Assembly: GCA_017510335.1 (NCBI GenBank)
Contig: JAFWNM010000016.1
Span: 1 to 64,000, forward strand
Direction of reading: 5' to 3'
Length of the DNA stretch: 64,000 bases
Source of the DNA: Paracoccaceae bacterium
GTDB lineage: Bacteria > Pseudomonadota > Alphaproteobacteria > Rhodobacterales > Rhodobacteraceae
Every line of letters begins with the position of its first letter. The stretch's first letter is position 1. Made by a program: the position numbers and the translations under genes. Of the stretch, positions 1 through 64,000 are shown in pieces. Under the pieces are notes generated by a model, which was given only the letters and a program-made list of their open reading frames with translations, searched no databases and was not told the DNA's origin.

Positions 1-92
1 CCCACCCGCGTGCGCTTGCCTGCGCAGGGCGGCCCCTTGGCAAGCGCGGGGATTTGCGGCAAAGGGGCATGTCCGAGCAAGGGGCCAGACCG

Positions 93-1217
93 ATGACATT
101 CCGTTTTGACATATCCGCCCGTGACGGCAGCGCGCGCAGCGGCACCATTCACACGCCACGCGGCGACATTCGCACGCCAGCCTTCATGCCGGTAGGCACA
201 GCGGCAACCGTCAAGGCCATGATGCCCGAGTCGGTGCGCGAAACGGGTGCGGATATTTTGCTTGGCAATACATATCACCTGATGTTACGCCCCACAGCCG
301 AACGCATTGCGGCCCTGGGCGGGTTGCACAGGTTCATGAACTGGGACCGGCCCATATTGACGGATTCGGGCGGGTTTCAGGTTATGTCCCTGGCCAGCCT
401 GCGCAAGCTGTCGGAGGAGGGCGTGCGCTTTGCCAGCCATATTGACGGATCGCGCCATATGCTTAGCCCCGAACGGTCCATGGAAATCCAGCGTTTGCTG
501 GGGTCTGATATTGTTATGTCATTCGATGAATGCACCCCTTTTCCTGCAGATGAGAAAGTGGCGCGCGCGTCCATGGAACTGTCCATGCGCTGGGCCGCGC
601 GGTCGCGGGCGGCGTTTGGCGACAGGCCGGGTTATGCGTTGTTCGGTATCCAGCAGGGGTCCGTTTACCGCGACCAGCGCGCCGAAAGCGCCGAGAAGCT
701 GCGCGAGATCGGATTTGACGGTTACGCCATTGGCGGGCTGGCCGTGGGCGAGGGGCAGGACCTGATGTTCGATGTGCTGGATTATGCCCCCGCGCAACTG
801 CCCGACGACAAGCCGCGGTACCTGATGGGTGTGGGCAAACCCGATGACATTGTCGGGGCGGTGCAACGCGGGGTGGACATGTTCGACTGTGTGCTGCCGT
901 CAAGGTCGGGTCGCACGGGGCAGGGATGGACCGCGCGCGGTCCAGTCAATCTGCGCAATGCGCGCCACCGTGACGACCCGCGCCCGCTGGAAGATGGCTG
1001 CACCTGCCCCGCCTGCCAGAAATACAGCCGCGCGTATTTGCACCATGTCATCAAGGCGGATGAAATCATCGGGTCCATGCTGCTGACATGGCATAATCTG
1101 GCTTATTACCAGCGGTTGATGCAGGGGTTGCGGGACGCTATTGTGGGAAGCGACCTTGACGGGTTCGCAGCGTCCTTCCATGCGAAACGTGCTGAGGGCG
1201 ATATAGACCCCATCTGA
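93..1217 (+). CDS. tgt: Queuine tRNA-ribosyltransferase (TGT)
   Basis: Exchanges the wobble guanine of GUN-anticodon tRNAs for a queuosine precursor. Seen in the protein: LTDSGGFQ with the catalytic acid Asp, the [13 protein letters not shown] loop with the nucleophilic Asp, and a C-terminal zinc site CTCPAC followed by a Tyr and a His pair. The ATG at 93 gives 374 residues, the usual family length, and AAGGGG lies about 8 nt upstream. A TTG at 54 and an ATG at 69 are in frame but add residues outside the family N-terminus. psd follows after 16 bp, so the two may be co-transcribed. Only about 90 bases precede it in the window, so a possible queA upstream cannot be judged. Confidence 0.96.
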
Positions 1218-1233
1218 CATACAGGAGGGCCGA

Positions 1234-1932
1234 ATGGCCGCTGACATGCTTTCGACCGTGGTGAAGCCGATCCACAAGGAGGGATACAAGTTCATCCCTA
1301 TCTTTGCGGTGGTCACGCTGGTTTTGTTCCTGATCTGGCAGCCGCTGGGCTGGGTGGGGGTGTGTCTGACAGTGTGGTGTTACTATTTCTTTCGGGACCC
1401 CGACCGCCAGACCCCCGTGCGCGAGGGGTTGTTGGTCAGCCCTGCTGATGGGGTTATTTCACTGATTGAACCCGCCGTGCCGCCCGCCGAACTGGACATG
1501 GGCGACCAGCCCCTGACGCGTGTTTCGGTGTTCATGAATGTGTTTAACTGCCATGTGAACCGCGCGCCCATTGCGGGACGGGTTGCCAAGATTGCCTACC
1601 GGCCCGGCAAGTTCCTGAATGCGTCACTGGACAAGGCATCAGTTGATAACGAGCGCAATTCCATGGCGCTTGAAATGGTGGACGGGCGCAAGATAGCCGT
1701 GGTCCAGATTGCCGGACTGGTGGCGCGGCGCATCCTGTGCGAAGTCGAAGAAGGCCAGATGCTGGACACCGGTGCGCGTTTTGGCATGATTCGGTTTGGG
1801 TCGCGGGTGGATGTGTATTTGCCCGAAGGGGTGCAGCCCCTTGTTGCCCTTGGCCAGACGATGATTTCCGCAGAAACAGTGATTGCCGACCTGACCAGCG
1901 CGGAACCGCGCCGCATGGCCGCGATTCGCTGA
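1234..1932 (+). CDS. psd: Phosphatidylserine decarboxylase proenzyme, short type
   Basis: Decarboxylates phosphatidylserine to phosphatidylethanolamine at the inner membrane. This is the short (about 230 residue) form; it has one hydrophobic segment near the N-terminus (around residues 20-45). The autocleavage site is FGSR, with Gly-Ser at residues 189-190, where the Ser becomes the pyruvoyl cofactor of the alpha chain. AGGAGGG lies just before the ATG. The stop is one base from the pssA start, so the two consecutive steps of PE synthesis form an operon in reverse biochemical order. Confidence 0.95.
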
Positions 1933-1933
1933 C

Positions 1934-2674
1934 ATGCCATACCGCCGCGATACCCTGTCATTCGTGCAGCTTGTGCCCAACCTTGTGACGATCATGGGCA
2001 TGTGCGCGGGGCTTAGTGCCATTCGCTATACCTTTGACGGCCGGTTTGAACTGGCCGCCGCCCTTATTATTCTGGCAGCTATTCTGGATGGCATAGACGG
2101 GCTGTTGGCGCGCAAGTTGAATGCGGCCAGTTCTTTCGGGGCCGAACTGGACAGCTTTTCCGATTTTGTCAGCTTCGGCGTCGCGCCCGGAATTTTGGTG
2201 TTCGGCTATGCGCTAACCGGACCAATGGCCGGTTTCGGCTGGGTGTTCGTGCTGGTTTTTGCTGTTTGCGCCTGTTTGCGGCTGGCACGTTTCAATATTA
2301 GCCGGGCCGTGCCGGATGGGGCGGCCACGCCGCATTTTGTGGGTGTGCCCGCGCCTGCCGGTGCCATGCTGGGTTTGTTGCCGGTCTATGCGGGCCTTGC
2401 CGGTCTGGTGGACCCGTCACGTTTTCCGGTGCTGACGGCGTTTTATCTGTCGGTGGTGGGGTTGTTGATGGTGTCGCGCCTGCCAACCCCCTCGTTGAAG
2501 GGAATCAGGATCAAGCGCGAATACGCGATATGGGTTCTGGTCGGGATGAGCGTTTTTGTGGGCTTCTTGTTCTTGCGCACATGGATCACGCTGGTTGTCG
2601 CGGACCTGGTGTATCTGAGTGTTTTGGGCACATTGGCGCTGCGGCATCTGCGCAAAGAAAAAGGCACCAGTTAG
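1934..2674 (+). CDS. pssA: CDP-diacylglycerol--serine O-phosphatidyltransferase
   Basis: Makes phosphatidylserine from CDP-diacylglycerol and serine, the step before Psd. The CDP-alcohol phosphotransferase signature is intact: DG..AR followed by G...D...D (DGIDGLLARKLNAASSFGAE, then LDSFSD), about residues 50-75. The rest is hydrophobic with around seven or eight membrane segments, as in class II PssA, and 246 residues is normal. It starts directly after the psd stop, so translational coupling is likely. The gene ends about 65 bp before tRNA-Asp. Confidence 0.95.
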   Translation: MPYRRDTLSFVQLVPNLVTIMGMCAGLSAIRYTFDGRFELAAALIILAAILDGIDGLLARKLNAASSFGAELDSFSDFVSFGVAPGILVFGYALTGPMAGFGWVFVLVFAVCACLRLARFNISRAVPDGAATPHFVGVPAPAGAMLGLLPVYAGLAGLVDPSRFPVLTAFYLSVVGLLMVSRLPTPSLKGIRIKREYAIWVLVGMSVFVGFLFLRTWITLVVADLVYLSVLGTLALRHLRKEKGTS

Positions 2675-2738
2675 CGGGTCTTTTTTGCCGATACCTGCTT
2701 GACGCGGGCAATCGCTTCGCATAATTGGACGCCATAGC

Positions 2739-2815
2739 GCGGTTGTAGCTCAGTTGGTTAGAGTACCGGCCTGTCACGCCGGGGGTCGCGGGTTCGAGCC
2801 CCGTCAACCGCGCCA
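2739..2815 (+). tRNA. tRNA-Asp (GTC)
   Basis: A 77-nt cloverleaf including an encoded CCA. The acceptor arm GCGGTTG pairs with CAACCGC. The D arm contains AGCTCAGTTGGTTAGAG. The anticodon stem CCGGC/GCCGG encloses loop CTGTCAC with anticodon GTC at 2773-2775. The T arm has GGTTCGAGCCCC. Asp tRNA carries a wobble G that is a substrate for Tgt, encoded 1.5 kb upstream. A strong terminator follows at once. Confidence 0.97.
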
Positions 2816-2822
2816 TAAAAAA

Positions 2823-2850
2823 ACTCCTGCCCTTCAGGCAGGAGTTTTTT
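2823..2850 (+). terminator. Rho-independent terminator after tRNA-Asp, probably bidirectional
   Basis: A 9-bp stem ACTCCTGCC/GGCAGGAGT with a 5-nt loop is followed by a T run on the plus strand. It is preceded by an A run, so it can also stop the minus-strand sugar kinase gene that ends at 2879. Confidence 0.92.
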
Positions 2851-2878
2851 GTTTCTGGTCCGCTGGATGGCCGGGGCC

Positions 2879-3820
2879 TTATGTGTCCGGCTTTTGCTGT
2901 GCCGCGATGGCAGCAAGCGCTTGTGGCACCAATGCGCCCCTATGGCCGATGACTTCGCGGCTAAGGGCATGGCCTGCACGAATGGCCGTCGTGCAATCTG
3001 CGCCATTAAGCCAGGCGGCCAGATAGCCCGCGTTGAAACTGTCGCCCGCTGATGTCGTATCTACGGGGGTTTCGGGCACCAGATCGGTGATGTCGCCGTG
3101 CCCATCTGCGCCACCAAAGCACATTGGCCCGCCCCCGTTCTTGACCACCACATGCCCCGCCCCCAGTGACAGATAGCGCGCGATTGTGGCCTGCATGTCA
3201 GTATCGCCAAAATGGGTGGCTTCGTCGTCGAAACTGGGCAGGACCAGGTCCGCCAGCGCGGCGGTTGCCTCAATGCTGTCGCGCATGGTGGTTGCGCTGT
3301 CCCACAGGCGCGGGCGCAAGTTGGGGTCGAATATGATTTGCGTGCCTGTGCTGCGCGCGTCTTGCAGGGCTGTCCACAGGGTTTCGCGCGCTGCGGGCGC
3401 CAGAATCGCGATGGTAATACCGGACAGATAGGCGATTTTACAGCCCGCAAGCGCGCCGTGCAGGCGTGCGGGATCATCTGCCAGCGCTTTCGCGGCGGAT
3501 GTGTCGCGCCAATAGCTGAAACTGCGCTCTCCATTTTTCAGGCTGATGGCATACAGGCCGATCTCGCGCGCTGGGTCGCGGCTGACATGGGTGGCGTCAA
3601 TGCCTTCGTTGGTCAGGAAATCCAGCATACGTTGGGAAAAATCCCCTTGGCCCACGCGCGACATATAACCCACCTGCCAGTTGGTCCCCAGAAGGCGCCG
3701 CAGATACCACGCTGTGTTCAGCGTGTCGCCCGCAATACCAAGCCGCCATTGGTCGGGCTGGCCGGTTTGGGACAGTTCAACCATTGCTTCGCCGATGGAC
3801 AGAATAAGGGGTTTTGTCAT
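2879..3820 (-). CDS. kdgK: PfkB-family sugar kinase, probable 2-dehydro-3-deoxygluconokinase
   Basis: Ribokinase-fold carbohydrate kinase of 313 residues, probably phosphorylating 2-keto-3-deoxygluconate. The N-terminus ILSIGEAMVELS and the substrate lid region GIAGDTLNTAWYLRRLL are typical of KDG kinases. The C-terminal PfkB signature DTTSAGDSFNAGYLAAW carries the catalytic Asp and the anion hole. It stands alone: no uxuA, kdgA or transporter gene adjoins it, so the substrate comes from sequence flavour only. Other PfkB sugars remain possible. Confidence 0.8.
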   Translation of the reverse strand: MTKPLILSIGEAMVELSQTGQPDQWRLGIAGDTLNTAWYLRRLLGTNWQVGYMSRVGQGDFSQRMLDFLTNEGIDATHVSRDPAREIGLYAISLKNGERSFSYWRDTSAAKALADDPARLHGALAGCKIAYLSGITIAILAPAARETLWTALQDARSTGTQIIFDPNLRPRLWDSATTMRDSIEATAALADLVLPSFDDEATHFGDTDMQATIARYLSLGAGHVVVKNGGGPMCFGGADGHGDITDLVPETPVDTTSAGDSFNAGYLAAWLNGADCTTAIRAGHALSREVIGHRGALVPQALAAIAAQQKPDT

Positions 3821-3986
3821 GTGCCATGTCCCGTCTTGAGTTATTCCGTGGTGTCCCGCAGGGTGCAGAAACTGGAATATTAGCCGACCACCTATGTCAA
3901 GTGTGACGGCGCGAATGTCAATCTTGCTGGTGCTACGTTCAAATGCATCGTTAAGGGATATGGCCGTGCCTTGTCAGATCACAGCG

Positions 3987-3996
3987 CAAGCGCTTG
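3987..3996. promoter_or_regulatory. Palindrome CAAGCGCTTG, possible LacI/GalR-type operator
   Basis: A perfect 10-bp palindrome of the kind bound by LacI-family regulators of sugar genes, about 170 bp upstream of the sugar kinase start. The distance is long for a repressor site and no lacI-type gene is in the window, so this may be chance. Confidence 0.2.
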
Positions 3997-4056
3997 AGAT
4001 TGGCCTGCAGCAGGCATCGGGAATTGCCCAAGGTGCGGGATCAAGGCCGTAGGCCG

Positions 4057-4196
4057 CCGCACCAGCGGCGGGCCGTCCCGCGGCCTGCCGATGTCGCTTG
4101 CTGCACGCCAAGCCTGTCAACTTAGGAGCGTGCAGCCTGCATAAACTGCATTCCTATAATGTGGGACCGGCAGACCCCGGCCCGCCGCTGGTGCGG
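4057..4196. repeat. Large nested inverted repeat in a gene-free stretch
   Basis: The 508 bp between the kinase and clpB (3821-4328) hold no convincing gene. Inside them a perfect 19-bp inverted repeat (4057-4075 against 4178-4196, arm CCGCACCAGCGGCGGGCCG) encloses a second 9-bp repeat, GCTGCACGC/GCGTGCAGC (4100-4108 and 4128-4136), with partly pairing sequence between them. A further CCCCTG/CAGGGG pair sits at 4235-4260. It could be a palindromic repeat unit, the remains of a small mobile element, or a folded RNA. I do not recognise it. Confidence 0.6.
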
Positions 4197-4276
4197 GCTT
4201 GGTGCTGGAATGAAGGGCAGCTTCAGGCCAATTTCCCCTGATGTGATCATGTTACAGGGGATGCCAAACGTAAAAC

Positions 4277-4300
4277 AGACCCGCCTTGATCGGCGGGTCT
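4277..4300 (-). terminator. Terminator of clpB
   Basis: On the minus strand, stem AGACCCGCC/GGCGGGTCT with a 6-nt loop is followed by GTTTTA, 30 bp after the clpB stop. Confidence 0.8.
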
Positions 4301-4328
4301 TTGGTCGTCGCGTGGTGCGCGGAAACGG

Positions 4329-6941
4329 TTAATGCACCAGTGTCACGCGGGGGGCGCTGTCATCGCGGGAAACCTGCCCGTTGACGATCAGTCCTTCTGG
4401 CCCGGCCGTTACCGCGACAGTGCTGCCGTCCATAACCGCGCCGCCCAGCAACATTTCCGCAAGCGGGTCTTGCAAGTAGCGCTGGATGACCCGTTTCAGC
4501 GGACGCGCGCCATAAACGGGGTCATAGCCCTTGTCGGCAAGCCATGTGCGGGCTGCGTCATCCAGGTCCAGCGTGATCTTGCGCGCCAGAAGCCGTTTAA
4601 GCAAGCGCCCCATCTGGATGTCGACAATCGCATCCATATCCGCCCGTGCCAGCCGGTCAAAGATGATGGTTTCATCCAGCCGGTTCAGGAATTCGGGGCG
4701 GAAATGGGCGCGCACGGCGTCCATCACCTGTTCGCGGGCCTGCGTGCCGTCACTGCCGTCGGGCAGTTGCGACAGGGCCTGCGACCCAAGGTTCGATGTC
4801 AGGATGATCAGCGTTTGTTTGAAATCCACTGTGCGGCCATGCCCGTCAGTCAGCACCCCATCATCCAGCACCTGCAACAGCACATTGAACACTTCGGGAT
4901 GTGCCTTCTCCACCTCGTCGAACAGCACAACCTGATAGGGCCTGCGGCGCACGGCTTCAGTCAGAACGCCGCCTTCTTCATACCCCACATACCCCGGAGG
5001 GGCACCGATCAGCCGCGAAACACTGTGCTTTTCCATGAATTCGGACATGTCGATCCGCACCATGGCGCTGTCATCGTCAAACAGGTATTCGGCCACCGCC
5101 TTGGTCAGTTCGGTTTTGCCCACGCCCGTCGGCCCAAGGAACAGGAAACTGCCAAGAGGGCGGTTTTCGTCGTTCAGCCCTGCGCGGGCGCGGCGCACGG
5201 CATTGGCGACGGCGCGCACAGCAGTATGCTGGCCGATGACGCGCTTGTGCAGTTCATCTTCCATGCGCAGCAGTTTGTCGCGTTCCCCTTCCAGCATTTT
5301 CGATGTGGGAATGCCGGTCCAGCGTTCCACGACTTCGGCAATCTGTTCGGGGCGCACGGCGTCTGCGACCATCTTCTCGGCCTCTCTTGCCTCGGCGTCG
5401 GCCAGTTTGCGTTCCAGTTCCGGGATTTCGCCATATTGCAACCGGCCTGCGGCGGCAAAATCGCCGCTGCGTTTGGCGGTTTCCAGATCAATGCGCGCGC
5501 GGTCCAGATCTTCCTTGATCTTGCGCGCTTCTTCCAGCTTGTCGCGTTCGGCCTGCCATGTGGCGGTCAGTTCGGCACTGCGTTCGTGCAGGTCGGACAA
5601 TTCGCGTTCCAGTGTTTCCAGCCGGTCGCGGGATGCGGCGTCATCTTCCTTGCGCAGGGCTTCGGCCTCGATCTGTTTTTGCAAGATATCGCGGTCCAGC
5701 GCGTCCAGTTCTTCGGGCTTGCTGTCAACTTCCATGCGCAGACGGCTGGCGGCTTCGTCCATCAGGTCAATGGCCTTGTCGGGCAAAAAGCGGTCTGTGA
5801 TGTAGCGATGCGACAGCGTGGCCGCCGTAACCAGCGCCGAGTCCGCGATGCGCACGCCATGGTGCAGTTCGTATTTTTCCTTGATGCCGCGCAGGATGGA
5901 AATTGTATCTTCCACTGTGGGTTCCTGAACCAGAACCGGCTGGAAGCGCCGCGCAAGGGCTGCATCCTTTTCGACATGCTTGCGGTATTCGTCCAGCGTG
6001 GTGGCACCCACGCAATGCAATTCCCCCCGCGCAAGGGCCGGTTTTATAAGGTTGGCGGCGTCCATCGCCCCTTCGGATTTGCCAGCGCCCACAAGGGTGT
6101 GCATTTCATCGATGAACAGAATGATTTCGCCATTGGCGGCGGTCACTTCCGACAAGATGGCCTTCAGGCGTTCCTCAAACTCGCCACGGTATTTCGCACC
6201 GGCAATCAGTGCGCCCATATCCAGCGCCATCAGTTTCTTGTCGCGCAGGGATTCGGGCACGTCGCCATTGATGATACGCAGCGCCAGCCCTTCGGCAATG
6301 GCGGTTTTCCCGACACCGGGTTCACCAATCAAAACGGGGTTGTTTTTGGTGCGGCGGCTTAGAACCTGCATGGAGCGACGAATTTCTTCATCCCGCCCGA
6401 TGATGGGGTCGATCTTGCCATCGCGCGCGGCCTGCGTCAGGTCGCGGGCGTATTTCTTCAGCGCATCAAAGCTGTCTTCCGCCGAGGCACTGTCGGCGGT
6501 GCGCCCTTTGCGCAGGTCGTTGATGGCGGTGTTAAGCTTTTGTGCGGTGACGGCACCCGCATCCAGCGCGTCCTTGGCATCGGATTTCACCAGTGCCAGC
6601 GCTGTCAGCAGCCGTTCGACGGTAACGTAGCTGTCATTGGCCTTGTTGGCGACCTGTTCGGCCTGATCCAGCACCTTGGCGGTTTGCGGGTCAATGTATA
6701 TCTGGGCATCGCCGCCAGACACTTTGGGAATTTTTGCCAGCGCAATATCATTGGCTTGCACAACACGGTCGGCAGCCCCGCCTGCGCGTTGAATCAGGTT
6801 TGCGGCCATGCCCTGGTCATCATCCAGAAGGGCCTTCAGCAAATGCGCGGGCGTGACGCGCTGGTGGTCTTCGCGCAGGGCAATGGTTTGGGCGGCTTGC
6901 AGGAAACCCCGCGCACGTTCGGTGAATTTTTCAAGGTTCAT
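4329..6941 (-). CDS. clpB: ATP-dependent chaperone ClpB (Hsp100 disaggregase)
   Basis: Hexameric disaggregase that extracts polypeptides from aggregates with DnaK. The 870-residue protein has the full layout. It begins with a Clp N domain (1-145) and first AAA+ module with Walker A GEPGVGKT at 206-213 and Walker [11 protein letters not shown] long charged coiled-coil middle domain (about 410-530) follows, then the second AAA+ module with Walker A GPTGVGKT near 606. The presence of the middle domain separates ClpB from ClpA and ClpC. AAGGAGAG precedes the ATG. It stands alone with its own terminator, as expected for a heat-shock gene. Confidence 0.97.
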
Positions 6942-7025
6942 CTGTGCTCTCCTTCATAAGCGCCCTGAAATACGGGTGCCGCCTGCTATGCAGCGCGGTC
7001 CATGTCGGGCCTTGAAGCTTATTTG

Positions 7026-7049
7026 GGATGGCACAGGGCCTGTTGCAAG
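7026..7049 (-). promoter_or_regulatory. Possible RpoH-type promoter of clpB
   Basis: On the minus strand CTTGCAA is followed after 11 nt by CCATCC, resembling the CTTG...CC-T pattern of alphaproteobacterial heat-shock promoters. It lies 85-110 bp before the clpB start. The match is loose. Confidence 0.35.
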
Positions 7050-7079
7050 ATGGGCACAGTCGATAACGCCGAAAAACCG

Positions 7080-7715
7080 TTACCCGCGCCGGTCGGCCAG
7101 CGCCGCCCAGTCAGGGCCGGCCCCGCGTTGCAGCACAAACTGCCGCCAATCCGGTGTGTCCGGGGTCGGTGGCGCCGCCTGAAACCCAAGCCTGTGGGCG
7201 ACCCGTAAGGAACGGGTGTTTTCGCGGTGAATGCGTGCAGCCACATATTGCAGCGCAGGAAAATTCGAGAAGCAACGATAGGCGAACAGCGCAACCATTC
7301 GCGTGGACAAACCTTTGCCCCAATGCGCCCTGCCCAGCCAGTAACTGATTTCCCCTGACGCGGGCGGGGTGGCCCCCTTGGCCCATTCCAGACGCATTTG
7401 CCCCACAATTTGGCCGTTCCACACGACGGCCCGGACTTTGTGATGCGTGGCCTGTTGGGACAGGGCAATCAAGTCCTGCGCCAGATCAAGTGTCAAGGGG
7501 GCAGGGTAATCTTCGGGCATGAACTGCCACAGGGCAGGATCATTCAGCATTTGCTTGTATATGGGGGCGTCATCACTGTGCCATCCGCGAAACTGGAACC
7601 TGTTTTGCAAGGTTTCTGGCGGCGGTGTCAGGGTTAAAGCGCTAATCCGCTTGCCGCGCAGCAGGTCAGGAATATCCCGCGATGGCGGGGCATGTGTTCT
7701 TTGATCCAGTGTCAT
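7080..7715 (-). CDS. GNAT-family N-acetyltransferase (RimJ/RimL-like)
   Basis: A 211-residue protein with the GNAT fold. A beta segment IVGQMRLEW leads into GEISYWLGRAHWGKGLSTRMV, the acetyl-CoA pyrophosphate-binding region (W-G-K-G), and then NTRSLRVAHRLGFQ, the typical C-terminal Asn and hydrophobic strand. This pattern is that of RimJ/RimL or antibiotic/amino-terminal acetyltransferases; the acceptor is unknown. ATG 7715 is preferred over the in-frame TTG 7733 because GGAGGG lies upstream of it. The gene is monocistronic between clpB and DUF2478. Confidence 0.8.
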   Translation of the reverse strand: MTLDQRTHAPPSRDIPDLLRGKRISALTLTPPPETLQNRFQFRGWHSDDAPIYKQMLNDPALWQFMPEDYPAPLTLDLAQDLIALSQQATHHKVRAVVWNGQIVGQMRLEWAKGATPPASGEISYWLGRAHWGKGLSTRMVALFAYRCFSNFPALQYVAARIHRENTRSLRVAHRLGFQAAPPTPDTPDWRQFVLQRGAGPDWAALADRRG

Positions 7716-7812
7716 GGGTAAATCGCCCTCCAATCTTGGTAACCAAAATAAGCAGGCTTTTACGAAGGGTCAGGGAAGTGCAGCGCAAACTTTTCGTGAT
7801 CTGAATGGTCCT

Positions 7813-8352
7813 TTAGCGGATTGTGTGCGCAACCGGCACAATCGGCGCAGCCAGGCCTGTTTGTTCACGGCACCAGCCCTGAAGCGCGGGGATGTCTGCA
7901 GGCAAAGGGTCTGCCATGCCGTCAGCAAAGCGCAGAAACGCGTCAATATTGGCGGGACGCACTGCGGTAAGAACAGGAATTCCTTGCGACAAGGCCTGTC
8001 CGATAACAGACCGAAACCCCCGCCCTTCGGTTTCGGCCTTGCCAAATTTATTCAAAATCAACAGGGCCGGTCCGCGATGCAACGCAGCCGCCACCAGCCC
8101 GACCGCAGTTTCCAGCCCATGCGCATCAAGCCTGCATCCGTTGGCGTGCGGTCCCAGATTCTGGCTGATACGCACCTGTTGGGCATGCCCGATGATGTGC
8201 AGGTCCATATCGCAGGGCCGGTCCTGCGTGGTTTCGCGGTTTATCTGGACAACACCGGCCAATGGCCAGCCCGCCGCGCCCAGCACGCTCGCCAATTCGG
8301 CCAGAACCCTGTCAGCAGTCCCGCGCCCGTGTGCAGAAATATAGCCGAGCAT
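7813..8352 (-). CDS. DUF2478 family protein, molybdenum-cofactor neighbourhood
   Basis: A 179-residue protein of the DUF2478 family, recognised from its opening MLGYISAHGRGTADRVLAEL, the DMDLHIIG and ISQNLG segments, and LLILNKFGKAETEGRGFR in the middle. The family is usually described as a small NTPase-like protein found beside molybdate transport or Moco genes. Its biochemical role is not established. Here it is divergent from mobA across 116 bp, which fits a link to molybdenum metabolism. The longer reading upstream of 8352 runs into the intergenic region; AAGGGC before this ATG supports the start. Confidence 0.75.
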   Translation of the reverse strand: MLGYISAHGRGTADRVLAELASVLGAAGWPLAGVVQINRETTQDRPCDMDLHIIGHAQQVRISQNLGPHANGCRLDAHGLETAVGLVAAALHRGPALLILNKFGKAETEGRGFRSVIGQALSQGIPVLTAVRPANIDAFLRFADGMADPLPADIPALQGWCREQTGLAAPIVPVAHTIR

Positions 8353-8468
8353 CTGTCTGCCCTTATTTGCGAACCATGTTATATCGTATGTATACTGACC
8401 CCAGAGTAAGGGCCATAGCCTGAATATGCGCCGCATTTCAGGACGTTTTTGGAAAGGACCCCCGTGCC
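8353..8468. promoter_or_regulatory. Divergent promoter region of DUF2478 and mobA
   Basis: An AT-rich patch with a loose dyad, GTTATAT then ATGTATAC (8378-8395), sits between the two divergent genes. A molybdate-responsive (ModE-like) site is conceivable because both genes belong to Mo metabolism, but the match is weak. Confidence 0.3.
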
Positions 8469-9068
8469 ATGATTTTGGGTGTTGTGCTGGCAGGCGGGCA
8501 GGCCACCCGCATGGGTGGGGGTGACAAGGGTTTGCGCCATGTCGCGGGCAAGCCGCTGTTGACACATGTTCTGAACCGGCTGACCCCGCAGGTGGCTGCG
8601 GTGGCGTTGAATGCGAATGGCGATCCTGCGCGCTTCGGGTCTTTTGGCGTGCCGGTGCTGGCAGATTCGCTGCCTGATTACCCCGGTCCATTGGCGGGCA
8701 TTCTGGCGGGGCTGGATTGGGGCGCGCAGATGGGGGCGTCCCGGGTCGTCACGGTTGCTGTCGATACACCATTTTTCCCGTGCGATCTGGTGTCAGAATT
8801 ATGCGATGCGGCGGGTGTGTCGGGCGTGGCCGTCGCAGCGACACAGCGCGATGGGGTGTTGCAGCGCCATCCGACATTTGGCTTGTGGCCTGTTGCCTTG
8901 CGCGATGACCTGCGCGCTGCGCTGCGGGGCGGGGTGCGCAAGGTTTCGCACTGGGTGGACAGCCAACACGGTGGTCTCGCGCAATTTGACGCTGTTCCGT
9001 TCGACCCGTTTTTCAACATAAACACACTGCAAGACCTGAGTGTGGCGGAAGGTCTGGCGGGGGGATGA
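8469..9068 (+). CDS. mobA: Molybdenum cofactor guanylyltransferase MobA
   Basis: Transfers GMP from GTP to Mo-molybdopterin to make the MGD cofactor used by DMSO-reductase-family enzymes. The N-terminal nucleotide-binding signature LAGGQATRMGGGDKGL (residues 7-22) is typical, followed by a Rossmann-like core, VAVDTPFFP with the metal-binding Asp, and a C-terminal FFNINTLQDL. At 199 residues it has the usual length. The stop overlaps the next start in ATGA, so the following gene is translationally coupled. Confidence 0.93.
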   Translation: MILGVVLAGGQATRMGGGDKGLRHVAGKPLLTHVLNRLTPQVAAVALNANGDPARFGSFGVPVLADSLPDYPGPLAGILAGLDWGAQMGASRVVTVAVDTPFFPCDLVSELCDAAGVSGVAVAATQRDGVLQRHPTFGLWPVALRDDLRAALRGGVRKVSHWVDSQHGGLAQFDAVPFDPFFNINTLQDLSVAEGLAGG

Positions 9069-9952
9069 TGTCCGGGACCGGAGCAGGTGGCGCGGCACCA
9101 CGTTTTGACCGGGTTTTGGTGGTGGACTGGTCCGCCAATTCCACCCCCAAACGCGGCGCGGATTCGATTTGGATTGGCACTGCGGGGGCAGGGGGCGGCG
9201 TACCTGAAAACCTGGCGACGCGGGCGCAGGCCATGGACATGTTGCGCCTGCACATCAATGCGGGATTGGCTGCAGGCGCGCGCATTTTGGTGGCGTTTGA
9301 CATCGGGTTCGGGTTCCCGCGCGGGTTTGCGCAGCACCTGACAGGACAGGCCAGTGCGCTGGCCGTCTGGGACTGGCTGGCGCGGCATATCACCGATGAC
9401 GCACGCAACGGGAATAACCGCTTCGAGGTGGCGGCCGAAATCAACCGCAAGTTTCCCGGGACAGGCCCGTTCTGGGGCCGGCCTTCGGGGCGCGATTTGC
9501 CTGATCTGCCGGAAAAAGGCACTGCGCGACATGGGCACGGACTGGCAGAGTTGCGCGCCGCCGAAGCGCTGTGTTCGGGGGCGCACCCGATGTGGAAGCT
9601 TTATACCACTGGTTCTGTCGGGTCACAAAGCCTGCTGGGCATGGCGCATCTGGCAGCCTTGCGCGCGGATTACGGGGATGCGCTGGCCGTGTGGCCCATG
9701 CAGGGGGCAGATGCGCCAGTTGTGCTGGTGGAAACCTACCTGTCGTTGATTGATGCCGCAGTGCGTGTGGCGCAGGGATATTCCTGCAAGGACGCGGCAC
9801 AAGTGGATTTGCTGGCGCGTGCGCTGCACAAGTCCGATATGGCAGCGCTGTTTGCGCCAGACGCCGCGCCCGACATTTTGCGCGAGGAGGGCTGGATATT
9901 GGGCGCGGGGCATTCGGCGGCCCTGTTGCGGGCGCTGAACGCACCGGACTGA
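9065..9952 (+). CDS. Predicted RNase-H-fold protein coupled to mobA (DUF429-like)
   Basis: A 295-residue cytoplasmic protein of unknown function. Acidic positions spaced as in an RNase H / RuvC-type fold can be seen: VVDWSAN (Asp21), VAFDIGFGFP (Asp79), LVETYLSLI (Glu223) and KDAAQVDLLARAL (Asp243 and Asp248), which recalls DUF429 proteins. It overlaps the mobA stop by 4 bp, so its work is probably linked to molybdopterin guanine dinucleotide formation. Proteins of this kind are sometimes labelled as molybdopterin guanine dinucleotide synthesis factors by position only. MobB, the usual partner of MobA, has no P-loop counterpart here. Confidence 0.6.
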   Translation: MMSGTGAGGAAPRFDRVLVVDWSANSTPKRGADSIWIGTAGAGGGVPENLATRAQAMDMLRLHINAGLAAGARILVAFDIGFGFPRGFAQHLTGQASALAVWDWLARHITDDARNGNNRFEVAAEINRKFPGTGPFWGRPSGRDLPDLPEKGTARHGHGLAELRAAEALCSGAHPMWKLYTTGSVGSQSLLGMAHLAALRADYGDALAVWPMQGADAPVVLVETYLSLIDAAVRVAQGYSCKDAAQVDLLARALHKSDMAALFAPDAAPDILREEGWILGAGHSAALLRALNAPD

Positions 9953-9955
9953 AAA

Positions 9956-10027
9956 GGGGCCGCGTGAGGCCCCGCCCACCCACCCCGCCGGGCACATCAT
10001 GTGCCCGGCTAGGCCACACGCGGCCCC
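9956..10027. repeat. Nested double palindrome, probable terminator-like structure
   Basis: An outer 11-bp repeat GGGGCCGCGTG (9956-9966) and CACGCGGCCCC (10017-10027) encloses an almost perfect 23-base palindrome at 9987-10009 (arm GCCGGGCACAT, one-base centre). It starts 3 bp after the mobA-operon stop. There is no T run, so an intrinsic terminator of standard form is not supported. It could be a 3' stabilising or attenuating structure. Confidence 0.65.
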
Positions 10028-10183
10028 TGATGCGCGCGCCACCTGCGGTTCTTCTGTTGCCATGGGCGCGGAAATTGGCATGAAAACGCCCCATTGTCGC
10101 GGTTATGTCCCGCCGCTACCCCATTCTTGCCCGATTTGCCCGTGATGAAGGGCTAGTGTAAACTGGTGATACGGGGCGTGATG

Positions 10184-11089
10184 ATGGACAGACTGACCGA
10201 GATGGAAGCCTTTGCCACGGTGGTGGATCAGGGCGGATTCACTGACGCCGCGCGGAAGATGGGGATTTCGAAATCGGCAGTGTCCAAGCATGTTTCCGCG
10301 CTGGAAGCCCGGCTTGGGGCGCGATTGCTGAACCGCACCACGCGGCGCGTCAGTCCCACTGATATTGGCCTTGCCTATTATGATCGTGCGCGGCGTGTGC
10401 TGAATGATGCGGGTGAGGCAGACAATCTTGTTACATCAATGCAGTCTGCGCCGTCGGGAATATTGCGCATTGCGGTCCCTACGGATTTCGGCGCCACCCA
10501 TGTGTCGCCTTTGTTGGGCGAGTTTCTGGAGCGTTACCCTGATGTATCGGTCAATATGGTGTTGAAGAACCGCTATGTCGAACTGATCTCCGAAGGGTTT
10601 GATCTGGCCATCCGCATGGGTGACCTGGACGATAGCAGCCTGCGCGCGCGCAAGATTTGTGAAACGACACAACGCCTTATCGCCTCGCCATCGTATTTGG
10701 CAGAGCATGGACAGCCCACACGCATTGACGACCTGAACGATCACCGTTTGCTGTATTATTCGCATAATGCTGCCAGTTCGGTCTGGCGTATCATGGCCCC
10801 GTCAGGCGAGGTGCGTCAGGTGCGTTCGGCCACATGGTTTTCTGTGAATGACGGACAATCCTTGTTGAATGCGGCTGTGAACGGGCTGGGAATCGCGTAT
10901 CTGCCCAGTTTTCTGTATGCGCAGGCCATGAAAAACGGGTTGGTTCAGGATGTCATCCCTGACCTGCCGCGTGATGTTCAGGGCATGCATGCGGTGTTCC
11001 CTGCCGGGCGCTATACCCAACCGAAGGTGCGCGCGCTGATCGATTACCTTGTCGAGAAGCTGGGCAAACGCAACGGGAATGAATGGTAA
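10184..11089 (+). CDS. LysR-family transcriptional regulator
   Basis: A single LysR protein of about 302 residues. The N-terminal winged helix-turn-helix MEAFATVVDQGGFTDAARKM followed by SKSAVSKHVSALEARLG is clear, as is the linker and a substrate-binding-like effector domain from about residue 90. The subfamily looks like the PA-group LysR close to DmlR or AaeR types (NRTTRRVSPTDIGLAYYDR). ATG 10184 is chosen; a GTG at 10166 and an ATG at 10181 are also in frame. No obvious target gene is adjacent, since rlmH-rsfS point toward it. Confidence 0.85.
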   Translation: MDRLTEMEAFATVVDQGGFTDAARKMGISKSAVSKHVSALEARLGARLLNRTTRRVSPTDIGLAYYDRARRVLNDAGEADNLVTSMQSAPSGILRIAVPTDFGATHVSPLLGEFLERYPDVSVNMVLKNRYVELISEGFDLAIRMGDLDDSSLRARKICETTQRLIASPSYLAEHGQPTRIDDLNDHRLLYYSHNAASSVWRIMAPSGEVRQVRSATWFSVNDGQSLLNAAVNGLGIAYLPSFLYAQAMKNGLVQDVIPDLPRDVQGMHAVFPAGRYTQPKVRALIDYLVEKLGKRNGNEW

Positions 11090-11136
11090 GGGCTGTGGCC
11101 CGCACGTTTTTTGCGTCAGCGCGCGCCCAGGGTGTT

Positions 11137-11607
11137 TCAGTCGCGGTGGTAGGGACTTCCGGACAGAATTGTTGCAGCGCGATATAGCTGTTCTGACAGC
11201 ATGACGCGGGCCAGCATATGGGGCCAGACCATGGCCCCGAAGGACAGCAGTTTGTGCGATCTTGCCCGAAATTCGGGGTCCAGCCCGTCCGCGCCGCCAA
11301 TAACAAACGCCATGTCGCTGATGCCTGCATCGCGCCGTGCGGCAATATACGCCGCAAATTCGCGTGATGACAGGACGGGGCCGCGTTCATCCAGCGCGAC
11401 CATTTCGGCGCCGGCAGGAAGGGCACGATCCAGCAGTTTCGCCTGTTCGGCGGCTGTCGTGGCCTTGCGGTCATCAAGTTGGTGTTCCAGACAGGGACCA
11501 AGTGACAGGGCGCGACCTGTGCGGTCAAAGCGCGCAAGATAGTCATCTATCAATGCGCGTTCCGGTCCCTTTCGTATGCGCCCGATGGCGCAGATATGCA
11601 GGCGCAT
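11137..11607 (-). CDS. rlmH: 23S rRNA pseudouridine-1915 N3-methyltransferase RlmH
   Basis: SPOUT-fold methyltransferase that methylates pseudouridine 1915 of 23S rRNA on the assembled ribosome. It opens MRLHICAIGRIRKGPERALI and shows the SPOUT knot segments ALDERG, FVIGGADGL and LSFGAMVWPHMLARVMLSEQLYRA. The 156-residue length is standard. The ATG shares its A with the rsfS stop (TGATG), so it is coupled to rsfS, the usual gene pair. Confidence 0.95.
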   Translation of the reverse strand: MRLHICAIGRIRKGPERALIDDYLARFDRTGRALSLGPCLEHQLDDRKATTAAEQAKLLDRALPAGAEMVALDERGPVLSSREFAAYIAARRDAGISDMAFVIGGADGLDPEFRARSHKLLSFGAMVWPHMLARVMLSEQLYRAATILSGSPYHRD

Positions 11608-12059
11608 CAGGTGGCGGGCACAAGGCCTGCATCCTGCCACATCTTTTCGAGCTGGTAGAATTCCCGCACTTCAGGGCGGAAGATATGCACAACGACATCA
11701 CCTGTGTCGATAAGCACCCAATCCCCAGTTTCCTTGCCTTCGACGCGGGCGGTCAGGCGATAGGTTTCTTTCAGCCGGTCCATAAGTTTTTGGGCCATAG
11801 CCGCCACTTGCCGCGTGGAGCGACCGGATGCCACAACCATATGATCGGCCATGGCCGATTTCGACCGCAGGTCGATGGTAACAATGTCTTCGGCTTTATC
11901 ATCGTCAAGCGAGGTCAGAACCAGTTCCAGAAGCGCATCACTGCTTAAGGTGGCAGGTGCCGAGGGTGCCGTGCGGGCCGCTAAAGCGGTAGGTTCTGTG
12001 GTAGACAGAGAACTGTCCTCCTGATGTGTAAAAAGTTGACCACCCCAATTTAACACCAT
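11607..12059 (-). CDS. rsfS: Ribosomal silencing factor RsfS (Iojap/YbeB)
   Basis: Binds uL14 on the 50S subunit and blocks subunit joining under starvation. The RsfS core is present: ELVLTSLDDDKAEDIVTIDL, the SAMADHMVVASGRSTRQV motif, and GDWVLIDTGDVVVHIFRPEVREFY followed by LEKMW. The start is uncertain. ATG 12059 gives 150 residues but has no ribosome site, while AGGAGG lies 8 nt before an in-frame CTG at 12008, which would give a 133-residue product beginning just before the Ser/Thr-rich N-terminus. It overlaps rlmH. Confidence 0.92.
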   Translation of the reverse strand: MVLNWGGQLFTHQEDSSLSTTEPTALAARTAPSAPATLSSDALLELVLTSLDDDKAEDIVTIDLRSKSAMADHMVVASGRSTRQVAAMAQKLMDRLKETYRLTARVEGKETGDWVLIDTGDVVVHIFRPEVREFYQLEKMWQDAGLVPAT

Positions 12060-12150
12060 GCTGGTGGTTTCTCAATCATGCAGATGGCCCGATGGCGGCG
12101 ATACGGTCACTTTTTGCGTAGAAATTGCACGAGCCATCAAGCGTGAAGCG

Positions 12151-12179
12151 TTGCTTACGGTTTGATTCGGGCGTATGAC
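12151..12179 (+). promoter_or_regulatory. Possible leuC promoter
   Basis: TTGCTT and TATGAC are separated by 17 bp, about 170 bp before the leuC start in the rsfS/leuC divergent region. An alternative TTGACA at about 12199 lacks a good -10. No leader peptide with a leucine run and no riboswitch was seen in 12060-12346. Confidence 0.3.
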
Positions 12180-12346
12180 AACGGCCATGAAACGGTATTT
12201 TGACATGACAGACCATGCGCGCCTGCCGCAACGCTTTCAGCGTGAAAACCGGTCTGTGCTGGCACGACTGCGCTGATCTGCCCTTTCCAGCCTTTGGGCT
12301 GCCCCTTTCAGCACCGCCAATTCCCTTGATTGCAAGAGAGATCGCC

Positions 12347-13774
12347 ATGACTGTAGCCAAAACCCTCTATGATAAAATATGGGATGCCCATGTTGTCCAT
12401 CAGGACAAGGACGGCACCTGCCTGCTGTATATCGACCGTCATCTGGTCCATGAAGTGACCAGCCCGCAAGCCTTCGAGGGGCTGCGCATGACGGGCCGCA
12501 CTGTGCGGGCGCCGGAAAAAACCATTGCCGTGCCAGACCATAACGTGCCCACCACACCGGACCGTGAAAACGGCATTGAAAACCCTGAATCCCGTATTCA
12601 GGTGGATGCGCTGGACAAGAACGCGCGTGAATTCGGGGTGAACTACTACCCCGTGAACGATATTCGTCAGGGCATTGTGCATATCGTAGGGCCGGAACAG
12701 GGCTGGACACTGCCGGGCATGACGGTTGTTTGCGGCGACAGCCACACGGCGACACATGGCGCATTCGGGGCGCTTGCGCACGGGATTGGCACATCGGAAG
12801 TGGAACATGTTCTGGCCACGCAAACGCTGATCCAGCAAAAATCCAGGAATATGAAGGTGGAAATCACCGGTTCCCTGCGCCCCGGCGTGACCGCCAAGGA
12901 TATTACCCTGTCGGTGATCGGGGTGACTGGCACGGCTGGCGGCACCGGCTATGTGATTGAATATTGCGGGCAGGCCATTCGTGAACTGTCGATGGAAGGG
13001 CGCATGACCGTGTGCAACATGGCCATCGAGGGCGGCGCGCGTGCGGGCCTGATCGCGCCGGATGAAAAGACTTTCGCCTATGTGCAGGGCCGCCCGCATG
13101 CCCCCAAAGGCGCGCAATGGGATGCGGCACTTGCGTGGTGGAAAACCCTGCAATCGGATGAAGACGCGCATTGGGACAAGGTTATCACCCTGCGCGGCGA
13201 AGACATTGCGCCAGTTGTGACATGGGGCACCAGCCCCGAAGATGTGCTGCCCATTACCGCAAGCGTTCCCGCCGCCGAAGATTTCAGCGGGGGCAAGGTC
13301 GATGCTGTGCGCCGCGCGCTGGACTATATGGGCCTGAAGCCCGGCCAGAAACTGACCGATATCGAAATTGACACTGTGTTTATCGGGTCATGCACCAATG
13401 GCCGGATCGAGGATTTGCGCGCCGCTGCGGCCATTCTGAAGGACAAGAAAATCAAGTCTGGGCTGCGGGCCATGGTTGTGCCCGGTTCCGGTCTGGTGCG
13501 TGCGCAGGCCGAAGAAGAAGGGCTGGCGCAAATTTTCATTGATGCCGGTTTTGAATGGCGCCTTGCGGGTTGTTCCATGTGTCTGGCGATGAACCCTGAC
13601 CAGTTGTCGCCGGGCGAACGCTGCGCGGCCACGTCCAACCGCAATTTCGAAGGGCGTCAGGGTCGTGGCGGGCGCACACATCTTATGTCGCCTGCGATGG
13701 CTGCCGCTGCGGCGATCACGGGCCGTTTGACGGATGTGCGTGAACTGACGGGCGAGCCGGTTCTGACCGGGTGA
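12347..13774 (+). CDS. leuC: 3-isopropylmalate dehydratase large subunit
   Basis: Aconitase-fold subunit carrying the 4Fe-4S cluster; with LeuD it isomerises 2- to 3-isopropylmalate in leucine synthesis. Seen: [42 protein letters not shown] with one cluster Cys, and [12 protein letters not shown] with the other two. The start at 12347 ([17 protein letters not shown]) has AAGAGAG upstream and gives 475 residues, as expected; the longer frame to 12215 is not typical. The stop overlaps the next gene's GTG in GTGA. The partner leuD comes 1.4 kb later with an unrelated gene in between. Confidence 0.97.
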
Positions 13775-15138
13775 GTCAGGTGTCACGCATCGGGCCGCGC
13801 CCGCGCGTTCTGGTAATTGCCGAAGCCGCTAACCCTGAATGGGTTAGCGTGCCCCTTGTGGGGTGGCAGATTGCCAGCGCGCTGCGGCGGGTGGCTGATG
13901 TGCATCTGGTTACGCAGGTGCGCAACCGTGATGCAGTTCTGCGTGCCGGTCTGGTCGAAGGGCAGGATTTCACGGCCATCGACAGCGAAGCGCTGGCGCG
14001 GCCCGTCTGGGCATTGGCGTCATGGCTGCGTATGGGCGAAGGGAAGGGCTGGACAATGCTGACCGCGCTTGCCTCGCTCAGCTATCCTTATTTCGAACGG
14101 CTGGTGTGGAAGCAATTTGGCGCGGCCATTCGGTCCGGGCATTATGACATTGTGCACCGCGTCACCCCCCTAAGCCCGACGGCAAACAGTTCGTTGGCCG
14201 CAAAATGTGCGCGTGCGGGGGTGCCTTTCGTGTTGGGTCCGCTGAATGGCGGTGTGCCCTGGCCTGCAGGGTTCGACGCAGAACGCAGACGCGAACGCGA
14301 ATGGCTGTCCTATGTGCGCGGCCTGTATCGTCTGTTGCCGGGGCGGACGCGCATGTTGCGAAATACTGCCGCGCTTATCGCCGGATCGCGCCATACCCTG
14401 ACTGAATTGGGGACCGATGGGCAGGAACGGGGCGTCTATATCCCTGAAAACGGTGTGACCCCGGATGCGTTGGGCACCCCCACCCTTCAGGATATTTCAG
14501 GCCCGTTGCGGTGTTGCTTTGTTGGCAGGCTGGTGCCCTATAAAGGGCCTGACATGCTGATTGAAGCGCTGTTGCCGCTGTTGCAGGCCGGGCGCGTGAC
14601 ACTTGATATTGTGGGAAATGGCCCGCTGGAACAAACCCTGCGCCAGATGGTGCAGGACAACGCGCTGGAAGGGGCCGTTACCTTGCATGGCTGGCTGGAC
14701 CATTCCGGTGTGGGTGCGGTCCTGTCGCGTGCCAATTTGCTGACCTTTCCTTCGGTGCGGGAGTTCGGCGGTGGTGTCGTGGTGGAGGCCATGGCGCTGG
14801 GCGTTGTTCCCGTTGTGTGTGATTATGCAGGCCCCGGCGAACTGGTTACGGCCGGGACCGGCTTCAAGGTGCCGATGGCGGGCCGTTCCGAATTGATTGC
14901 CGCATTTCGCCAGACAGTGACGGCGATTTGTGACAACCCGCGGTCCCTGCCGCAAATGGGTGCGAATGCGCGCGATCTGGTCCGCACGCAGTTCACCTGG
15001 GCGCGCAAGGCCGACCAGATTGAGCAAGTCTATGAATGGATGACGGGCAAACGCGACACGCGCCCGCAGCCATTCCAAATTCAAACTGGCGACATGGCTG
15101 ATATGCCGCCATCCCATGCAATAATGAACGAAAGGTAG
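13771..15138 (+). CDS. GT4-type glycosyltransferase inside the leu operon
   Basis: A 455-residue GT-B glycosyltransferase using a nucleotide sugar; acceptor unknown. The C-terminal Glycos_transf_1 domain is clear: [34 protein letters not shown], and the retaining EX7E motif in [15 protein letters not shown], followed by [10 protein letters not shown]. The N-terminal half has [11 protein letters not shown], typical of GT4 enzymes of surface glycans. It begins at a GTG overlapping the leuC stop by 4 bp and ends directly before the leuD ATG, so it should be co-expressed with leucine biosynthesis. This arrangement has no obvious metabolic reason. Confidence 0.85.
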
Positions 15139-15750
15139 ATGACGATGGACAAATTCACCACGCTTTCCGGTGTTGCAGCGCCTATGCCGCTGGTCAATAT
15201 CGACACGGATATGATTATCCCCAAGCAGTTCCTGAAAACAATCCAGCGGTCAGGGCTGGGAAAAAACCTGTTTGACGAAATGCGTTTTGACGATAATGGC
15301 AATGAAATCCCGGATTTCGTTCTGAACCAGCCAGCTTATCGTCAGGCGCAAATCCTGGTCGCAGGTGATAATTTCGGCTGTGGGTCATCGCGCGAACATG
15401 CGCCTTGGGCGTTGCTGGATTTCGGCATTCGCTGTGTGATTTCCACCAGTTTTGCCGATATTTTCTATAATAACTGCTTCAAGAACGGCATCTTGCCGAT
15501 CGTCTTGCCGCAGGAACATGTTGATATTCTGATGGATGACGCCCGCAAGGGCGAGAATGCGCGCGTGTCCATCGACCTCGAATCGCAAACAGTGACCAGC
15601 GCGGACGGGCAGCAATTCAGCTTCGAGATTGACCCGTTCAAGAAGCATTGTTTGCTGAATGGTCTGGATGATATCGGCCTGACACTGGAAAAAGTATCTG
15701 CAATTGACAGCTTTGAGGCGCAGGCAAATCAGTCCCGTCCTTGGGTTTGA
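15139..15750 (+). CDS. leuD: 3-isopropylmalate dehydratase small subunit
   Basis: Swivel-domain subunit of isopropylmalate isomerase, partner of LeuC. Typical motifs: [36 protein letters not shown], and [18 protein letters not shown]. The length of 203 residues is normal. It starts at the base after the glycosyltransferase stop; ATG 15145 is an alternative two codons in. A strong terminator follows, ending the operon. Confidence 0.96.
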
Positions 15751-15784
15751 TTACGCCATATCCAGAAGAATACGGCTTTTTACA

Positions 15785-15815
15785 GGCGGCACCCCCAGCG
15801 GGTGCCGCCTTTTTT
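15785..15815 (+). terminator. Terminator of the leuC-GT-leuD operon
   Basis: A 10-bp stem GGCGGCACCC/GGGTGCCGCC with loop CCAGC and a T6 run, 34 bp after the leuD stop. Confidence 0.93.
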
Positions 15816-16033
15816 CCTCAAATTTGATGCAAAGTCGCGACAGTTCGACCGTGAAATGGCCACAGCACTGCGCAATATTCAAAAGGGACTTGCTAGGATG
15901 GCGGAAAATGGGCAACTTTGTGGCAAAAATAAGGCGGGCGCTTCCAGACAAGCTGGAAATTTCGCGTTCTGTCGGAAACAAGCGCTCCGCATCGTCGGAA
16001 AAGCGCGGCATAAGGCAAGGTAGCAGGTCGTCC

Positions 16034-16876
16034 ATGTCCCAAGTGGCAAGCGCATTTCTGCGCGGGTTTTCGGTAGTCGTTCTTATTCTGGTGCCTGCAC
16101 TTCTTTTGCCCGGTATCTCGCCTGATATTTCGCAGGGCCTGACGCTAATTGCCTTGATTGCGGGGGTTGTGGTGGTGGTGGAATACACGGCCCGCCACCC
16201 CGGCCTTATCGAATTCCGTGATGCCAAACCATATAATCGGGGTCGGTTCGGCCTGTTATTCGCCATTGTGCTGGCCCTGACACTGATGCAGCGCGCTGTC
16301 AGTTTGCAAGAGGGGCAGCATGTCCCGCAAGTTGCGATGTGGTTGGGCATGGCGCTTGATTTCAATTTCAGCCCCGTTCGTATGCTGCGCGCCGCCCTGC
16401 CTGCTGGCTTGACGCTGGAACACGAAGCGAATGTTCAGGCTGCAGCGTCGGTGGCGTTTGTTCTGGCGCAAACTGGTCTGGTCGGGTTTCTGGCCGCAGT
16501 TTACCTGCGCTACTGGCCCAATCGTAGTTCTGTGTTGAATGTGTGGGTCAATTTGCCCAATTTTGACCCGACCAAAGGTATTGATGTTGTCCACCGTCTG
16601 GAACGGGAGGGGCAAATTAACATTTTGGTAGGGATTATCCTGCCATTCTCCTTGCCGGTCTTGCTGCATATTTCCAGCTTGCTGGTGCAACCCTTGACCC
16701 TTGAAACGCCGTTGTCACTGGTTTGGGGTGTCGCATTATGGGCCTTTGTGCCGGTCAGTCTGGTCATGCGCGGGGTTGCAATGTATCGGGTTGCGCAGCT
16801 TATTCGCGTGCAGCGTCGGCGTATCGCGGATGCAGAAGCCTCGGTGCCTTTGCCAGCGCGGTCTGCATATTCCTGA
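16034..16876 (+). CDS. Multi-spanning membrane protein of unknown function
   Basis: A 280-residue protein with about six hydrophobic segments, for example FSVVVLILVPALLLPGI, GLTLIALIAGVVVVV, FGLLFAIVLALTLMQ, VAFVLAQTGLVGFLAAVYL, ILVGIILPFSLPVLLHISSL and SLVWGVALWAFVPVSLVM, and a basic C-terminus. I do not recognise the family. The next gene overlaps its 3' end, so the two probably act together. ATG 16034 has AGG 8 nt upstream. An in-frame ATG at 15908 would add a 42-residue charged N-terminal extension and cannot be excluded. Confidence 0.65.
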   Translation: MSQVASAFLRGFSVVVLILVPALLLPGISPDISQGLTLIALIAGVVVVVEYTARHPGLIEFRDAKPYNRGRFGLLFAIVLALTLMQRAVSLQEGQHVPQVAMWLGMALDFNFSPVRMLRAALPAGLTLEHEANVQAAASVAFVLAQTGLVGFLAAVYLRYWPNRSSVLNVWVNLPNFDPTKGIDVVHRLEREGQINILVGIILPFSLPVLLHISSLLVQPLTLETPLSLVWGVALWAFVPVSLVMRGVAMYRVAQLIRVQRRRIADAEASVPLPARSAYS

Positions 16877-17988
16877 TCTGGGCGCTTGGGCCCAGCAGTG
16901 TTGCGGCCCAAGGTATAAGTCCAACCAACGATTTGCGCCTGGCTTTCTGGCGCGTGGATTTGGGCGGGCGTGGTCCGGGGCTTGCCTTGCGCGATGTTCT
17001 GGAAAATGCGCTCGCGCCTGCCGCCAAGGCAAGGTTGATTGCGCATGTCGCGCCCGATGTGCTGGTTCTGTCGGGGTTGGATCATGACCATGGCGATGTC
17101 ACCTTGCGCGCCTTTCGTGACCTGATCGCCAGCCATGGCCACATGATGACGCATGTGTTTGCGTTTCCGTCAAATGCGGGTGTGCGCACGGGGCTGGACA
17201 TGACGGGGGATGGTCGCAGCGCGGGACCGGATGACACCCAGGGGTATGGTGAATTCGCGGGCCAGAAAGCGCTTGCCATCCTGTCGCGTTTTCCGGTTCT
17301 GCCCGATCATAGCCGTGACTTCAGCGAATTTCTTTGGCGCGATCTTCCCGACAACCTTAGTCCATATGGTGATAACGGGGACATGCCGGACCCTGCGCGA
17401 AATGCCCTGCAGCGGTTGTCCAGCACAGGGCATTGGGATGTCGCATTGGAAATTCCCGACCGGCGGCGGATGCATATGCTGGTGTATCAGGCTGGCCCGC
17501 CCGTGTTTGGGGGTGCCAGTGACCGGAACCTGCACCGCAACCATGACGAAACAGCGTTCTGGACGCATTTTCTGGACGGTGCTTTGCCCATGTCGCCACC
17601 GGACGCGCCCTTTGCCTTGTTGGGGGGAAGCAACCTTGACCCCTTGGACGGGGACGGAATGCAGCAAGCGATGCTAGATTTGCTGGCCCACCCCGCAGTG
17701 CAGGACCCGCGCCCTGCCAGTGACGGTGCAGTGCATGCAGCGCAGTCAGACATCAGCCGCGACCATCAGGGGCCACATGCGCAGGATACCGTATATTGGC
17801 CACAGGTTCCGGGGCCGGGCAACCTGCGCGTAAGTTATATTTTACCCGCAAGGGGCGTGAAGGTCACTGCGTCAGGGGTGTTCTGGCCCGTGCCGGATGC
17901 GCCGGAAGCTGCCTTGCTTGGCAACCCTGACGCGCCACCGACACGGCACAGGCTGGTCTGGGTGGATATCGACCCCAACAGCCTGTAG
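16738..17988 (+). CDS. Endonuclease/exonuclease/phosphatase-fold exported protein, apparently degenerate
   Basis: EEP (DNase I/sphingomyelinase-like) superfamily protein of about 416 residues with a signal-type segment SAVCIFLIWALGPSSVAAQ. Fold landmarks remain: GQKALAILSRFPV, PPVFGGASDRN, NLDPLDGDG and RHRLVWVDI. Several expected catalytic residues are replaced: the first-strand Asn position reads AFWRVDL, the GDxN motif reads GGSN (17623-17634), and the Arg-Val-Asp-Tyr motif reads RVSY (Ser at 17833). It may therefore be inactive. The start is uncertain because the frame overlaps the membrane gene by up to 139 bp and the signal peptide starts late. Confidence 0.7.
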   Translation: MGLCAGQSGHARGCNVSGCAAYSRAASAYRGCRSLGAFASAVCIFLIWALGPSSVAAQGISPTNDLRLAFWRVDLGGRGPGLALRDVLENALAPAAKARLIAHVAPDVLVLSGLDHDHGDVTLRAFRDLIASHGHMMTHVFAFPSNAGVRTGLDMTGDGRSAGPDDTQGYGEFAGQKALAILSRFPVLPDHSRDFSEFLWRDLPDNLSPYGDNGDMPDPARNALQRLSSTGHWDVALEIPDRRRMHMLVYQAGPPVFGGASDRNLHRNHDETAFWTHFLDGALPMSPPDAPFALLGGSNLDPLDGDGMQQAMLDLLAHPAVQDPRPASDGAVHAAQSDISRDHQGPHAQDTVYWPQVPGPGNLRVSYILPARGVKVTASGVFWPVPDAPEAALLGNPDAPPTRHRLVWVDIDPNSL

Positions 17989-18004
17989 CTGCCCGCTTGG
18001 GCGC

Positions 18005-18781
18005 TTAGCGGCGTTGCGGGCTGGGTCCGATCTGTATTTGCGTGCCCCAGCCATGGCACGCTGCCAGAACGGGGGCGGGCGGGGTGGTGTTGGTATAAAA
18101 ACTGTCCACTTGCGCCAGCGACCCGATGCGCGCGGGCGCGCGGCGCTGAAACTTCGAGCCGTCGGCAACCAGAAAACTGCGCCGCGCCTGTTTCAGAATG
18201 GTCTGGCTTACGCCCACTTCCTGAATGTCGAAATCCAGCATGTCGCCGTCTTCGTCCAGTGCGGAACAACTGATAACCGCAAGATCGAACTTGAACTGAC
18301 CGATGGCCTGCATTGTCACGGTTCCGACCAGTCCGCCATCTGAACGGCGCAGCAATCCGCCAACGACAATGATCTCGCAATTCGGGTTGTCGACAAGAAT
18401 ATTGGCGACATTCATGTTGTTGGTCAGCACCATGATATCCCTATGCCCCATCAGGGCGCGCGCGACAGCTTCGGTGGTGGTGCCAATATTCAGAAATACC
18501 GAAGACCCGTTCGGAATGTCCTGCACGCAACGCGCGGCAATTGCGGCCTTGGCGCCATCATTCAGGCCGCGACGGTCCTCATAGCCGATATTTGCGATGG
18601 TGGACGGCATTACCGCGCCGCCATGCACACGTTCCAGCCTGCCTTGGTCGGACAATTCGGATAAATCGCGCCGTATGGTTTGAAGTGTGACGTTGAAATG
18701 ATCGGCCAGCCCTTCGACTGTTACGCGGCCATCGCGCCGTGCGATATTCAGTATCTCGGGCAAACGCATATTCTGGGACAC
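18005..18781 (-). CDS. glpR: DeoR-family repressor of glycerol metabolism
   Basis: A 258-residue DeoR protein with an N-terminal helix-turn-helix (ILNIARRDGRVTVEGLADHF, then VTLQTIRRDLSEL and the wing ERVHGGAV), followed by the sugar-phosphate sensor domain with AAIAARCVQDIPNGSSVFLN and GTTTEAVARALM. Divergence from glpD and the whole glycerol importer identifies it as GlpR, presumably released by glycerol-3-phosphate. A GTG at 18781 is chosen because GGAGGGGGCA precedes it directly; upstream ATGs in frame lack a ribosome site. Confidence 0.88.
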   Translation of the reverse strand: MSQNMRLPEILNIARRDGRVTVEGLADHFNVTLQTIRRDLSELSDQGRLERVHGGAVMPSTIANIGYEDRRGLNDGAKAAIAARCVQDIPNGSSVFLNIGTTTEAVARALMGHRDIMVLTNNMNVANILVDNPNCEIIVVGGLLRRSDGGLVGTVTMQAIGQFKFDLAVISCSALDEDGDMLDFDIQEVGVSQTILKQARRSFLVADGSKFQRRAPARIGSLAQVDSFYTNTTPPAPVLAACHGWGTQIQIGPSPQRR

Positions 18782-18865
18782 TGCCCCCTCCTTCCACGCG
18801 GTTTGATTCGGTGCACCCATGGCGCGCATTTTCGTTTTCAGCATATCTGCCGGATCTGCGAACAT

Positions 18866-19014
18866 ACAATACAGAACATAATAAAAACAAAGCGCTTTAA
18901 TTTTTTCGTTTGAAGAAAAGCGAATAATTATAACGCAAAAAAGATAATTTCTTGCGCGTTATGTTTCTTTATGTCTAAGTGTTGGCAGGGTTCGACAACC
19001 GGTTTGGAGGGCGT
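18866..19014. promoter_or_regulatory. glpR/glpD divergent promoter with candidate GlpR operator
   Basis: This is a strikingly AT-rich patch in a GC-rich genome. It contains an inverted repeat ATAACGC (18930-18936) and GCGTTAT (18956-18962), and a TTCG...CGAA pair at about 18905-18924. These are suitable for a dimeric DeoR repressor acting on both divergent genes. Confidence 0.5.
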
Positions 19015-20622
19015 ATGCCGCGCGAACAACTTCCTGATACATCAGGGAATGATGTCCATGATCTGCTGATTGTAGGCGGCGGGATCAACGGTTGCGGTAT
19101 TGCCCGCGATGCTGTCGGGCGTGGGTTGTCTGTTGTGTTGGCCGAGAAAGGCGATCTGGCAGGGGCAACGTCCTCGTCCTCGACCAAGTTGTTTCATGGC
19201 GGGTTGCGCTATCTGGAGTATTTTGAATTCCGATTGGTCCGCGAGGCGCTGATTGAGCGTGAAACGCTGTTACGGGCCATGCCACATATCAGTTGGCCAA
19301 TGCGTTTTGTTCTTCCTTATCATAAGGATATGCGCTTCGAAAGCGATACTCCAACATCAAAATTGCTGTCGTTGTTCATGCCATGGATGAAGGGGCGGCG
19401 GCCTGCATGGCTTATTCGGCTGGGCCTGTTCTTGTATGATCACCTTGGCGGTCGCAAGATATTGCCGGGCACATCCACAGTGTCATTGACAGACACACCT
19501 GAAGGTGCGCCACTGCACCCGCGCTTTGCAAAAGCATATGAATATTCCGATTGCTGGGTCGAGGATTCGCGCCTTGTCGTGTTGAACGCACGCGACGCCG
19601 AAGCGCGCGGGGCCACGATTTTGACGCGCGCGGCAGTTGTGTCTGCGCAGGTGCAGGATGGAATTTGGCACGTTACGGTCAAAACCGAAACAGAAACGAA
19701 AATACTGCGCGCCAAGATATTGGTAAATGCCGCTGGCCCGTGGGTTGGCGACATCATCCATTCCAAGTTGCGCCTGAACAGCGCCGAAAAGGTGCGTCTG
19801 GTGCGCGGCAGTCATATTGTTACGCGCAAGCTGTATGACCATGATAAATGCTATTTCTTTCAGGGGGCAGATGGGCGCATTATTTTCGCAATCCCCTATG
19901 AACAGGATTTTACGCTGATCGGCACCACGGACGCGGAACATGCCGATCCTGCAACTGTGCCCGTGTGTTCCGACGAGGAGCGCGACTACCTGTGCGACTT
20001 TGCCAGCGAGTATTTCAAACGCCCTGTGACCGCAGATGATGTGGTGTGGTCCTATTCTGGGGTGCGTCCGTTATATGATGACGGTGCCAGTTCCGCCACG
20101 GCCGCGACGCGCGACTACACGCTGAAAATCGACCAATCCGCAGGTGCGCCCGTGCTGAATGTGTTTGGCGGAAAAATTACCACCTATCGGCGGCTGGCCG
20201 AGTCTGCGCTGGAAAAGATCGGCACTGTGCTGGCGCTGGACAAGGGCAGATGGACCGCGGGTGTGGCGCTTCCGGGGGGGGATTTTGCGCATGATGGTGT
20301 CGTGGATCTGGTGGAGGGTTTGCACCGCGACTATCCGTTTCTGACTGATTTCTGGTCGCGACGTCTGGTGCGCGCCTATGGAACAGAGGCGCGCGAAATT
20401 CTTGGAACGGCCGCATCAGCGCAGGATCTGGGGCGCGATTTTGGCGCGACCCTGACCGAGGCAGAGGTGAAATGGATGATGGCGCGAGAACATGCGCGCA
20501 CGCCCGAAGACGTGCTTTGGCGGCGCAGCAAGCTTGGCTTGCGTCTGGAACCCCGCCAGGTTGAAGCCCTGGCTGACTGGATGGCAGGGCATGCAGCGTC
20601 CGAGGCGCGCGCCGCAGAATAA
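19015..20622 (+). CDS. glpD: Aerobic glycerol-3-phosphate dehydrogenase
   Basis: Membrane-associated FAD flavoprotein that oxidises glycerol-3-phosphate to dihydroxyacetone phosphate and feeds quinone. The N-terminal dinucleotide motif is DLLIVGGGINGCGIARDA, followed by ATSSSSTKLFHGGLRYLE and AAGPWVGDI; the C-terminal domain contains WSYSGVRPLYDDG. ATG 19015 has GGAGGG upstream and gives 535 residues. It is the first gene of the glycerol operon, with glpS 25 bp later. Confidence 0.96.
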   Translation: MPREQLPDTSGNDVHDLLIVGGGINGCGIARDAVGRGLSVVLAEKGDLAGATSSSSTKLFHGGLRYLEYFEFRLVREALIERETLLRAMPHISWPMRFVLPYHKDMRFESDTPTSKLLSLFMPWMKGRRPAWLIRLGLFLYDHLGGRKILPGTSTVSLTDTPEGAPLHPRFAKAYEYSDCWVEDSRLVVLNARDAEARGATILTRAAVVSAQVQDGIWHVTVKTETETKILRAKILVNAAGPWVGDIIHSKLRLNSAEKVRLVRGSHIVTRKLYDHDKCYFFQGADGRIIFAIPYEQDFTLIGTTDAEHADPATVPVCSDEERDYLCDFASEYFKRPVTADDVVWSYSGVRPLYDDGASSATAATRDYTLKIDQSAGAPVLNVFGGKITTYRRLAESALEKIGTVLALDKGRWTAGVALPGGDFAHDGVVDLVEGLHRDYPFLTDFWSRRLVRAYGTEAREILGTAASAQDLGRDFGATLTEAEVKWMMAREHARTPEDVLWRRSKLGLRLEPRQVEALADWMAGHAASEARAAE

Positions 20623-20647
20623 CAAGAATTCCTGGGGAGGAGAGTAT

Positions 20648-21736
20648 ATGTCACTGGTGTTGACGCAGGTTTCGAAGGTGGTAGAGGGGCAGTCCCATAT
20701 TTACCCCACTGACCTGACGCTGGAACGCGGCACAATGAATGTGCTGCTTGGGCCGACATTGTCGGGCAAGACAACACTTATGCGCCTTATGGCGGGCCTG
20801 GACGTGCCGGCCACCGGCCGTATTTTGTGGGAAGGGCGCGATGTCACAGGCATGCGCGTTCAGGACCGCAAGGTTGCAATGGTTTATCAGCAGTTTATCA
20901 ACTATCCGTCGATGACCGTTTACGACAATATTGCATCGCCGTTGAAACTGATGGGCATGTCCCCCGCCGAGATGGACCGCAAAGTGCGTGCCGTAGCGGA
21001 ATTGATGAAGCTGTCGTCCATGCTGTCGCGCAAGCCGCTGGAATTGTCTGGTGGTCAGCAGCAACGCTGTGCACTGGCGCGTGCGCTGGTCAAGGATGCA
21101 GGTCTTGTGTTGCTGGACGAACCGCTGGCCAATCTTGACTACAAGCTGCGCGAGGAACTGCGCGCCGAAATCCCACGCATATTCGAAGAATCCGGCGCGA
21201 TTTTTGTGTATGCAACAACCGAACCGGAAGAAGCGCTGTTGCTGGGTGGCAATGTCGCCACCATGTGGGAAGGGCGGGTCACACAATTCGGACCAACACC
21301 AAAAGTCTATCGCGCCCCAAAGGATGCGACGACTGCGCGGGTTTTTTCTGACCCGCCCATGAACTTTACCACCATTCAGAAAATCGGCGACAAAATCAGT
21401 TTTGGTGACGGGCAGACAGCGGCCGCGACCGGCAGTCTGGCAGCGATCAAGGACGGAACCTATACTGCGGGCTTCCGCCCGGACCACTTGCATTTGTCCG
21501 CACTGGGCAATGACGGACTGCATTTCAAATGTCGCTTGCGCGTGACCGAGATTACTGGATCGGAAACCTTCGTGCATCTGGATCATGGAAACGATCGCTG
21601 GGTCGGCTTGATGCATGGTGTCCATCATCTGGAATTCGGGGCACCGATCACGGTTTGGCTGGACGCCGCGCATGTCTATGTCTTCAGCGAGCATGGCGAA
21701 CTGGTCGCGCCCGCAGCCTATGCCGCTGCGGCCTGA
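20648..21736 (+). CDS. glpS: Glycerol ABC transporter ATP-binding protein GlpS
   Basis: MalK-type ATPase of the GlpSTPQV glycerol importer, 362 residues. Walker A is GPTLSGKTT, the signature LSGGQQQRCALARAL is intact, and Walker B LVLLDEPLANLDYKL follows. The switch His is not in the usual THD form (ATTEPEEAL). A C-terminal TOBE-like domain runs from about residue 280. It has a strong ribosome site (GGGGAGGAG). GlpS supplies the full signature motif while its partner GlpT lacks it. Confidence 0.93.
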   Translation: MSLVLTQVSKVVEGQSHIYPTDLTLERGTMNVLLGPTLSGKTTLMRLMAGLDVPATGRILWEGRDVTGMRVQDRKVAMVYQQFINYPSMTVYDNIASPLKLMGMSPAEMDRKVRAVAELMKLSSMLSRKPLELSGGQQQRCALARALVKDAGLVLLDEPLANLDYKLREELRAEIPRIFEESGAIFVYATTEPEEALLLGGNVATMWEGRVTQFGPTPKVYRAPKDATTARVFSDPPMNFTTIQKIGDKISFGDGQTAAATGSLAAIKDGTYTAGFRPDHLHLSALGNDGLHFKCRLRVTEITGSETFVHLDHGNDRWVGLMHGVHHLEFGAPITVWLDAAHVYVFSEHGELVAPAAYAAAA

Positions 21737-21750
21737 GGGGAGGAGGGGAC

Positions 21751-22857
21751 ATGGCACAAATAACACTTGATAATCTGGCGCATTCCTACTTGCCCAATCC
21801 GCAAAGCGAAGATGATTTCGCGCTGAAACAGCTGGATCACGTTTGGAAAGACGGCGAAGCCTATGCGCTTCTGGGGGCTTCCGGTTGTGGGAAATCGACG
21901 CTTCTGAACATTATTTCCGGCCTTCTGGTGCCGTCGCGCGGGCGCATCCTGTTCGGGGACCGCGACGTGACGCATCAGGATACAGTGGCGCGCAACATTG
22001 CACAGGTGTTCCAGTTTCCAGTGGTGTATGACACCATGACAGTGGGGGACAACCTGGCCTTTCCACTGCGCAATCGCGGTATGGACCCTGCGTATATTGC
22101 TGCGCGTGTGCAGCAGATCGCGGGCATGATCGGCATGCAGGATCTGCTCAAGCGCAAGGCGCGCGGACTGACAGCAGATGCGAAACAGAAGATCAGCCTT
22201 GGCCGGGGTATGGTGCGCGAGGATGTGAACGCGATTTTATTTGATGAACCGCTGACTGTCATTGACCCGCATATGAAATGGGAACTGCGCACCCAGCTGA
22301 AGGCGCTTCACAATGAATTCGGTCACACCATGATCTATGTGACCCATGACCAGACCGAAGCGCTGACATTTGCCGATAAGGTCGTGGTCATGCATGACGG
22401 GCGGGTGGTGCAGCTTGGCACCCCCGAGGAGCTGTTCGACACGCCCGAACACACGTTTGTGGGGTATTTCATCGGCTCGCCGGGTATGAACCTGATTGAC
22501 GCCGAAGTGTCGGGTGATGTCGCATATTGTGGTGGGCATGCTGTGGCCCTTGGCGGCAGCTACACCGCGCCGGGTGGCAAGGTCCAGATTGGCATTCGCC
22601 CCGAATTTGTTACGCTTTCCAGCGGTTCGCAAGGGCTGCCCGTCACCATCCGCCGGATCGAGGATGTGGGCCGCCACCAGATTTTGCGCGCAGAGTTCGA
22701 AGGCCAGCCGGTCAACGCCATTTTGCCCGAAGGCATGCCCGTTCCCGCTGATGCCAACCGCCTGATATTCGCGCCGGACCGCATCAGTGTCTATGCCGAT
22801 GACTGGCGCGTGCTGCCGGTGCATTCCAAAGCCACCCCGCAAAGAGAGGCCGTCTGA
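21751..22857 (+). CDS. glpT: Glycerol ABC transporter ATP-binding protein GlpT
   Basis: Second ATPase of the glycerol importer, 368 residues, forming a heterodimer with GlpS. Walker A GASGCGKSTLL, Walker B ILFDEPLTVIDPHM and switch VTHDQTEAL are intact. The ABC signature LSGGQ is replaced by LTADAKQKISLGR, so the dimer should have one canonical ATP site and one degenerate site. This symbol follows the Glp ABC operon and is not the E. coli GlpT antiporter. The stop overlaps the glpP start by one base. Confidence 0.92.
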   Translation: MAQITLDNLAHSYLPNPQSEDDFALKQLDHVWKDGEAYALLGASGCGKSTLLNIISGLLVPSRGRILFGDRDVTHQDTVARNIAQVFQFPVVYDTMTVGDNLAFPLRNRGMDPAYIAARVQQIAGMIGMQDLLKRKARGLTADAKQKISLGRGMVREDVNAILFDEPLTVIDPHMKWELRTQLKALHNEFGHTMIYVTHDQTEALTFADKVVVMHDGRVVQLGTPEELFDTPEHTFVGYFIGSPGMNLIDAEVSGDVAYCGGHAVALGGSYTAPGGKVQIGIRPEFVTLSSGSQGLPVTIRRIEDVGRHQILRAEFEGQPVNAILPEGMPVPADANRLIFAPDRISVYADDWRVLPVHSKATPQREAV

Positions 22858-23729
22858 TGGACAAGGTTCAGAACAACAAGGCATGGTTTCTGGTGTTGCC
22901 GGTGCTGGTGCTTGTGGCCTTTTCGGCCGTCATTCCGTTGATGACAGTTGTTAACTATTCTGTTCAGGACACGTTCGGAAATAACGTGTTTTTCTGGGAA
23001 GGGCTGGGGTGGTTCCGCGACGTGCTGACGTCGGACCGCGTGCATGCGGCGCTTGGGCGCCAACTGGCGTTCTCGGGCATCATTCTGGCGATTCAAATTC
23101 CGCTGGGTATTGCGATTGCGCTTTGCATGCCGAAACGGGGGTTCTGGGCCTCGGTTTGTCTGGTGTTGATGGCGCTGCCGCTGCTTATTCCATGGAACGT
23201 GGTCGGCACAATCTGGCAAATTCTGGGGCGTACCGATATCGGGTTGTTTGGCTACCTTTTGGACAAGATCGGGGTAAGCTGGAATTATGCGCGCAACCCT
23301 GTCCATGCTTGGGTGACAGTTGTTATCATGGATGTCTGGCACTGGACGTCGCTTGTTGCGCTGCTGGCCTATGCTGGGCTGCAATCCATCCCGCAGGCTT
23401 ATTATCAGGCTGCCAAGATCGATCAGGCCAGCCGCTGGAAGGTGTTTCGTTATATTGAATTGCCCAAGATGCAAGGCGTGTTGCTGATTGCCATTTTGCT
23501 GCGCTTCATGGACAGTTTCATGATTTATACCGAACCCTTTGTCGTCACTGGCGGTGGCCCCGGTTCCGCGACAAGTTTCCTGTCGATCGACCTTGTGAAA
23601 ATGGCGTTGGGGCAGTTCGATCTTGGTCCGGCTGCGGCGTTCTCGATCATGTATTTCCTGGTCATCCTGTTGGTGTCTTGGGTGTTCTACACCGTGATGA
23701 CCAATCTGGACAAAGCGGAGGGCCGGTAA
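22857..23729 (+). CDS. glpP: Glycerol ABC transporter permease GlpP
   Basis: MalF-type permease of 290 residues with six membrane segments. The coupling loop is QAYYQAAKIDQASRWKVFRY (the EAA motif region), which docks on the ATPase dimer. It forms the channel with GlpQ. The ATG shares a base with the glpT stop, and glpQ begins one base after its own stop, so the importer core is tightly coupled. Confidence 0.93.
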   Translation: MDKVQNNKAWFLVLPVLVLVAFSAVIPLMTVVNYSVQDTFGNNVFFWEGLGWFRDVLTSDRVHAALGRQLAFSGIILAIQIPLGIAIALCMPKRGFWASVCLVLMALPLLIPWNVVGTIWQILGRTDIGLFGYLLDKIGVSWNYARNPVHAWVTVVIMDVWHWTSLVALLAYAGLQSIPQAYYQAAKIDQASRWKVFRYIELPKMQGVLLIAILLRFMDSFMIYTEPFVVTGGGPGSATSFLSIDLVKMALGQFDLGPAAAFSIMYFLVILLVSWVFYTVMTNLDKAEGR

Positions 23730-23730
23730 A

Positions 23731-24585
23731 ATGGCTGTAACAACCGACACTTACACCCCTGCTGCGCGCAAGCTTGCGCTTCCACAGATCAAGACCCGGC
23801 ATGTCGTGATGGTGCTGTATCTGCTGTTCATGTTGGTGCCCATCTATTGGCTGGTCAAGATGAGCCTGCAGACCAACCGCGAAATCCTGGGCGGGTTCAC
23901 ACTATGGCCGCAAAACCCAACACTGGACAATTACCGCGTCATTTTGACCGATTCATCCTGGTATATGGGCTATGTGAATTCGATCACTTATGTGGTGATG
24001 AACACAATCCTGTCGCTGGCGGTCGCGCTGCCTGCTGCCTATGCCTTCTCGCGCTACAGGTTTCTGGGCGACAAGCATCTGTTTTTCTGGCTGTTGACCA
24101 ACCGTATGGCCCCGCCTGCTGTTTTCGCGCTGCCCTTTTTCCAGCTGTATTCCAGCGTCGGGCTGTTTGACACGCATATCGCTGTGGCGCTTGCGCATAC
24201 GCTGTTCAACGTGCCGCTGGCTGTCTGGATTCTGGAAGGGTTCATGCGCGGGGTGCCCAAGGAAATTGACGAAACCGCCTATATTGACGGTTATTCCTTC
24301 CCGCGCTTCTTTATCAAGATATTCATGCCGCTGATCGCATCGGGCATCGGGGTGGCGGCGTTCTTCTGCTTCATGTTCTCTTGGGTGGAACTGCTGCTGT
24401 CGCGCACGTTGACGGCAGTGAACGCGCAACCCATTGCGTCGATCATGACGCGCACGGTTTCGGCATCGGGCCTTGATTGGGGGGTGTTGTGTGCGGCTGG
24501 GGTGCTGACCATCATCCCTGGCGCGCTGGTGATCTATTTTGTCCGCAACTACATCGCCAAGGGCTTTGCCCTGGGCCGCGTCTAA
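23731..24585 (+). CDS. glpQ: Glycerol ABC transporter permease GlpQ
   Basis: MalG-type permease of 284 residues, second half of the glycerol channel. It has six membrane segments, the first RHVVMVLYLLFMLVPIYWLV, and the coupling loop PKEIDETAYIDGYSFPRFF before KIFMPLIASG. The name follows the ABC operon; it is not the glycerophosphodiester phosphodiesterase GlpQ. Confidence 0.93.
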   Translation: MAVTTDTYTPAARKLALPQIKTRHVVMVLYLLFMLVPIYWLVKMSLQTNREILGGFTLWPQNPTLDNYRVILTDSSWYMGYVNSITYVVMNTILSLAVALPAAYAFSRYRFLGDKHLFFWLLTNRMAPPAVFALPFFQLYSSVGLFDTHIAVALAHTLFNVPLAVWILEGFMRGVPKEIDETAYIDGYSFPRFFIKIFMPLIASGIGVAAFFCFMFSWVELLLSRTLTAVNAQPIASIMTRTVSASGLDWGVLCAAGVLTIIPGALVIYFVRNYIAKGFALGRV

Positions 24586-24598
24586 GGGGGGCGTTGCA

Positions 24599-24877
24599 AT
24601 GAACCTGAACTGGATGGCATGGACGCAGCCCACGGCAATCTTCTTCATCGTGATCGCCTGCCTGCTGCTGATCTTCACTTTTCTGGGCATCAAATACCCT
24701 GAAACCCCACGACGTGGCGTCTTGATGATAGAAACAACGCGCGGGGACAGGCTGTTTATCACACTTCTGGGGTCGGCCTTCATCAACGCGGGCTGGCTGG
24801 CAATCAGTGGTCTGCCGCAATGGTGGGCTTTGGGAATTTGCGCGCTGTATGCCATGGCGGTATTTCGCTGGGTATAA
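24599..24877 (+). CDS. Small DUF2160 membrane protein of the glycerol operon
   Basis: A 92-residue protein with two or three hydrophobic segments (IFFIVIACLLLIFTFLG; FITLLGSAFINAGWLAI; WWALGICALYAMAVF) and the charged loop KYPETPRRGVLMIETTRGDR. It fits DUF2160, a family found between glpQ and the binding-protein gene in proteobacterial glycerol ABC operons. It may assist assembly of the importer, but its role is not known. GGGGGG lies before the ATG, 13 bp after glpQ. Confidence 0.82.
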   Translation: MNLNWMAWTQPTAIFFIVIACLLLIFTFLGIKYPETPRRGVLMIETTRGDRLFITLLGSAFINAGWLAISGLPQWWALGICALYAMAVFRWV

Positions 24878-24892
24878 AGCGCGCAAACAAGC

Positions 24893-24939
24893 GCATGTCC
24901 GAACCGAGGGAGTGAGGCCCGTTGAAGGCCCGGACATGC
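24893..24939 (+). promoter_or_regulatory. Intercistronic inverted repeat before glpV
   Basis: GCATGTCCG (24893-24901) and CGGACATGC (24931-24939) can pair around a 29-nt GC-rich loop. Such structures often mark processing or decay boundaries that let a binding protein be made in excess. Confidence 0.5.
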
Positions 24940-24978
24940 AAAGACTGAAATGAGGTTCAATCCAAGGGAGGATATAAC

Positions 24979-26691
24979 ATGAACCGACTACTGAAAACAT
25001 CAACTGCGCTGGCAATGGCGCTTACCGTGATGGGAAGTCCGGCATTTGCCGATATGGACGCCGCCATCGCGTTTCTTGACGAACATATTGGCGATATGTC
25101 GGCCCTGACCCGAGAGGAGCAGGAAAGCGAGCTGCAATGGTTCATCGAGGCCGCAGAGCCCTTCCGCGGGATGACGATCAATGTCGTGTCCGAAACCCTG
25201 ACCACCCATGAATGGGAAGCCAATGTGCTGGCGCCCGCCTTCAGCGCGATGACGGGCATCAACCTGACCCATACGCTGATTGGTGAAGGCGATGTTGTGG
25301 AACGTCTGCAAACGCAGTTGCAAACCGGCGAAAACGTCTTTGACATGTATATCAATGACGCGGACCTGATCGGCACGCATTGGCGTTACCAGCAAACCCG
25401 CAACCTGACTGACTGGATGGAAGGCGACGGCGCGTCTGTCACCAACCCCGGCCTTGATCTGGATGATTTCATCGGCACAAGCATGGCCACCGGACCGGAT
25501 GGCAAGCTGTATCAACTGCCGGTTCAGCAATTCGCCAACCTGTATTGGTTCCGGTATGACTGGTTCTCGGACCCTGAAATTCAGGCTGAATTTGAAGCCG
25601 AATATGGCTACCCGCTGGGCGTTCCGGTCAACTGGTCTGCGTATGAGGACATCGCCGCCTTCTTCACTGGCCGCGAAATTGACGGACAAACAGTCTATGG
25701 CCACATGGATTACGGGCGTCGTGACCCGTCCCTTGGCTGGCGCTTCACTGATGCGTGGCTGTCCATGGCCGGTGCGTCCGACCTTGGGTTGCCCAATGGT
25801 GTGCCGGTCGATGAATGGGGCCTGCGTGTGAATGACAACTTCCAGCCTGTCGGGTCTTGCGTCGCGCGTGGCGGGGCAACAAACAGCCCGGCTGCCGTCT
25901 ATTCGATTGAGAAATATGTGGACTGGCTGCAGAATTACGCACCCTCTTCAGCAAACGGCATGAACTTCTCTGAATCCGGTCCGGTTCCGGCGCAGGGCAA
26001 TATCGCGCAGCAGATCTTCTGGTATACTGCGTTCACCGCCGACATGGTGGCAGAAGGTCTGCCAGTCATGAATGACGATGGCACCCCGAAATGGCGCATG
26101 GCCCCCAGCCCGCATGGTGCCTATTGGCAAGAAGGCATGAAGGTTGGCTATCAGGACGTGGGCTCGGCAACCTTGCTGGAATCCACCCCTGTAGACCGTG
26201 CGCAGGCTGCCTGGCTCTATGCACAGTTCATTGCGTCGAAAACCGTGGATGTGGCGAAGTCGCATTATGGTCTGACCTTCGTGCGCGAATCCACGATTCA
26301 GCATGACAGTTTCACCGAACGTGCGCCGCGTCTGGGTGGTCTGGTGGAATTCTACCGTTCGCCCGAACGCGACCTGTGGACGGATACCGGGTTCAACGTG
26401 CCCGACTATCCGCGTCTGGCACAACTGTGGTGGCAGAATATCGGGGATGCATCCTCAGGGGCGCGCACGGCTCAAGAAGCCATGAACGCACTTTGTGACC
26501 AGCAAGAAGCTGTCATGGCGCGTCTGGAACGTGCAGGCGTCCAAGGTGAATTCGGGCCAGCCCTGAACGAGCCGCGCGACGAAGCCTATTGGCTGGAACA
26601 GCCCGGTGCCCCCTGGCCAAAACTGGACGATGAAAAAGGCACCCCGATGACTGTCGCATATGACGAACTGATCCGTCGCTGGACAGAATGA
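24979..26691 (+). CDS. glpV: Glycerol ABC transporter substrate-binding protein GlpV
   Basis: Periplasmic solute-binding protein, 570 residues, larger than most of its class as is usual for glycerol binders. The N-terminus MNRLLKTSTALAMALTVMGSPAFA is a Sec signal with AFA cleavage before DMDAAIAFLD. The mature protein is rich in aromatic residues, as expected for a polyol site. AAGGGAGGA precedes the start. It is flanked by two intercistronic hairpins that may raise its expression relative to the permeases. Confidence 0.94.
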   Translation: MNRLLKTSTALAMALTVMGSPAFADMDAAIAFLDEHIGDMSALTREEQESELQWFIEAAEPFRGMTINVVSETLTTHEWEANVLAPAFSAMTGINLTHTLIGEGDVVERLQTQLQTGENVFDMYINDADLIGTHWRYQQTRNLTDWMEGDGASVTNPGLDLDDFIGTSMATGPDGKLYQLPVQQFANLYWFRYDWFSDPEIQAEFEAEYGYPLGVPVNWSAYEDIAAFFTGREIDGQTVYGHMDYGRRDPSLGWRFTDAWLSMAGASDLGLPNGVPVDEWGLRVNDNFQPVGSCVARGGATNSPAAVYSIEKYVDWLQNYAPSSANGMNFSESGPVPAQGNIAQQIFWYTAFTADMVAEGLPVMNDDGTPKWRMAPSPHGAYWQEGMKVGYQDVGSATLLESTPVDRAQAAWLYAQFIASKTVDVAKSHYGLTFVRESTIQHDSFTERAPRLGGLVEFYRSPERDLWTDTGFNVPDYPRLAQLWWQNIGDASSGARTAQEAMNALCDQQEAVMARLERAGVQGEFGPALNEPRDEAYWLEQPGAPWPKLDDEKGTPMTVAYDELIRRWTE

Positions 26692-26700
26692 CAAACAGCA

Positions 26701-26768
26701 TCAGGGCTGCGTGTTTTCGGCCCTGAGCCATGACCACAGGACGAAGCAGTGGCGACACTGCTTCGTCC
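26701..26768 (+). promoter_or_regulatory. Two hairpins between glpV and glpK
   Basis: A first stem TCAGGGC/GCCCTGA (26701-26707, 26720-26726) is followed by a perfect 13-bp stem GGACGAAGCAGTG/CACTGCTTCGTCC (26739-26751, 26756-26768) with a GCGA tetraloop. No T run follows, so it looks like an mRNA-stabilising or attenuating element, not a full terminator. Confidence 0.65.
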
Positions 26769-26844
26769 AATTCCTTGCGCCGGGCAAGTGTCGCGCGGTT
26801 CGCCAAGGCGCGTTGCACCTGAACGGGAACAGGTTTTCTGCCTC

Positions 26845-26856
26845 TCGAATATACGA
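26845..26856. promoter_or_regulatory. Possible second GlpR operator before glpK
   Basis: TCGAATATACGA is a near-palindrome in a short AT-rich patch 90 bp upstream of glpK, where a secondary promoter would be useful. The assignment to GlpR is a guess. Confidence 0.25.
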
Positions 26857-26946
26857 AATGATTTGTTTACGATGGGGTGCGACAGGTGCGGGCACTTTCT
26901 GTGTTGCAGGGCCATCTTCTATCTGACCGCCGAAAGGACAACAGGC

Positions 26947-28434
26947 ATGGGCTATATACTTGCGCTTGATCAGGGCACGACATCCAGCCGCGGCATAGTT
27001 TTCGATGCGCAGATGCAGATTTCCGCAATCGCGCAGGAAGAATTCCCGCAGCATTATCCTGCATCGGGCTGGGTGGAACATGATCCGTCAGACTTGTGGG
27101 CAACCACGGCCGCAACGGCGCGCGCGGCCATCGAAAAGGCGGGCCTTCACGCCAGCGATATTGCCGCCATCGGGATTACCAACCAGCGCGAAACGACGCT
27201 GATCTGGGACCGCAAAACCGGCAAGCCTATCCATAACGCCATTGTCTGGCAGGACCGCCGCACCGCTGATTTCTGCGCGCAATTGCGTGCTGACGGGCAT
27301 GAGCAAATGATAACGGCGCGCACTGGTCTTTTGGCGGACCCCTATTTTTCCGCTACCAAGGTCAAATACATTCTTGACCAAGTTGACGGGTCGCGCGACC
27401 GGGCGCGCAAGGGGGAACTGGCCTTTGGCACTGTGGACAGTTGGCTGATCTGGAACCTGACGGGCGGGCGCGTGCATGCCACAGACGCAACCAATGCCGC
27501 GCGCACCATGCTTTATGACATTCACAAGGGCCGCTGGAGTCAGACCATCTGCGGGTTGCTGGATATTCCGATGGAATTGCTGCCTGATGTGCGTGATTGC
27601 GCCGCAGATTTCGGCACCACCCGCGCCGACCTGTTCGGGCGTGAAATTCCCATTCTTGGGGTTGCGGGCGACCAGCAGGCCGCCACAATCGGGCAGGCGT
27701 GTTTTACCCCGGGCATGTTGAAATCGACCTATGGGACAGGGTGTTTTGCAGTGCTGAACACAGGCGAAACGCCGGTGGCGTCCAGCAATAAATTGCTGAC
27801 AACCATTGCTTACCAGTTGGACGGAACGCCCACCTATGCGCTGGAAGGGTCCATTTTTATTGCCGGTGCTGTCGTGCAATGGTTGCGCGACGGGATCAAG
27901 ATCATTCGCGCGGCCCCTGAAACGCAGGCCTTGGCCGAAACTGCGGACCCGTCCCAGGATCTGGTTCTTGTGCCCGCATTTGTGGGGCTTGGCGCCCCTT
28001 ATTGGAAGCCCGAGGTGCGCGGGGCCATTTTCGGACTGACGCGCAATTCCGGCCCTGCGGAATTTGCCCGCGCGGCGCTGGAATCCGTGGGCTACCAGAC
28101 CCGCGACCTGCTGGAAGCAATGCAGGCGGACTGGGCGCGCGAAGGGGCGCAGCCCGTTTTGCGCGTGGATGGCGGCATGGCAGCGAATGATTATGCCATG
28201 CAGTTTCTGTCTGACATCATCGCGGCCCCTGTTGACCGGCCCCAAGTGCTGGAAACAACTGCGCTGGGCGCGGCATGGCTGGCGGGCATGCATGCGGGCG
28301 TCTGGCCCGGCATGCAGGAATTCGCCAAGGGGTGGGCGGTGGAGCGCCAGTTTACCCCGCAAATGGAAGACGCGCCGCGCAAGGCGCGATATGATCGATG
28401 GAAGCGCGCGGTCGGGGCTGTGTTGGGCGTTTAA
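26947..28434 (+). CDS. glpK: Glycerol kinase
   Basis: FGGY-family kinase that converts glycerol to glycerol-3-phosphate, trapping the imported substrate and making the GlpD substrate and GlpR inducer. The start [16 protein letters not shown] is the phosphate-binding loop; [29 protein letters not shown] and the C-terminal [16 protein letters not shown] and [19 protein letters not shown] are diagnostic. ATG 26947 has GAAAGGA upstream and gives 495 residues. It is the last gene of the operon; no clear terminator was seen after it. Confidence 0.97.
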
Positions 28435-28516
28435 CAGGGTGTGGGTTGCAAACGCGTGACAGCGGGGCCTTTCCTGCTAGGTTTGTGTTGTGACAAGAAC
28501 GATGACAGGAAACCCC

Positions 28517-29104
28517 ATGCGAAAACTGCAATCCCAAGGTGTTCATCATATCACCATCATAGGTGCCGACAGGCAGACGTCGATTGATTTCTGGGAAGGT
28601 GTGTTGGGCATGCCGTTCGTGTTCGACCAGCCCAATCTTGATTCGCCTGATGAAGGGCATTTGTATTTCGATCCCGGTGACGGGCGGTTGATTACCATCT
28701 TTACCAACGAGTCCCGCAAGCCCGACCCGTCGCGCACCCCTACCGGAATTGGCTGTGTGCATCATCTGGCCTTTGCGGTATCCAAGGCCACATTCAGTCA
28801 GGCCGTGGGGCGCCTTGATGAACGCGGCATTGCCCATAGCGGCGTCAAGGATCGCGGATTTATGGATTCGATCTATTTCAAGGACCCGTTGGGCCTGTTG
28901 ATCGAACTGGCCAGCTACAGGTTTGAACCACCCCAAGGGTTTACCCACGCAGATGTTTTGCTGGAAGCGCATAAAATTCGGGTGGGGCGTGGCGACTATA
29001 ATATCGCTGAAATCCACTTGGCTGACGCGATTGAACATCTGGCCACACAAGGGCGGGAGTCGTTGTCGCAAGACCGCACCGCGAAAGACCCCTATAGCCG
29101 TTAA
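28517..29104 (+). CDS. VOC-family (glyoxalase/ring-cleavage dioxygenase-like) protein
   Basis: A 195-residue vicinal-oxygen-chelate protein with two beta-alpha-beta-beta-beta modules. Likely metal ligands are visible: GVHHITIIGA, the second-module GCVHHLAFAV, and the Glu in GLLIELASYRF. The fold serves isomerases, epimerases and extradiol dioxygenases; the substrate cannot be told. It sits between the glycerol operon and the aromatic island, so it may belong to either or to neither. ATG 28517 is preferred (AGGAAA just upstream). Confidence 0.75.
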   Translation: MRKLQSQGVHHITIIGADRQTSIDFWEGVLGMPFVFDQPNLDSPDEGHLYFDPGDGRLITIFTNESRKPDPSRTPTGIGCVHHLAFAVSKATFSQAVGRLDERGIAHSGVKDRGFMDSIYFKDPLGLLIELASYRFEPPQGFTHADVLLEAHKIRVGRGDYNIAEIHLADAIEHLATQGRESLSQDRTAKDPYSR

Positions 29105-29219
29105 ACTGGCAACAGTTCAGGGTGCGCGGTCTACGGCCTTGATTTCGCACTTGGTCATTCCGCCCCCTTCACGCCAAACCACACCACAGGTTTTGCGCTT
29201 TGACGATGCGTAAGTGCGT

Positions 29220-29732
29220 TCAGCTGCGCGGATGCCGCCATATGTCCAGCGGGCCGAAATGCGGGTGCGGGTGCGTCCCTTCCAGCGTGCATCCCAGCCG
29301 CTGCGCAAGCGCTGCAGACCGATGGTTTTCCGGCGCGATCAAACTCACGGCGGTTGTCCAGCCCAGATCGTTATAGACATGCGCGCGCGTCGCAATCGCA
29401 GCTTCCGCAGCGAACCCGTGCCCTTCGGCAGACCCGTCCCATAACTGCCAGGCGATTTCAGGTTCTGGCCAACCTTCGGGAAAGAACGGCCCCGCTGCCC
29501 CAATGACCGCGCCAGTGTCCCGGCGGACCAGCACAAACACCCCGTAGCCGCGCATGGCCCAATGTCCCAGCGTGATGCAAAAACGGTTCCACGCCAGAAT
29601 TTTATCGGGCTGACCGCCGGTGAAACGCGCGCGGTCCGACATGAAATAGGCCGCAAAAAACGGAAAATCCTGCGCGTAGGGCGCGCGCAGGATCAGCCGT
29701 TCGCTGTGCAGTTCCGGGGTGCCCGTAAGCAT
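29220..29732 (-). CDS. GNAT-family N-acetyltransferase
   Basis: A 170-residue RimJ/RimL-type acetyltransferase: SERLILRAPYAQDFP at the N-terminus, GAVIGAAGPFFPEGWPEPEI and GSAEGHGFAAEAAIATRAHVY (acetyl-CoA loop), then PENHRSAALAQRLGC. The acceptor is unknown. Its ATG lies 5 bp after the aldehyde dehydrogenase stop, so it is the last member of that minus-strand transcript. Confidence 0.82.
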   Translation of the reverse strand: MLTGTPELHSERLILRAPYAQDFPFFAAYFMSDRARFTGGQPDKILAWNRFCITLGHWAMRGYGVFVLVRRDTGAVIGAAGPFFPEGWPEPEIAWQLWDGSAEGHGFAAEAAIATRAHVYNDLGWTTAVSLIAPENHRSAALAQRLGCTLEGTHPHPHFGPLDIWRHPRS

Positions 29733-29737
29733 TAACC

Positions 29738-31201
29738 CTAGCCCGCCATATGCACGGTTTTGACTTCCAGATAGTTTTCCAGCCCTTCAGGCCCACCTTC
29801 GCGGCCCATACCGGATTCGCGGTATCCGCCAAACGGATGTTTGGGGTCCACGATCAGGCCGTTCACGGTTAGACCGCCTGTGCGCATGCGCTGTGCAAAC
29901 GCGAAGGCGCGTTCGGGGTCTGCCGAATAGACCGCGCCGTTCAACCCGTAGGGCGTGGCGTTGGCCTTGCGCGCGGCGTCGTCTTCATCGGTGTAGCCAA
30001 TGACGGACACGACCGGCCCGAAGATTTCTTCCTGTGCAATTGCCATGTCGGGGGTGACATCGGTAAACACAGTCGGTTCGACATAAAACCCCTTGTCAAA
30101 CCCGCGTGGCCGCCCGCCACCACAGGCCAATGTCGCCCCGCTTGCGCGCCCGGTTGCGATATACCCTTCAACCCGTTCGCGCTGCCGGCCCATGGCCAGC
30201 GGCCCCATCTGGGTGGCTGGGTCGGCAGGGTCGCCCAGTTTCAGCGCCTGAACGGCGGGCAGGAACATGTCCAGAAATTCGCGCTTGCGCCCTTCTGGCA
30301 CCAGAAGGCGCGTCAACGAAAAGCACACCTGCCCTGTTATGGGCATGGAATAAACCATCAGGCTGGGCAATGCCTTGGCGAAATCGGCGTCTGGCAACAG
30401 CACGGCCGCGGATTTGCCGCCAAGTTCCAGTGACACCCGCGCCAGCCGGTCGGAACAGACCCGCATGATATGCTTGCCCACAGCCGTTGATCCGGTGAAG
30501 GCCACTTTCTCGACATCGCGGTGACGGATCAGGTGGTCGCCCGCCTCTCTCCCCGCGGGGACAAGGTTGAACACCCCGCGCGGCAGGCCCGCCTGTTCAA
30601 TGCATTCGGCCAGAATATAGGCTTCCAGCGGCGTTTCCGGTGACGGTTTGGCCACCATCGTGCAGCCTGCGGCCAGCCCTGCGGCAATCTTGTAAGACAG
30701 CAACACCATGGGCGCATTCCATGGCGAAATGGCCGCACAAACGCCCACGGGTTCGCGCAACACGCGCACTTCGCCCCCGTCATCGCGGCGGCGGTGGTCA
30801 ATGAATGGGTAGGTTTCGATCAGGTCCGCATAATGGTTGAACAGCGTGGCATTTTGCGGAACCAGTTTGCGCGTCAGGCTGATGGGCGCACCGACCTGCG
30901 TTGTCCATGCCCATGCAATTTCATCCAGCCGCGCAGTAATCAAACTGCCCACACGGCGCAGATAGGCCGCGCGTTCCTGTGCCGGCATGCGCGGCCACGG
31001 ACCATCATCAAAGGCACGGCGCGCGGCTGCAACGGCGCGGTCCATGTCGGCCGCGGTTGCCTCTGGGTAACTGAACAGTTTTTCTTCGGTCACCGGCGAG
31101 ATGACATCAAGCCTGCGGTCACTTTGCGGGGTTGCCCACGCGCCATCTATGAAGAAGCTGTCGGGCGCTTTTACCACGCGCCCTTTGTCCAATTTAACCA
31201 T
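29738..31201 (-). CDS. NAD(P)-dependent aldehyde dehydrogenase, aromatic island
   Basis: ALDH superfamily enzyme of 487 residues oxidising an aldehyde to the acid. Active-site features are intact: ISPWNAPMVLL, FTGSTAVGKHI for cofactor, the general base Glu259 in VSLELGGKS, and the nucleophile Cys293 in TGQVCFSLTR. It follows the metF-like gene after 45 bp in the same direction. In this context an aromatic aldehyde or formaldehyde-derived substrate is possible; the sequence alone does not say. Confidence 0.87.
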   Translation of the reverse strand: MVKLDKGRVVKAPDSFFIDGAWATPQSDRRLDVISPVTEEKLFSYPEATAADMDRAVAAARRAFDDGPWPRMPAQERAAYLRRVGSLITARLDEIAWAWTTQVGAPISLTRKLVPQNATLFNHYADLIETYPFIDHRRRDDGGEVRVLREPVGVCAAISPWNAPMVLLSYKIAAGLAAGCTMVAKPSPETPLEAYILAECIEQAGLPRGVFNLVPAGREAGDHLIRHRDVEKVAFTGSTAVGKHIMRVCSDRLARVSLELGGKSAAVLLPDADFAKALPSLMVYSMPITGQVCFSLTRLLVPEGRKREFLDMFLPAVQALKLGDPADPATQMGPLAMGRQRERVEGYIATGRASGATLACGGGRPRGFDKGFYVEPTVFTDVTPDMAIAQEEIFGPVVSVIGYTDEDDAARKANATPYGLNGAVYSADPERAFAFAQRMRTGGLTVNGLIVDPKHPFGGYRESGMGREGGPEGLENYLEVKTVHMAG

Positions 31202-31223
31202 CTGCTTTCCCCAATCGTTTCTT

Positions 31224-31241
31224 ATATACCAGCGGGTATAT
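31224..31241. promoter_or_regulatory. Dyad between the metF-like gene and the aldehyde dehydrogenase
   Basis: ATATACC and GGTATAT are separated by four bases. It may be an intercistronic hairpin, or an operator related to the TATAC motif found elsewhere in the island. Confidence 0.3.
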
Positions 31242-31246
31242 GCGCT

Positions 31247-32140
31247 TTATCCGACAACGCGGCGCAAGCGGCCTGCGTTTTGCTGTTGCGCCCATTCCGC
31301 ACAGGTTTTGATACCACCCAGCGGGAAGAAATGCACCTGATCGGGCATGTTCGCGGGTTGGCTTGTGCGTGCATCGCGCAGTTCCTGCAACATCTGGTCG
31401 GGGGTGTAGGGCACCAGAAGTTTGCTTAGGTCGCGCGCCCGTTTCTTCAGCACATTCAGCGACGGGCCAACACCGCAGGCAATGGCAAATTTAATCAAGG
31501 TTTGCAGTTTTGCCGGACCGGCCAGCCCCACATGAACGGGCAGGGTGATGTCTTGCGCGCGCAGTCGTGCGATCCAGTCGAAAACGGGCTGCCCCTCGAA
31601 TGCGAACTGGGTGATAATGGCCATATCCACGCCGGTGTCGCGCGCATAGGCTTGCTTCCAGCGCAGGGCGGCGTCGGTTTGTTCATGCCCGCCATCGGCG
31701 TCAATGTCGCGGTTGCCTTCCGGGTGGCCAGCGACATGCAGGCGGGTATAGCCCGCGTCCTGAAACGCGCCGGTTTGCAGCAAATCCATTGAGGATGCGA
31801 ACGCCCCCGCAGCTTTGGGAATACCCCCCGCCAGCACCAGCGCCTGATCAACCCCCGCTTCTGAACGATACTGGTCAATCCAGTCCTTCAGTGTGGCCAA
31901 ATCCGGGATGGACCTTGCGGGGAAATGCGGCATGACGGTGAACCCCTCGGCTTGCAGGCGGCGGGCGGTGTCGACCATTTCTGCAATCGGGGTTCCGTCG
32001 ATATGCGCGATATAGACGCGCGTGCCAGCGGGCAGCAATGCACGGAAATCCGGCACTTTGGCGGCTGTGCGTGGCATGACCTCGATCGACCAGTTGTCAA
32101 GAATATCGTCTGATGCCGGTGTTACATGATTGGTGTTCAC
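31247..32140 (-). CDS. MetF-like methylenetetrahydrofolate reductase
   Basis: A 297-residue TIM-barrel flavoprotein of the MTHFR family. It shows VYIAHIDGTPIAEMVDTARRL, FTVMPHFPAR, the central LVLAGGIPK, GHPEGNRDID and AIITQFAFEG, matching MTHFR strand motifs. In O-demethylating bacteria such enzymes run in the oxidising direction to regenerate methylene-THF from the 5-methyl-THF made by LigM; that is the inferred role here. A GTG at 32140 with GGGGAGGGGACGATA upstream is preferred to an ATG further out. A TGTATACA site lies about 95 bp upstream. Confidence 0.82.
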   Translation of the reverse strand: MNTNHVTPASDDILDNWSIEVMPRTAAKVPDFRALLPAGTRVYIAHIDGTPIAEMVDTARRLQAEGFTVMPHFPARSIPDLATLKDWIDQYRSEAGVDQALVLAGGIPKAAGAFASSMDLLQTGAFQDAGYTRLHVAGHPEGNRDIDADGGHEQTDAALRWKQAYARDTGVDMAIITQFAFEGQPVFDWIARLRAQDITLPVHVGLAGPAKLQTLIKFAIACGVGPSLNVLKKRARDLSKLLVPYTPDQMLQELRDARTSQPANMPDQVHFFPLGGIKTCAEWAQQQNAGRLRRVVG

Positions 32141-32169
32141 TATCGTCCCCTCCCCGCGAGATGCGTTGA

Positions 32170-32240
32170 TGAATACATAGATATAGGATAATAGCAATAA
32201 AAATCAATTTTTCGCCTGAAACATAAGTTTCATGTATACA
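32170..32240. promoter_or_regulatory. Operator pair upstream of the metF-like gene
   Basis: GTTTCATGTATACA at 32227-32240 contains the palindrome TGTATACA and is the same 14-mer as at 53935-53948 and (reversed) at 53865-53878. A one-mismatch copy, TGAATACA, lies at 32170-32177. The stretch is AT-rich and holds the presumed promoter. Confidence 0.65.
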
Positions 32241-32248
32241 CGCCAGTG

Positions 32249-33001
32249 TTACCCGATCACCAGCCCCAGCGCCGCAAGTTGGGGACCTTGGGCCGTATGG
32301 ACTGCAAAAATCTGCTGGACATTGGCGCGGGCCGCGCCTGTGTGTTCGCGTGCCAATGCCTCGGCGCGGGTGCCTTGGCGTGCGGTGATCGCCTCGATCA
32401 TGGCGTGGTGTTGCGCATGGGCGGGCGCAAGTGTGGATACCAGCGCTTCTATCTGTGTCTTGTAGGGCAGGAATGCTGATGGTGCAGCAAAGGGCAGGCG
32501 CACCACACGCGCGATTTCTTCTTCAAGCACCTTGCTGCCGGCCAGTCTTGCCAATGCCAGATGAAAGGCGTCATTCAGTTGGGAATAGCTGTCAAGATCC
32601 GTGTCTTCGGGGTTTGCGTGAAAGCAGGAATCCAGCTGCCCCAACAGGCATTCGATTTTCGACATATGTTCGGGGCATGGGCCGCGTTCTGCTGCCAACC
32701 GTGCGGCAGTGCCTTCCAGAACGCCGCGCAGTTCGATCATGTCCAGCACATCGGCAACGGCAAAGCTGCGCACAACAAACCCGCCGGACCTTGTGCGCAC
32801 CAAAAGCCCTTCTTCGGCCAGCCGCGACAGGGCTTCGCGCACCGGGGTGCGCGAAACGGCCAGTTCTTCGGCAAGCGACACTTCATACAGGCGCGTTCCG
32901 CCGGGATAATCCCCGTTCAGGATTCGCTGGCGCAGGGCGATCTGCGCGCGCAGGGCGTGCGTGCGCGCGCCTTGCCGGTTTGACACTGTGCCATCCATCA
33001 C
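32249..33001 (-). CDS. GntR-family (FCD) regulator 1 of the aromatic island
   Basis: A 250-residue FadR-type regulator. The winged helix LRQRILNGDYPGGTRLYEVS then LAEELAVSRTPVREALSRLA is canonical, and an all-helical FCD ligand domain follows from LRGVLEGTAARLAAERG with metal-site histidines in NDAFHLALARL and PAHAQHHAMIEAI. It is a close paralogue of the regulator at 53960-54691. The metF-like gene lies downstream with the TGTATACA palindrome between them. An aromatic acid or its breakdown product is the probable effector. Confidence 0.88.
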   Translation of the reverse strand: MMDGTVSNRQGARTHALRAQIALRQRILNGDYPGGTRLYEVSLAEELAVSRTPVREALSRLAEEGLLVRTRSGGFVVRSFAVADVLDMIELRGVLEGTAARLAAERGPCPEHMSKIECLLGQLDSCFHANPEDTDLDSYSQLNDAFHLALARLAGSKVLEEEIARVVRLPFAAPSAFLPYKTQIEALVSTLAPAHAQHHAMIEAITARQGTRAEALAREHTGAARANVQQIFAVHTAQGPQLAALGLVIG

Positions 33002-33028
33002 GACCCCCTTTACCGGCTGGCGGTGAAC

Positions 33029-34573
33029 TTAGTCCTCTTGCTCGCGCCTGCGGCGGCGTGTGTCGTCATAGCGAATATCATCATGCACCCGTTCCAGCAG
33101 GCGGTTCAGGCCCGGTGCGTGGATGGTCTGTTCCAGAACTGATTCCAGTGCCTGCAACACAGCCCCGCGCGACCCTTCGACGGACCCCACTTGCGTGACG
33201 TTGATATTGCCGATCTTCTCAGCGGGCTTGACCATTTCCGCCACGATTTTGGGCATGGCTTCCAGTCGCGCCATCTCGGCCTCATGGGCGAGAGATTCCG
33301 GTGATCTGCTGTTTTCGGCCCTGATGCGCGCTTCCAGTGCTGTGGTTTCGGCGTGGCGCTGTTTCAGATGGGCCTGTGCGTCCAGATCTGCGGTTTCCAG
33401 CCTGTCGGCTGCGGTTTTGCGATTGGCGGCGGCCGCAATCTCGCTGCGGCGCGCTGCGGCCTCTGCCTCTGCCTCGGCGGCGATCAGCGACAACACACGG
33501 CGGCGATGGGCTTCGGCCTCGGCGCGGGCGGTTTCGACGGCTTCTTGCGCACGCACAGCATCCGCGCGCGCAAGATCGGCTTGGGCCATGGCGTGGCTTT
33601 CTTCCTGGCTTTTGTTGGCGACCATCACCGCGCGGTCCTGTTCTGCGATTTCCAGTGCGCGGGCGCGGGTGATTTCAGCTTCGCGGATGGCTTGTTCGCG
33701 GGCAATATCGGCGGCGCGAATGCCCTGTTCCATGTGAATTCGTGCTTCTGCGGCAGCGCGTTCGGCGTCTGCTTTCGCGCGGGCGACTTCTGCGATCTGG
33801 GCGGACATCAGCGCTTCGACCTGCTGGGCCTGTGCAATTTCGGCACGGCGTTCTTCCAGATCAATGTCCAGTTGGCGGCGGGCGGCTTCCATGGCGGCGC
33901 GGCGCACACTGACCTGGGTTTCGCCCTCAATCTCGGCGCGGTCGCGTTTGGACTGGGCGATCACTTGCGTCAGTTTGCGCAAACCTTCGGCGTTGAAGGC
34001 ATTGTTTTCGTCCAGCGCCGCAAAAGGTGTCTGGTCCAGTGCAGTCAGGGCAACCGCGTCCAGTTGCAGGCCATAACGGGTGACATGCGGGGCAATGGCA
34101 TCACGAATGGCACTTGCGAATTCGGCACGCGCTTCGTGCAGGTCGTCCATACTGGACCGCGCCGCCACAGCGCGCATGGCGTCAATGAACATACCTTCGA
34201 CAAGGGCGCGCAATTCTTCGGGCTGGAAGCTGCGGCGGCCAAGGGCCTGCGCCGCGCGGGCCACAGCGGCATCTTCGGGGGGAACCGACAAATAGAATTC
34301 CGCGCCCACATCAATGCGCAACCTGTCGCGGGTAATCAGGGCATGTTCGCCCGTGCGCTGCACATCCAGCCGGATGGACTGCATATTGACGCGCGCCACT
34401 TCGTGAAACCATGGCAGCGACAGCACGCCCCCTTCGATTACCACGCGCCGCCCGCCAATGCCGGTGCGCACCAGACTGACCGCGTTGCTGGCGCGTTCAT
34501 AGAAAGCAGCGGCCAGCGCCACCAGCGCGGCCACCACCACGATCAGTACGATGATCCAGAAAATAGTTGTCAT
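33029..34573 (-). CDS. Flotillin-like SPFH/band-7 membrane protein
   Basis: A 514-residue protein with one N-terminal membrane segment (FWIIVLIVVVAALVALAAAF), a band-7 domain over about residues 25-190, and a long Ala/Glu/Arg-rich coiled coil (about 210-430). That is the layout of flotillins of the YqiK type, which organise membrane microdomains. Flotillins are not usually part of aromatic operons; here it lies between the SDR gene and a GntR gene, all on the minus strand. It may help transporter assembly or solvent stress tolerance; this is speculation. Confidence 0.85.
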   Translation of the reverse strand: MTTIFWIIVLIVVVAALVALAAAFYERASNAVSLVRTGIGGRRVVIEGGVLSLPWFHEVARVNMQSIRLDVQRTGEHALITRDRLRIDVGAEFYLSVPPEDAAVARAAQALGRRSFQPEELRALVEGMFIDAMRAVAARSSMDDLHEARAEFASAIRDAIAPHVTRYGLQLDAVALTALDQTPFAALDENNAFNAEGLRKLTQVIAQSKRDRAEIEGETQVSVRRAAMEAARRQLDIDLEERRAEIAQAQQVEALMSAQIAEVARAKADAERAAAEARIHMEQGIRAADIAREQAIREAEITRARALEIAEQDRAVMVANKSQEESHAMAQADLARADAVRAQEAVETARAEAEAHRRRVLSLIAAEAEAEAAARRSEIAAAANRKTAADRLETADLDAQAHLKQRHAETTALEARIRAENSRSPESLAHEAEMARLEAMPKIVAEMVKPAEKIGNINVTQVGSVEGSRGAVLQALESVLEQTIHAPGLNRLLERVHDDIRYDDTRRRRREQED

Positions 34574-34606
34574 CCTCTTGGTCCTCTCTCGCCAGCGTCG
34601 CTTCTG

Positions 34607-35398
34607 TCAAAGCCCGTCCAGGCTGGTCATTATTCGGGCACAAAGCCCCCCGTCTGCGGCCAGATTGGCCCCTGCCAGTCCCTGTGACAGGTCCGACAGC
34701 AGAAATAGTGCCGCGCGTGCGGCGGTGTCCGTGCCTGATGCGGCATCCTGCCCGCCTTCGGCCACGATATCGGGCGGCAAGCGCCCGTCATGGCTGGCAG
34801 GGGTCAACGCGTTCAACCGGATGTTGCGGTCTGCCCAGCGGTTGCGCTGCGCCATAACCCACGCCTGCATGGCCCAGCCCGCTGTGCGGTCCGCGCGGTC
34901 GGGTTCGGCCAGAAGGCCCCAACGCGCGACAAACCCGCCCAGATCATCCCAGCGTAGCGCCATTGCAGCGCGCGTTTCGCCAAGTTTGGCGTGCCATGTC
35001 GAATGCGGCGGCGCAGCGCAGGCCAGCACGGCGGCCCCATGGGCCAGTTTGGGGGCAAGGGCCTGTGCCAGATGTCGCGGTGCCAGAAGCCTGCGCGCCA
35101 ATACCTGTTCAGGGCCGCCGGTTCCCGGATCGGCCAGAAGGGCCAGCGCGTCGATATCATCAGGCAAGGCTGCCGCTGCCGCATCAAGCGCGGCTGGATC
35201 GTGCAGGTCTGTATGATAAAGCGCGGCCAGCCCGTCAAACAGCTTGCGATCATCCACGCCCAGCACTTCGGCACCGGCGCATTCGGCGTGCAAGGCCACG
35301 GCCCGCCCCAAACCACTGCCAGAGCCAAGCACGACAACACGCTTGCCCGCAAGCAGCAGGGGCGGCACCATGGCAAGGCTGGATGACAGGTCTGCCAT
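34607..35398 (-). CDS. SDR-fold protein lacking the catalytic Tyr-Lys pair
   Basis: A 263-residue protein with a Rossmann fold: GSGSGLG at 25-31 is the GxxxGxG dinucleotide loop, and the later NIRLNALTP and a glycine-rich end match classical SDRs. The YxxxK motif is absent: the aligned stretch reads AGWAMQAW (about 173-180). It may bind a nucleotide without SDR-type redox chemistry, or use another mechanism. It starts 1 bp after the aldehyde dehydrogenase stop and belongs to the long minus-strand ABC operon. Confidence 0.72.
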   Translation of the reverse strand: MADLSSSLAMVPPLLLAGKRVVVLGSGSGLGRAVALHAECAGAEVLGVDDRKLFDGLAALYHTDLHDPAALDAAAAALPDDIDALALLADPGTGGPEQVLARRLLAPRHLAQALAPKLAHGAAVLACAAPPHSTWHAKLGETRAAMALRWDDLGGFVARWGLLAEPDRADRTAGWAMQAWVMAQRNRWADRNIRLNALTPASHDGRLPPDIVAEGGQDAASGTDTAARAALFLLSDLSQGLAGANLAADGGLCARIMTSLDGL

Positions 35399-35399
35399 A

Positions 35400-36872
35400 T
35401 CAGAACACCGGCGGGAACGGGCGGCCGCCACGGTCCAGCGTGATCCAGCGCGTTTCGGTGAATGTTTCAACCGACCAGCGCCCGCCATGCCGCCCCAGCC
35501 CCGACGCCTTGGACCCGCCAAAGGGCACATGCGGTTCATCATTCACCGATGAGCAATTCACATGGCACATGCCGGTTTCCAGACGCCGCGCAATGGACAG
35601 GGCGCGCGCTTCGTCCTTGGTCATGACACCGGCGGACAGGCCATATTCCGTATCGTTATTGATGGCGATGGCTTCTTCGTCGGTGCGGAACGGGATGACC
35701 GGCACAACCGGACCGAATGTTTCGTCCTGATAGATCAGCATGTCAGGGGTTACGCCTGTCAGGATGGTGGGTTCCACGAAGCGGCCCTTGACGCCGCCGC
35801 CGACAACAACCTGCGCGCCCTTGGCAATGGCGTCATCCAGCTGCGCCTTGACGCGGGCCACCTGCCGGTCGTTGATCAGCGGGCCGATGACATTGGACTT
35901 GTCTGCGGTATCGCCCACTTTCAGCTTCGCGGCGCGGGCGGCGAATTTTTCCAAGAATTCGTCAAAAATGCTTTCATGCACCAGCACTTTTTCCACGCTC
36001 ATGCAGATCTGGCCCTGATGCATGAAGCTGCCGAAATTGGCGGCCTGCGTGGCGCGTTCCATATCGGCATCTTCCAGCACGATCAGGCTGTCCTTGCCGC
36101 CCAGTTCCACACAGCATTTTTTCAGATGCGCGCCGGATTTCGCGGCAATCGCGCGGCCCACAGGCGTGGAGCCGGTAAAGGACACGCCCTTGACCAGCGG
36201 GTTTTCAATCATCTCGTCGCCCATTTCCGCAACCGTCTCGCGCGAACAGGTGATGACGTTGAACACACCTGCGGGAATGCCTGCTTCTTCCAGCACCTCG
36301 GCAAAGAACAGACCCCCAAGATAGGGTGTATCCTCGGACGGTTTGAGAACAATCGTATTGCCGGACGCAAGCGCGAAGGCAAAGCCGCGCGCCGTCAGGA
36401 TGCCGGGAAAGTTCCATGGGCTGATCACGGAAATCACCCCCATGGGGACACGCTGCGCGGTGGACAGTTTGCCGTATTCGCTGGGCATGATTTCGCCCGA
36501 TGCAGCATAGAGGATTGCCCCCGCCGAACGGAATACTTCGGGGATGTAATGCGCCTCAAACGCGCCCTTGCCATACCACCCGCCGCCTTCGGCCTGAATT
36601 GCGGCAATGAAATCGGGGGCGCGGCGTTCAAACACCTCGGCAATGCGGTGCATCAGCTTGGCGCGTTCGGTGTATTTGGTGGCGGCCCAGTCCGGGAATG
36701 CCTTATGCGCAGCCTCAATCGCGGCGCGGGCGTCTGCGCGCGTGCCGTCGGGCGCTTCGGCCCACAGGCTGCCGTCATTGGGGTTCAGGTCGGCGAAGTT
36801 GCGCGCCGCCTTGACCCACTGGCCGCCGATATACATTCCGCGCAGGGTTTTGGGGTGTTTCGCATCAAGCAT
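35400..36872 (-). CDS. Aldehyde dehydrogenase, vanillin/benzaldehyde dehydrogenase-like
   Basis: A 490-residue ALDH of the type active on aromatic aldehydes (benzaldehyde/vanillin dehydrogenase-like). Cofactor motif SFTGSTPVGRAIAA, general base Glu256 in CVELGGKDS and nucleophile Cys290 in QGQICMSVEK are intact. The start at 36872 (MLDAKHPKTLRGMYIGGQWV) has GGAGAG upstream. It is followed by the SDR after 1 bp and preceded by livF after 1 bp. In the proposed pathway it makes the methoxybenzoate that the LigM-type enzyme demethylates. Confidence 0.85.
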   Translation of the reverse strand: MLDAKHPKTLRGMYIGGQWVKAARNFADLNPNDGSLWAEAPDGTRADARAAIEAAHKAFPDWAATKYTERAKLMHRIAEVFERRAPDFIAAIQAEGGGWYGKGAFEAHYIPEVFRSAGAILYAASGEIMPSEYGKLSTAQRVPMGVISVISPWNFPGILTARGFAFALASGNTIVLKPSEDTPYLGGLFFAEVLEEAGIPAGVFNVITCSRETVAEMGDEMIENPLVKGVSFTGSTPVGRAIAAKSGAHLKKCCVELGGKDSLIVLEDADMERATQAANFGSFMHQGQICMSVEKVLVHESIFDEFLEKFAARAAKLKVGDTADKSNVIGPLINDRQVARVKAQLDDAIAKGAQVVVGGGVKGRFVEPTILTGVTPDMLIYQDETFGPVVPVIPFRTDEEAIAINNDTEYGLSAGVMTKDEARALSIARRLETGMCHVNCSSVNDEPHVPFGGSKASGLGRHGGRWSVETFTETRWITLDRGGRPFPPVF

Positions 36873-36873
36873 G

Positions 36874-38088
36874 TTATCTCTCCGTGCGATCGAATTGTGA
36901 TGATCCGGGGCGGCGGCGGTAGATGTCCACCTTGCCGCCCGGTGCGGGACTGTGGTGTGCGGGTTGCGATGCCACAGCGGTGGTCGGCGCGGCCGCGCTG
37001 CGCGCTGGCATGGACGACAGGCGCGATGTGGGCCGCAGCGGGGGCAATGTGCTTTGCGTGCCGGTGTCGGGTGCGCGTGCGGCGCGCGCTGCGTCCTCCA
37101 TCTCGGACAGCAGTTTGCGCAGTGGGTCAGATGTGGATTTGCCGCTTTTGGCAGGTTCGGGCCTGGCCGGCTGGCGGGCAGCGCTGACGGCTGCATGGCG
37201 CGCGGGCTGCGATTGCTGCGTGGCGCGTGACACCAGCGCGGTAATATCCAGCCCTGACACCTGCGCTGCCGATTGCGTGCTTGCCGCTTTTTGCCGGACA
37301 GTGACCGCAGGGGGGGCGACACGCGCGGGGGGCGCGGCAGGTTTGGCCGCTTGGGCTGGTGCAGCTTTGGATGCGCCACCGCCCAGATAGGCCGCCTGAA
37401 CAGCCGGATCGTTGCGCAGCACATCCGCGCGATCTTCGCGCAGAATTTCGCCGTTTTCGATCAGGTAGCCACGGTCCGCAATCCCAAGGCTAAGGCGGGC
37501 ATTCTGTTCCACCAGCAAAATGCCAAGCCCCGCTTCGCGTACGGCCTTCAGGTTCTGGAACAATTCCTTGGACAATAGCGGTGACAACCCAAGTGACGGT
37601 TCGTCCAGCATCAGGATTGTCGGGTTCGACATCATCGCGCGGCCAATGGCGACCATCTGCTGTTCGCCCCCTGACATGGTGCGCACAGTTTGCCCCGCGC
37701 GTTCCGCCAGCTTCGGGAACAGGTCGATCAGGCGGTCGTAATTGGCCTGCGCATCTTCGCGGGCGCGGTTCGGGTTTGCGCCCAGCATCAGGTTTTCGCG
37801 CACGCTCAGGTCACCGAACACGCCGCGCCCTTCGGGCACCAGCGCCACGCCGCGTTCCACCACCTTATGCGGCGGCAGGCCCAGCAGGTTTTCGCCGTTC
37901 ATGGTCATGGCGCCGGTGACCGCGCCTTCGCAAATGCCGGCGATGGATTTCAGAACCGTGGATTTGCCCGCACCATTCGCGCCAAGAATGACGACAATTT
38001 CCCCCGGTTTCATGGACAGGTTGACCCCGTCCAGCGCGCGGTGTTTGCCATAGGTGACACTTAGGCCATGCAGTTCAAGCATCTTCAT
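36874..38088 (-). CDS. livF: Branched-chain-type ABC transporter ATPase LivF with long C-terminal tail
   Basis: ATPase of a HAAT importer. Residues 1-237 are a normal LivF: Walker A GANGAGKS (36-43), signature MSGGE (138-142), Walker B LMLDEPSLGLS, and VEQNARLSLGIADRGYLIENG. The remaining 167 residues (238-404) are low-complexity, rich in Ala, Pro, Ser and Arg, which LivF proteins normally lack. No frameshift is needed to explain it: the reading frame stays open up to the next gene. It overlaps livG by 14 bp; ATG 38082 is an alternative start. Confidence 0.88.
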   Translation of the reverse strand: MKMLELHGLSVTYGKHRALDGVNLSMKPGEIVVILGANGAGKSTVLKSIAGICEGAVTGAMTMNGENLLGLPPHKVVERGVALVPEGRGVFGDLSVRENLMLGANPNRAREDAQANYDRLIDLFPKLAERAGQTVRTMSGGEQQMVAIGRAMMSNPTILMLDEPSLGLSPLLSKELFQNLKAVREAGLGILLVEQNARLSLGIADRGYLIENGEILREDRADVLRNDPAVQAAYLGGGASKAAPAQAAKPAAPPARVAPPAVTVRQKAASTQSAAQVSGLDITALVSRATQQSQPARHAAVSAARQPARPEPAKSGKSTSDPLRKLLSEMEDAARAARAPDTGTQSTLPPLRPTSRLSSMPARSAAAPTTAVASQPAHHSPAPGGKVDIYRRRPGSSQFDRTER

Positions 38089-38809
38089 CAGCCCCCAGAT
38101 AGGCGCGGATGACATCGGCATCCGACAAGACATCGGCGGGCGTGCCCTCGGCGATTCTGGTGCCAGATGACATGACCACGCAGCGGTCGCACAAGCTGCG
38201 GATGGCGTCCATGACATGTTCCACCAAAATGACGGTGCGCCCGTCATCGCGCAAGGACCGGATCAGGTCGATGCCGGTTTGCAATTCGGTGGGGTTCAAG
38301 CCGGCCAGCCATTCATCCAGCAACAAAACTTCCGGTTCGCAGGCCAGCGCGCGCGCCAGTTCCACCCGTTTGGTGTTGATATAGGTCAGCGACGACACCG
38401 GCACATTCATGACAGCCCCAAGGCCCACACGTTCCAGAAGGGTGCGGGCATAGCGTTCTGCCTCGCCCGTCCAGCGGCGGCGGTGGCCGAATGCGGCCCC
38501 TGCCACGACATTTTCAATGACAGTCAGTTCCGGCAAAAGGCGCACCAGCTGGAAGGTGCGCGCAACCCCCATTTGCGCAATGCGATGCGCGGGTTTGCCC
38601 GCCACGTCCTGCCCATTCAGCCGGATCATTCCCGCGCTGGGCGGAAATGTCCCCGAAATCATGTTGATCATCGTGGATTTACCTGACCCGTTCGGGCCGA
38701 TGATGCCCAGAACCTCATGCTCTGCGACATCGAAGCTCATGTCATTCACGGCAACCAGCCCGCCGAAGCGTTTGGTCACATTGCGCACTTCCAAAACGAC
38801 GCGTGCCAT
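38075..38809 (-). CDS. livG: Branched-chain-type ABC transporter ATPase LivG
   Basis: A 244-residue ATPase, partner of LivF. Walker A GPNGSGKST and Walker B LLLDEWLAGLNP are present, and the C-terminal LVEHVMDAIRSLCDRCVVM is typical of LivG. The signature LSYGQ is changed to LTYINTKRVELARAL, so the complementary site should be degenerate. The C-terminal tail overlaps the livF start. Confidence 0.9.
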   Translation of the reverse strand: MARVVLEVRNVTKRFGGLVAVNDMSFDVAEHEVLGIIGPNGSGKSTMINMISGTFPPSAGMIRLNGQDVAGKPAHRIAQMGVARTFQLVRLLPELTVIENVVAGAAFGHRRRWTGEAERYARTLLERVGLGAVMNVPVSSLTYINTKRVELARALACEPEVLLLDEWLAGLNPTELQTGIDLIRSLRDDGRTVILVEHVMDAIRSLCDRCVVMSSGTRIAEGTPADVLSDADVIRAYLGADEDA

Positions 38810-39736
38810 TCAATGCCCCCCTTGCCCGAACCGGCGTTTTAACCGCGCCTGAAGGCCCACAACCCCGCCCGGCAGCACATAAACGATCAGCAAGAATGCC
38901 AGACCCAACAGCAACAGCGTTTGGTTGGGGGCGTGGCGTGATATGAATTCCCACAGCAGTGTGAACGGAATCACCCCCGCAAGCGGCCCCCAAAGCCGCC
39001 CCGTTCCCCCCAGAAGCGCCATGATCACCACCTGAAACGACAGGATCGGCGCAAAGGCTGTGGAAGGTTCGATATAGATGTATCGTGGTGCCAGCATAGC
39101 CCCCACTGTGGCCGCCGCGGCGCCCGACACCATGAACAGCAGCACCTTGGCCAGCGCCGTGTTGATGCCCGAATGCTTGGCCACAGTTTCGTCATTGCCG
39201 ATGATGCGCAGCGCGAACCCCAGCCGCGACCGCCCGATCAGCCAGCCCACCAGAAACACCAGCGCCGCCATGCCCAGCAACTGCCAGTAAATGTCGCGTT
39301 CGGTAATCGATGTCAGGACATACATGCCGCGCTGGCCAGTGCGGTTCTGCACCCATGTGACCAACTGGCGCACCAGTTCCGCAAGGCCCAGCGTGAAGAT
39401 CACGAAATACACCCCTGACAGGCGCAGCGTGACCATACCGACCAGTCCCGCCAGCCCCGCGCCCAGCACAGCGGCAATCACTGGCAGCGACCAATAGGGC
39501 ATTGTCTGGAACCCGTAGCCTGTCACAAAAGTGCCAAGCCCGAAAAACGCCGCCGTCGCCAATGAGATGTAATGCGTAGGCCCCGAAAACAGCGCCCAGC
39601 TGGTTGCTAGCACCGTAAACATGGCCATGGTTGTGGCAATCGACAGAATATAGCCGGTGTCATAGAAGGGCAGCAATGCCACCACCCCGAAGGCCAGCGC
39701 GGACAGGATCAGGTTTCGGATTTCGCGCGTGCTCAT
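38810..39736 (-). CDS. livM: Branched-chain-type ABC transporter permease LivM
   Basis: A 308-residue inner-membrane permease with about eight hydrophobic segments and the LivM motif RLGFALRIIGNDETVAKHSGINT that couples to the ATPases. Its start overlaps the livH stop by 4 bp and its stop adjoins livG. Together with LivH it forms the channel. Confidence 0.92.
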   Translation of the reverse strand: MSTREIRNLILSALAFGVVALLPFYDTGYILSIATTMAMFTVLATSWALFSGPTHYISLATAAFFGLGTFVTGYGFQTMPYWSLPVIAAVLGAGLAGLVGMVTLRLSGVYFVIFTLGLAELVRQLVTWVQNRTGQRGMYVLTSITERDIYWQLLGMAALVFLVGWLIGRSRLGFALRIIGNDETVAKHSGINTALAKVLLFMVSGAAAATVGAMLAPRYIYIEPSTAFAPILSFQVVIMALLGGTGRLWGPLAGVIPFTLLWEFISRHAPNQTLLLLGLAFLLIVYVLPGGVVGLQARLKRRFGQGGH

Positions 39737-40602
39737 GTTGGTTTCTTTCCGAACAGGCCTTGGGGGCGGAACAGCAGCACACCCAGAAACAGGACATAGG
39801 CGGCCGCCAGCGTCAGGCCGGGGTCGATGACGCGCGCCACGAATGTTTCCGCAATACCCAGTATCAGCGCGGCGACGATTGTGCCGCGAATATCGCCCAC
39901 ACCGCCCATAATGACGATGATTAGGGCCTTCATCGTGAACAACACACCGACGGATGCATCCAGTGTGAAGAACATCGAAATCAGCGCCCCGCCGGTTGCC
40001 GTGACAGCCCCGCCCAACCCGAAGGCCAGCGCGGATACTGCCGTGACATCAATGCCCACCAGCCGCGCAGATTCCGGGCTGACCGCGACTGCGCGCAGGC
40101 GTAGACCGGCGCGCGTATAGCTTAGCCACAGCCACAGCCCTGCCGCGATAAGGGATGCGATGCTGAAGGCCACAACACGGTTTTGCCCGTAGGATGATCC
40201 GAAGATATCCACGCGTTGCGCAAGGTAGGAATAGTTGAAATAACCGCCCCCGAACATCCAGCTCATGATGCCGACCAGAGCAAAAGACAGCCCGAACGTG
40301 GCCAGAATACTGTCGACTTCCAATGCTCCGCGCGATTTTGCACGCTTGACCAACGGGCGCAGCATGATCCGGTAAATCAGCCAGTTCACCACAAACGCCA
40401 CTGGCGCCACCACAATCAGCGCGGCAATCGGGCTGACCTGACCGGCAGTATAGACCCAGAATGCGGCAAACCCACCGGCAACCAGCATTTCGCCATTAGC
40501 CAGGTTCATGATGCGGGCAACGCCATATTGCAGGTTCAGCCCCATCGCAATTAAAGCATAGGTTCCGCCCAGCAACAGGCCGGTTATCAGGATGAAAAAC
40601 AT
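39733..40602 (-). CDS. livH: Branched-chain-type ABC transporter permease LivH
   Basis: A 289-residue permease with about eight membrane segments. The LivH hallmarks GLLLGGTYALIAMGLNLQYG near the N-terminus and RAVAVSPESARLVGIDVTAVS in the coupling loop are present. It follows the substrate-binding protein gene after a stable intercistronic hairpin. Confidence 0.93.
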   Translation of the reverse strand: MFFILITGLLLGGTYALIAMGLNLQYGVARIMNLANGEMLVAGGFAAFWVYTAGQVSPIAALIVVAPVAFVVNWLIYRIMLRPLVKRAKSRGALEVDSILATFGLSFALVGIMSWMFGGGYFNYSYLAQRVDIFGSSYGQNRVVAFSIASLIAAGLWLWLSYTRAGLRLRAVAVSPESARLVGIDVTAVSALAFGLGGAVTATGGALISMFFTLDASVGVLFTMKALIIVIMGGVGDIRGTIVAALILGIAETFVARVIDPGLTLAAAYVLFLGVLLFRPQGLFGKKPT

Positions 40603-40637
40603 TCTTGTTCCATTCGCGACATGTCAGGCAGTGGGCA

Positions 40638-40657
40638 GGGGGCGCAGATGCGCCCCC
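40638..40657 (-). promoter_or_regulatory. Intercistronic hairpin between the binding-protein gene and livH
   Basis: GGGGGCGCA and TGCGCCCCC are separated by two bases, a very stable stem with no T run. It probably lowers or stabilises expression so that the binding protein exceeds the permeases. Confidence 0.65.
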
Positions 40658-40675
40658 GCCGCGTGGGCCGGTCTA

Positions 40676-41884
40676 TCAGTCCCAGCCGTCTTTCAGGACG
40701 ATATCGGACACCCCGTCACGCCCGCGCGCGGCAACCCCGCGGAAAACGCCGTCCTGCCATTGGCCGACAGTCCAGTAGCGTTCATTGTCGTTCATGTCGT
40801 TGAACTGCACAGGGCCAAGCACGGTTTCATAGGTGTTGGAATTGTCCTGCAGGTATTCCATGACCACAGCGCGGTCCTTGGACCCTGTGGCCTCGATTGC
40901 CTGACCAAGGATTTCAAGCGTGGCATAGGTTGACGCAGATGCCCAGAAATCCGGTCCTTGCCCACTTAGGTCCTGATGTGCGGCTGCGAAGGCCGCAAAG
41001 GCGGTGTCATCAGGGTTTACGCCGCCCATGCCCATGACGCCTTCGGCTTGTTGGCCAAAGCGCCCGTAATAGGACGGAAACGCAGTTGCCACAGCCGTAA
41101 AGAAGACTGACGGCGCGAAGTCCTGCACGATGGCTTGATCGGTCAGCGCGAAGGTATCGCCGGGATAGGACCAAGCGATGAACGCATCAGGGTTGGCGGC
41201 CTTGGCCCCGTCGATGATGGGCGCAATGTCCTGCGTGCCCAGCGGGTAGGAGGTTTGATAGACAATCTCGAAACCGTTGTCTTCCAGAACCGCGCGGGAA
41301 ATGCCGGCCATTTCAATGCCGAAAGCATCGGCCACATTGACCAGGGCGACGCGGTTGCCAATGTCACCGGATTCGCGCAGGTCAACCAGAACCTGGGCGG
41401 TATCTTCAGCCATTACGCCAGTGCGGCCCAGCACGAAGAACATGCCGGGAAATTGCGCCGACAGTTCCGGTTGCTGGTTGGTCACATTGGTGCCGGTGAT
41501 CTGCGGATAGCCAAGCTGGCTGAAAATCGGCGCTGCGGCAAGGTTCAGACCCGTCGAATAGGGCGCGACCATGAAATCCACACGGTCCTGTGTTGCCAGA
41601 CGTTGTGCAGCCTGAATGGCCTGTTGCGGATTGGTCTGGTCGTCATATTCGATCAGTTCAATCAGCGCGGGACCATCAGCAAGCTGCAGACCGCCCGCTT
41701 CGTTGGTCTGGTGCACCCACAGGCGCACGGCGGGCCAATGCGTGACATCTGCACCACCCGCAAGCGGGCCGGTTTTTGGCGCGGCGGCACCAAATTTGAT
41801 AACATCCTGGGCAGATGCGGCCCCAAGACTGCCCATAACCACCGCAAGCGCGGCAACTGTTGTCATCAGTGATCTGCGTTTCAT
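40676..41884 (-). CDS. Branched-chain-type ABC transporter substrate-binding protein, probable aromatic acid binder
   Basis: A 402-residue periplasmic LivJ-fold protein. The N-terminus MKRRSLMTTVAALAVVMGSL ending ASAQ is a Sec signal. The mature part shows IKFGAAAPKTGPLAGGA, NEAGGLQ and DQTNPQQAIQAAQRLATQDRV, typical of HAAT binders. CAGGGAGGAGCAAAC precedes the ATG. Proteins of this class often bind aromatic acids in soil and marine bacteria; the operon's aldehyde dehydrogenase supports that, but the ligand is unproven. It is the first gene of a long minus-strand operon. Confidence 0.88.
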   Translation of the reverse strand: MKRRSLMTTVAALAVVMGSLGAASAQDVIKFGAAAPKTGPLAGGADVTHWPAVRLWVHQTNEAGGLQLADGPALIELIEYDDQTNPQQAIQAAQRLATQDRVDFMVAPYSTGLNLAAAPIFSQLGYPQITGTNVTNQQPELSAQFPGMFFVLGRTGVMAEDTAQVLVDLRESGDIGNRVALVNVADAFGIEMAGISRAVLEDNGFEIVYQTSYPLGTQDIAPIIDGAKAANPDAFIAWSYPGDTFALTDQAIVQDFAPSVFFTAVATAFPSYYGRFGQQAEGVMGMGGVNPDDTAFAAFAAAHQDLSGQGPDFWASASTYATLEILGQAIEATGSKDRAVVMEYLQDNSNTYETVLGPVQFNDMNDNERYWTVGQWQDGVFRGVAARGRDGVSDIVLKDGWD

Positions 41885-42005
41885 GTTTGCTCCTCCCTGA
41901 AACATGGCACTTCTTTCCTTAAGCGGTCGATGGCGATTTGCTTTCGACCCCCCCTGCCGACTGGCCCGTGGGCCAGTCGCTTCTGAACGTCCTCCAGTCC
42001 AAATA

Positions 42006-42013
42006 TGTATACA
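42006..42013. promoter_or_regulatory. TGTATACA operator upstream of the ABC operon
   Basis: The palindrome TGTATACA lies 122 bp before the binding-protein start. A related ATGTACACAT dyad is at about 42068-42077. Both lie in the AT-rich 216-bp gap between the TRAP and ABC genes. Confidence 0.6.
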
Positions 42014-42100
42014 AGATGCACTATTAAATGATGCAATCAACCCTTATACGCAATAATTCCTGCGCCTATGTACACATAAATCGTCTGAAGTTCCGGTATA

Positions 42101-43411
42101 TCAACCCCGGCCCATCATTGTGTTGGGCAGATACAGCGCAATGTCCGGAAACAGGATCAGCAGGAACACACAGACTGCCATCGCAATCCAGAACGGTATG
42201 ATCCCGCGATAGATCTTGCCCAATGGGACATGCTGCGCAACGCCCTTGACGACAAACACATTCATTCCCACCGGCGGACTTATCAGCCCCATTTCCACCA
42301 CGACGACCATGATAATGCCAAACCAGATGGGGTCATAGCCCAGCGTTGTGATGATGGGTAGCACAATGGGCACTGTCAGAACCAGCATGGCAAACCCTTC
42401 CATGAAGGTGCCAAGCACGATGTAAACCGCGATGATGATCAGCAAGATGGCCAGTGCAGGCACGGCCAGTTCCCCGATAGATGTCGCAAGGTTCATCGGA
42501 ATGCGGGTCAGGGCCAGAAATGGTGCGAAGAAATGCGCGCCAATCAGGATGAAGAACACCATCGCAGTGGTGCGGATAGTGTCCAGCAACGCCTTGAAGA
42601 ACCGCTGAATCGACAGATTGCCCGACCACAGCGCATGCAGGAAGGTCAGGAATGCCCCAACAGACGCAGCCTCGGCCACGGTAAAGACACCTGTGTAGAT
42701 GCCGCCGATCACGATAGTTACGATGAAAATCAGCGCGCCGGAGTTGACAAGAACCTTCAGGCGTTCGCGCATGGGTGTCCGCGGGCCTACTGGGCCGGCG
42801 GCCGGGTTCAGTGTGGTCACAATAATGACAGTGGCGATGAACAGCAATGTCAGCAGCAAGCCCGGCAGGAACCCTGCCAGAAACAGCCGGCCCACTGATT
42901 GTTCGGTCAGCAGGGCATAGACGATCAGCACGGTGGACGGTGGAATCAGAATGCCCAATGTCCCGCCCGCCGCGATTGACCCGGTGGCAAGGCCCGCGTC
43001 ATATTTGTAGCGTTCCATTTCCGGCAGCGACACTTTGCCCATTGTGGCCGCAGCCGCAATGGACGACCCCGACAATGCCGCAAACCCCGCACAGGAAAGG
43101 ATTGTAGCAGACGCAAGCCCCCCCCGCCGGTGCCCGACCCAGGAATACGCAGTCTTATACAGCCCAGTGCCCATCCCAGACACAGTTGCAAACGCGCCCA
43201 TCAGCACGAATAAGGGCACAACACTAAGGCTGAAGACCGCCGAATAGGAATACGGGAACGCGCCAAGCACATTCATTGCAGCAGCGGGTGAATTCAGCAC
43301 CGCAATTCCGCCTGCACCGACAAGTATCATTGCAAGCCCGATTGGCATGCGTATGGCAAGCAGCCCGAACAGCGCTGCAAAGCCGATTAACCCGGCCATC
43401 AAGGGTGTCAT
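42101..43411 (-). CDS. dctM: TRAP transporter large membrane subunit DctM
   Basis: A 436-residue DctM permease with about twelve membrane segments. GFAALSGSSIAAAATMGKVSLPEM and GSIAAGGTLGILIPPSTVLIVYALL are the conserved TRAP motifs. With DctQ and DctP it forms a sodium-driven importer, commonly for organic or aromatic acids. Its start overlaps the dctQ stop by 4 bp. Confidence 0.94.
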   Translation of the reverse strand: MTPLMAGLIGFAALFGLLAIRMPIGLAMILVGAGGIAVLNSPAAAMNVLGAFPYSYSAVFSLSVVPLFVLMGAFATVSGMGTGLYKTAYSWVGHRRGGLASATILSCAGFAALSGSSIAAAATMGKVSLPEMERYKYDAGLATGSIAAGGTLGILIPPSTVLIVYALLTEQSVGRLFLAGFLPGLLLTLLFIATVIIVTTLNPAAGPVGPRTPMRERLKVLVNSGALIFIVTIVIGGIYTGVFTVAEAASVGAFLTFLHALWSGNLSIQRFFKALLDTIRTTAMVFFILIGAHFFAPFLALTRIPMNLATSIGELAVPALAILLIIIAVYIVLGTFMEGFAMLVLTVPIVLPIITTLGYDPIWFGIIMVVVVEMGLISPPVGMNVFVVKGVAQHVPLGKIYRGIIPFWIAMAVCVFLLILFPDIALYLPNTMMGRG

Positions 43412-43914
43412 GAATTGTCCTGTCTGTCTTTAGTCTGTCCGGCCAGTGCCTTGGCCGCTTCCAGCAGCAGCACCATGGAAAACAGTCCCGCAGATATTGC
43501 CACTGCAAACTGGAACGGATGTTTGGGAACGCGCATCATGTTCGTAATGTCGCCCCAACGCAGGCTTCCGGCTGCATAAAGATAGGCGCGCCACGCGATA
43601 AAACCCAACAACGCGGCCCCCGTCAGATGCACCAGCACAGTCAGCCAGCGCATTGACGGGTGGTCCAGCCAGCGTGCGAAAATATCAACCGAGACGTGCC
43701 CGCGCACAATGGCCGTATAGGGCAGGCCAAAGGCAACGATCAACGACATCGCCAGTTCGGTCAGTTCATAGCCGCCCCGGAAGGGGCGACCAAAGAAGTA
43801 GCGCATGGTGATTTCATAAATCACCAGAAACATGAGCCCGACCAGCACCAGACCGCCCGCATATGCGATAAGCCGCAAGAACCGTTCGAACCAGCGTTCG
43901 ATCTGTGCCAGCAT
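43408..43914 (-). CDS. dctQ: TRAP transporter small membrane subunit DctQ
   Basis: A 168-residue protein with four membrane segments, including GGLVLVGLMFLVIYEITMRY with the usual Glu-Ile-x-x-Arg-Tyr ending, and the RPFRGGYELTELAMSLIVA motif. It bridges DctP and DctM. The three TRAP genes are contiguous in P-Q-M order. Confidence 0.93.
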   Translation of the reverse strand: MLAQIERWFERFLRLIAYAGGLVLVGLMFLVIYEITMRYFFGRPFRGGYELTELAMSLIVAFGLPYTAIVRGHVSVDIFARWLDHPSMRWLTVLVHLTGAALLGFIAWRAYLYAAGSLRWGDITNMMRVPKHPFQFAVAISAGLFSMVLLLEAAKALAGQTKDRQDNS

Positions 43915-43923
43915 GACCTTGCC

Positions 43924-44964
43924 TTAGTCTACGCTGACGCCGGCAACCGCCAGCATGGCGCGACCGTCAATGCCCTGCGCTTCCATTTCCTCAACCCATT
44001 GCGCATAGATCGGGGACAGCGTTTCAAGGATGCGCGCCTGTTCTTCTGCAGACAGCTCGATCACTTCCTTGTTCGGGTCATTGCGCACGAATTCAACGCT
44101 TTCTTCAGCGCGGTCCAGATAGGCTTGTGTTGCCTTCTGGCTAAGTTCGATCCCGGTCAGGCGGTCCAACAGCGCCTGATGCTCCTCGCTCAGGTTGTTG
44201 TAGCTGCCTTCATTCATGACAACTGTGAATTGCGACCGTCCGAAAATGGGGCCCGGGATGGTGTAGTAATTCGCAACTTCATGCATGCGGAAGTCAAGAA
44301 TGGTGGTGAAGGGGACCATCGCCCCGTCGATCACGCCGCGTTCCAACTGAGGATACAATTCTGTGATGGGCATTGCGACAGGGGTGCCGCCCATTTTCTC
44401 GATCTGCCCCGCCTGCGCAGCAGAGGGTGAACGCAGGATCATTCCCGCGATGTCATCCATGGAACGCACAGGCTTTTCGCGGGTATAGATGCCTGCATCA
44501 TCTGCCGCCCAAAGGGCAAGAACCTTCAGACCGTCAAATTCGGGGTCCAGATAGCCGTTTTCCAGCAGGTTCCACATCAGATCTGTGGTTTCTATACCAT
44601 CCTGCGCAAGGCCGGGCAGTTCGATCATCTGGGTGCGCGGGAACTGCGGTGATGTGTAGCCGGGCAGGCTGAACACCATGTCTACAGTGCCTTCTTGCGC
44701 CTGACGGATCAGTTCGGGCGCGCCGCCGCCAAGCTGCATGGACGGATACAGCGTCAGCGTCAGTTCCCCGTTCGATTCTGCCTCGATCTCGGCGGCAAGG
44801 GGTTCCAGAATGTTGGTGTAGATGATGTGGCTTGGCCCCACAAATGTATGCAAACGCAGTTCTGTCTGCGCCAGCGCCGGAATGGCAGCAAGAAGCCCCC
44901 CACCCAGTGCAAGACCCGCAGTCGTCGCGCGCAATGCGCCCTTAAGACGGTAAATGTTATTCAT
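43924..44964 (-). CDS. dctP: TRAP transporter substrate-binding protein DctP
   Basis: A 346-residue periplasmic receptor. The N-terminal signal RATTAGLALGGGLLAAIPAL ends AQ, followed by TELRLHTFVGPSH. A conserved Arg that grips the ligand carboxylate is expected within the MILRSPSAAQ stretch. AGAGGGAGGAAATC precedes the ATG. The ligand is unknown; the island suggests an aromatic or ring-cleavage acid. Confidence 0.92.
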   Translation of the reverse strand: MNNIYRLKGALRATTAGLALGGGLLAAIPALAQTELRLHTFVGPSHIIYTNILEPLAAEIEAESNGELTLTLYPSMQLGGGAPELIRQAQEGTVDMVFSLPGYTSPQFPRTQMIELPGLAQDGIETTDLMWNLLENGYLDPEFDGLKVLALWAADDAGIYTREKPVRSMDDIAGMILRSPSAAQAGQIEKMGGTPVAMPITELYPQLERGVIDGAMVPFTTILDFRMHEVANYYTIPGPIFGRSQFTVVMNEGSYNNLSEEHQALLDRLTGIELSQKATQAYLDRAEESVEFVRNDPNKEVIELSAEEQARILETLSPIYAQWVEEMEAQGIDGRAMLAVAGVSVD

Positions 44965-45113
44965 GATTTCCTCCCTCTGTGGCCGCGACACCCGATAAGT
45001 TATCTGGGCGGTGGCGCCATGTCGATGTATGCATATGTAGTTGCGAATTTCAAATATAGCGAGATAGTATGGTTATTGATTTCACTATATGGTCATAACC
45101 TTTGCGCAATATG
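44965..45113. promoter_or_regulatory. AT-rich promoter of the TRAP operon with candidate operators
   Basis: GGTTAT (45071-45076) and ATAACC (45095-45100) form an interrupted dyad suited to a LysR protein, whose gene lies just beyond. TGTATGCA (45026-45033) is a one-base variant of the island palindrome TGTATACA and may bring in GntR control. Confidence 0.45.
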
Positions 45114-46376
45114 CTAGATTCGCCCTGACGCGATGCGCGCCGATGAATCCTCAAGAAACTCAAGGAAATTCTGTTGTAGGCGGTTGGGCAGCGCGGAACT
45201 GAGTGTGGTGATTCCAATGACCCTGTGCGCATCCTCCAGCGGGAAATCCAGCGGGACCAACAAACCCTGAGTGTATTCATAATCGATCTGGCTAAGCGAA
45301 ATAAGCGTTAATGCGTCCGATTCCATCAGCAAGCCGCGCACGACGACAAGCGACCCTGTCTCGACATGGCCGCGCCCGGGGTCTTCCAGCCCGTGCTGGG
45401 CAGACAGCCGTTCAAAAACGTGGCGGGCAGGGGCGTCGCGGCGGGGCAGTATCCACGGAAACCGCGCCAGTTCGGACCCCTGCACCTTGCACCCCGCAAG
45501 CGGATGGCCCGCGCGCGCCACAATGCAAAGCGAATCCTTGAAAAGCGGACGTTCCTGAACGCCCTTTGGCCGGTCCTGGCCGCGCAGCGCGCCAATGATG
45601 AAATCACAAGCGCCAAGGCGCATTTGCTGCACCAAGGCATCATAGGCACCATCCACGATTTCGATTCGTGCCGCAGGGTGGCGGGCCATAAGGTTCACTA
45701 CAGCGCGCGGCACAAGCTGGGTGCGCGCAAGCGGCAAGGCCCCGATGACGATGTGACTGTCAAACACGCCCGCGCGTTCGCGCAGTTCGGCTTGCGCCAG
45801 TGTGATTTCGTTCAGTGCAAGGCTGGCTTGTTCGGCAAGGCGCTGCCCTGCAGCCGTCAAAGAGCGTTTTCGCTGCCCCCCTTCGAAAAGCGGGACGCCG
45901 ATAATGCGTTCAATGTCGCGGCATGCCCGTTGCACCGATGATTCCGCCTGCCCCAGTTTTCGCGCTGCCGCTGCAAAACTGCCGGATGTCGCGAATGCGG
46001 AAACGGCCCGAAGTTGCGCCGTGCTGGCATAGCGCACCAGCGCATCGCCTGTTTGCGTACGGTCTGCGGGTTTTCGGCCCTTCAGGTTTGGCCCGGTCGC
46101 GCGCAGGTGTTCCAACGCCCTGCGGGCGCGCTGAACGACAATCTCGCCCTCGGGGGTGGGTGTGACGTTGTTGCCTGAGCGTTCTATCAGGCGCGCGCCG
46201 AATACCTCGGACAGTTTGGCCACAGCTTGCGAGGCGGCGGGCTGTGATATGTGCACCTTATTGGCGGCCGCAGTTAAGGAATTCTCGCTGATTGCCACAT
46301 CAAGAAGCCGAAGATGCCGCAGATTCGGCAGCGAAAGTATGGAGATATCTTCCTGAACAAGATCGCGCGTTTTCAT
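45114..46376 (-). CDS. LysR-type regulator with two tandem helix-turn-helix domains
   Basis: A 420-residue LysR protein, about 110 longer than usual. Two winged-helix regions are visible. HTH1 (17-76) contains ISENSLTAAANKVHISQPAA and SQAVAKLSEVFGARLIERSG. HTH2 (118-178) contains FATSGSFAAAARKLGQAESS and VQRACRDIERIIGVPLFEGG. Each is followed by its own wing, T-P-x-G and TAAG. The effector domain runs from about 205 to 420. It is upstream of the TRAP genes and divergent from tauE/AEC/ThDP, so it can control both. AAGGGGGCAGG precedes the ATG. Confidence 0.85.
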   Translation of the reverse strand: MKTRDLVQEDISILSLPNLRHLRLLDVAISENSLTAAANKVHISQPAASQAVAKLSEVFGARLIERSGNNVTPTPEGEIVVQRARRALEHLRATGPNLKGRKPADRTQTGDALVRYASTAQLRAVSAFATSGSFAAAARKLGQAESSVQRACRDIERIIGVPLFEGGQRKRSLTAAGQRLAEQASLALNEITLAQAELRERAGVFDSHIVIGALPLARTQLVPRAVVNLMARHPAARIEIVDGAYDALVQQMRLGACDFIIGALRGQDRPKGVQERPLFKDSLCIVARAGHPLAGCKVQGSELARFPWILPRRDAPARHVFERLSAQHGLEDPGRGHVETGSLVVVRGLLMESDALTLISLSQIDYEYTQGLLVPLDFPLEDAHRVIGITTLSSALPNRLQQNFLEFLEDSSARIASGRI

Positions 46377-46595
46377 CCTGCCCCCTTGCCTTGCAGAATT
46401 CAAACCTGCACCATGCTATAAGGAAAATGCAATGATAACTTGTTATGTATTTTTCGTTGATCAGTTAAAATATTGTATATAAACATAATTATATAGCCCT
46501 TATCATAGAATATCGGCGTCTTGTCTGGTCAACCTGCGGGCTTGCAATCAGGGCGCCAGCGGTTGATCTTGTGCGCGCTTGCAGGCTTCGGGGGG
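46377..46595. promoter_or_regulatory. Divergent LysR / carrier-ThDP promoter with palindrome
   Basis: The gap is very AT-rich. ATAACTTGTTAT (46435-46446) is a perfect palindrome whose half-site resembles the GGTTAT/ATAACC dyad before dctP, so it may be the operator of the double-HTH LysR protein. A second AT-rich dyad lies near 46476-46494. Confidence 0.45.
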
Positions 46596-47336
46596 ATGGC
46601 GGTGTTAAGTATCGTGCTGGCGGTTCTGGCTGTTGCCCTGGGCGGCGTCATGAAGGGCGCGATTGGCGCAGGCGTTCCGATCATTGCCGCACCCGCGCTG
46701 ACCATGGTATTTGGCGTGCAAACCGCCGTGGCAATTCTGGTTGTTCCGAATTTGCTAAGCAATGTCTGGCAGGCATGGACCTATCGCGACAAGGCATTAT
46801 CCCGGCGGTTTCTGGTTCTGTTCGCGGGCGGCGGGATGCTGGGTGTCATTCTGGGCACCTATCTGCTGGCGTCGCTGCCACAGGAAACGCTGTCGTTGAT
46901 GGTTGCCTTTGCGGTGCTTGGGTATATTGCGTTGCGGGTGACAAAACCCGACTGGGTTCTGGGCCGCGCCCAAGCCGAGAAATACAGCGGTGTGGCGGGC
47001 ACCATGGGGGGCTTGCTGCAAGGGGCCACCGGAATTTCGGCGCCGGCATCCATTACCTATCTCAATGCCATGCGTCTGCCGAGAGAGGCGTTCATCGGCA
47101 CCGTATCGATTTTCTTTGTCGCCATGACGGCCATTCAGATACCTGCGCTTTGGTCAGTGGGAATCATGACAGGTGAAAGGCTGGTCATGGGGTTTGCGGC
47201 GCTGGGCATCGTTTTCGTGTTCATGCCGCTGGGCACCTGGTTGGGGCGCAGAACATCGCCCAAGGTGTTTGACATGACAATGCTGGTTGTTCTGGGCGTG
47301 ATTGCTGCCAAAATCCTGATTGAAGCCCTGTTCTGA
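46596..47336 (+). CDS. TauE/SafE-family anion transporter
   Basis: A 246-residue membrane protein with about eight segments and the two-fold repeat of the TauE/SafE (UPF0721) family: LGGVMKGAIGAGVPIIAAPAL in the first half and GGLLQGATGISAPASITYL in the second. It probably moves an organosulfonate, sulfite or small carboxylate. ATG 46596 is chosen because of the GGGGGG just before it; an in-frame TTG at 46521 would add 25 residues. It is the first gene of a three-gene plus-strand unit. Confidence 0.83.
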   Translation: MAVLSIVLAVLAVALGGVMKGAIGAGVPIIAAPALTMVFGVQTAVAILVVPNLLSNVWQAWTYRDKALSRRFLVLFAGGGMLGVILGTYLLASLPQETLSLMVAFAVLGYIALRVTKPDWVLGRAQAEKYSGVAGTMGGLLQGATGISAPASITYLNAMRLPREAFIGTVSIFFVAMTAIQIPALWSVGIMTGERLVMGFAALGIVFVFMPLGTWLGRRTSPKVFDMTMLVVLGVIAAKILIEALF

Positions 47337-47351
47337 CACCATCCGCAGGAT

Positions 47352-48290
47352 ATGCCACAGATGACCCTGATCGAGATATTCCTGCCTGTTTTCGCTGTGA
47401 TCGGACTGGGGTTCATGGCCATACGCAGCCGCTACCTTGACCCTGCGACAGTGCAACCCCTGGGAACGGTGGTTATCCGTATTGCGCTGCCCGCGCTGAT
47501 TTTGCTGGCGCTGACCGGGGCGCCCGCACAGGTGGCCTTCGATACGGGGTTTCTGCTGGCCTATGCGGCGGGGTCGCTTGCAACCATGCTGATATGCATG
47601 GCTGTCGCGCATTATGTTCTGGCACTTTCGCGCAGTGTGACCGCGATTGTGGGGTTGGCGGTTTCCATGGCCAATAGCGGTTTCATGGGGTTGCCAATTG
47701 CCCAGACGCTGATGGGCGCTGAACAGGCGACACTTATTCTGGCGCATTGCATGATTGTTGAGAATGTCCTTATTTTACCGCTGGCCCTGGTGTTGATCGC
47801 GCTGGCGGGTCAGGGCGATGTGGGACAAACCCGCCAGAAGATTGTTACAGACATGCTGCGCAACCCCCTGCTGATTGCGCTTCTTGTTGGGGTGGCGGTG
47901 TCGTTTTCCGGTGTTGCGCTGCCCGATGTCGCCCGCGACACGCTTGCATTTCTGGCGCGCATTTCCGCGCCGCTGGCGCTGTTGGTGATCGGGGGCATGC
48001 TGGCCAGCCTGCCGGCACAGGGGCGCATGTCCGTTGTTGGGTTGATGGTTGTGGGCAAGCTGATGTTGCACCCGCTGGCGGTTTGGGGGGCTGTAGGCCT
48101 TTTTCCCGGTATGGGGGCGGCAATGGCCGTGGGGGCCGTGCTGTTTTCTGCCATGCCGATGATAACCATCTTTCCGCTGCTGGGGGCGCGGGCAGGGCAA
48201 GGACAGCTTAGTGCATATGGGTTGTTGGTGGCGACAGTGTGCAGTTTCGCGACGCTTCCGGTCGTTGTGTACATGCTGGGACTTGCCTGA
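47352..48290 (+). CDS. AEC-family (auxin efflux carrier-like) transporter
   Basis: A 312-residue membrane carrier with about ten segments. MANSGFMGLPIAQTLMGAEQ is the conserved Asn/Gly crossover of AEC/MdcF carriers, and GGMLASLP with GAVLFSAMPMIT repeats the pattern in the second half. Family members carry malonate, malate or other organic acids. It lies 15 bp after tauE and 79 bp before the ThDP enzyme gene, so these three may handle one substrate. Confidence 0.85.
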   Translation: MPQMTLIEIFLPVFAVIGLGFMAIRSRYLDPATVQPLGTVVIRIALPALILLALTGAPAQVAFDTGFLLAYAAGSLATMLICMAVAHYVLALSRSVTAIVGLAVSMANSGFMGLPIAQTLMGAEQATLILAHCMIVENVLILPLALVLIALAGQGDVGQTRQKIVTDMLRNPLLIALLVGVAVSFSGVALPDVARDTLAFLARISAPLALLVIGGMLASLPAQGRMSVVGLMVVGKLMLHPLAVWGAVGLFPGMGAAMAVGAVLFSAMPMITIFPLLGARAGQGQLSAYGLLVATVCSFATLPVVVYMLGLA

Positions 48291-48369
48291 ACGGGAATAG
48301 TGCAACCACAGACGAAACGACAAGGGGGCCGCATGACGTCAGGCCCCGCAACCGCAGGAGGAGGATGTC

Positions 48370-50067
48370 ATGGACAAGCCGCAAGTTTCGGCAGGGGCTG
48401 CGCTTCTGGCGCGCCTGAAATCGGTTGGGGTGGACTACATCTTTGCCAATTCCGGCACGGATTTCCCCCCAATTATTGAGGGGCTGGCCGAAGCCACAGC
48501 CAAGGATATGCCGCTGCCGCATGCGCTGACCATCCCGCATGAACATGCAGCAATGGGCATGGCGCACGGGTATTATCTGGCTACCGGACGCGCACAGGCC
48601 GTTATTGCCCATACTGATGTGGGCTTGGCCAATTGCGCCATAGGGGCGTTGAATGCCCATGTGGAAAACGTGCCCATCTTGTTGTTTTCGGGCCGCACGC
48701 CGACTGTCGAAAAGGGGCGTTTCGGGGCGCGGACCGTTCCCATAGGATGGGGGCAGGAAATGCGCGACCAGTCATCGCTGGTGCGCGAAGCCAGCAAATG
48801 GGATTATGAACTGCGCTTCCCCGAACAGGTGCCCGATGTGGTGGACAGGGCGCATGCCATTGCGTCGTCAACGCCGAAGGGGCCGGTGTATGTGTCGCTT
48901 CCCCGCGAAGTGTTGTGCGAATCCTGTCCGTCCGAAGGGCTGGACTTGCCGCCGCGCATGCGCGCGCATGGGGCACATGCTTCTCCTGATGAAATTGCCG
49001 AACTTGCGCGCTTGATCGCGCAGGCAGAATTCCCCGTGATTTTCGCGCAACATGGCGCGGGCGATGCGCAGGGTTTCGCCGCACTTGACCGGCTTGCGCG
49101 GGACTGGGCGATCCCTGTATGCCAGTATTGGGCGAACCGCCTTGCATTGGCCACAGATCATCCGATGGCCAGCCCCGCAGATGGTGGCCCGTTGCTGGCG
49201 CGCGCCGATCTGGTCATCTGCCTGGATGTGCTGGCGCCGTGGATGCCCGCAGCGCATGAGCCGCGTCCAGATGCAACAGTCGTCCAGATTGGCCCGAACC
49301 CGCTGTCGCAGCGCACACCAATCCGGAATTTCCGTGCAGATATGACACTGTCCAGTGACACCGCGGCCGCGATTCTGGCGCTGGAACAGGCCCTGCGTGC
49401 CTATACTGCCGGTCCGGGCGTGGCCGCGCGGTTTGAACAGGTTGCCGCCAGCAATGGCGCGGCGCGCAAGGCCGCGCTTGCTGCGTCAGGGCCAGATGAT
49501 GCACCGGGCATGACCAAGCTACAGATCGCGCGTATGGTGTCCGATGCCTTGCAAGATGATGATGCGACAATCTTTTCGGAACTGGGCTGCCCGATGGCGC
49601 CCATGCACCTGACCCATGCACAGGCGTGGTTCCAGGAACCTCATGCCGGTGGTCTGGGGTGGTCATTGCCGGCGGCCATGGGCTTGCAACTGGCCGCGCC
49701 GGACAGGTTGGTTCTGGCGACGATGGGGGACGGGACATATATGTTCGCCAATCCCGTTGCCTGCCACCAGATCGCAGAGGCGCTGAACCTGCCCATCCTG
49801 ATATTGGTTCTGAACAACAATGAATGGGGTGCGGTGCGCCAATCGGTGGTGGGGCTATACCCTGACGGCTATGCCGCGAAGGCCAATCAGGTGCCCTTGA
49901 CCGACCTTTCGCCCAGCCCCGATTTCACACTGGTCGCGCAAGCATCGCGCGCGCTGGCCCTTCGCGCGGGCGATCATGTGGAATTCGCCGAAGCGCTGAA
50001 AACGGCGCTGGATCATATTCGCGCACGCAAAGGGGCGGCGCTGATTGATATAAGAACGCGCCCCTGA
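48370..50067 (+). CDS. Thiamine diphosphate-dependent enzyme of unknown substrate
   Basis: A 565-residue enzyme with the acetolactate synthase/benzoylformate decarboxylase layout. The PYR domain has the activating Glu58 in PHEHAAMGMAHGYYL, a central domain follows, and the PP domain has GDG at 453-455 and Asn-Asn near 482, the ThDP motif. It lacks a clear ALS FAD/quinone-binding pattern, so it may be a 2-oxoacid decarboxylase or a carboligase. Its surroundings (AEC and TauE carriers, LigAB opposite) suggest a keto acid from aromatic breakdown; this is inference. GGAGGAGGATGTC precedes the ATG. Confidence 0.82.
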   Translation: MDKPQVSAGAALLARLKSVGVDYIFANSGTDFPPIIEGLAEATAKDMPLPHALTIPHEHAAMGMAHGYYLATGRAQAVIAHTDVGLANCAIGALNAHVENVPILLFSGRTPTVEKGRFGARTVPIGWGQEMRDQSSLVREASKWDYELRFPEQVPDVVDRAHAIASSTPKGPVYVSLPREVLCESCPSEGLDLPPRMRAHGAHASPDEIAELARLIAQAEFPVIFAQHGAGDAQGFAALDRLARDWAIPVCQYWANRLALATDHPMASPADGGPLLARADLVICLDVLAPWMPAAHEPRPDATVVQIGPNPLSQRTPIRNFRADMTLSSDTAAAILALEQALRAYTAGPGVAARFEQVAASNGAARKAALAASGPDDAPGMTKLQIARMVSDALQDDDATIFSELGCPMAPMHLTHAQAWFQEPHAGGLGWSLPAAMGLQLAAPDRLVLATMGDGTYMFANPVACHQIAEALNLPILILVLNNNEWGAVRQSVVGLYPDGYAAKANQVPLTDLSPSPDFTLVAQASRALALRAGDHVEFAEALKTALDHIRARKGAALIDIRTRP

Positions 50068-50090
50068 AAGCAGTTGCCCGCTGCAATGCA

Positions 50091-50121
50091 CAAGGCCCCG
50101 AACGCTATGTTCGGGGCCTTG
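50091..50121. terminator. Bidirectional terminator-like hairpin between convergent genes
   Basis: A perfect 13-bp stem CAAGGCCCCGAAC/GTTCGGGGCCTTG with a 5-nt loop lies between the ThDP gene and the minus-strand YCII gene. The T tract on either side is poor. Confidence 0.7.
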
Positions 50122-50149
50122 GTATTTGGCGAAACGCGGGTGTACCCTG

Positions 50150-50470
50150 TCAGGTGACGGACAAGGGCATGATGCGGTCGGCGCGGAATGTGTCGGCAAG
50201 GCGCGTGAGGGTGATGTTCTGGACCACACCGCCGACGAAAAACGGGTCGCCTTCGGCAAAAGCCCGGGCATTCGCTTCGCTATCGGCCTGCAAGATGCCG
50301 AAATTGCCAATGCCCTGCCCGGCGTCATCCCAAAGCGCACTGCCGGTCAGCACCACCGCCAAACCGTCACCGCCAGTGCCAACCCAATCCCTGTGCTTGG
50401 GGCGCAATGTGTCGCGCATTGCTGCGGTCGCGTGACCGTCATGGTGTTTGCAGACCATCAGAAAGAACAT
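50150..50470 (-). CDS. YCII-related small protein linked to LigAB
   Basis: A 106-residue alpha-beta-barrel protein of the YciI/muconolactone-isomerase-like fold. RPKHRDWV holds the family His and EANARAFAEGDPFFVGGVVQ the Asp. Its start shares a base with the ligB stop, so it is translated with the dioxygenase. A hydrolytic or isomerising step on the ring-cleavage product is plausible but not shown. Confidence 0.8.
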   Translation of the reverse strand: MFFLMVCKHHDGHATAAMRDTLRPKHRDWVGTGGDGLAVVLTGSALWDDAGQGIGNFGILQADSEANARAFAEGDPFFVGGVVQNITLTRLADTFRADRIMPLSVT

Positions 50471-51312
50471 CAGCGGCTATTCTCCAGCAACACCATGCCC
50501 GCGCCTGTCATGGACGCGGGTGCGAAGTAATGGTCATGAAGGGTGGCGACGGTTTCATCCATGCAACCGCGCATGACCAGCCACATGATAAGTTCCGCCC
50601 CTTCGGACCCGAATTCCTGAACATAATCTTCGCGTGACATGCTGCGGTAGCGCTCGGGGTCCGACCCGATGCGCGCAATCCACTCGCGGTCGGCGGTCGG
50701 ATTGATGAACCCTGCGCGCGCGCCCTGCAACTGGTGCGACAATCCGCCTGTGCCCATGACAAGGACCTTCTCATCGGTAGGGTAGCTTTCAATGGCGCGG
50801 CGCAGCAGGCGCCCCAGATCCCACATGCGTTGTGGTGTGGGAATCGGATATTGGATCGTGTTGATCAGAATAGGCACAACCTTGACGGGCCACGCGTCTG
50901 GCCGGCCAAAAACAAGTTCCATCGGAACCTGTAGCCCGTGGTCAACGTCCAGTTCACGACAGATCAGCGGGTCAAAATGCCCTTCGACCATGCAATCGGC
51001 CAAGTGCCAGGAAAAACCATCAGCGCCCTGAAAATCGGGGACAGGACGCGGCCCCCACCCTTCATCCGCAGGGCGGTAAGTGTCCGCCACGCCAAGCGCC
51101 AGCGTCGGCACGCGGTCCAGAAAGAAGGAATTTCCATGATCGTTATAGATAACCACCGCGATGTCGGGTTTGCGGTCCGCAACCCATTTTTGCGCCGGGA
51201 TATAGCCATCAAAAAACGGCTTCCATTCGTCGCTGTTGCGCAACCCTTTATCCAGCGCCGCCGCGATGGACGGAACATGGCTGGTGCCCAGCCCTGCAAG
51301 CAGTTCAGCCAT
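50470..51312 (-). CDS. ligB: Protocatechuate 4,5-dioxygenase beta subunit-like (LigB) extradiol dioxygenase
   Basis: A 280-residue class III extradiol dioxygenase, catalytic subunit. The Fe(II) ligands are recognisable as His12 (GTSHVPSI), His59 (YNDHGNSFF) and Glu240 (GAELIMW), and the catalytic His lies in GGLSHQLQG. The substrate should be a catecholic acid: protocatechuate, gallate or 3-O-methylgallate. It overlaps ligA by 8 bp. No ligC, ligI, ligJ or ligK is seen in the window. Confidence 0.92.
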   Translation of the reverse strand: MAELLAGLGTSHVPSIAAALDKGLRNSDEWKPFFDGYIPAQKWVADRKPDIAVVIYNDHGNSFFLDRVPTLALGVADTYRPADEGWGPRPVPDFQGADGFSWHLADCMVEGHFDPLICRELDVDHGLQVPMELVFGRPDAWPVKVVPILINTIQYPIPTPQRMWDLGRLLRRAIESYPTDEKVLVMGTGGLSHQLQGARAGFINPTADREWIARIGSDPERYRSMSREDYVQEFGSEGAELIMWLVMRGCMDETVATLHDHYFAPASMTGAGMVLLENSR

Positions 51313-51655
51313 TTGTCACTTTCCCCAGCCGTGTGTCCAGAAATTCCTGCAGGCCCATACCCGCCTGTGCGGCCCCGATTTCACGAATAGGGGTCGGGTC
51401 CACAGCCGAAATTTTCAGAATGTAAAACAAGTTGCCGCCCAGCCGCACCATTTCGGCCCAGTCACGGGTTTTCACGGCCATGCGTTGCTCTGGCGTTAGG
51501 GCGTAGCGGTCCAGATAGGCATCTTCATCCGCGATGAACGCCGCGCGCCCGTCAGGCGTGCTTAGGCCCATCGCCATCTTGTTCAGGGCATAGCCCCCAT
51601 TCGCGCGCGCGCGGTCGAACAGCGGGGTATCAGGAATGCGGTCGGCATCGGTCAT
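51305..51655 (-). CDS. ligA: Protocatechuate 4,5-dioxygenase alpha subunit-like (LigA)
   Basis: A 116-residue small all-helical subunit that caps the LigB active site. The pattern ALNKMAMGLSTPDGRAAFIA followed by YALTPEQRMAVKTRDWAEMV and GGNLFYILKISAV is typical of the LigA family. ATG 51655 is chosen since it overlaps the hydrolase stop in TGATG and the longer frame runs into that gene. Confidence 0.9.
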   Translation of the reverse strand: MTDADRIPDTPLFDRARANGGYALNKMAMGLSTPDGRAAFIADEDAYLDRYALTPEQRMAVKTRDWAEMVRLGGNLFYILKISAVDPTPIREIGAAQAGMGLQEFLDTRLGKVTNG

Positions 51656-52386
51656 CAGGTGGCCTTTTGTAAGTCTGGGGTCAAGCTGCGCACCCAACCG
51701 GCCAGCAATCCGGCTACGGCTGCGGGCTGTTCTACGGGTGCGAAATGGCCCGCATCTTCAATGATTTCCAGCCGCGCTTGCGGGCAAAGCTGCGCAATCG
51801 CTTCATGCTGTGCAATGGGCGACCACTGGTCCTGCCGCCCGACAATCAACAGCATTGGTCCGCCATACGCGCCGATTGTTGCACTGGCATCAGGGCGGTT
51901 CAGCAGCGCCCGCATCTGGCGTTCGTGAATTTCAGGTGTCATGCCACAAACCATGTGCGTCAATCCATCCAGCACGGACGGGTCGGGCGTCAGACCTTCG
52001 GCCATCATGCCGGGCAACCACGCTTTGGCCAGCCCGTTCATACCCTGCGCATAGGCCAGATCGATCATGGCCTGGCGTTTTGCGTCCTCGCCATCCTTGC
52101 GGGGGTGTATGCCGGTGTTCAAAAGCGCCATGGCGCGAATGCGGTCGGGGGCCATATGGGCCATTTCCATGGCAACACGGCCCCCCATGGAATGGCCGAC
52201 AACCACCAAGGGACCATCATGGCGGGCCAGCAGGTCGCGCGCCATGTCGGGAATGCTGGTCTGCATGGTGACATCGGCCACTGTTACGGGCAGATCATCC
52301 AGCGCGGTCAGTGCCGCGTCCCAGACATGGGCATCACAAATAAGGCCCGGTATCAACAGGATTCGGGTCATAGGCAGTCCAGTCAT
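51655..52386 (-). CDS. Alpha/beta hydrolase, possibly a ring-fission lactonase or esterase
   Basis: A 243-residue alpha/beta hydrolase with an apparently complete triad: Ser in GHSMGG, Asp in GRQDQWSP and His in AGHFAPVEQP. The oxyanion-strand LLIPGLICDAHVWD is typical. Placed between the demethylase and ligA in one transcript, it could open a lactone such as 2-pyrone-4,6-dicarboxylate, or cleave a methyl ester. MTR at 52371 is an alternative start. Confidence 0.83.
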   Translation of the reverse strand: MTGLPMTRILLIPGLICDAHVWDAALTALDDLPVTVADVTMQTSIPDMARDLLARHDGPLVVVGHSMGGRVAMEMAHMAPDRIRAMALLNTGIHPRKDGEDAKRQAMIDLAYAQGMNGLAKAWLPGMMAEGLTPDPSVLDGLTHMVCGMTPEIHERQMRALLNRPDASATIGAYGGPMLLIVGRQDQWSPIAQHEAIAQLCPQARLEIIEDAGHFAPVEQPAAVAGLLAGWVRSLTPDLQKAT

Positions 52387-52434
52387 GTTTGCAAAGGTGG
52401 AATGACCGGCGCCCTTGGGCGCCGGTCTGGCAGA

Positions 52435-53841
52435 TCAGCTGCTTTTGGAACGCCAGCTGTCGGCGTAGTTTTCGCGCGCTTCGCTTGCATATGGTGTGGG
52501 CGACACGCGCACACGAATTTCCGTTTGCTTGTGTGCCTCGGTCGAGGTTTTGCCCGTTGTTTCCGGCTCGCCCCATTTCATGGTCAGCACGTCGCCAACC
52601 TGCACCGACTGGTCCACCACACCAAGGCTAAGCACACAGCGTTCGTTGAAGCTGTAGCCGTTGAACATGGACATACCCACCATCTTGTCGCCATGCATGA
52701 CCATATCGGCGCTGGACGATGCGTAGTTTGGCTGCGGGAAGTCGATCCATTTGAAAGGCGTGCCCTGTTCAAACGCGGATGCGATGACTTTCAGCACGTC
52801 TTCGCGGTTCCATTCAAACGTGACTTTCTTGCGGTTGGATGCCGACCCCTTCATCGCTTCCAATGCGGATTTGCCGATGAAATCCGGCTTCTTCCAACCG
52901 ATGTAGAAATCATAGCCCAATTCGAACGGGTTGACGTAGTAATCTTCGATATTGTCGGAAACGAAGCTGCCCCCGATTGCGCCGGATGCTTCATAGCTGT
53001 CAGCGCCCAGCCAGTCGCGGTAATCTGCCAGCATGCCGTCACCTGTGTAGATGCCCGGCAATGGCGACGGAATCCAGCCGGATTCCAGTGTGTTGGTGGA
53101 ATAGGCGCGGCTGCCGCATTGCACCAGATCAACGCCCGCATCGCGCGCAGCTTGCAGAATGGTGGAATGGATGTAATCCTTGTCCTTGTAAGGACCCCAG
53201 ATTTCCAGACCCGGCGCGCCCGACATGCCATGGCGCAGCGCTTGCACTTTTTTCGATCCGACATTGATCCAGTCAACATGGAAGAACTTGATGTCCTGAA
53301 CCGGCCCGCCATTCATTTTTTCAAAGATCTTCGGCGCGTCTGGCCCTTGAATCTGGAAGCGGTAATGTTCGCGCAACACGCGTTCACCTTCGGGGCGCGA
53401 CGGGCTGCGCGGGTCATAGCGCAGGCGCACATTCCAGTTGCCATGTGCGGCGCAGAACATCAGCCAGTTCGATGTCGGCGCGCGGCCAACAAGGATGTAT
53501 TTGTCTTCACGCTCGCGGAAAATGATGTGGTCGCCAATGACATGGCCATTGGGCGTGACCGGAACATAGTGTTTTGCACGGTTCAGGTCAAAATTGGCAA
53601 AGCTGTTGATGCCGTGATGGGACAGGAATTCGGTTGCCTGCGGCCCTTCGACAATCACTTCGTCCATGTGGTGGCTTTGGTCAAACAGCACGGCCGACTT
53701 GCGCCACGCTTCCTGTTCTACCCGCCAGTTGGAAAATTCGGGCGCAACGACGGGGTAGACATACATCCCGATTTTGGAGTTGCGCAGCATTTGCACCGGA
53801 TTACCGGCAGCCGCCATTTTGGTTGCAAGGCTTTGTGTCAT
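52435..53841 (-). CDS. ligM: Tetrahydrofolate-dependent aryl O-demethylase, LigM-type
   Basis: A 468-residue GcvT-fold enzyme that moves an aryl methyl group to tetrahydrofolate. It has the LigM/DesA hallmarks: MLRNSKIGMYVYPVVAPEFS, AVLFDQSHHMDEVIV, YVPVTPNGHVIGDHIIF, and SRAYSTNTLESGWIPSPLP followed by ASGAIGGSFVSDNIEDYYVN. The pattern differs from DmdA and GcvT itself. The substrate is likely vanillate, 3-O-methylgallate or syringate, giving protocatechuate or gallate for LigAB downstream. ATG 53841 has GGGAGGA upstream; the frame to 53862 covers the operator. Confidence 0.9.
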   Translation of the reverse strand: MTQSLATKMAAAGNPVQMLRNSKIGMYVYPVVAPEFSNWRVEQEAWRKSAVLFDQSHHMDEVIVEGPQATEFLSHHGINSFANFDLNRAKHYVPVTPNGHVIGDHIIFREREDKYILVGRAPTSNWLMFCAAHGNWNVRLRYDPRSPSRPEGERVLREHYRFQIQGPDAPKIFEKMNGGPVQDIKFFHVDWINVGSKKVQALRHGMSGAPGLEIWGPYKDKDYIHSTILQAARDAGVDLVQCGSRAYSTNTLESGWIPSPLPGIYTGDGMLADYRDWLGADSYEASGAIGGSFVSDNIEDYYVNPFELGYDFYIGWKKPDFIGKSALEAMKGSASNRKKVTFEWNREDVLKVIASAFEQGTPFKWIDFPQPNYASSSADMVMHGDKMVGMSMFNGYSFNERCVLSLGVVDQSVQVGDVLTMKWGEPETTGKTSTEAHKQTEIRVRVSPTPYASEARENYADSWRSKSS

Positions 53842-53864
53842 CTGAAATCCTCCCAGAAGCATGA

Positions 53865-53948
53865 TGTATACATGAAACTAGAGAATATGACGCAATATGC
53901 AAGTCAAAACCGCGAGTGCGGCTGTGGTTTTCACGTTTCATGTATACA
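53865..53948. promoter_or_regulatory. Two TGTATACA operators upstream of the ligM-type gene
   Basis: TGTATACA occurs at 53865-53872 and 53941-53948, centres 76 bp apart, each within GTTTCATGTATACA (the first in reversed orientation). A candidate -35 box, TTGACT, is at 53902-53907 on the minus strand. The first site would then cover the transcription start and the second lies upstream. Confidence 0.7.
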
Positions 53949-53959
53949 GCAAGCGGGGG

Positions 53960-54691
53960 TTAGCTGGACAAAAGCGCCAGACTGGGCACCCCTTCGCGCA
54001 GTGCGGCTTCTTGCGAAAGCAGGTATTCCACGTTTCGGCGCGCTGCGCGGGCATGTTCGCGCGCTAGTGATTCGGCGCGCCCGCTTTCGCGGTGCGTGAT
54101 CGCGTCGATAATCGCGCGGTGCTGGTCTTGTGCAGATCCAAGCGTTTTTTGCAGGGCTTCTATGCGGGTGTGGTCATCCAGAAACGCCGAGGGGGAGGCG
54201 AAAGGCAATGCTGTTACCCGTGCGATTTCGCGCTGTAGAATGTCGCTGCCGCTCATTCGCGCAAGAAGCGAATGGAATTCGCTGTTAAGCGCAGAATAGG
54301 TATCCAGATCAATAAGTTGATCTAGAACAACCCGGTCAATCCCACGCAAGATTTCCTGCGCGTGGTTCAGCAGTGCCGCATCCACACCGCGTTCGGCGGC
54401 ATAGCGCGCGGCGGTTCCTTCCAGAACCCCGCGCAAATCGATTGTGTCGACAACGTCTGCCAGTTTGAAACTGCGCACTACAAACCCGCCCCCCTTGGCG
54501 CGGTCCAGCAATGTTTCTTCTGCAAGCTGCGACAGCGCCGCCCGGATGGGGGTGCGCGAAATGGCCAGTTCTTCCGCCAGCACAACTTCGAACAAGCGGG
54601 TGCCGCCGGGTAATTGCCCGCTAAGAATGCGCTGGCGCAGTGTGATTAGGGCGCGCTGGGCATGCGTTGATGTGCCGGTCTGTGCGTCCAT
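53960..54691 (-). CDS. GntR-family (FCD) regulator 2 of the aromatic island
   Basis: A 243-residue FadR-type regulator, paralogous to the one at 32249-33001. The wing segments LRQRILSGQLPGGTRLFEVV and LAEELAISRTPIRAALSQLA, then GGFVVRSFKLADVVDTIDLR GVLEGT, are nearly the same in both. Its FCD domain has the NSEFHSLLARM and QDQHRAIIDAI histidines. It lies upstream of ligM in the same direction, with operators on both sides, so it probably represses the lig cluster and itself. Confidence 0.88.
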   Translation of the reverse strand: MDAQTGTSTHAQRALITLRQRILSGQLPGGTRLFEVVLAEELAISRTPIRAALSQLAEETLLDRAKGGGFVVRSFKLADVVDTIDLRGVLEGTAARYAAERGVDAALLNHAQEILRGIDRVVLDQLIDLDTYSALNSEFHSLLARMSGSDILQREIARVTALPFASPSAFLDDHTRIEALQKTLGSAQDQHRAIIDAITHRESGRAESLAREHARAARRNVEYLLSQEAALREGVPSLALLSS

Positions 54692-54708
54692 TCCTTACAC
54701 CCCTATTG

Positions 54709-54753
54709 CGTATACATGCCTGTTCTGCTGTGCGATGCATTCATGTATACATG
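54709..54753. promoter_or_regulatory. Operators upstream of GntR regulator 2
   Basis: CGTATACA (54709-54716) is one mismatch from the island motif, and CATGTATACATG (54742-54753) is a perfect 12-bp palindrome containing TGTATACA. This arrangement suggests autoregulation. Confidence 0.6.
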
Positions 54754-54816
54754 CTGGGTGGGCCTTGGCGCAAGCGTTGATCTGGCTGGCAGGCACTGGC
54801 GCTGCCCAAGAATAAG

Positions 54817-54844
54817 CCCCTGGTGTGCTTGAACACACCAGGGG
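54817..54844 (-). terminator. Terminator of dapA
   Basis: On the minus strand a stem of 11 bp (CCCCTGGTGTG and its complement) with a 6-nt loop is followed by CTTATTCTT, about 40 bp after the dapA stop. Confidence 0.75.
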
Positions 54845-54881
54845 CAGAATATGGCAGTCTGCAAAAAGGTTCAGCCGGGTA

Positions 54882-55760
54882 TCAGTTGATAAGCCCCGCA
54901 TGGCGCATGGCCGCGTCCATCATGATCCTGGTTGCATCGGTCAGCCCCAGAAGCGGCAGGCGCACGTCCTCGCGGCAATGACCCAACCGCGACAGCCCGT
55001 ATTTTGCCCCGACCAGACCGGGTTCGGCAAAGATGGCGACATGCAACGGCATCAGCAGGTCATGGATTTCCAGCGCGCGCGCATGGTCGCCCGACAGGCT
55101 GGCTTCCTGAAACTGCGCGCACAGGCGCGGGGCAACATTGGCGGTTACCGAAATGCAGCCAATGCCGCCTTGGGCATTGAAGCCCGGTGCGGTGGCGTCT
55201 TCGCCCGAAAGCTGGATGAAATCGCGCCCGCATGTCATACGTTGCAGGCTGACACGTTCCAGCTTGCCGGTTGCATCCTTGACCCCGATGATGCGCGGCA
55301 ATTCTGCAAGGCGGCCCATGGTGTCAGGGGTCATGTCCACGACCGACCGGCCGGGAATGTTGTAGATGATGATCGGCAAGTCGCAGCAATCATGCAACGC
55401 CTTGAAATGTGCAATCAGCCCTTCTTGCGTGGGCTTGTTATAATAGGGTGTCACGACCAGCGCAGCATCGGCGCCAACAGATTGCGCGTGCCGCATGAAG
55501 CCCATAGCCTCCAGGGTGTTGTTGGACCCGGCGCCTGCGATGACGGGCACGCGCCCTGCAGTGGCCTTGACCACTTCTTCAATGACAAGCTTGTGTTCGT
55601 CATGGCTAAGGGTGGGGCTTTCGCCCGTGGTGCCCACAGGAACCAGCCCGTGCGACCCTTCGGAGATTTGCCAGTCAACCAGCGCATGCAGCGCGTCAAG
55701 GTCAAGCGCGCCGTCCTTCAGCGGTGTGACCAGTGCCGGAATGGAGCCTCTGATCTGCAT
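54882..55760 (-). CDS. dapA: 4-hydroxy-tetrahydrodipicolinate synthase
   Basis: Class I aldolase that condenses pyruvate with aspartate semialdehyde in lysine and diaminopimelate synthesis. Residues fit genuine DapA: Thr44-Thr45 in [10 protein letters not shown], Tyr133 in IIYNIPGRS, and the Schiff-base Lys161 in IIGVKDATG. The 292-residue length and the strong site AAGGAGG before ATG 55760 settle the start. The place next to a cell-wall lytic enzyme fits the core peptidoglycan role, so it is read as housekeeping, not as part of the aromatic pathway. Confidence 0.95.
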
Positions 55761-55890
55761 GCGCGCCTCCTTCTTTTGGTGGTATCGGGTCAAATGCCGA
55801 CACCGGCCTTTCGCAAATGTGTGTTGTGACTGTGTCACAGGCGGTTAGAACTAACGGCGGGTATTTTCAAGGTGAAAAGAGGGGCGCGAT

Positions 55891-57876
55891 ATGGTGCGAT
55901 TGGGCGGAATACGCAGGAAAACCAGTGTTTCGGCCTGGATGCTGGCCGGGTGTCTGGCGCTGGTCGGGTCCGTTGCGCAGCCACAAACCGCCCCGCCCCC
56001 ATCGAGAGAGGCGGGAATGCTGGCCCTTGCCTTGGCGCAGGCCGCATCCGGGAACTGGGCCGAGGCCCGATCCCTGGCAGAGTCCAGTGGCGATGCGGCA
56101 CAAAGTCTGATCACCTGGCAGGCCCTGCGCGACGGGCAGGGCGATTTCGCGGATTTTCGGGCGTTTCTGGACCAGCATGGCCATTGGCCACTGGTCAACA
56201 CGGTTCAACGCCATGCCGAAGCACTGCTGCAAGACCGCAGCCCAACTGAAATTCTGGCGTTTTTCGAGTCCCGCGCCCCGCTGACCGAGGAAGGGCATAT
56301 TGCCCTGATACTTGCCCTGCGTAACCTGAACCGCGTGGACGAGGCGCGCGACATGGCGCGCGACATCTGGGCATCAATGGCCCTGACCCCACAGGCAGAG
56401 GCGCAGCTGAACAGCGCGTTTGGCCCGTCCTTGCGGGCGTTGGATGAAGCGCGCGTGGACATGTTGCTTTGGGCTGGCGACCGGCAGGGCGCAGAACGCC
56501 ATCTGGCACAGTTGAACGATGAACAACGCCGTGTGGCGCGGGCGCGCATTGCCTTGCAAGAACGCGCGCAGGGCGTGGATGCGTTGGTTGCTTCCGTGCC
56601 CGATACCTTGTCCAATACCCCGGGGCTGGTGCGCGACAGGTTCGAATTCCGCATGCGGGCGGGCAACCCCGAGGGGGCAGGAGAATTGCTGCTGGCGCAA
56701 TCTCGCCACCCTGCCGGTTTGGGGCAGGCCGATGCATGGGGCGCGCGGCGCGTGTTTCTGGTGCGCACAGCCATGTCTGATGGCGCGTATCAGCGCGCCT
56801 ATGATCTGGCTACGCCGCATGGGCTGGATGACGGGCTGCATTTTGTCGATCTGGAATTCCTGGCAGGGTTCATTGCATTGGTGCATCTGGACCTGCCTGA
56901 AACCGCATTGGGCCATTTTCGTGCCCTTCGGGTGCGTGTGAACAGCCCGATCAGCCTGGGCCGCGCCGGATACTGGGAAGGACGCGCGCATGAGGCGCTG
57001 GGCGATCCCATTTCGGCGCAGGCGGCGTATGAATTCGCGGCGGAACACCAAAGCAGCTATTACGGCCAGCTGGCGGCGGACCGTCTGGGCCTGCGGCTGG
57101 ATGCCGGGTTGCTGACTGGGCCGGACTACCCGCATTGGCGAGATACGGAACTGGCACAGTCCGACCTGCTGGAAGCGGCATTGTTGCTGCGTGATGCCGG
57201 GCAATGGCATGAAGCGCGCCGTTTCGTGCTGTTTCTGGCGCGACAACTGCAAACAGAAGCGCAGCTTGGCGCCCTGGCGGATTTCATGCTGGCGCTGGGT
57301 GAACCCAATTTCGCGTTGAATGTGGCGAAAATTGCCGTTCAGTCCGAAATTGTGTTGCCGCGCGCGTATTTCCCGGTCACCGATCTGGCGCAAGCGCGGT
57401 TTGATGTGCCGATGGACCTGATCAAGGCGATTGCGCGGCGCGAAAGTGAATTTGACGCAGCCGTTGTCAGCCCCGCCGATGCGCGCGGCCTGATGCAGGT
57501 GCTGCCCGGCACAGGCCAGATGATGGCGCGCAAGCTGGGCGTGCCGTTCGCGCCAGCGGACCTGACGCGCAACCCCGAACTGAATGCGCGCCTTGGCGCG
57601 GCCTATCTGGATGAACTGCGCGCGGAATTCGGCCCTTCGCTGGCGCTGGTGGCGGCGGGGTATAACGCAGGGCCGGGCCGACCGCGCCAGTGGATCGAGC
57701 GCTTTGGCGACCCGCGCGACCCATCGGTTGATTTTGTCACATGGGTGGAAAGCGTGCCCTTCGCGGAAACGCGCAATTACATCATGCGGGTGGCTGAATC
57801 GCTGGTGGTCTATCGCAGCGTTCTGGCGGGCACGCCCCAACCCATTGGCATGGAAGCGCTTATTCGCGGCAGGTAG
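55891..57876 (+). CDS. slt: Soluble lytic transglycosylase, Slt70-like
   Basis: A 661-residue exported muramidase that cleaves peptidoglycan with 1,6-anhydro product. The N-terminal helical superhelix (about 40-490) is followed by the SLT domain with catalytic Glu518 in ARRESEFDAAVVSPADARGL and then GLMQVLP, VAAGYNAGPGRPRQWIERFG and FAETRNYIMRV. The N-terminus shows RRKTSVSAWMLAGC, which could be a lipobox (LAGC, residues 18-21), or a Sec signal ending AQ. It is divergent from dapA. Confidence 0.92.
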   Translation: MVRLGGIRRKTSVSAWMLAGCLALVGSVAQPQTAPPPSREAGMLALALAQAASGNWAEARSLAESSGDAAQSLITWQALRDGQGDFADFRAFLDQHGHWPLVNTVQRHAEALLQDRSPTEILAFFESRAPLTEEGHIALILALRNLNRVDEARDMARDIWASMALTPQAEAQLNSAFGPSLRALDEARVDMLLWAGDRQGAERHLAQLNDEQRRVARARIALQERAQGVDALVASVPDTLSNTPGLVRDRFEFRMRAGNPEGAGELLLAQSRHPAGLGQADAWGARRVFLVRTAMSDGAYQRAYDLATPHGLDDGLHFVDLEFLAGFIALVHLDLPETALGHFRALRVRVNSPISLGRAGYWEGRAHEALGDPISAQAAYEFAAEHQSSYYGQLAADRLGLRLDAGLLTGPDYPHWRDTELAQSDLLEAALLLRDAGQWHEARRFVLFLARQLQTEAQLGALADFMLALGEPNFALNVAKIAVQSEIVLPRAYFPVTDLAQARFDVPMDLIKAIARRESEFDAAVVSPADARGLMQVLPGTGQMMARKLGVPFAPADLTRNPELNARLGAAYLDELRAEFGPSLALVAAGYNAGPGRPRQWIERFGDPRDPSVDFVTWVESVPFAETRNYIMRVAESLVVYRSVLAGTPQPIGMEALIRGR

Positions 57877-57881
57877 CGCGT

Positions 57882-58502
57882 TCAGCTTACGGCGATGCCA
57901 ATTGCCACGCAGACCATCAGCACGCCTGCAACCTTATTGGTCAGGGCCAATGCCCTGCCGGATTTCAGCAGGTTGCGCACCTTGCCGATTGCCAGCGCCA
58001 TGCCCAGATTGCCCAGCATTGGGACCAGGGCCGATATGGCCAAAATGGCGGCAATATCGGCGGGGGTGATGCGTGTCAGGTCGAAGAACCCGGGCAGCAC
58101 ACCCATATAGAACAAGATCGCTTTCGGGTTGGCCAGAATAACAGTCACACCTGCCAGAAACCCTGCCATATGACCGGGGCGTGTCAGGCGGCTGTCAGCG
58201 GCAATGCGGCCATTCGCATGGCGAATCAGCTGCACGCCCATGACCAGAAACATGGCCACTGCGACCCATTTCATCATTTCCAGCAGATCGCCATAAAGCG
58301 TCAGTATCCATGACAGCCCGAATATGGCGGCAAGGGGCCAGAACAGATCTCCAAGTGCGACACCGACGGCCAGCGGGGCAGCAGATGCGGCACCGCCCGA
58401 CATGGCGCGCGCCGTCAGTGCCAGCCAGACCGGGCCGGGTGTCAGGAACAAAATGACAATCGCGCCTGCGTAAAACAGCAGTTCCACTGCAGTGATGGTC
58501 AT
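57882..58502 (-). CDS. LysE/RhtB-family exporter
   Basis: A 206-residue exporter with about six membrane segments and the family motif FLTPGPVWLALTARAMSGGA at the N-terminus, ANPKAILFYMGVLPGFFD in the middle. Such proteins export amino acids or homoserine lactones; the substrate is not shown. It overlaps the VOC gene stop by 4 bp and is convergent with slt, 5 bp away. Confidence 0.9.
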   Translation of the reverse strand: MTITAVELLFYAGAIVILFLTPGPVWLALTARAMSGGAASAAPLAVGVALGDLFWPLAAIFGLSWILTLYGDLLEMMKWVAVAMFLVMGVQLIRHANGRIAADSRLTRPGHMAGFLAGVTVILANPKAILFYMGVLPGFFDLTRITPADIAAILAISALVPMLGNLGMALAIGKVRNLLKSGRALALTNKVAGVLMVCVAIGIAVS

Positions 58503-58936
58503 GGTGTCACTGGCAGGGTCAATGTGCCATCCTCTGACAAGGGCCAGAACGGGTTATGCGCCAGTTCCCAAACATGGCCGTCAGGATCGGCATAATAGCC
58601 GGAATACCCGCCCCAGAATACGGCTTCGGGCTGTTTCAGGGCGTGCGCGCCAGCGGCCAGTGCGGCAGCGAATGCTGCATCTACATCCGAGGGGCTGTTG
58701 AAATTCTGCGCCAGTGTCATGGCGCCTGTGCCCAATGCGGCCCCTTCACGGCCCTGATCCTTCGCCAGATCGGTACGCCCGAAAAGCATCAGCGCCTGAC
58801 CATGCAGTTGGAAACAGGCCATCCCCTCGACCTCTTCGGCGGGCACCCAGCCTAGAGCCTTGTAGAAGGTTTTGGCGCGGGTGAGATCATCGACGCCAAG
58901 GGTGATAAGCGTGATGCGCTGGGGCGGGTAACTCAT
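58499..58936 (-). CDS. VOC-family protein
   Basis: A 145-residue single-domain glyoxalase-fold protein. Segments RITLITLGVDDLTRAKTFYK and GGYSGYYADPDGHVWELAHN fit VOC members that bind metals or hydrophobic antibiotics. The substrate is unknown. It overlaps recF by 4 bp, so it may be co-expressed with the recF-dnaN block by read-through. Confidence 0.82.
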   Translation of the reverse strand: MSYPPQRITLITLGVDDLTRAKTFYKALGWVPAEEVEGMACFQLHGQALMLFGRTDLAKDQGREGAALGTGAMTLAQNFNSPSDVDAAFAAALAAGAHALKQPEAVFWGGYSGYYADPDGHVWELAHNPFWPLSEDGTLTLPVTP

Positions 58937-60024
58937 GGGGAAGTTTCCTCAAGTATCGAGCGCCCGTCGCGCTCTGAGACAGTGAATTGTTGCGCGCGGG
59001 GGCCAAGATCGGCAAACAGTTCGCTGCCGGTTCCGGTCATGAAGGCCTGAACCCGCAAACTGCAGATGGCATCATAAAGCGCGGCACGGCGGCCTGCGTC
59101 AAGATGCGCGGCGACTTCGTCCAGCAATAAAAGCGGCACAGTGCCTGTTGCTGCCAGTGCGCGCGCATTCGACAGAATCAGGGAAATCAGCATGGCTTTC
59201 TGCTCTCCGGTGGAACATTGGGCGGCGTCCATGTCCTTGGTGGCCCAGACGGCGCGCAAATCGGCACGGTGGGGCCCTGTCAGGCTGCGCCCCGCTGCCA
59301 TATCTTGCCGCCTGCCATCGGACAGGGCGCGCGCCAGTGCTGCTTCATCATCGGGCGCGGCGCAATCAAGGGTCAGGTCGGCCACCGGAAAGGGGCTTGC
59401 ATGGTCGGCATGGCCTGCCAGTGTTGCAATAACAGCGCGCCGGTTCGCACTGATCCGCGCACCGGCCTGCGCCATCTGGGTTTCCAAGGCGCCATACCAC
59501 GCGCCATCGCCCACATTGTCGCGCAGCAGTCTGTTGCGTTCGCGCATGGCTTTTTCATAGGTCAACACCTGCGTTGCGTGATCGGGGTGAAAGCTTAACA
59601 CCATACGGTCCAGAAAACGCCGCCGCCCTTCGGCCCCTTCCAGCCAAAGCCTGTCCATGGCGGGGGTCAGCCAGACCATGCCCAGCAGACTGGCAAGCGC
59701 AATTTGCGGGGCAGACTTGTCATCAATGCGCACCTGCCGCGATTGTCCGGGTTCCGCCCATGTCTGAATATTGCGCGCCCCGTTTGGGGTTGAAAGTTCC
59801 GCCACTATTTTCCACCCCAGCACGTCGGGCTTGCGCGACAAGTCGTCAGGGGTGGCACGCCGCAACCCGCGACCGGGCGACAACAGCGATACGGCTTCAA
59901 GCACATTCGTTTTGCCCGCCCCGTTGGGACCGGACAGCGCGACGGGCCTGCCGTCAAAGGATAATTGCGTGCGCTTATGCGACCTGAAATGCGACAGCGT
60001 CAGCGTTTGGATGAAAACAGTCAT
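58933..60024 (-). CDS. recF: DNA replication and repair protein RecF
   Basis: SMC-like ATPase that loads RecA at single-strand gaps. Walker A GPNGAGKTNVLEAVSLL (about residues 32-49), STGEQKAMLISLIL signature and Walker B LLLLDEVAAHLD are in order. ATG 60024 (MTVFIQTLTLSHFRSHKR) gives 363 residues; upstream codons in the open frame cover the dnaN terminator and are rejected. It is the third of the dnaA-dnaN-recF set. Confidence 0.96.
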   Translation of the reverse strand: MTVFIQTLTLSHFRSHKRTQLSFDGRPVALSGPNGAGKTNVLEAVSLLSPGRGLRRATPDDLSRKPDVLGWKIVAELSTPNGARNIQTWAEPGQSRQVRIDDKSAPQIALASLLGMVWLTPAMDRLWLEGAEGRRRFLDRMVLSFHPDHATQVLTYEKAMRERNRLLRDNVGDGAWYGALETQMAQAGARISANRRAVIATLAGHADHASPFPVADLTLDCAAPDDEAALARALSDGRRQDMAAGRSLTGPHRADLRAVWATKDMDAAQCSTGEQKAMLISLILSNARALAATGTVPLLLLDEVAAHLDAGRRAALYDAICSLRVQAFMTGTGSELFADLGPRAQQFTVSERDGRSILEETSP

Positions 60025-60064
60025 TGCCCAGCGGTAAAAAGAAATGCCGGACAATTCCAGCACG

Positions 60065-60090
60065 AAAAAGCCCCGCACTGGCGGGGCTTT
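60065..60090 (-). terminator. Terminator after dnaN
   Basis: On the minus strand stem AAAGCCCCGC/GCGGGGCTTT with a 4-nt loop ends in a T5 run. It separates dnaN from recF, which may thus have its own promoter or depend on read-through. Confidence 0.85.
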
Positions 60091-60112
60091 CGGTCTGGTG
60101 GGGTGTGGGGGG

Positions 60113-61231
60113 TCATACCCGCATCGGCATGACGACATACACCGCGCTGGTGTCGTTACCTTCGCGCATCAAGGTTGGATCGCCGGACGCGTTGAACAGG
60201 AAAACGGCATTTTCACGGTCCACCTGCGATGCGATTTCCAGCAGATATTTCGCATTGAACCCGATTTCCAGCCGCTCATCGGCGTAGGCCACGATCAATT
60301 CTTCCTCGGCAGCGCCAGAATCAGGGGCGTTGACCGACAGTGTCAGTTTGTCTTCTTCCAAGGACAGCTTCACAGCGCGCGAGCGTTCTGAGGACACAGT
60401 TGCAACCCGGTCCACAGCGCGTGCAAATTCATTGGCATCCACTTCCAGACGCTTGGTGTTCTGGGTGGGAATCACGCGCGTATAATCCGGGAAGGTGCCG
60501 TCAATCACCTTGGATGTCAGCGAAATATCGGGTGTGGCGAAGCGCACTTTGGTTTCAGACACCGACACGGCAATTTGCATGTCGTCATCTTCCAGCAGCT
60601 TTTTCAATTCGCCCACAGTCTTGCGCGGGACAATCACACCGGGCATGTTTTCCGCACCGGCAGGCAGGGGGGCGTCAATCCGGGCCAGTCTATGCCCGTC
60701 AGTGGCCACACAGCGCAGCACGCGCCCGTTTTCACCTTCGGCAACATGCATATACACCCCATTCAGGTAATAGCGTGTCTCCTCGGTGGAAATTGCGAAT
60801 TTCGACTTGTCGAACAGGCGGCGCAAATCCTTGGCGACTGCAGAAAAATTGGCCGAATACTCGCTAGAGGCCATGACAGGGAAATCTTCTTTCGGCAGGG
60901 TCGCCAGCGAAAAATTCGACCGGCCCGCCGATATCTGCAACCGTCCTGTGCGCGGGTCGTCCACAAGTTCGACCAGTGCGCCATCAGGCAGCTTGCGGAT
61001 GATTTCATGCAGCATCACCGCTGAAACAGTGGTTGCGCCTGCGCGTTCTACCATGGCGGCGGCGCGGTCCATCACTTCCACATCAAGATCGGTTGCGCGG
61101 AAACTGACCTGTGCATCCTCGGCCTCGATCAGGACATTGGCCAGAATCGGAATCGTGTTGCGCCGTTCCACCACGGATTGCGCCTGAGAGACGGCCTTGA
61201 GCAAAACGGCCCGTTCGATGCTGATCTTCAT
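60113..61231 (-). CDS. dnaN: DNA polymerase III beta subunit (sliding clamp)
   Basis: A 372-residue ring-forming clamp. The opening MKISIERAVLLKAVSQAQSV with VVERRNTIPILANVLIEAED, and the C-terminal YVVMPMRV that forms the hydrophobic partner-binding pocket, are standard. Three copies of the clamp fold are expected. It lies about 104 bp after dnaA on the same strand. Confidence 0.97.
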   Translation of the reverse strand: MKISIERAVLLKAVSQAQSVVERRNTIPILANVLIEAEDAQVSFRATDLDVEVMDRAAAMVERAGATTVSAVMLHEIIRKLPDGALVELVDDPRTGRLQISAGRSNFSLATLPKEDFPVMASSEYSANFSAVAKDLRRLFDKSKFAISTEETRYYLNGVYMHVAEGENGRVLRCVATDGHRLARIDAPLPAGAENMPGVIVPRKTVGELKKLLEDDDMQIAVSVSETKVRFATPDISLTSKVIDGTFPDYTRVIPTQNTKRLEVDANEFARAVDRVATVSSERSRAVKLSLEEDKLTLSVNAPDSGAAEEELIVAYADERLEIGFNAKYLLEIASQVDRENAVFLFNASGDPTLMREGNDTSAVYVVMPMRV

Positions 61232-61335
61232 ACCCCTGTCCCTTCGCCTGTTCTTGCCCCCTGACTTATCGCTTCGGGGAAGCGTAGCCTAGTCAAAAAA
61301 CAAGGCAGGACAAGGGTTTTTATGGTGGTTTGCGT

Positions 61336-62685
61336 TCAGCTTTGCAGCAGGCGGCGCAGCAGGTCTATATCTTCGGCCATCTGGCTGTCGGAACCGCGCA
61401 TTTCTTCCACCTTGCGCACGCCGTGCAAAATGGTCGTGTGGTCCCGTCCGCCAAATCGCCGCCCGATTTCGGGCAAACTGCGCGATGTCAGTTCCTTGGC
61501 CAGATACATGGCAATCTGGCGGGGGCGGGCAATGGTGCGGGTGCGTTTGGGTCCAAGCATGTCCGACAAGCGAATGTTGAAATGCTCGGCCACTTTGCGC
61601 TGGATTTCCTCAACGGTGACGCGCCGATCCGACGTGCGCAGGATATCCGACAGGCAATCTTGCACCATATCCATGGTGATTTCCTGACCGATCAGGCTGG
61701 AAAACGCAAAAAGCCGCTGAAGCGCCCCTTCCAGAACACGCACGTTGGTGGTGATGCGATGCGCCAGAAATTCGATTACCCCGTCACCAATACGCACTGG
61801 CCCGTAGGTCTGGGCGAACAGTGCCGCTTTCTGCTGCAATATGCCAAGACGCAGTTCATAATCGGTGGGGTGCAGGTCCACGACCAGACCCCATTGCATG
61901 CGCGATGAAATGCGGTCTTCAAGTTCCTTGATTTCGCCAGGGGCGCGGTCGGCCGAAATGACGATTTGCTTGTTCTGGTCAACAAGCGCGTTGAACGTAT
62001 GGAAAAATTCTTCCTGTGTGCTGTCCTTGCCCGCAATGAACTGGACATCATCAACCATCAGCACATCAACTGACCGGAACAGATTCTTGAAATCCATGAT
62101 CTGGCGGTCGCGCAGCGCTTGCACAAACCGATACATGAATTGTTCCGCCGACAGATACAGCACCTGCAGGTCGGGGCGTTTTTCATGCAATTCCCATGCG
62201 ATGGCGTGCATCAGGTGGGTTTTGCCCAAACCTACCCCACCATACAGAAACAGCGGGTTGAAGGTGACGTCGCCGCCATCAGCCACGCGCCGTGCTGCGG
62301 CATGTGCCAACTCGTTCGGTTTTCCGACAACGAAATTGTCAAAATTGAACTTGCCGTCCAGCGGCGCACCCTGAAGGTTGTTGTCGCGTAATGCGGGGGC
62401 GTCGGCAGGGCGTGCTGCCGGTGTTGCCGGTGCTTTGCGCGGTTGGGTGCCCACATTGAATTCAATGCGCGCAATGGCCGGGTTGTCAGACCGCAAGCGC
62501 TGGAAAATCTGGTCCTGATAGTTGCGCTTCACCCAGTCGCCAACAAAACGCGATGGGGCGCGGAATTCCACAACGCCGCCTTGCAGGCTGACGCATTCCA
62601 GCGGTTCTATCCAGCTTTTGTGATTATTTTCGCCAATCTCTGACCGCAGTTCCGCTGAAACCCGTGCCCAGTGTTCTGTTATCAT
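61336..62685 (-). CDS. dnaA: Chromosomal replication initiator DnaA
   Basis: AAA+ initiator of 449 residues. Domain I at the N-terminus is followed by a Pro/Ala-rich linker near 100. Then come Walker A LYGGVGLGKTHLM, Walker B DVLMVDDVQFIAGK, and domain IV with the DNA-binding signature GGRDHTTILHGVRKVEEM. ATG 62685 (MITEHWARVSAELRS) is chosen; an ATG at 62727 or 62721 would add an unusual leader. It is followed by dnaN in the usual order. Confidence 0.97.
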   Translation of the reverse strand: MITEHWARVSAELRSEIGENNHKSWIEPLECVSLQGGVVEFRAPSRFVGDWVKRNYQDQIFQRLRSDNPAIARIEFNVGTQPRKAPATPAARPADAPALRDNNLQGAPLDGKFNFDNFVVGKPNELAHAAARRVADGGDVTFNPLFLYGGVGLGKTHLMHAIAWELHEKRPDLQVLYLSAEQFMYRFVQALRDRQIMDFKNLFRSVDVLMVDDVQFIAGKDSTQEEFFHTFNALVDQNKQIVISADRAPGEIKELEDRISSRMQWGLVVDLHPTDYELRLGILQQKAALFAQTYGPVRIGDGVIEFLAHRITTNVRVLEGALQRLFAFSSLIGQEITMDMVQDCLSDILRTSDRRVTVEEIQRKVAEHFNIRLSDMLGPKRTRTIARPRQIAMYLAKELTSRSLPEIGRRFGGRDHTTILHGVRKVEEMRGSDSQMAEDIDLLRRLLQS

Positions 62686-63167
62686 TACGCCCCAGCCCGC
62701 ATTCTCGTTTATCCCGTTCATCAGCACACATCACAACAAACCAAGCACGTCGCCATCGACAGCCGGCCACGACACAGCACAAATGCAGCTCCATGGCGTT
62801 TCGCCCCTGCTGCGCGTTTTCACATGGTCGGGAGGGGTCAGGACCTAAGCCAAAGCGCAACTGCGGGCTTGGTTCTGAAACATCGTAAACAAAATATATG
62901 CCCGACATTTGTCGGCCACCACATCGTAACGTCCCCCCCAGGACAGATTCTTTACATGTCGGCATGCATAGCAATCTGGCCGTGCGGTCCGCAACCGAAC
63001 ATCGCGCTTGACAGCGTTTCGGTTGCAAAGAATCGAAGCCTGTCTGTTTATGGTCACGCTGGTGTCGTTTCGCATATGCTGTCAGGTGACAGGCACACCC
63101 GGACACCGGGTTTGTTAAGGGCTGGTCTGGCGCGAACAGGTGGCAGCGATGTGCCAGCCCTGCGCCA
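62686..63167. promoter_or_regulatory. dnaA upstream region, gene-free
   Basis: About 480 bp without a convincing gene. It holds a direct repeat ACATCGTAA at 62880-62888 and 62921-62929 (41 bp apart), a CCGACA/TGTCGG dyad at 62902-62915, and GATTC or GAATC sites near 62945 and 63032 that could be CcrM methylation sites. No cluster of DnaA boxes was seen, so it is probably the dnaA promoter and not oriC. Confidence 0.5.
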
Positions 63168-63169
63168 AT

Positions 63170-63199
63170 AAAAAAAGGCGCAAGTCATGCGCCCTTTTT
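63170..63199. terminator. Terminator of rpsT, bidirectional
   Basis: GGCGCA and TGCGCC enclose a 5-nt loop, with A-rich sequence before and CTTTTTAT after. It ends rpsT, whose stop is at 63222, on the minus strand. Confidence 0.9.
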
Positions 63200-63221
63200 A
63201 TAGTTTTGGATATGTGGGCGT

Positions 63222-63488
63222 TCAGGCGCCAAGCGCTTTCACACGCGATGCCAAACGCGACATTTTGCGCGAAGCGGTGTTTTTGTGCAGGACACCTTTG
63301 GTGACGCCACGCATCAGTTCGGGCTGTGCAGCTTGCAGCGCGGCGGCTGCAACGGCCTGATCACCGGACGCAATCGCTTCTTCGACTTTGCGCAGGAAGG
63401 ACCGAATGCGCGAACGGCGCGCCTTGTTGATTTCGGTGCGGCGCTCGACCTGACGGGCGCGTTTTTTGGACTGGGGTGTGTTTGCCAT
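63222..63488 (-). CDS. rpsT: 30S ribosomal protein bS20
   Basis: An 88-residue basic helical protein of the 30S subunit. The N-terminus [20 protein letters not shown] and C-terminus [15 protein letters not shown] are typical. ATG 63488 is fixed by the family start, though no strong ribosome site precedes it. It is monocistronic, with its own terminator. Confidence 0.97.
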
Positions 63489-63538
63489 AAGCGGGTCTAC
63501 TTTCGGGTCTGTTTCAATACTATTGCACCATGAACCCG

Positions 63539-63556
63539 ACCTGTCCAAGGACAGGT
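63539..63556. promoter_or_regulatory. Palindrome between rpsT and the enoyl-CoA hydratase gene
   Basis: ACCTGTCC and GGACAGGT are separated by two bases, a perfect dyad upstream of rpsT and after the hydratase stop. It may be a weak terminator for the hydratase or a control element of rpsT. Confidence 0.45.
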
Positions 63557-63636
63557 GACATTTCTTGCCTTAAGCGGGCCCACACGCATGTAGCGCGCCC
63601 TATAGTCCAGCGCGCGCCAAAAGAAAAGCTGAAAGT

Positions 63637-64000
63637 TCAGCGGTCGCGGAATTGCGCAGTGCGCTTTTCCTGAAAGGCGGACATGCCTTCCTTCTGGTCT
63701 TCGGTGTTGAACAGCATGTGAAACACGCGGCGTTCAAACAACAACCCTTCGCGCAGGGTGGTTTCATAGCTGCGATTAACCGCTTCCTTGACGACCTTGA
63801 CAGTGATCTGGCTTTTCTCGGCAATCTTGGCGGCGGCGGTCATGGTTTCTTCCATCAGCTTCTTGACGGGCACGACACGGCTGACAAGCCCAGAACGTTC
63901 GGCTTCTTCGGCGTCCATGAACCGGCCTGTCAGATGCATGTCCATAGCTTTGGACTTGCCAACAAAGCGCGTCAGGCGTTGCGTGCCGCCAATGCCAGCG
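63637..64000 (-). CDS. Enoyl-CoA hydratase/isomerase family protein, C-terminal part
   Basis: The 5' part of this gene lies beyond the window end. The visible 121 residues run from [20 protein letters not shown] through [20 protein letters not shown] and end [17 protein letters not shown], a typical crotonase C-terminus (the GxGGTQRL and E-G-x-x-A-F-x-E-K-R motifs). It hydrates trans-2-enoyl-CoA, probably as the short-chain hydratase of beta-oxidation or phenylacetate metabolism. Confidence 0.92.

Follow-up and report, generated by a model that had tools for sequence, protein, structure and literature searches.

Five copies of a palindromic octamer, TGTATACA, lie in a 64-kb window (the whole stretch of 64,000 nucleotides that we analyzed) from a Paracoccaceae bacterium. 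They start at 32233, 42006, 53865, 53941, and 54744, where a first-pass annotation had placed them as the mark of a hidden regulon. Which protein reads these sites, what releases it, and why are the sites often paired? We conclude that the palindromes are very probably operators of Atu1419-type repressors that would shut the units of this island and be released by methylene-THF, with a tetramer likely holding two operators.

Palindromes and genes of the island

Fewer than one copy per 64 kb had been expected by chance, and our estimate of 0.14 exact copies per window agrees; none of 100 dinucleotide shuffles of the window reached five. Exact and one-mismatch forms together number 16, against 7.07 expected. 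The three one-mismatch sites listed at first are present, but that list was incomplete, as the window holds 11. Six of the eight unlisted sites fall inside ORFs of a mechanical ORF list; another, at 42069 (TGTACACA), is intergenic and part of the operator pattern, and the gap between lysR and tauE holds one more, at 46474 (TGTATATA). The longer GTTTCATGTATACA does occur in three copies, two on the plus strand and one on the minus strand, but we dropped it as an extended motif, as the metF site lacks it in the three relatives compared.

Across the 3.61-Mb genome, the exact octamer alone is not rare, because its 23 copies compare with 27 in a reversed control. Many copies elsewhere would have counted against a regulon: 18 are outside the island, but the other five fall within 22.5 kb. 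The 10-mer ATGTATACAT with at most one mismatch is more discriminating, with 35 sites versus 13 in the control. Of the eight in the island, seven are intergenic according to our ORF caller, and all eight are with a later metF start. Among the 27 outside, three are intergenic, five lie within 50 bp of a chosen start or on the edge of an ORF (in three of them the site's own ATG is that start), and the other 19 sit inside ORFs, 50 bp or more away from the start. We therefore rejected the octamer as the mark of a genome-wide regulon, given its 18 outside copies and the 19 10-mers well inside predicted ORFs. A few of the eight intergenic or near-start sites could be further targets, and two perfect 10-mers (C28:1761 and C35:72589), both inside ORFs, were excluded as such. 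The ORF caller, a codon score trained on window genes and unpublished as a gene finder, was the same for the island and elsewhere.

The predicted operators in the window include two exact ATGTATACAT 10-mers, and the others have at most two mismatches; all come from motif scans, and the genes given with coordinates here lie on the minus strand. The metF-like gene (31247..32143), a putative 5,10-methylenetetrahydrofolate reductase gene, matches PDB 7xg9 (E=1e-45); its product reaches only 26.9 bits against NCBIfam TIGR00676 (cut-off 293.7) and has no Pfam match at 0.001. Downstream in the same direction lies the aldehyde dehydrogenase gene ALDH1 (29738..31201, PF00171), an order conserved in eight loci of the genus (L081, L083, L085, and L137-L141). 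Two predicted operators precede metF, a proximal ATGAATACAT with one mismatch (32169..32178) and a distal ATGTATACAC (32232..32241), 63 bp apart. The proximal 10-mer is identical at the same place in L083 and L085 and reads ATGTATTCAC on the gene's strand in L081, and the distal site is an exact ATGTATACAT in all three. Such a pair, spaced 62-64 bp, is present at 9/9 metF loci examined in the genus, window included. Placement of the listed sites upstream of metF, livJ, dctP, ligM, and gntR2 was as first described, except that the site at 32170 depends on the metF start: the open frame begins at 32197 (TTG) and would contain it, whereas the later start, picked by eye, leaves it outside.

Next to this pair is gntR1 (32249..33001), followed by a flotillin-like gene, SDR, the aldehyde dehydrogenase gene ALDH2, and the ABC transporter genes livF, G, M, H, and J (33029..41883). 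Judged by gene order only, this block would form one operon, with livJ read first and gntR1 after; the order is the same in L081, L083, and L085. Upstream of livJ are a predicted operator ATGTATACAA (42005..42014), conserved in those three loci, and 63 bp from it the second, previously unlisted one, ATGTACACAT (42068..42077), which an 8-mer scan finds there as TGTGTACA, spaced 62, 64, and 64 bp from its partner. No site occurs in the 400 bp directly upstream of gntR1; control from the livJ site would require the block to be one operon. The TRAP transporter genes dctP-dctQ-dctM (42101..44964; Pfam DctP, DctQ, DctM) have a single, imperfect predicted operator, ATGTATGCAT (45025..45034), identical in L081, L084, and L201; for the window, L081, and L084, the 200 bp searched contain no partner with two or fewer mismatches. 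A LysR gene adjoins the TRAP operon.

The ligM-type gene (52435..53841) encodes a predicted tetrahydrofolate-dependent vanillate/3-O-methylgallate O-demethylase (NCBIfam NF047885, 636.7 bits, cut-off 580; PDB 5tl4 and 5x1i, E about 4e-164), and downstream lie ligB, ligA (about 51313-51660), and an alpha/beta hydrolase gene (50470..52386 together; PF02900, PF07746, Abhydrolase). Its proximal predicted operator, ATGTATACAT (53864..53873), is exact in 12/12 ligM upstreams examined in the genus, window included. The distal one, ATGTATACAG (53940..53949), is 76 bp away, and in the same 12 upstreams a partner lies 65 or 74-76 bp off. Finally, gntR2 (53960..54691) is preceded by GCGTATACAT (54708..54717, two mismatches in the 10-mer) and, 35 bp farther, by ATGTATACAT (54743..54752). 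The other 11 gntR2 upstreams examined in the genus have an octamer site with at most one mismatch at the same proximal place and the distal site at a spacing of 35-36 bp. The gene is probably autorepressed.

Two FCD regulators and the genomes that carry them

The proposal that FCD GntR proteins read the palindromes is strongly supported, with their closest characterized relative binding exactly ATGTATACAT before the same kinds of gene. Both island proteins carry a GntR wHTH and an FCD domain (Pfam), placing them with the FCD/VanR-group regulators, and both have Atu1419 of Agrobacterium fabrum (6z74) as best PDB match (gntR1, E=5.5e-70, 52% identity; gntR2, E=3.7e-73, 54% identity), ahead of other PDB matches by at least about 170 bits. 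In a tree from a quick search, in which 41 of the 92 internal branches are shown open, both belong to the same 35-row Atu1419-type clade (SH-aLRT 97); they sit in separate clades of the tree, and we rejected a recent tandem duplication. Atu1419 is described as a tetrameric repressor of a metF-type gene, of itself, and of a ligM-type demethylase gene, released by N5,N10-methylenetetrahydrofolate; ATGTATACAT is its site in crystals and gel shifts, and its structures are PDB 6z74, 6za0, 6za3, 6za7, and 6zab (PMC7797058). Both the published operator and the best solved relative point to Atu1419, so the regulon is known in kind (PMC7797058).

The residues for DNA contact, Glu34, Arg45, Thr46, Arg49, and Gly66, are all present in gntR2, and four of five are in gntR1, which has Ser66. 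Each protein keeps 12 of 14 named dimer-contact residues, and about half of the second tetramer interface is conserved (gntR1 14/29, gntR2 16/29). The binder is best taken to be gntR2 and probably also gntR1, and we infer that each protein could bind each site.

The suggested link between regulator and sites is supported by co-occurrence across the genus. A regulator at E<=1e-40 is found in 12 of 38 genomes, and these hold 38 exact sites, two to five each, 36 of them upstream of metF, livJ, ligM, or gntR2. The 26 genomes that lack it hold four exact sites, one in each of four genomes and none in 22; a reversed control gives four across all 38 genomes. ligM at 90% identity or more is present in exactly the same 12 genomes. 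We thus observe the sites, their placement, their conservation, and their co-occurrence with both regulator and ligM. Only four genomes, all close relatives, combine gntR1 with the transporter sites, so this association may reflect descent, not function; that gntR1 reads the transporter sites is a suggestion from this arrangement.

Operator pairs and helical phase

We compared pairs of sites (one mismatch or less from TGTATACA, within 260 bp of the inferred start) upstream of 78 regulators from the family and class. Genomes of the genus were excluded because of the close kinship among their gntR2 pairs (35-36 bp); including them would lower the in-phase share. A pair was present in 48 of 78 upstreams, most commonly spaced 62-64 bp, and 41 of the 48 best pairs deviate by no more than 0.15 turn from some multiple of 10.5 bp, with seven off phase at 2, 13, 14, 27, 35, 35, and 36 bp. 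When sites were cross-paired between loci, the observed phase concentration was reached in 0 of 20000 rounds, in runs with 47 pairs of at least 3 bp and with 39 pairs of at least 40 bp. The 40-bp cut removes nine of the 48 pairs (2, 13, 14, 27, 31, 32, 35, 35, and 36 bp), and uncut tests were also run. Removing the 62-64 bp group leaves 15 pairs of at least 40 bp that still peak at 10.5 bp; Rayleigh p-values for the phasing ignore common descent. The other 30 upstreams have no pair in the examined stretch. Some have farther sites: those at 84 and 73 bp fit the phase, those at 292, 293, and 313 bp miss it by 0.1-0.2 turn, and those at 152 and 310 bp are out of phase. The phasing is observed across the family, and the window's own pairs follow it only in part: metF and livJ at 63 bp (6.0 turns), ligM at 76 bp (7.24), and gntR2 at 35 bp (3.33).

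A scan for exact TGTATACA-N44-74-TGTATACA in 394 family genomes found 21 pairs 52-82 bp apart, in 21 of 62 genomes with the regulator and 0 of 332 without (control, 4). Of these pairs, 20 fall within 0.15 turn of whole turns, as would 10 of the 31 allowed spacings, and the sole off-phase pair is the window's own ligM pair. Since 18 of the 21 are already among the 48 regulator-upstream pairs, the scan is not an independent sample; it adds that the other 332 genomes have no exact pair at 52-82 bp. An exact pair confined to regulator genomes can therefore help find the regulon.

Bridging of two operators by one tetramer is the likely basis of the pairs, and their phasing indirectly favors a tetramer able to loop DNA. 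For the 190-bp pair of A. fabrum it was seen by electron microscopy (PMC7797058); at 63 bp, bridging would be the counterpart. The 18 pairs at exactly 63 bp are 94% identical in their sites and on average only 32% in the DNA between. Their majority consensus puts the proximal operator just downstream of an ATTGAC-like element, where it may overlap the promoter, and the distal one at a fixed distance upstream. That consensus would also suit independent binding, with one tetramer or dimer per Atu1419-type site and the phase set by contacts with RNA polymerase or a neighboring repressor, as would the two Atu1419 tetramers reported on one fragment by electron microscopy (PMC7797058) and the off-phase 35-36-bp pairs at 12/12 gntR2 upstreams of the genus. 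However, direct contacts hardly account for whole-turn classes that range between 5 and 13 turns (52 to 136 bp), and Atu1419 is a tetramer for which looping of 190 bp was observed; we consider independent binding unlikely. For the bridging tetramer, we see about an even chance of a helical-phase code: the tetramer would clamp two 10-bp operators 5-13 whole turns apart, mostly six, in a very short promoter loop, with spacing evolving in roughly one-turn steps and with a second repressor and uptake operators in the window's lineage. We found no report of helical phasing for the FCD/VanR GntR family in open-access titles and abstract openings.

The releasing signal and known systems

In the proposed mechanism, the repressor sits on its operators when substrate is absent, one tetramer on two at once, and the metF-ALDH1, ligM-ligAB, gntR2, TRAP, and ABC-gntR1 units would be off. 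LigM would then O-demethylate a methoxylated aromatic acid and pass the methyl groups to tetrahydrofolate, and the MetF-like enzyme would convert methyl-THF to N5,N10-methylene-THF, freeing the repressor. Binding, repression, effector, and tetramer are carried over here from A. fabrum Atu1419. The likely signal is thus N5,N10-methylenetetrahydrofolate, not the vanillate, syringate, or ring-cleavage products first put forward for testing; if it releases the repressor, the inducer would be a one-carbon by-product rather than the aromatic.

Release by one of those aromatics instead is the reading to which the SYK-6 ligM regulator DesR, of the MarR family and reported to answer to vanillate and syringate (PMC6888825), lends some weight. 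Ligand residues identical to Atu1419 number 7/9 in gntR2 and 8/9 in gntR1, and because pocket residue 183 differs in both and 175 in gntR2, the effector could differ from that of Atu1419. Yet all four zinc ligands (Asn137, His141, His192, His214) are identical in both proteins, as are the citrate-contacting Arg86, Tyr133, Asn137, His141, Ser169, His214, and Asn221, and a metF-type gene with a site pair occurs in 9/9 genus loci; we consider aromatic release unlikely. That the neighboring LysR protein or one of 19 other FCD proteins is the binder (the genome has 21 FCD matches, gntR1 and gntR2 included, and the LysR gene lies beside the TRAP operon) is highly improbable, as sites adjoin the gntR2 type in stretches of about 20 kb that lack the island LysR and TRAP genes (L036 and L095, stretches only), and no genus genome among the 26 that lack the regulator has more than one exact site. 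Chance or composition, which the 18 exact octamers elsewhere and a genome count (23) no higher than its control (27) might suggest, is refuted by conservation across genera, together with the 0.14 copies expected per window and the co-occurrence, and has a negligible probability.

What began as a suggestive motif is thus a defined regulon, and it has a candidate signal: a lignin-monomer pathway may be switched by its own folate by-product. In the helical-phase reading, given about an even chance above, aromatic uptake in the window's lineage would likewise follow the one-carbon folate pool of the cell. The pair rule makes bridging of two operators by an FCD repressor's tetramer simply testable.

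The island shares with Atu1419 the 10-bp operator, the metF-like, self, and ligM-like targets, and two sites per region, but it has two regulators where A. fabrum has one, operators also at ABC and TRAP operons, and pairs that in the family are most often 62-64 bp apart, where A. fabrum has the longer distances of 190 and 109 bp (PMC7797058). Measured center to center, 109 bp would not correspond to whole turns. Of the 18 passages of PMC7797058 on helices, phase, spacing, or turns, 12 were consulted, and none of these mentions helical phasing of sites. What is new here is the second regulator with ABC and TRAP operon operators, in four genomes, and the whole-turn pairs. Double sites at a fairly constant distance are described for the FadR and HutC groups in PMC4494728, a text that contains neither VanR nor GTATAC nor turns. 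DesR of Sphingobium sp. SYK-6 likewise represses ligM, there in an operon with metF, but it recognizes another inverted repeat and responds to vanillate and syringate (PMC6888825); a DesR-type MarR repressor is ruled out here, both island proteins being GntR/FCD. GntR1 and GntR2 of Corynebacterium glutamicum are also two GntR-type regulators on one pathway, but they act on gluconate and glucose genes, with redundancy reported (PMC2230225). BusR of Streptococcus agalactiae is another GntR protein, a tetramer, and requires two sites that share one face of the DNA, with a 5-bp insertion abolishing binding; it differs in its RCK_C effector domain and its ligand, c-di-AMP, where the island proteins have FCD domains (PMC8517857). 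Its coiled coil sets a single fixed 22-bp gap, and a middle segment 10 bp shorter is not recognized (PMC8517857). We rejected such a molecular ruler for the island, given the FCD domain and several spacings instead of one 22-bp gap; because several whole-turn spacings occur here, a DNA loop suits the island better than a rigid ruler.

Operator copies and their target genes

The first-pass annotation had reported five exact copies of the octamer TGTATACA in intergenic gaps of the aromatic island and had put the chance expectation below one copy per window. All five copies lie where it placed them, shuffling of the window (59.4% GC) predicts 0.14 copies, and a count of five was reached in 0 of 100 shuffles. 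Its three one-mismatch forms were also correctly located, but that list was incomplete, as eleven occur in the window, and one of those omitted, at 42069, is relevant to the pattern. It had further held that many copies elsewhere in the genome would speak against a regulon, and here the picture is not clean for the octamer because the 3.61-Mb assembly contains 23 copies, compared to 27 for the reversed control. The decamer ATGTATACAT, allowing one mismatch, gave 35 sites in the genome versus 13 for its control, with 8 in the island.

A single ORF caller was applied to island and non-island decamer sites alike. Seven of the eight island sites are intergenic, and the eighth, at 32169, falls within the metF frame only if the most upstream start is used. 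Among the 27 non-island sites, 19 are located well within ORFs, 5 coincide with a chosen start or come within 50 bp of one, and 3 are intergenic. Clear targets are confined to the island, with a few more possible elsewhere. One-mismatch decamers that lie between genes or border a gene in the window's genome, at contig positions C42:104399 (L131), C23:863 (L121), and C1:93814 (L021), are possible further targets, and TGTATATA at 46474-46481 is a one-mismatch form in the divergent lysR/tauE gap.

The targets assigned to the island sites, all on the minus strand, are the metF-like gene and ALDH1 (32169, 32232), the genes from livJ to gntR1 (42005, 42068; grouped by gene order), dctPQM (45025), ligM, a hydrolase gene, and ligAB (53864, 53940), and gntR2 (54708, 54743). 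LigM scored above the NCBIfam cut-off and matched two distinct PDB LigM chains; the metF-like protein had no Pfam match and was below the NCBIfam cut-off, but matched a solved 5,10-methylenetetrahydrofolate reductase at 1e-45. An SDR of the ABC operon (34607-35542) resembles coniferyl-alcohol dehydrogenase, below cut-off, and adjoins an aldehyde dehydrogenase, a pairing that, judged by sequence, suggests monolignol side-chain oxidation. The island gene set is consistent with uptake and O-demethylation of methoxy-aromatics derived from lignin. A flotillin/SPFH gene (Pfam Flot, Band_7; 33029-34573) also lies inside the catabolic operon, and its position next to metF is kept in five genus genomes where gntR1 is missing from that place.

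Regulators and their co-occurrence with sites

In the literature searched, one paper links the octamer to a GntR protein, a study of Atu1419 from Agrobacterium fabrum (PMC7797058), whose binding is lost when G3/C8 of the site is changed. An Atu1419 chain is the best PDB match of both window GntR proteins (gntR2, E = 3.7e-73; gntR1, E = 5.5e-70). In a three-way alignment, the named DNA-contact residues of Atu1419 are kept at 5 of 5 positions in gntR2 and 4 of 5 in gntR1, the zinc ligands at 4 of 4 in both, and the ligand contacts at 7 of 9 in gntR2 and 8 of 9 in gntR1; the second tetramer interface is only about half conserved. The genome has 21 FCD matches, with only gntR1 and gntR2 matching gntR2 at E ≤ 1e-40. 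A quick tree of 95 regulators places gntR1 (4 rows) and gntR2 (16 rows) in separate clades of a 35-row group to which Atu1419 also belongs. The best relatives of gntR2 are from Roseinatronobacter and other Rhodobacteraceae.

Within the genus, the regulator is present in 12 of 38 genomes. Exact decamers number 38 in these 12 (2 to 5 per genome) and 4 in the other 26 (one each); the reversed control occurs 4 times across all 38 genomes. LigM at ≥90% identity is found in the same 12 genomes and no other, while one further genome has a 52% relative but no regulator. Upstream regions of metF, livJ, ligM, or gntR2 account for 36 of the 38 exact sites, and the other two are in-ORF sites of the window's genome. 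Three genomes (G149, G177, and G182) have both regulators and the island genes, on two contigs in G177, with sites at matching places. The livJ site is present in 4/4 genomes with gntR1 and 0/2 without, and the dctP site in 4/4 with and 0/5 without; this association may reflect one evolutionary event, as the four gntR1 genomes are close relatives. In the five genomes where metF directly follows the flotillin gene with gntR1 absent between them, the metF site pair is still there, so metF can carry operators without gntR1. In those genomes gntR1 was lost, or it was inserted in the window's lineage.

Helical phasing of operator pairs

We examined 78 regulator-gene upstreams, 63 from the family outside the genus and 15 from the class. 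In 48 of them, two TGTATACA sites, each allowed one mismatch, form a pair, and the spacings cluster at 52-53, 62-64, 72-74, 83-85, 105, 116, and 136 bp. Forty-one of the 48 are in phase, defined as deviating by no more than 0.15 turn from a multiple of 10.5 bp; the other seven are 2, 13, 14, 27, 35, 35, and 36 bp apart. A Markov null produced zero upstreams having a pair at ≤1 mismatch in 16 over 200 rounds, compared to 43 observed. Pairing upstream and downstream sites across loci abolished the phase, with the observed value reached in 0 of 20000 rounds, whether the 47 pairs of ≥3 bp or the 39 of ≥40 bp were used; thus, distance to the gene does not set the phase. The peak at 10.5 bp persists in the 15 pairs of ≥40 bp left after removal of the 62-64 group. 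By parsimony, the tree requires 15 changes in the number of turns, yet the 39 pairs of ≥40 bp all stay within 0.15 turn of phase. In the 18 pairs spaced exactly 63 bp, the intervening DNA averages only 32% identity, so what is conserved is distance, not sequence.

A gene-blind scan of 394 family genomes for exact pairs with spacings of 52 to 82 bp found 21 pairs in 21 genomes, versus 4 for the reversed control. Every one of these 21 genomes belongs to the 62 that have the regulator, and 18 of the pairs had already been counted in the upstream set. The spacings were 52 (2), 62 (5), 63 (10), 73 (2), 74 (1), and 76 bp (1). The sole out-of-phase pair was the window's ligM pair, at 76 bp; by chance, 10 of the 31 spacings covered by the scan would count as in phase. 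In the window, the metF and livJ pairs are separated by exactly six turns, the ligM pair by 7.24, and the gntR2 pair by 3.33. Across the genus, the spacing is 65 or 74-76 bp for ligM pairs and 35-36 bp for gntR2 pairs, indicating a less strict phase rule at these two promoters. Beyond the 400 bp examined, class-level relatives have pairs about 1 kb from the regulator gene (L151:296-385, L157:3322-3400, L155:143-300, and L160:3059-3374), those of 84 and 73 bp in phase and those of 152 and 310 bp not.

In the majority consensus of the 18 63-bp pairs, read by eye, the proximal operator closely follows an ATTGAC-like element, which several of the pairs lack, and a TA occurs close to where the -10 would be expected. 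The proximal operator would, on this consensus, sit in the promoter spacer, the classical repressor position.

Some pairs and regulators fall outside these sets. An exact 52-bp pair lies about 8.8 kb from the regulator gene of another genome (G778:C1:238840-238899). At two loci (L103:10796-10853, L199:3283-3340), a sister regulator type, 40-41% identical, adjoins a 29-30% LigM relative and carries a pair of GTATAC-core sites whose spacing is exactly 52 bp and whose outer bases are different. In L112, L116, and L118 (also L109 and L114), the regulator adjoins TRAP transporter genes and no ligM match was found in the fetched stretches, which may point to other substrates for this type of regulator.

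Proposed regulation and comparison with known systems

Sites, placement, conservation, co-occurrence, and phasing were computed here; binding, tetramer, and effector are taken from the accessible part of the A. fabrum Atu1419 work (PMC7797058). We infer that a single tetramer bridges two operators at a separation of six turns, and the window's two GntR proteins would share or divide the sites. LigM activity would yield methyl-THF, which the MetF-like enzyme would convert to methylene-THF; if methylene-THF lifts repression, the pathway, plus two uptake systems in the window's lineage, would answer to demethylation itself.

The regulator, operator, and effector are already known in kind. In the portions of the open-access literature available to us, no report was found of extension of the regulon to transporters, of a second regulator, or of family-wide whole-turn spacing. 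BusR, as described in the accessible part of its report (PMC8517857), provides a precedent for a tetrameric GntR protein that needs two sites on one face, but its gap is fixed and single.
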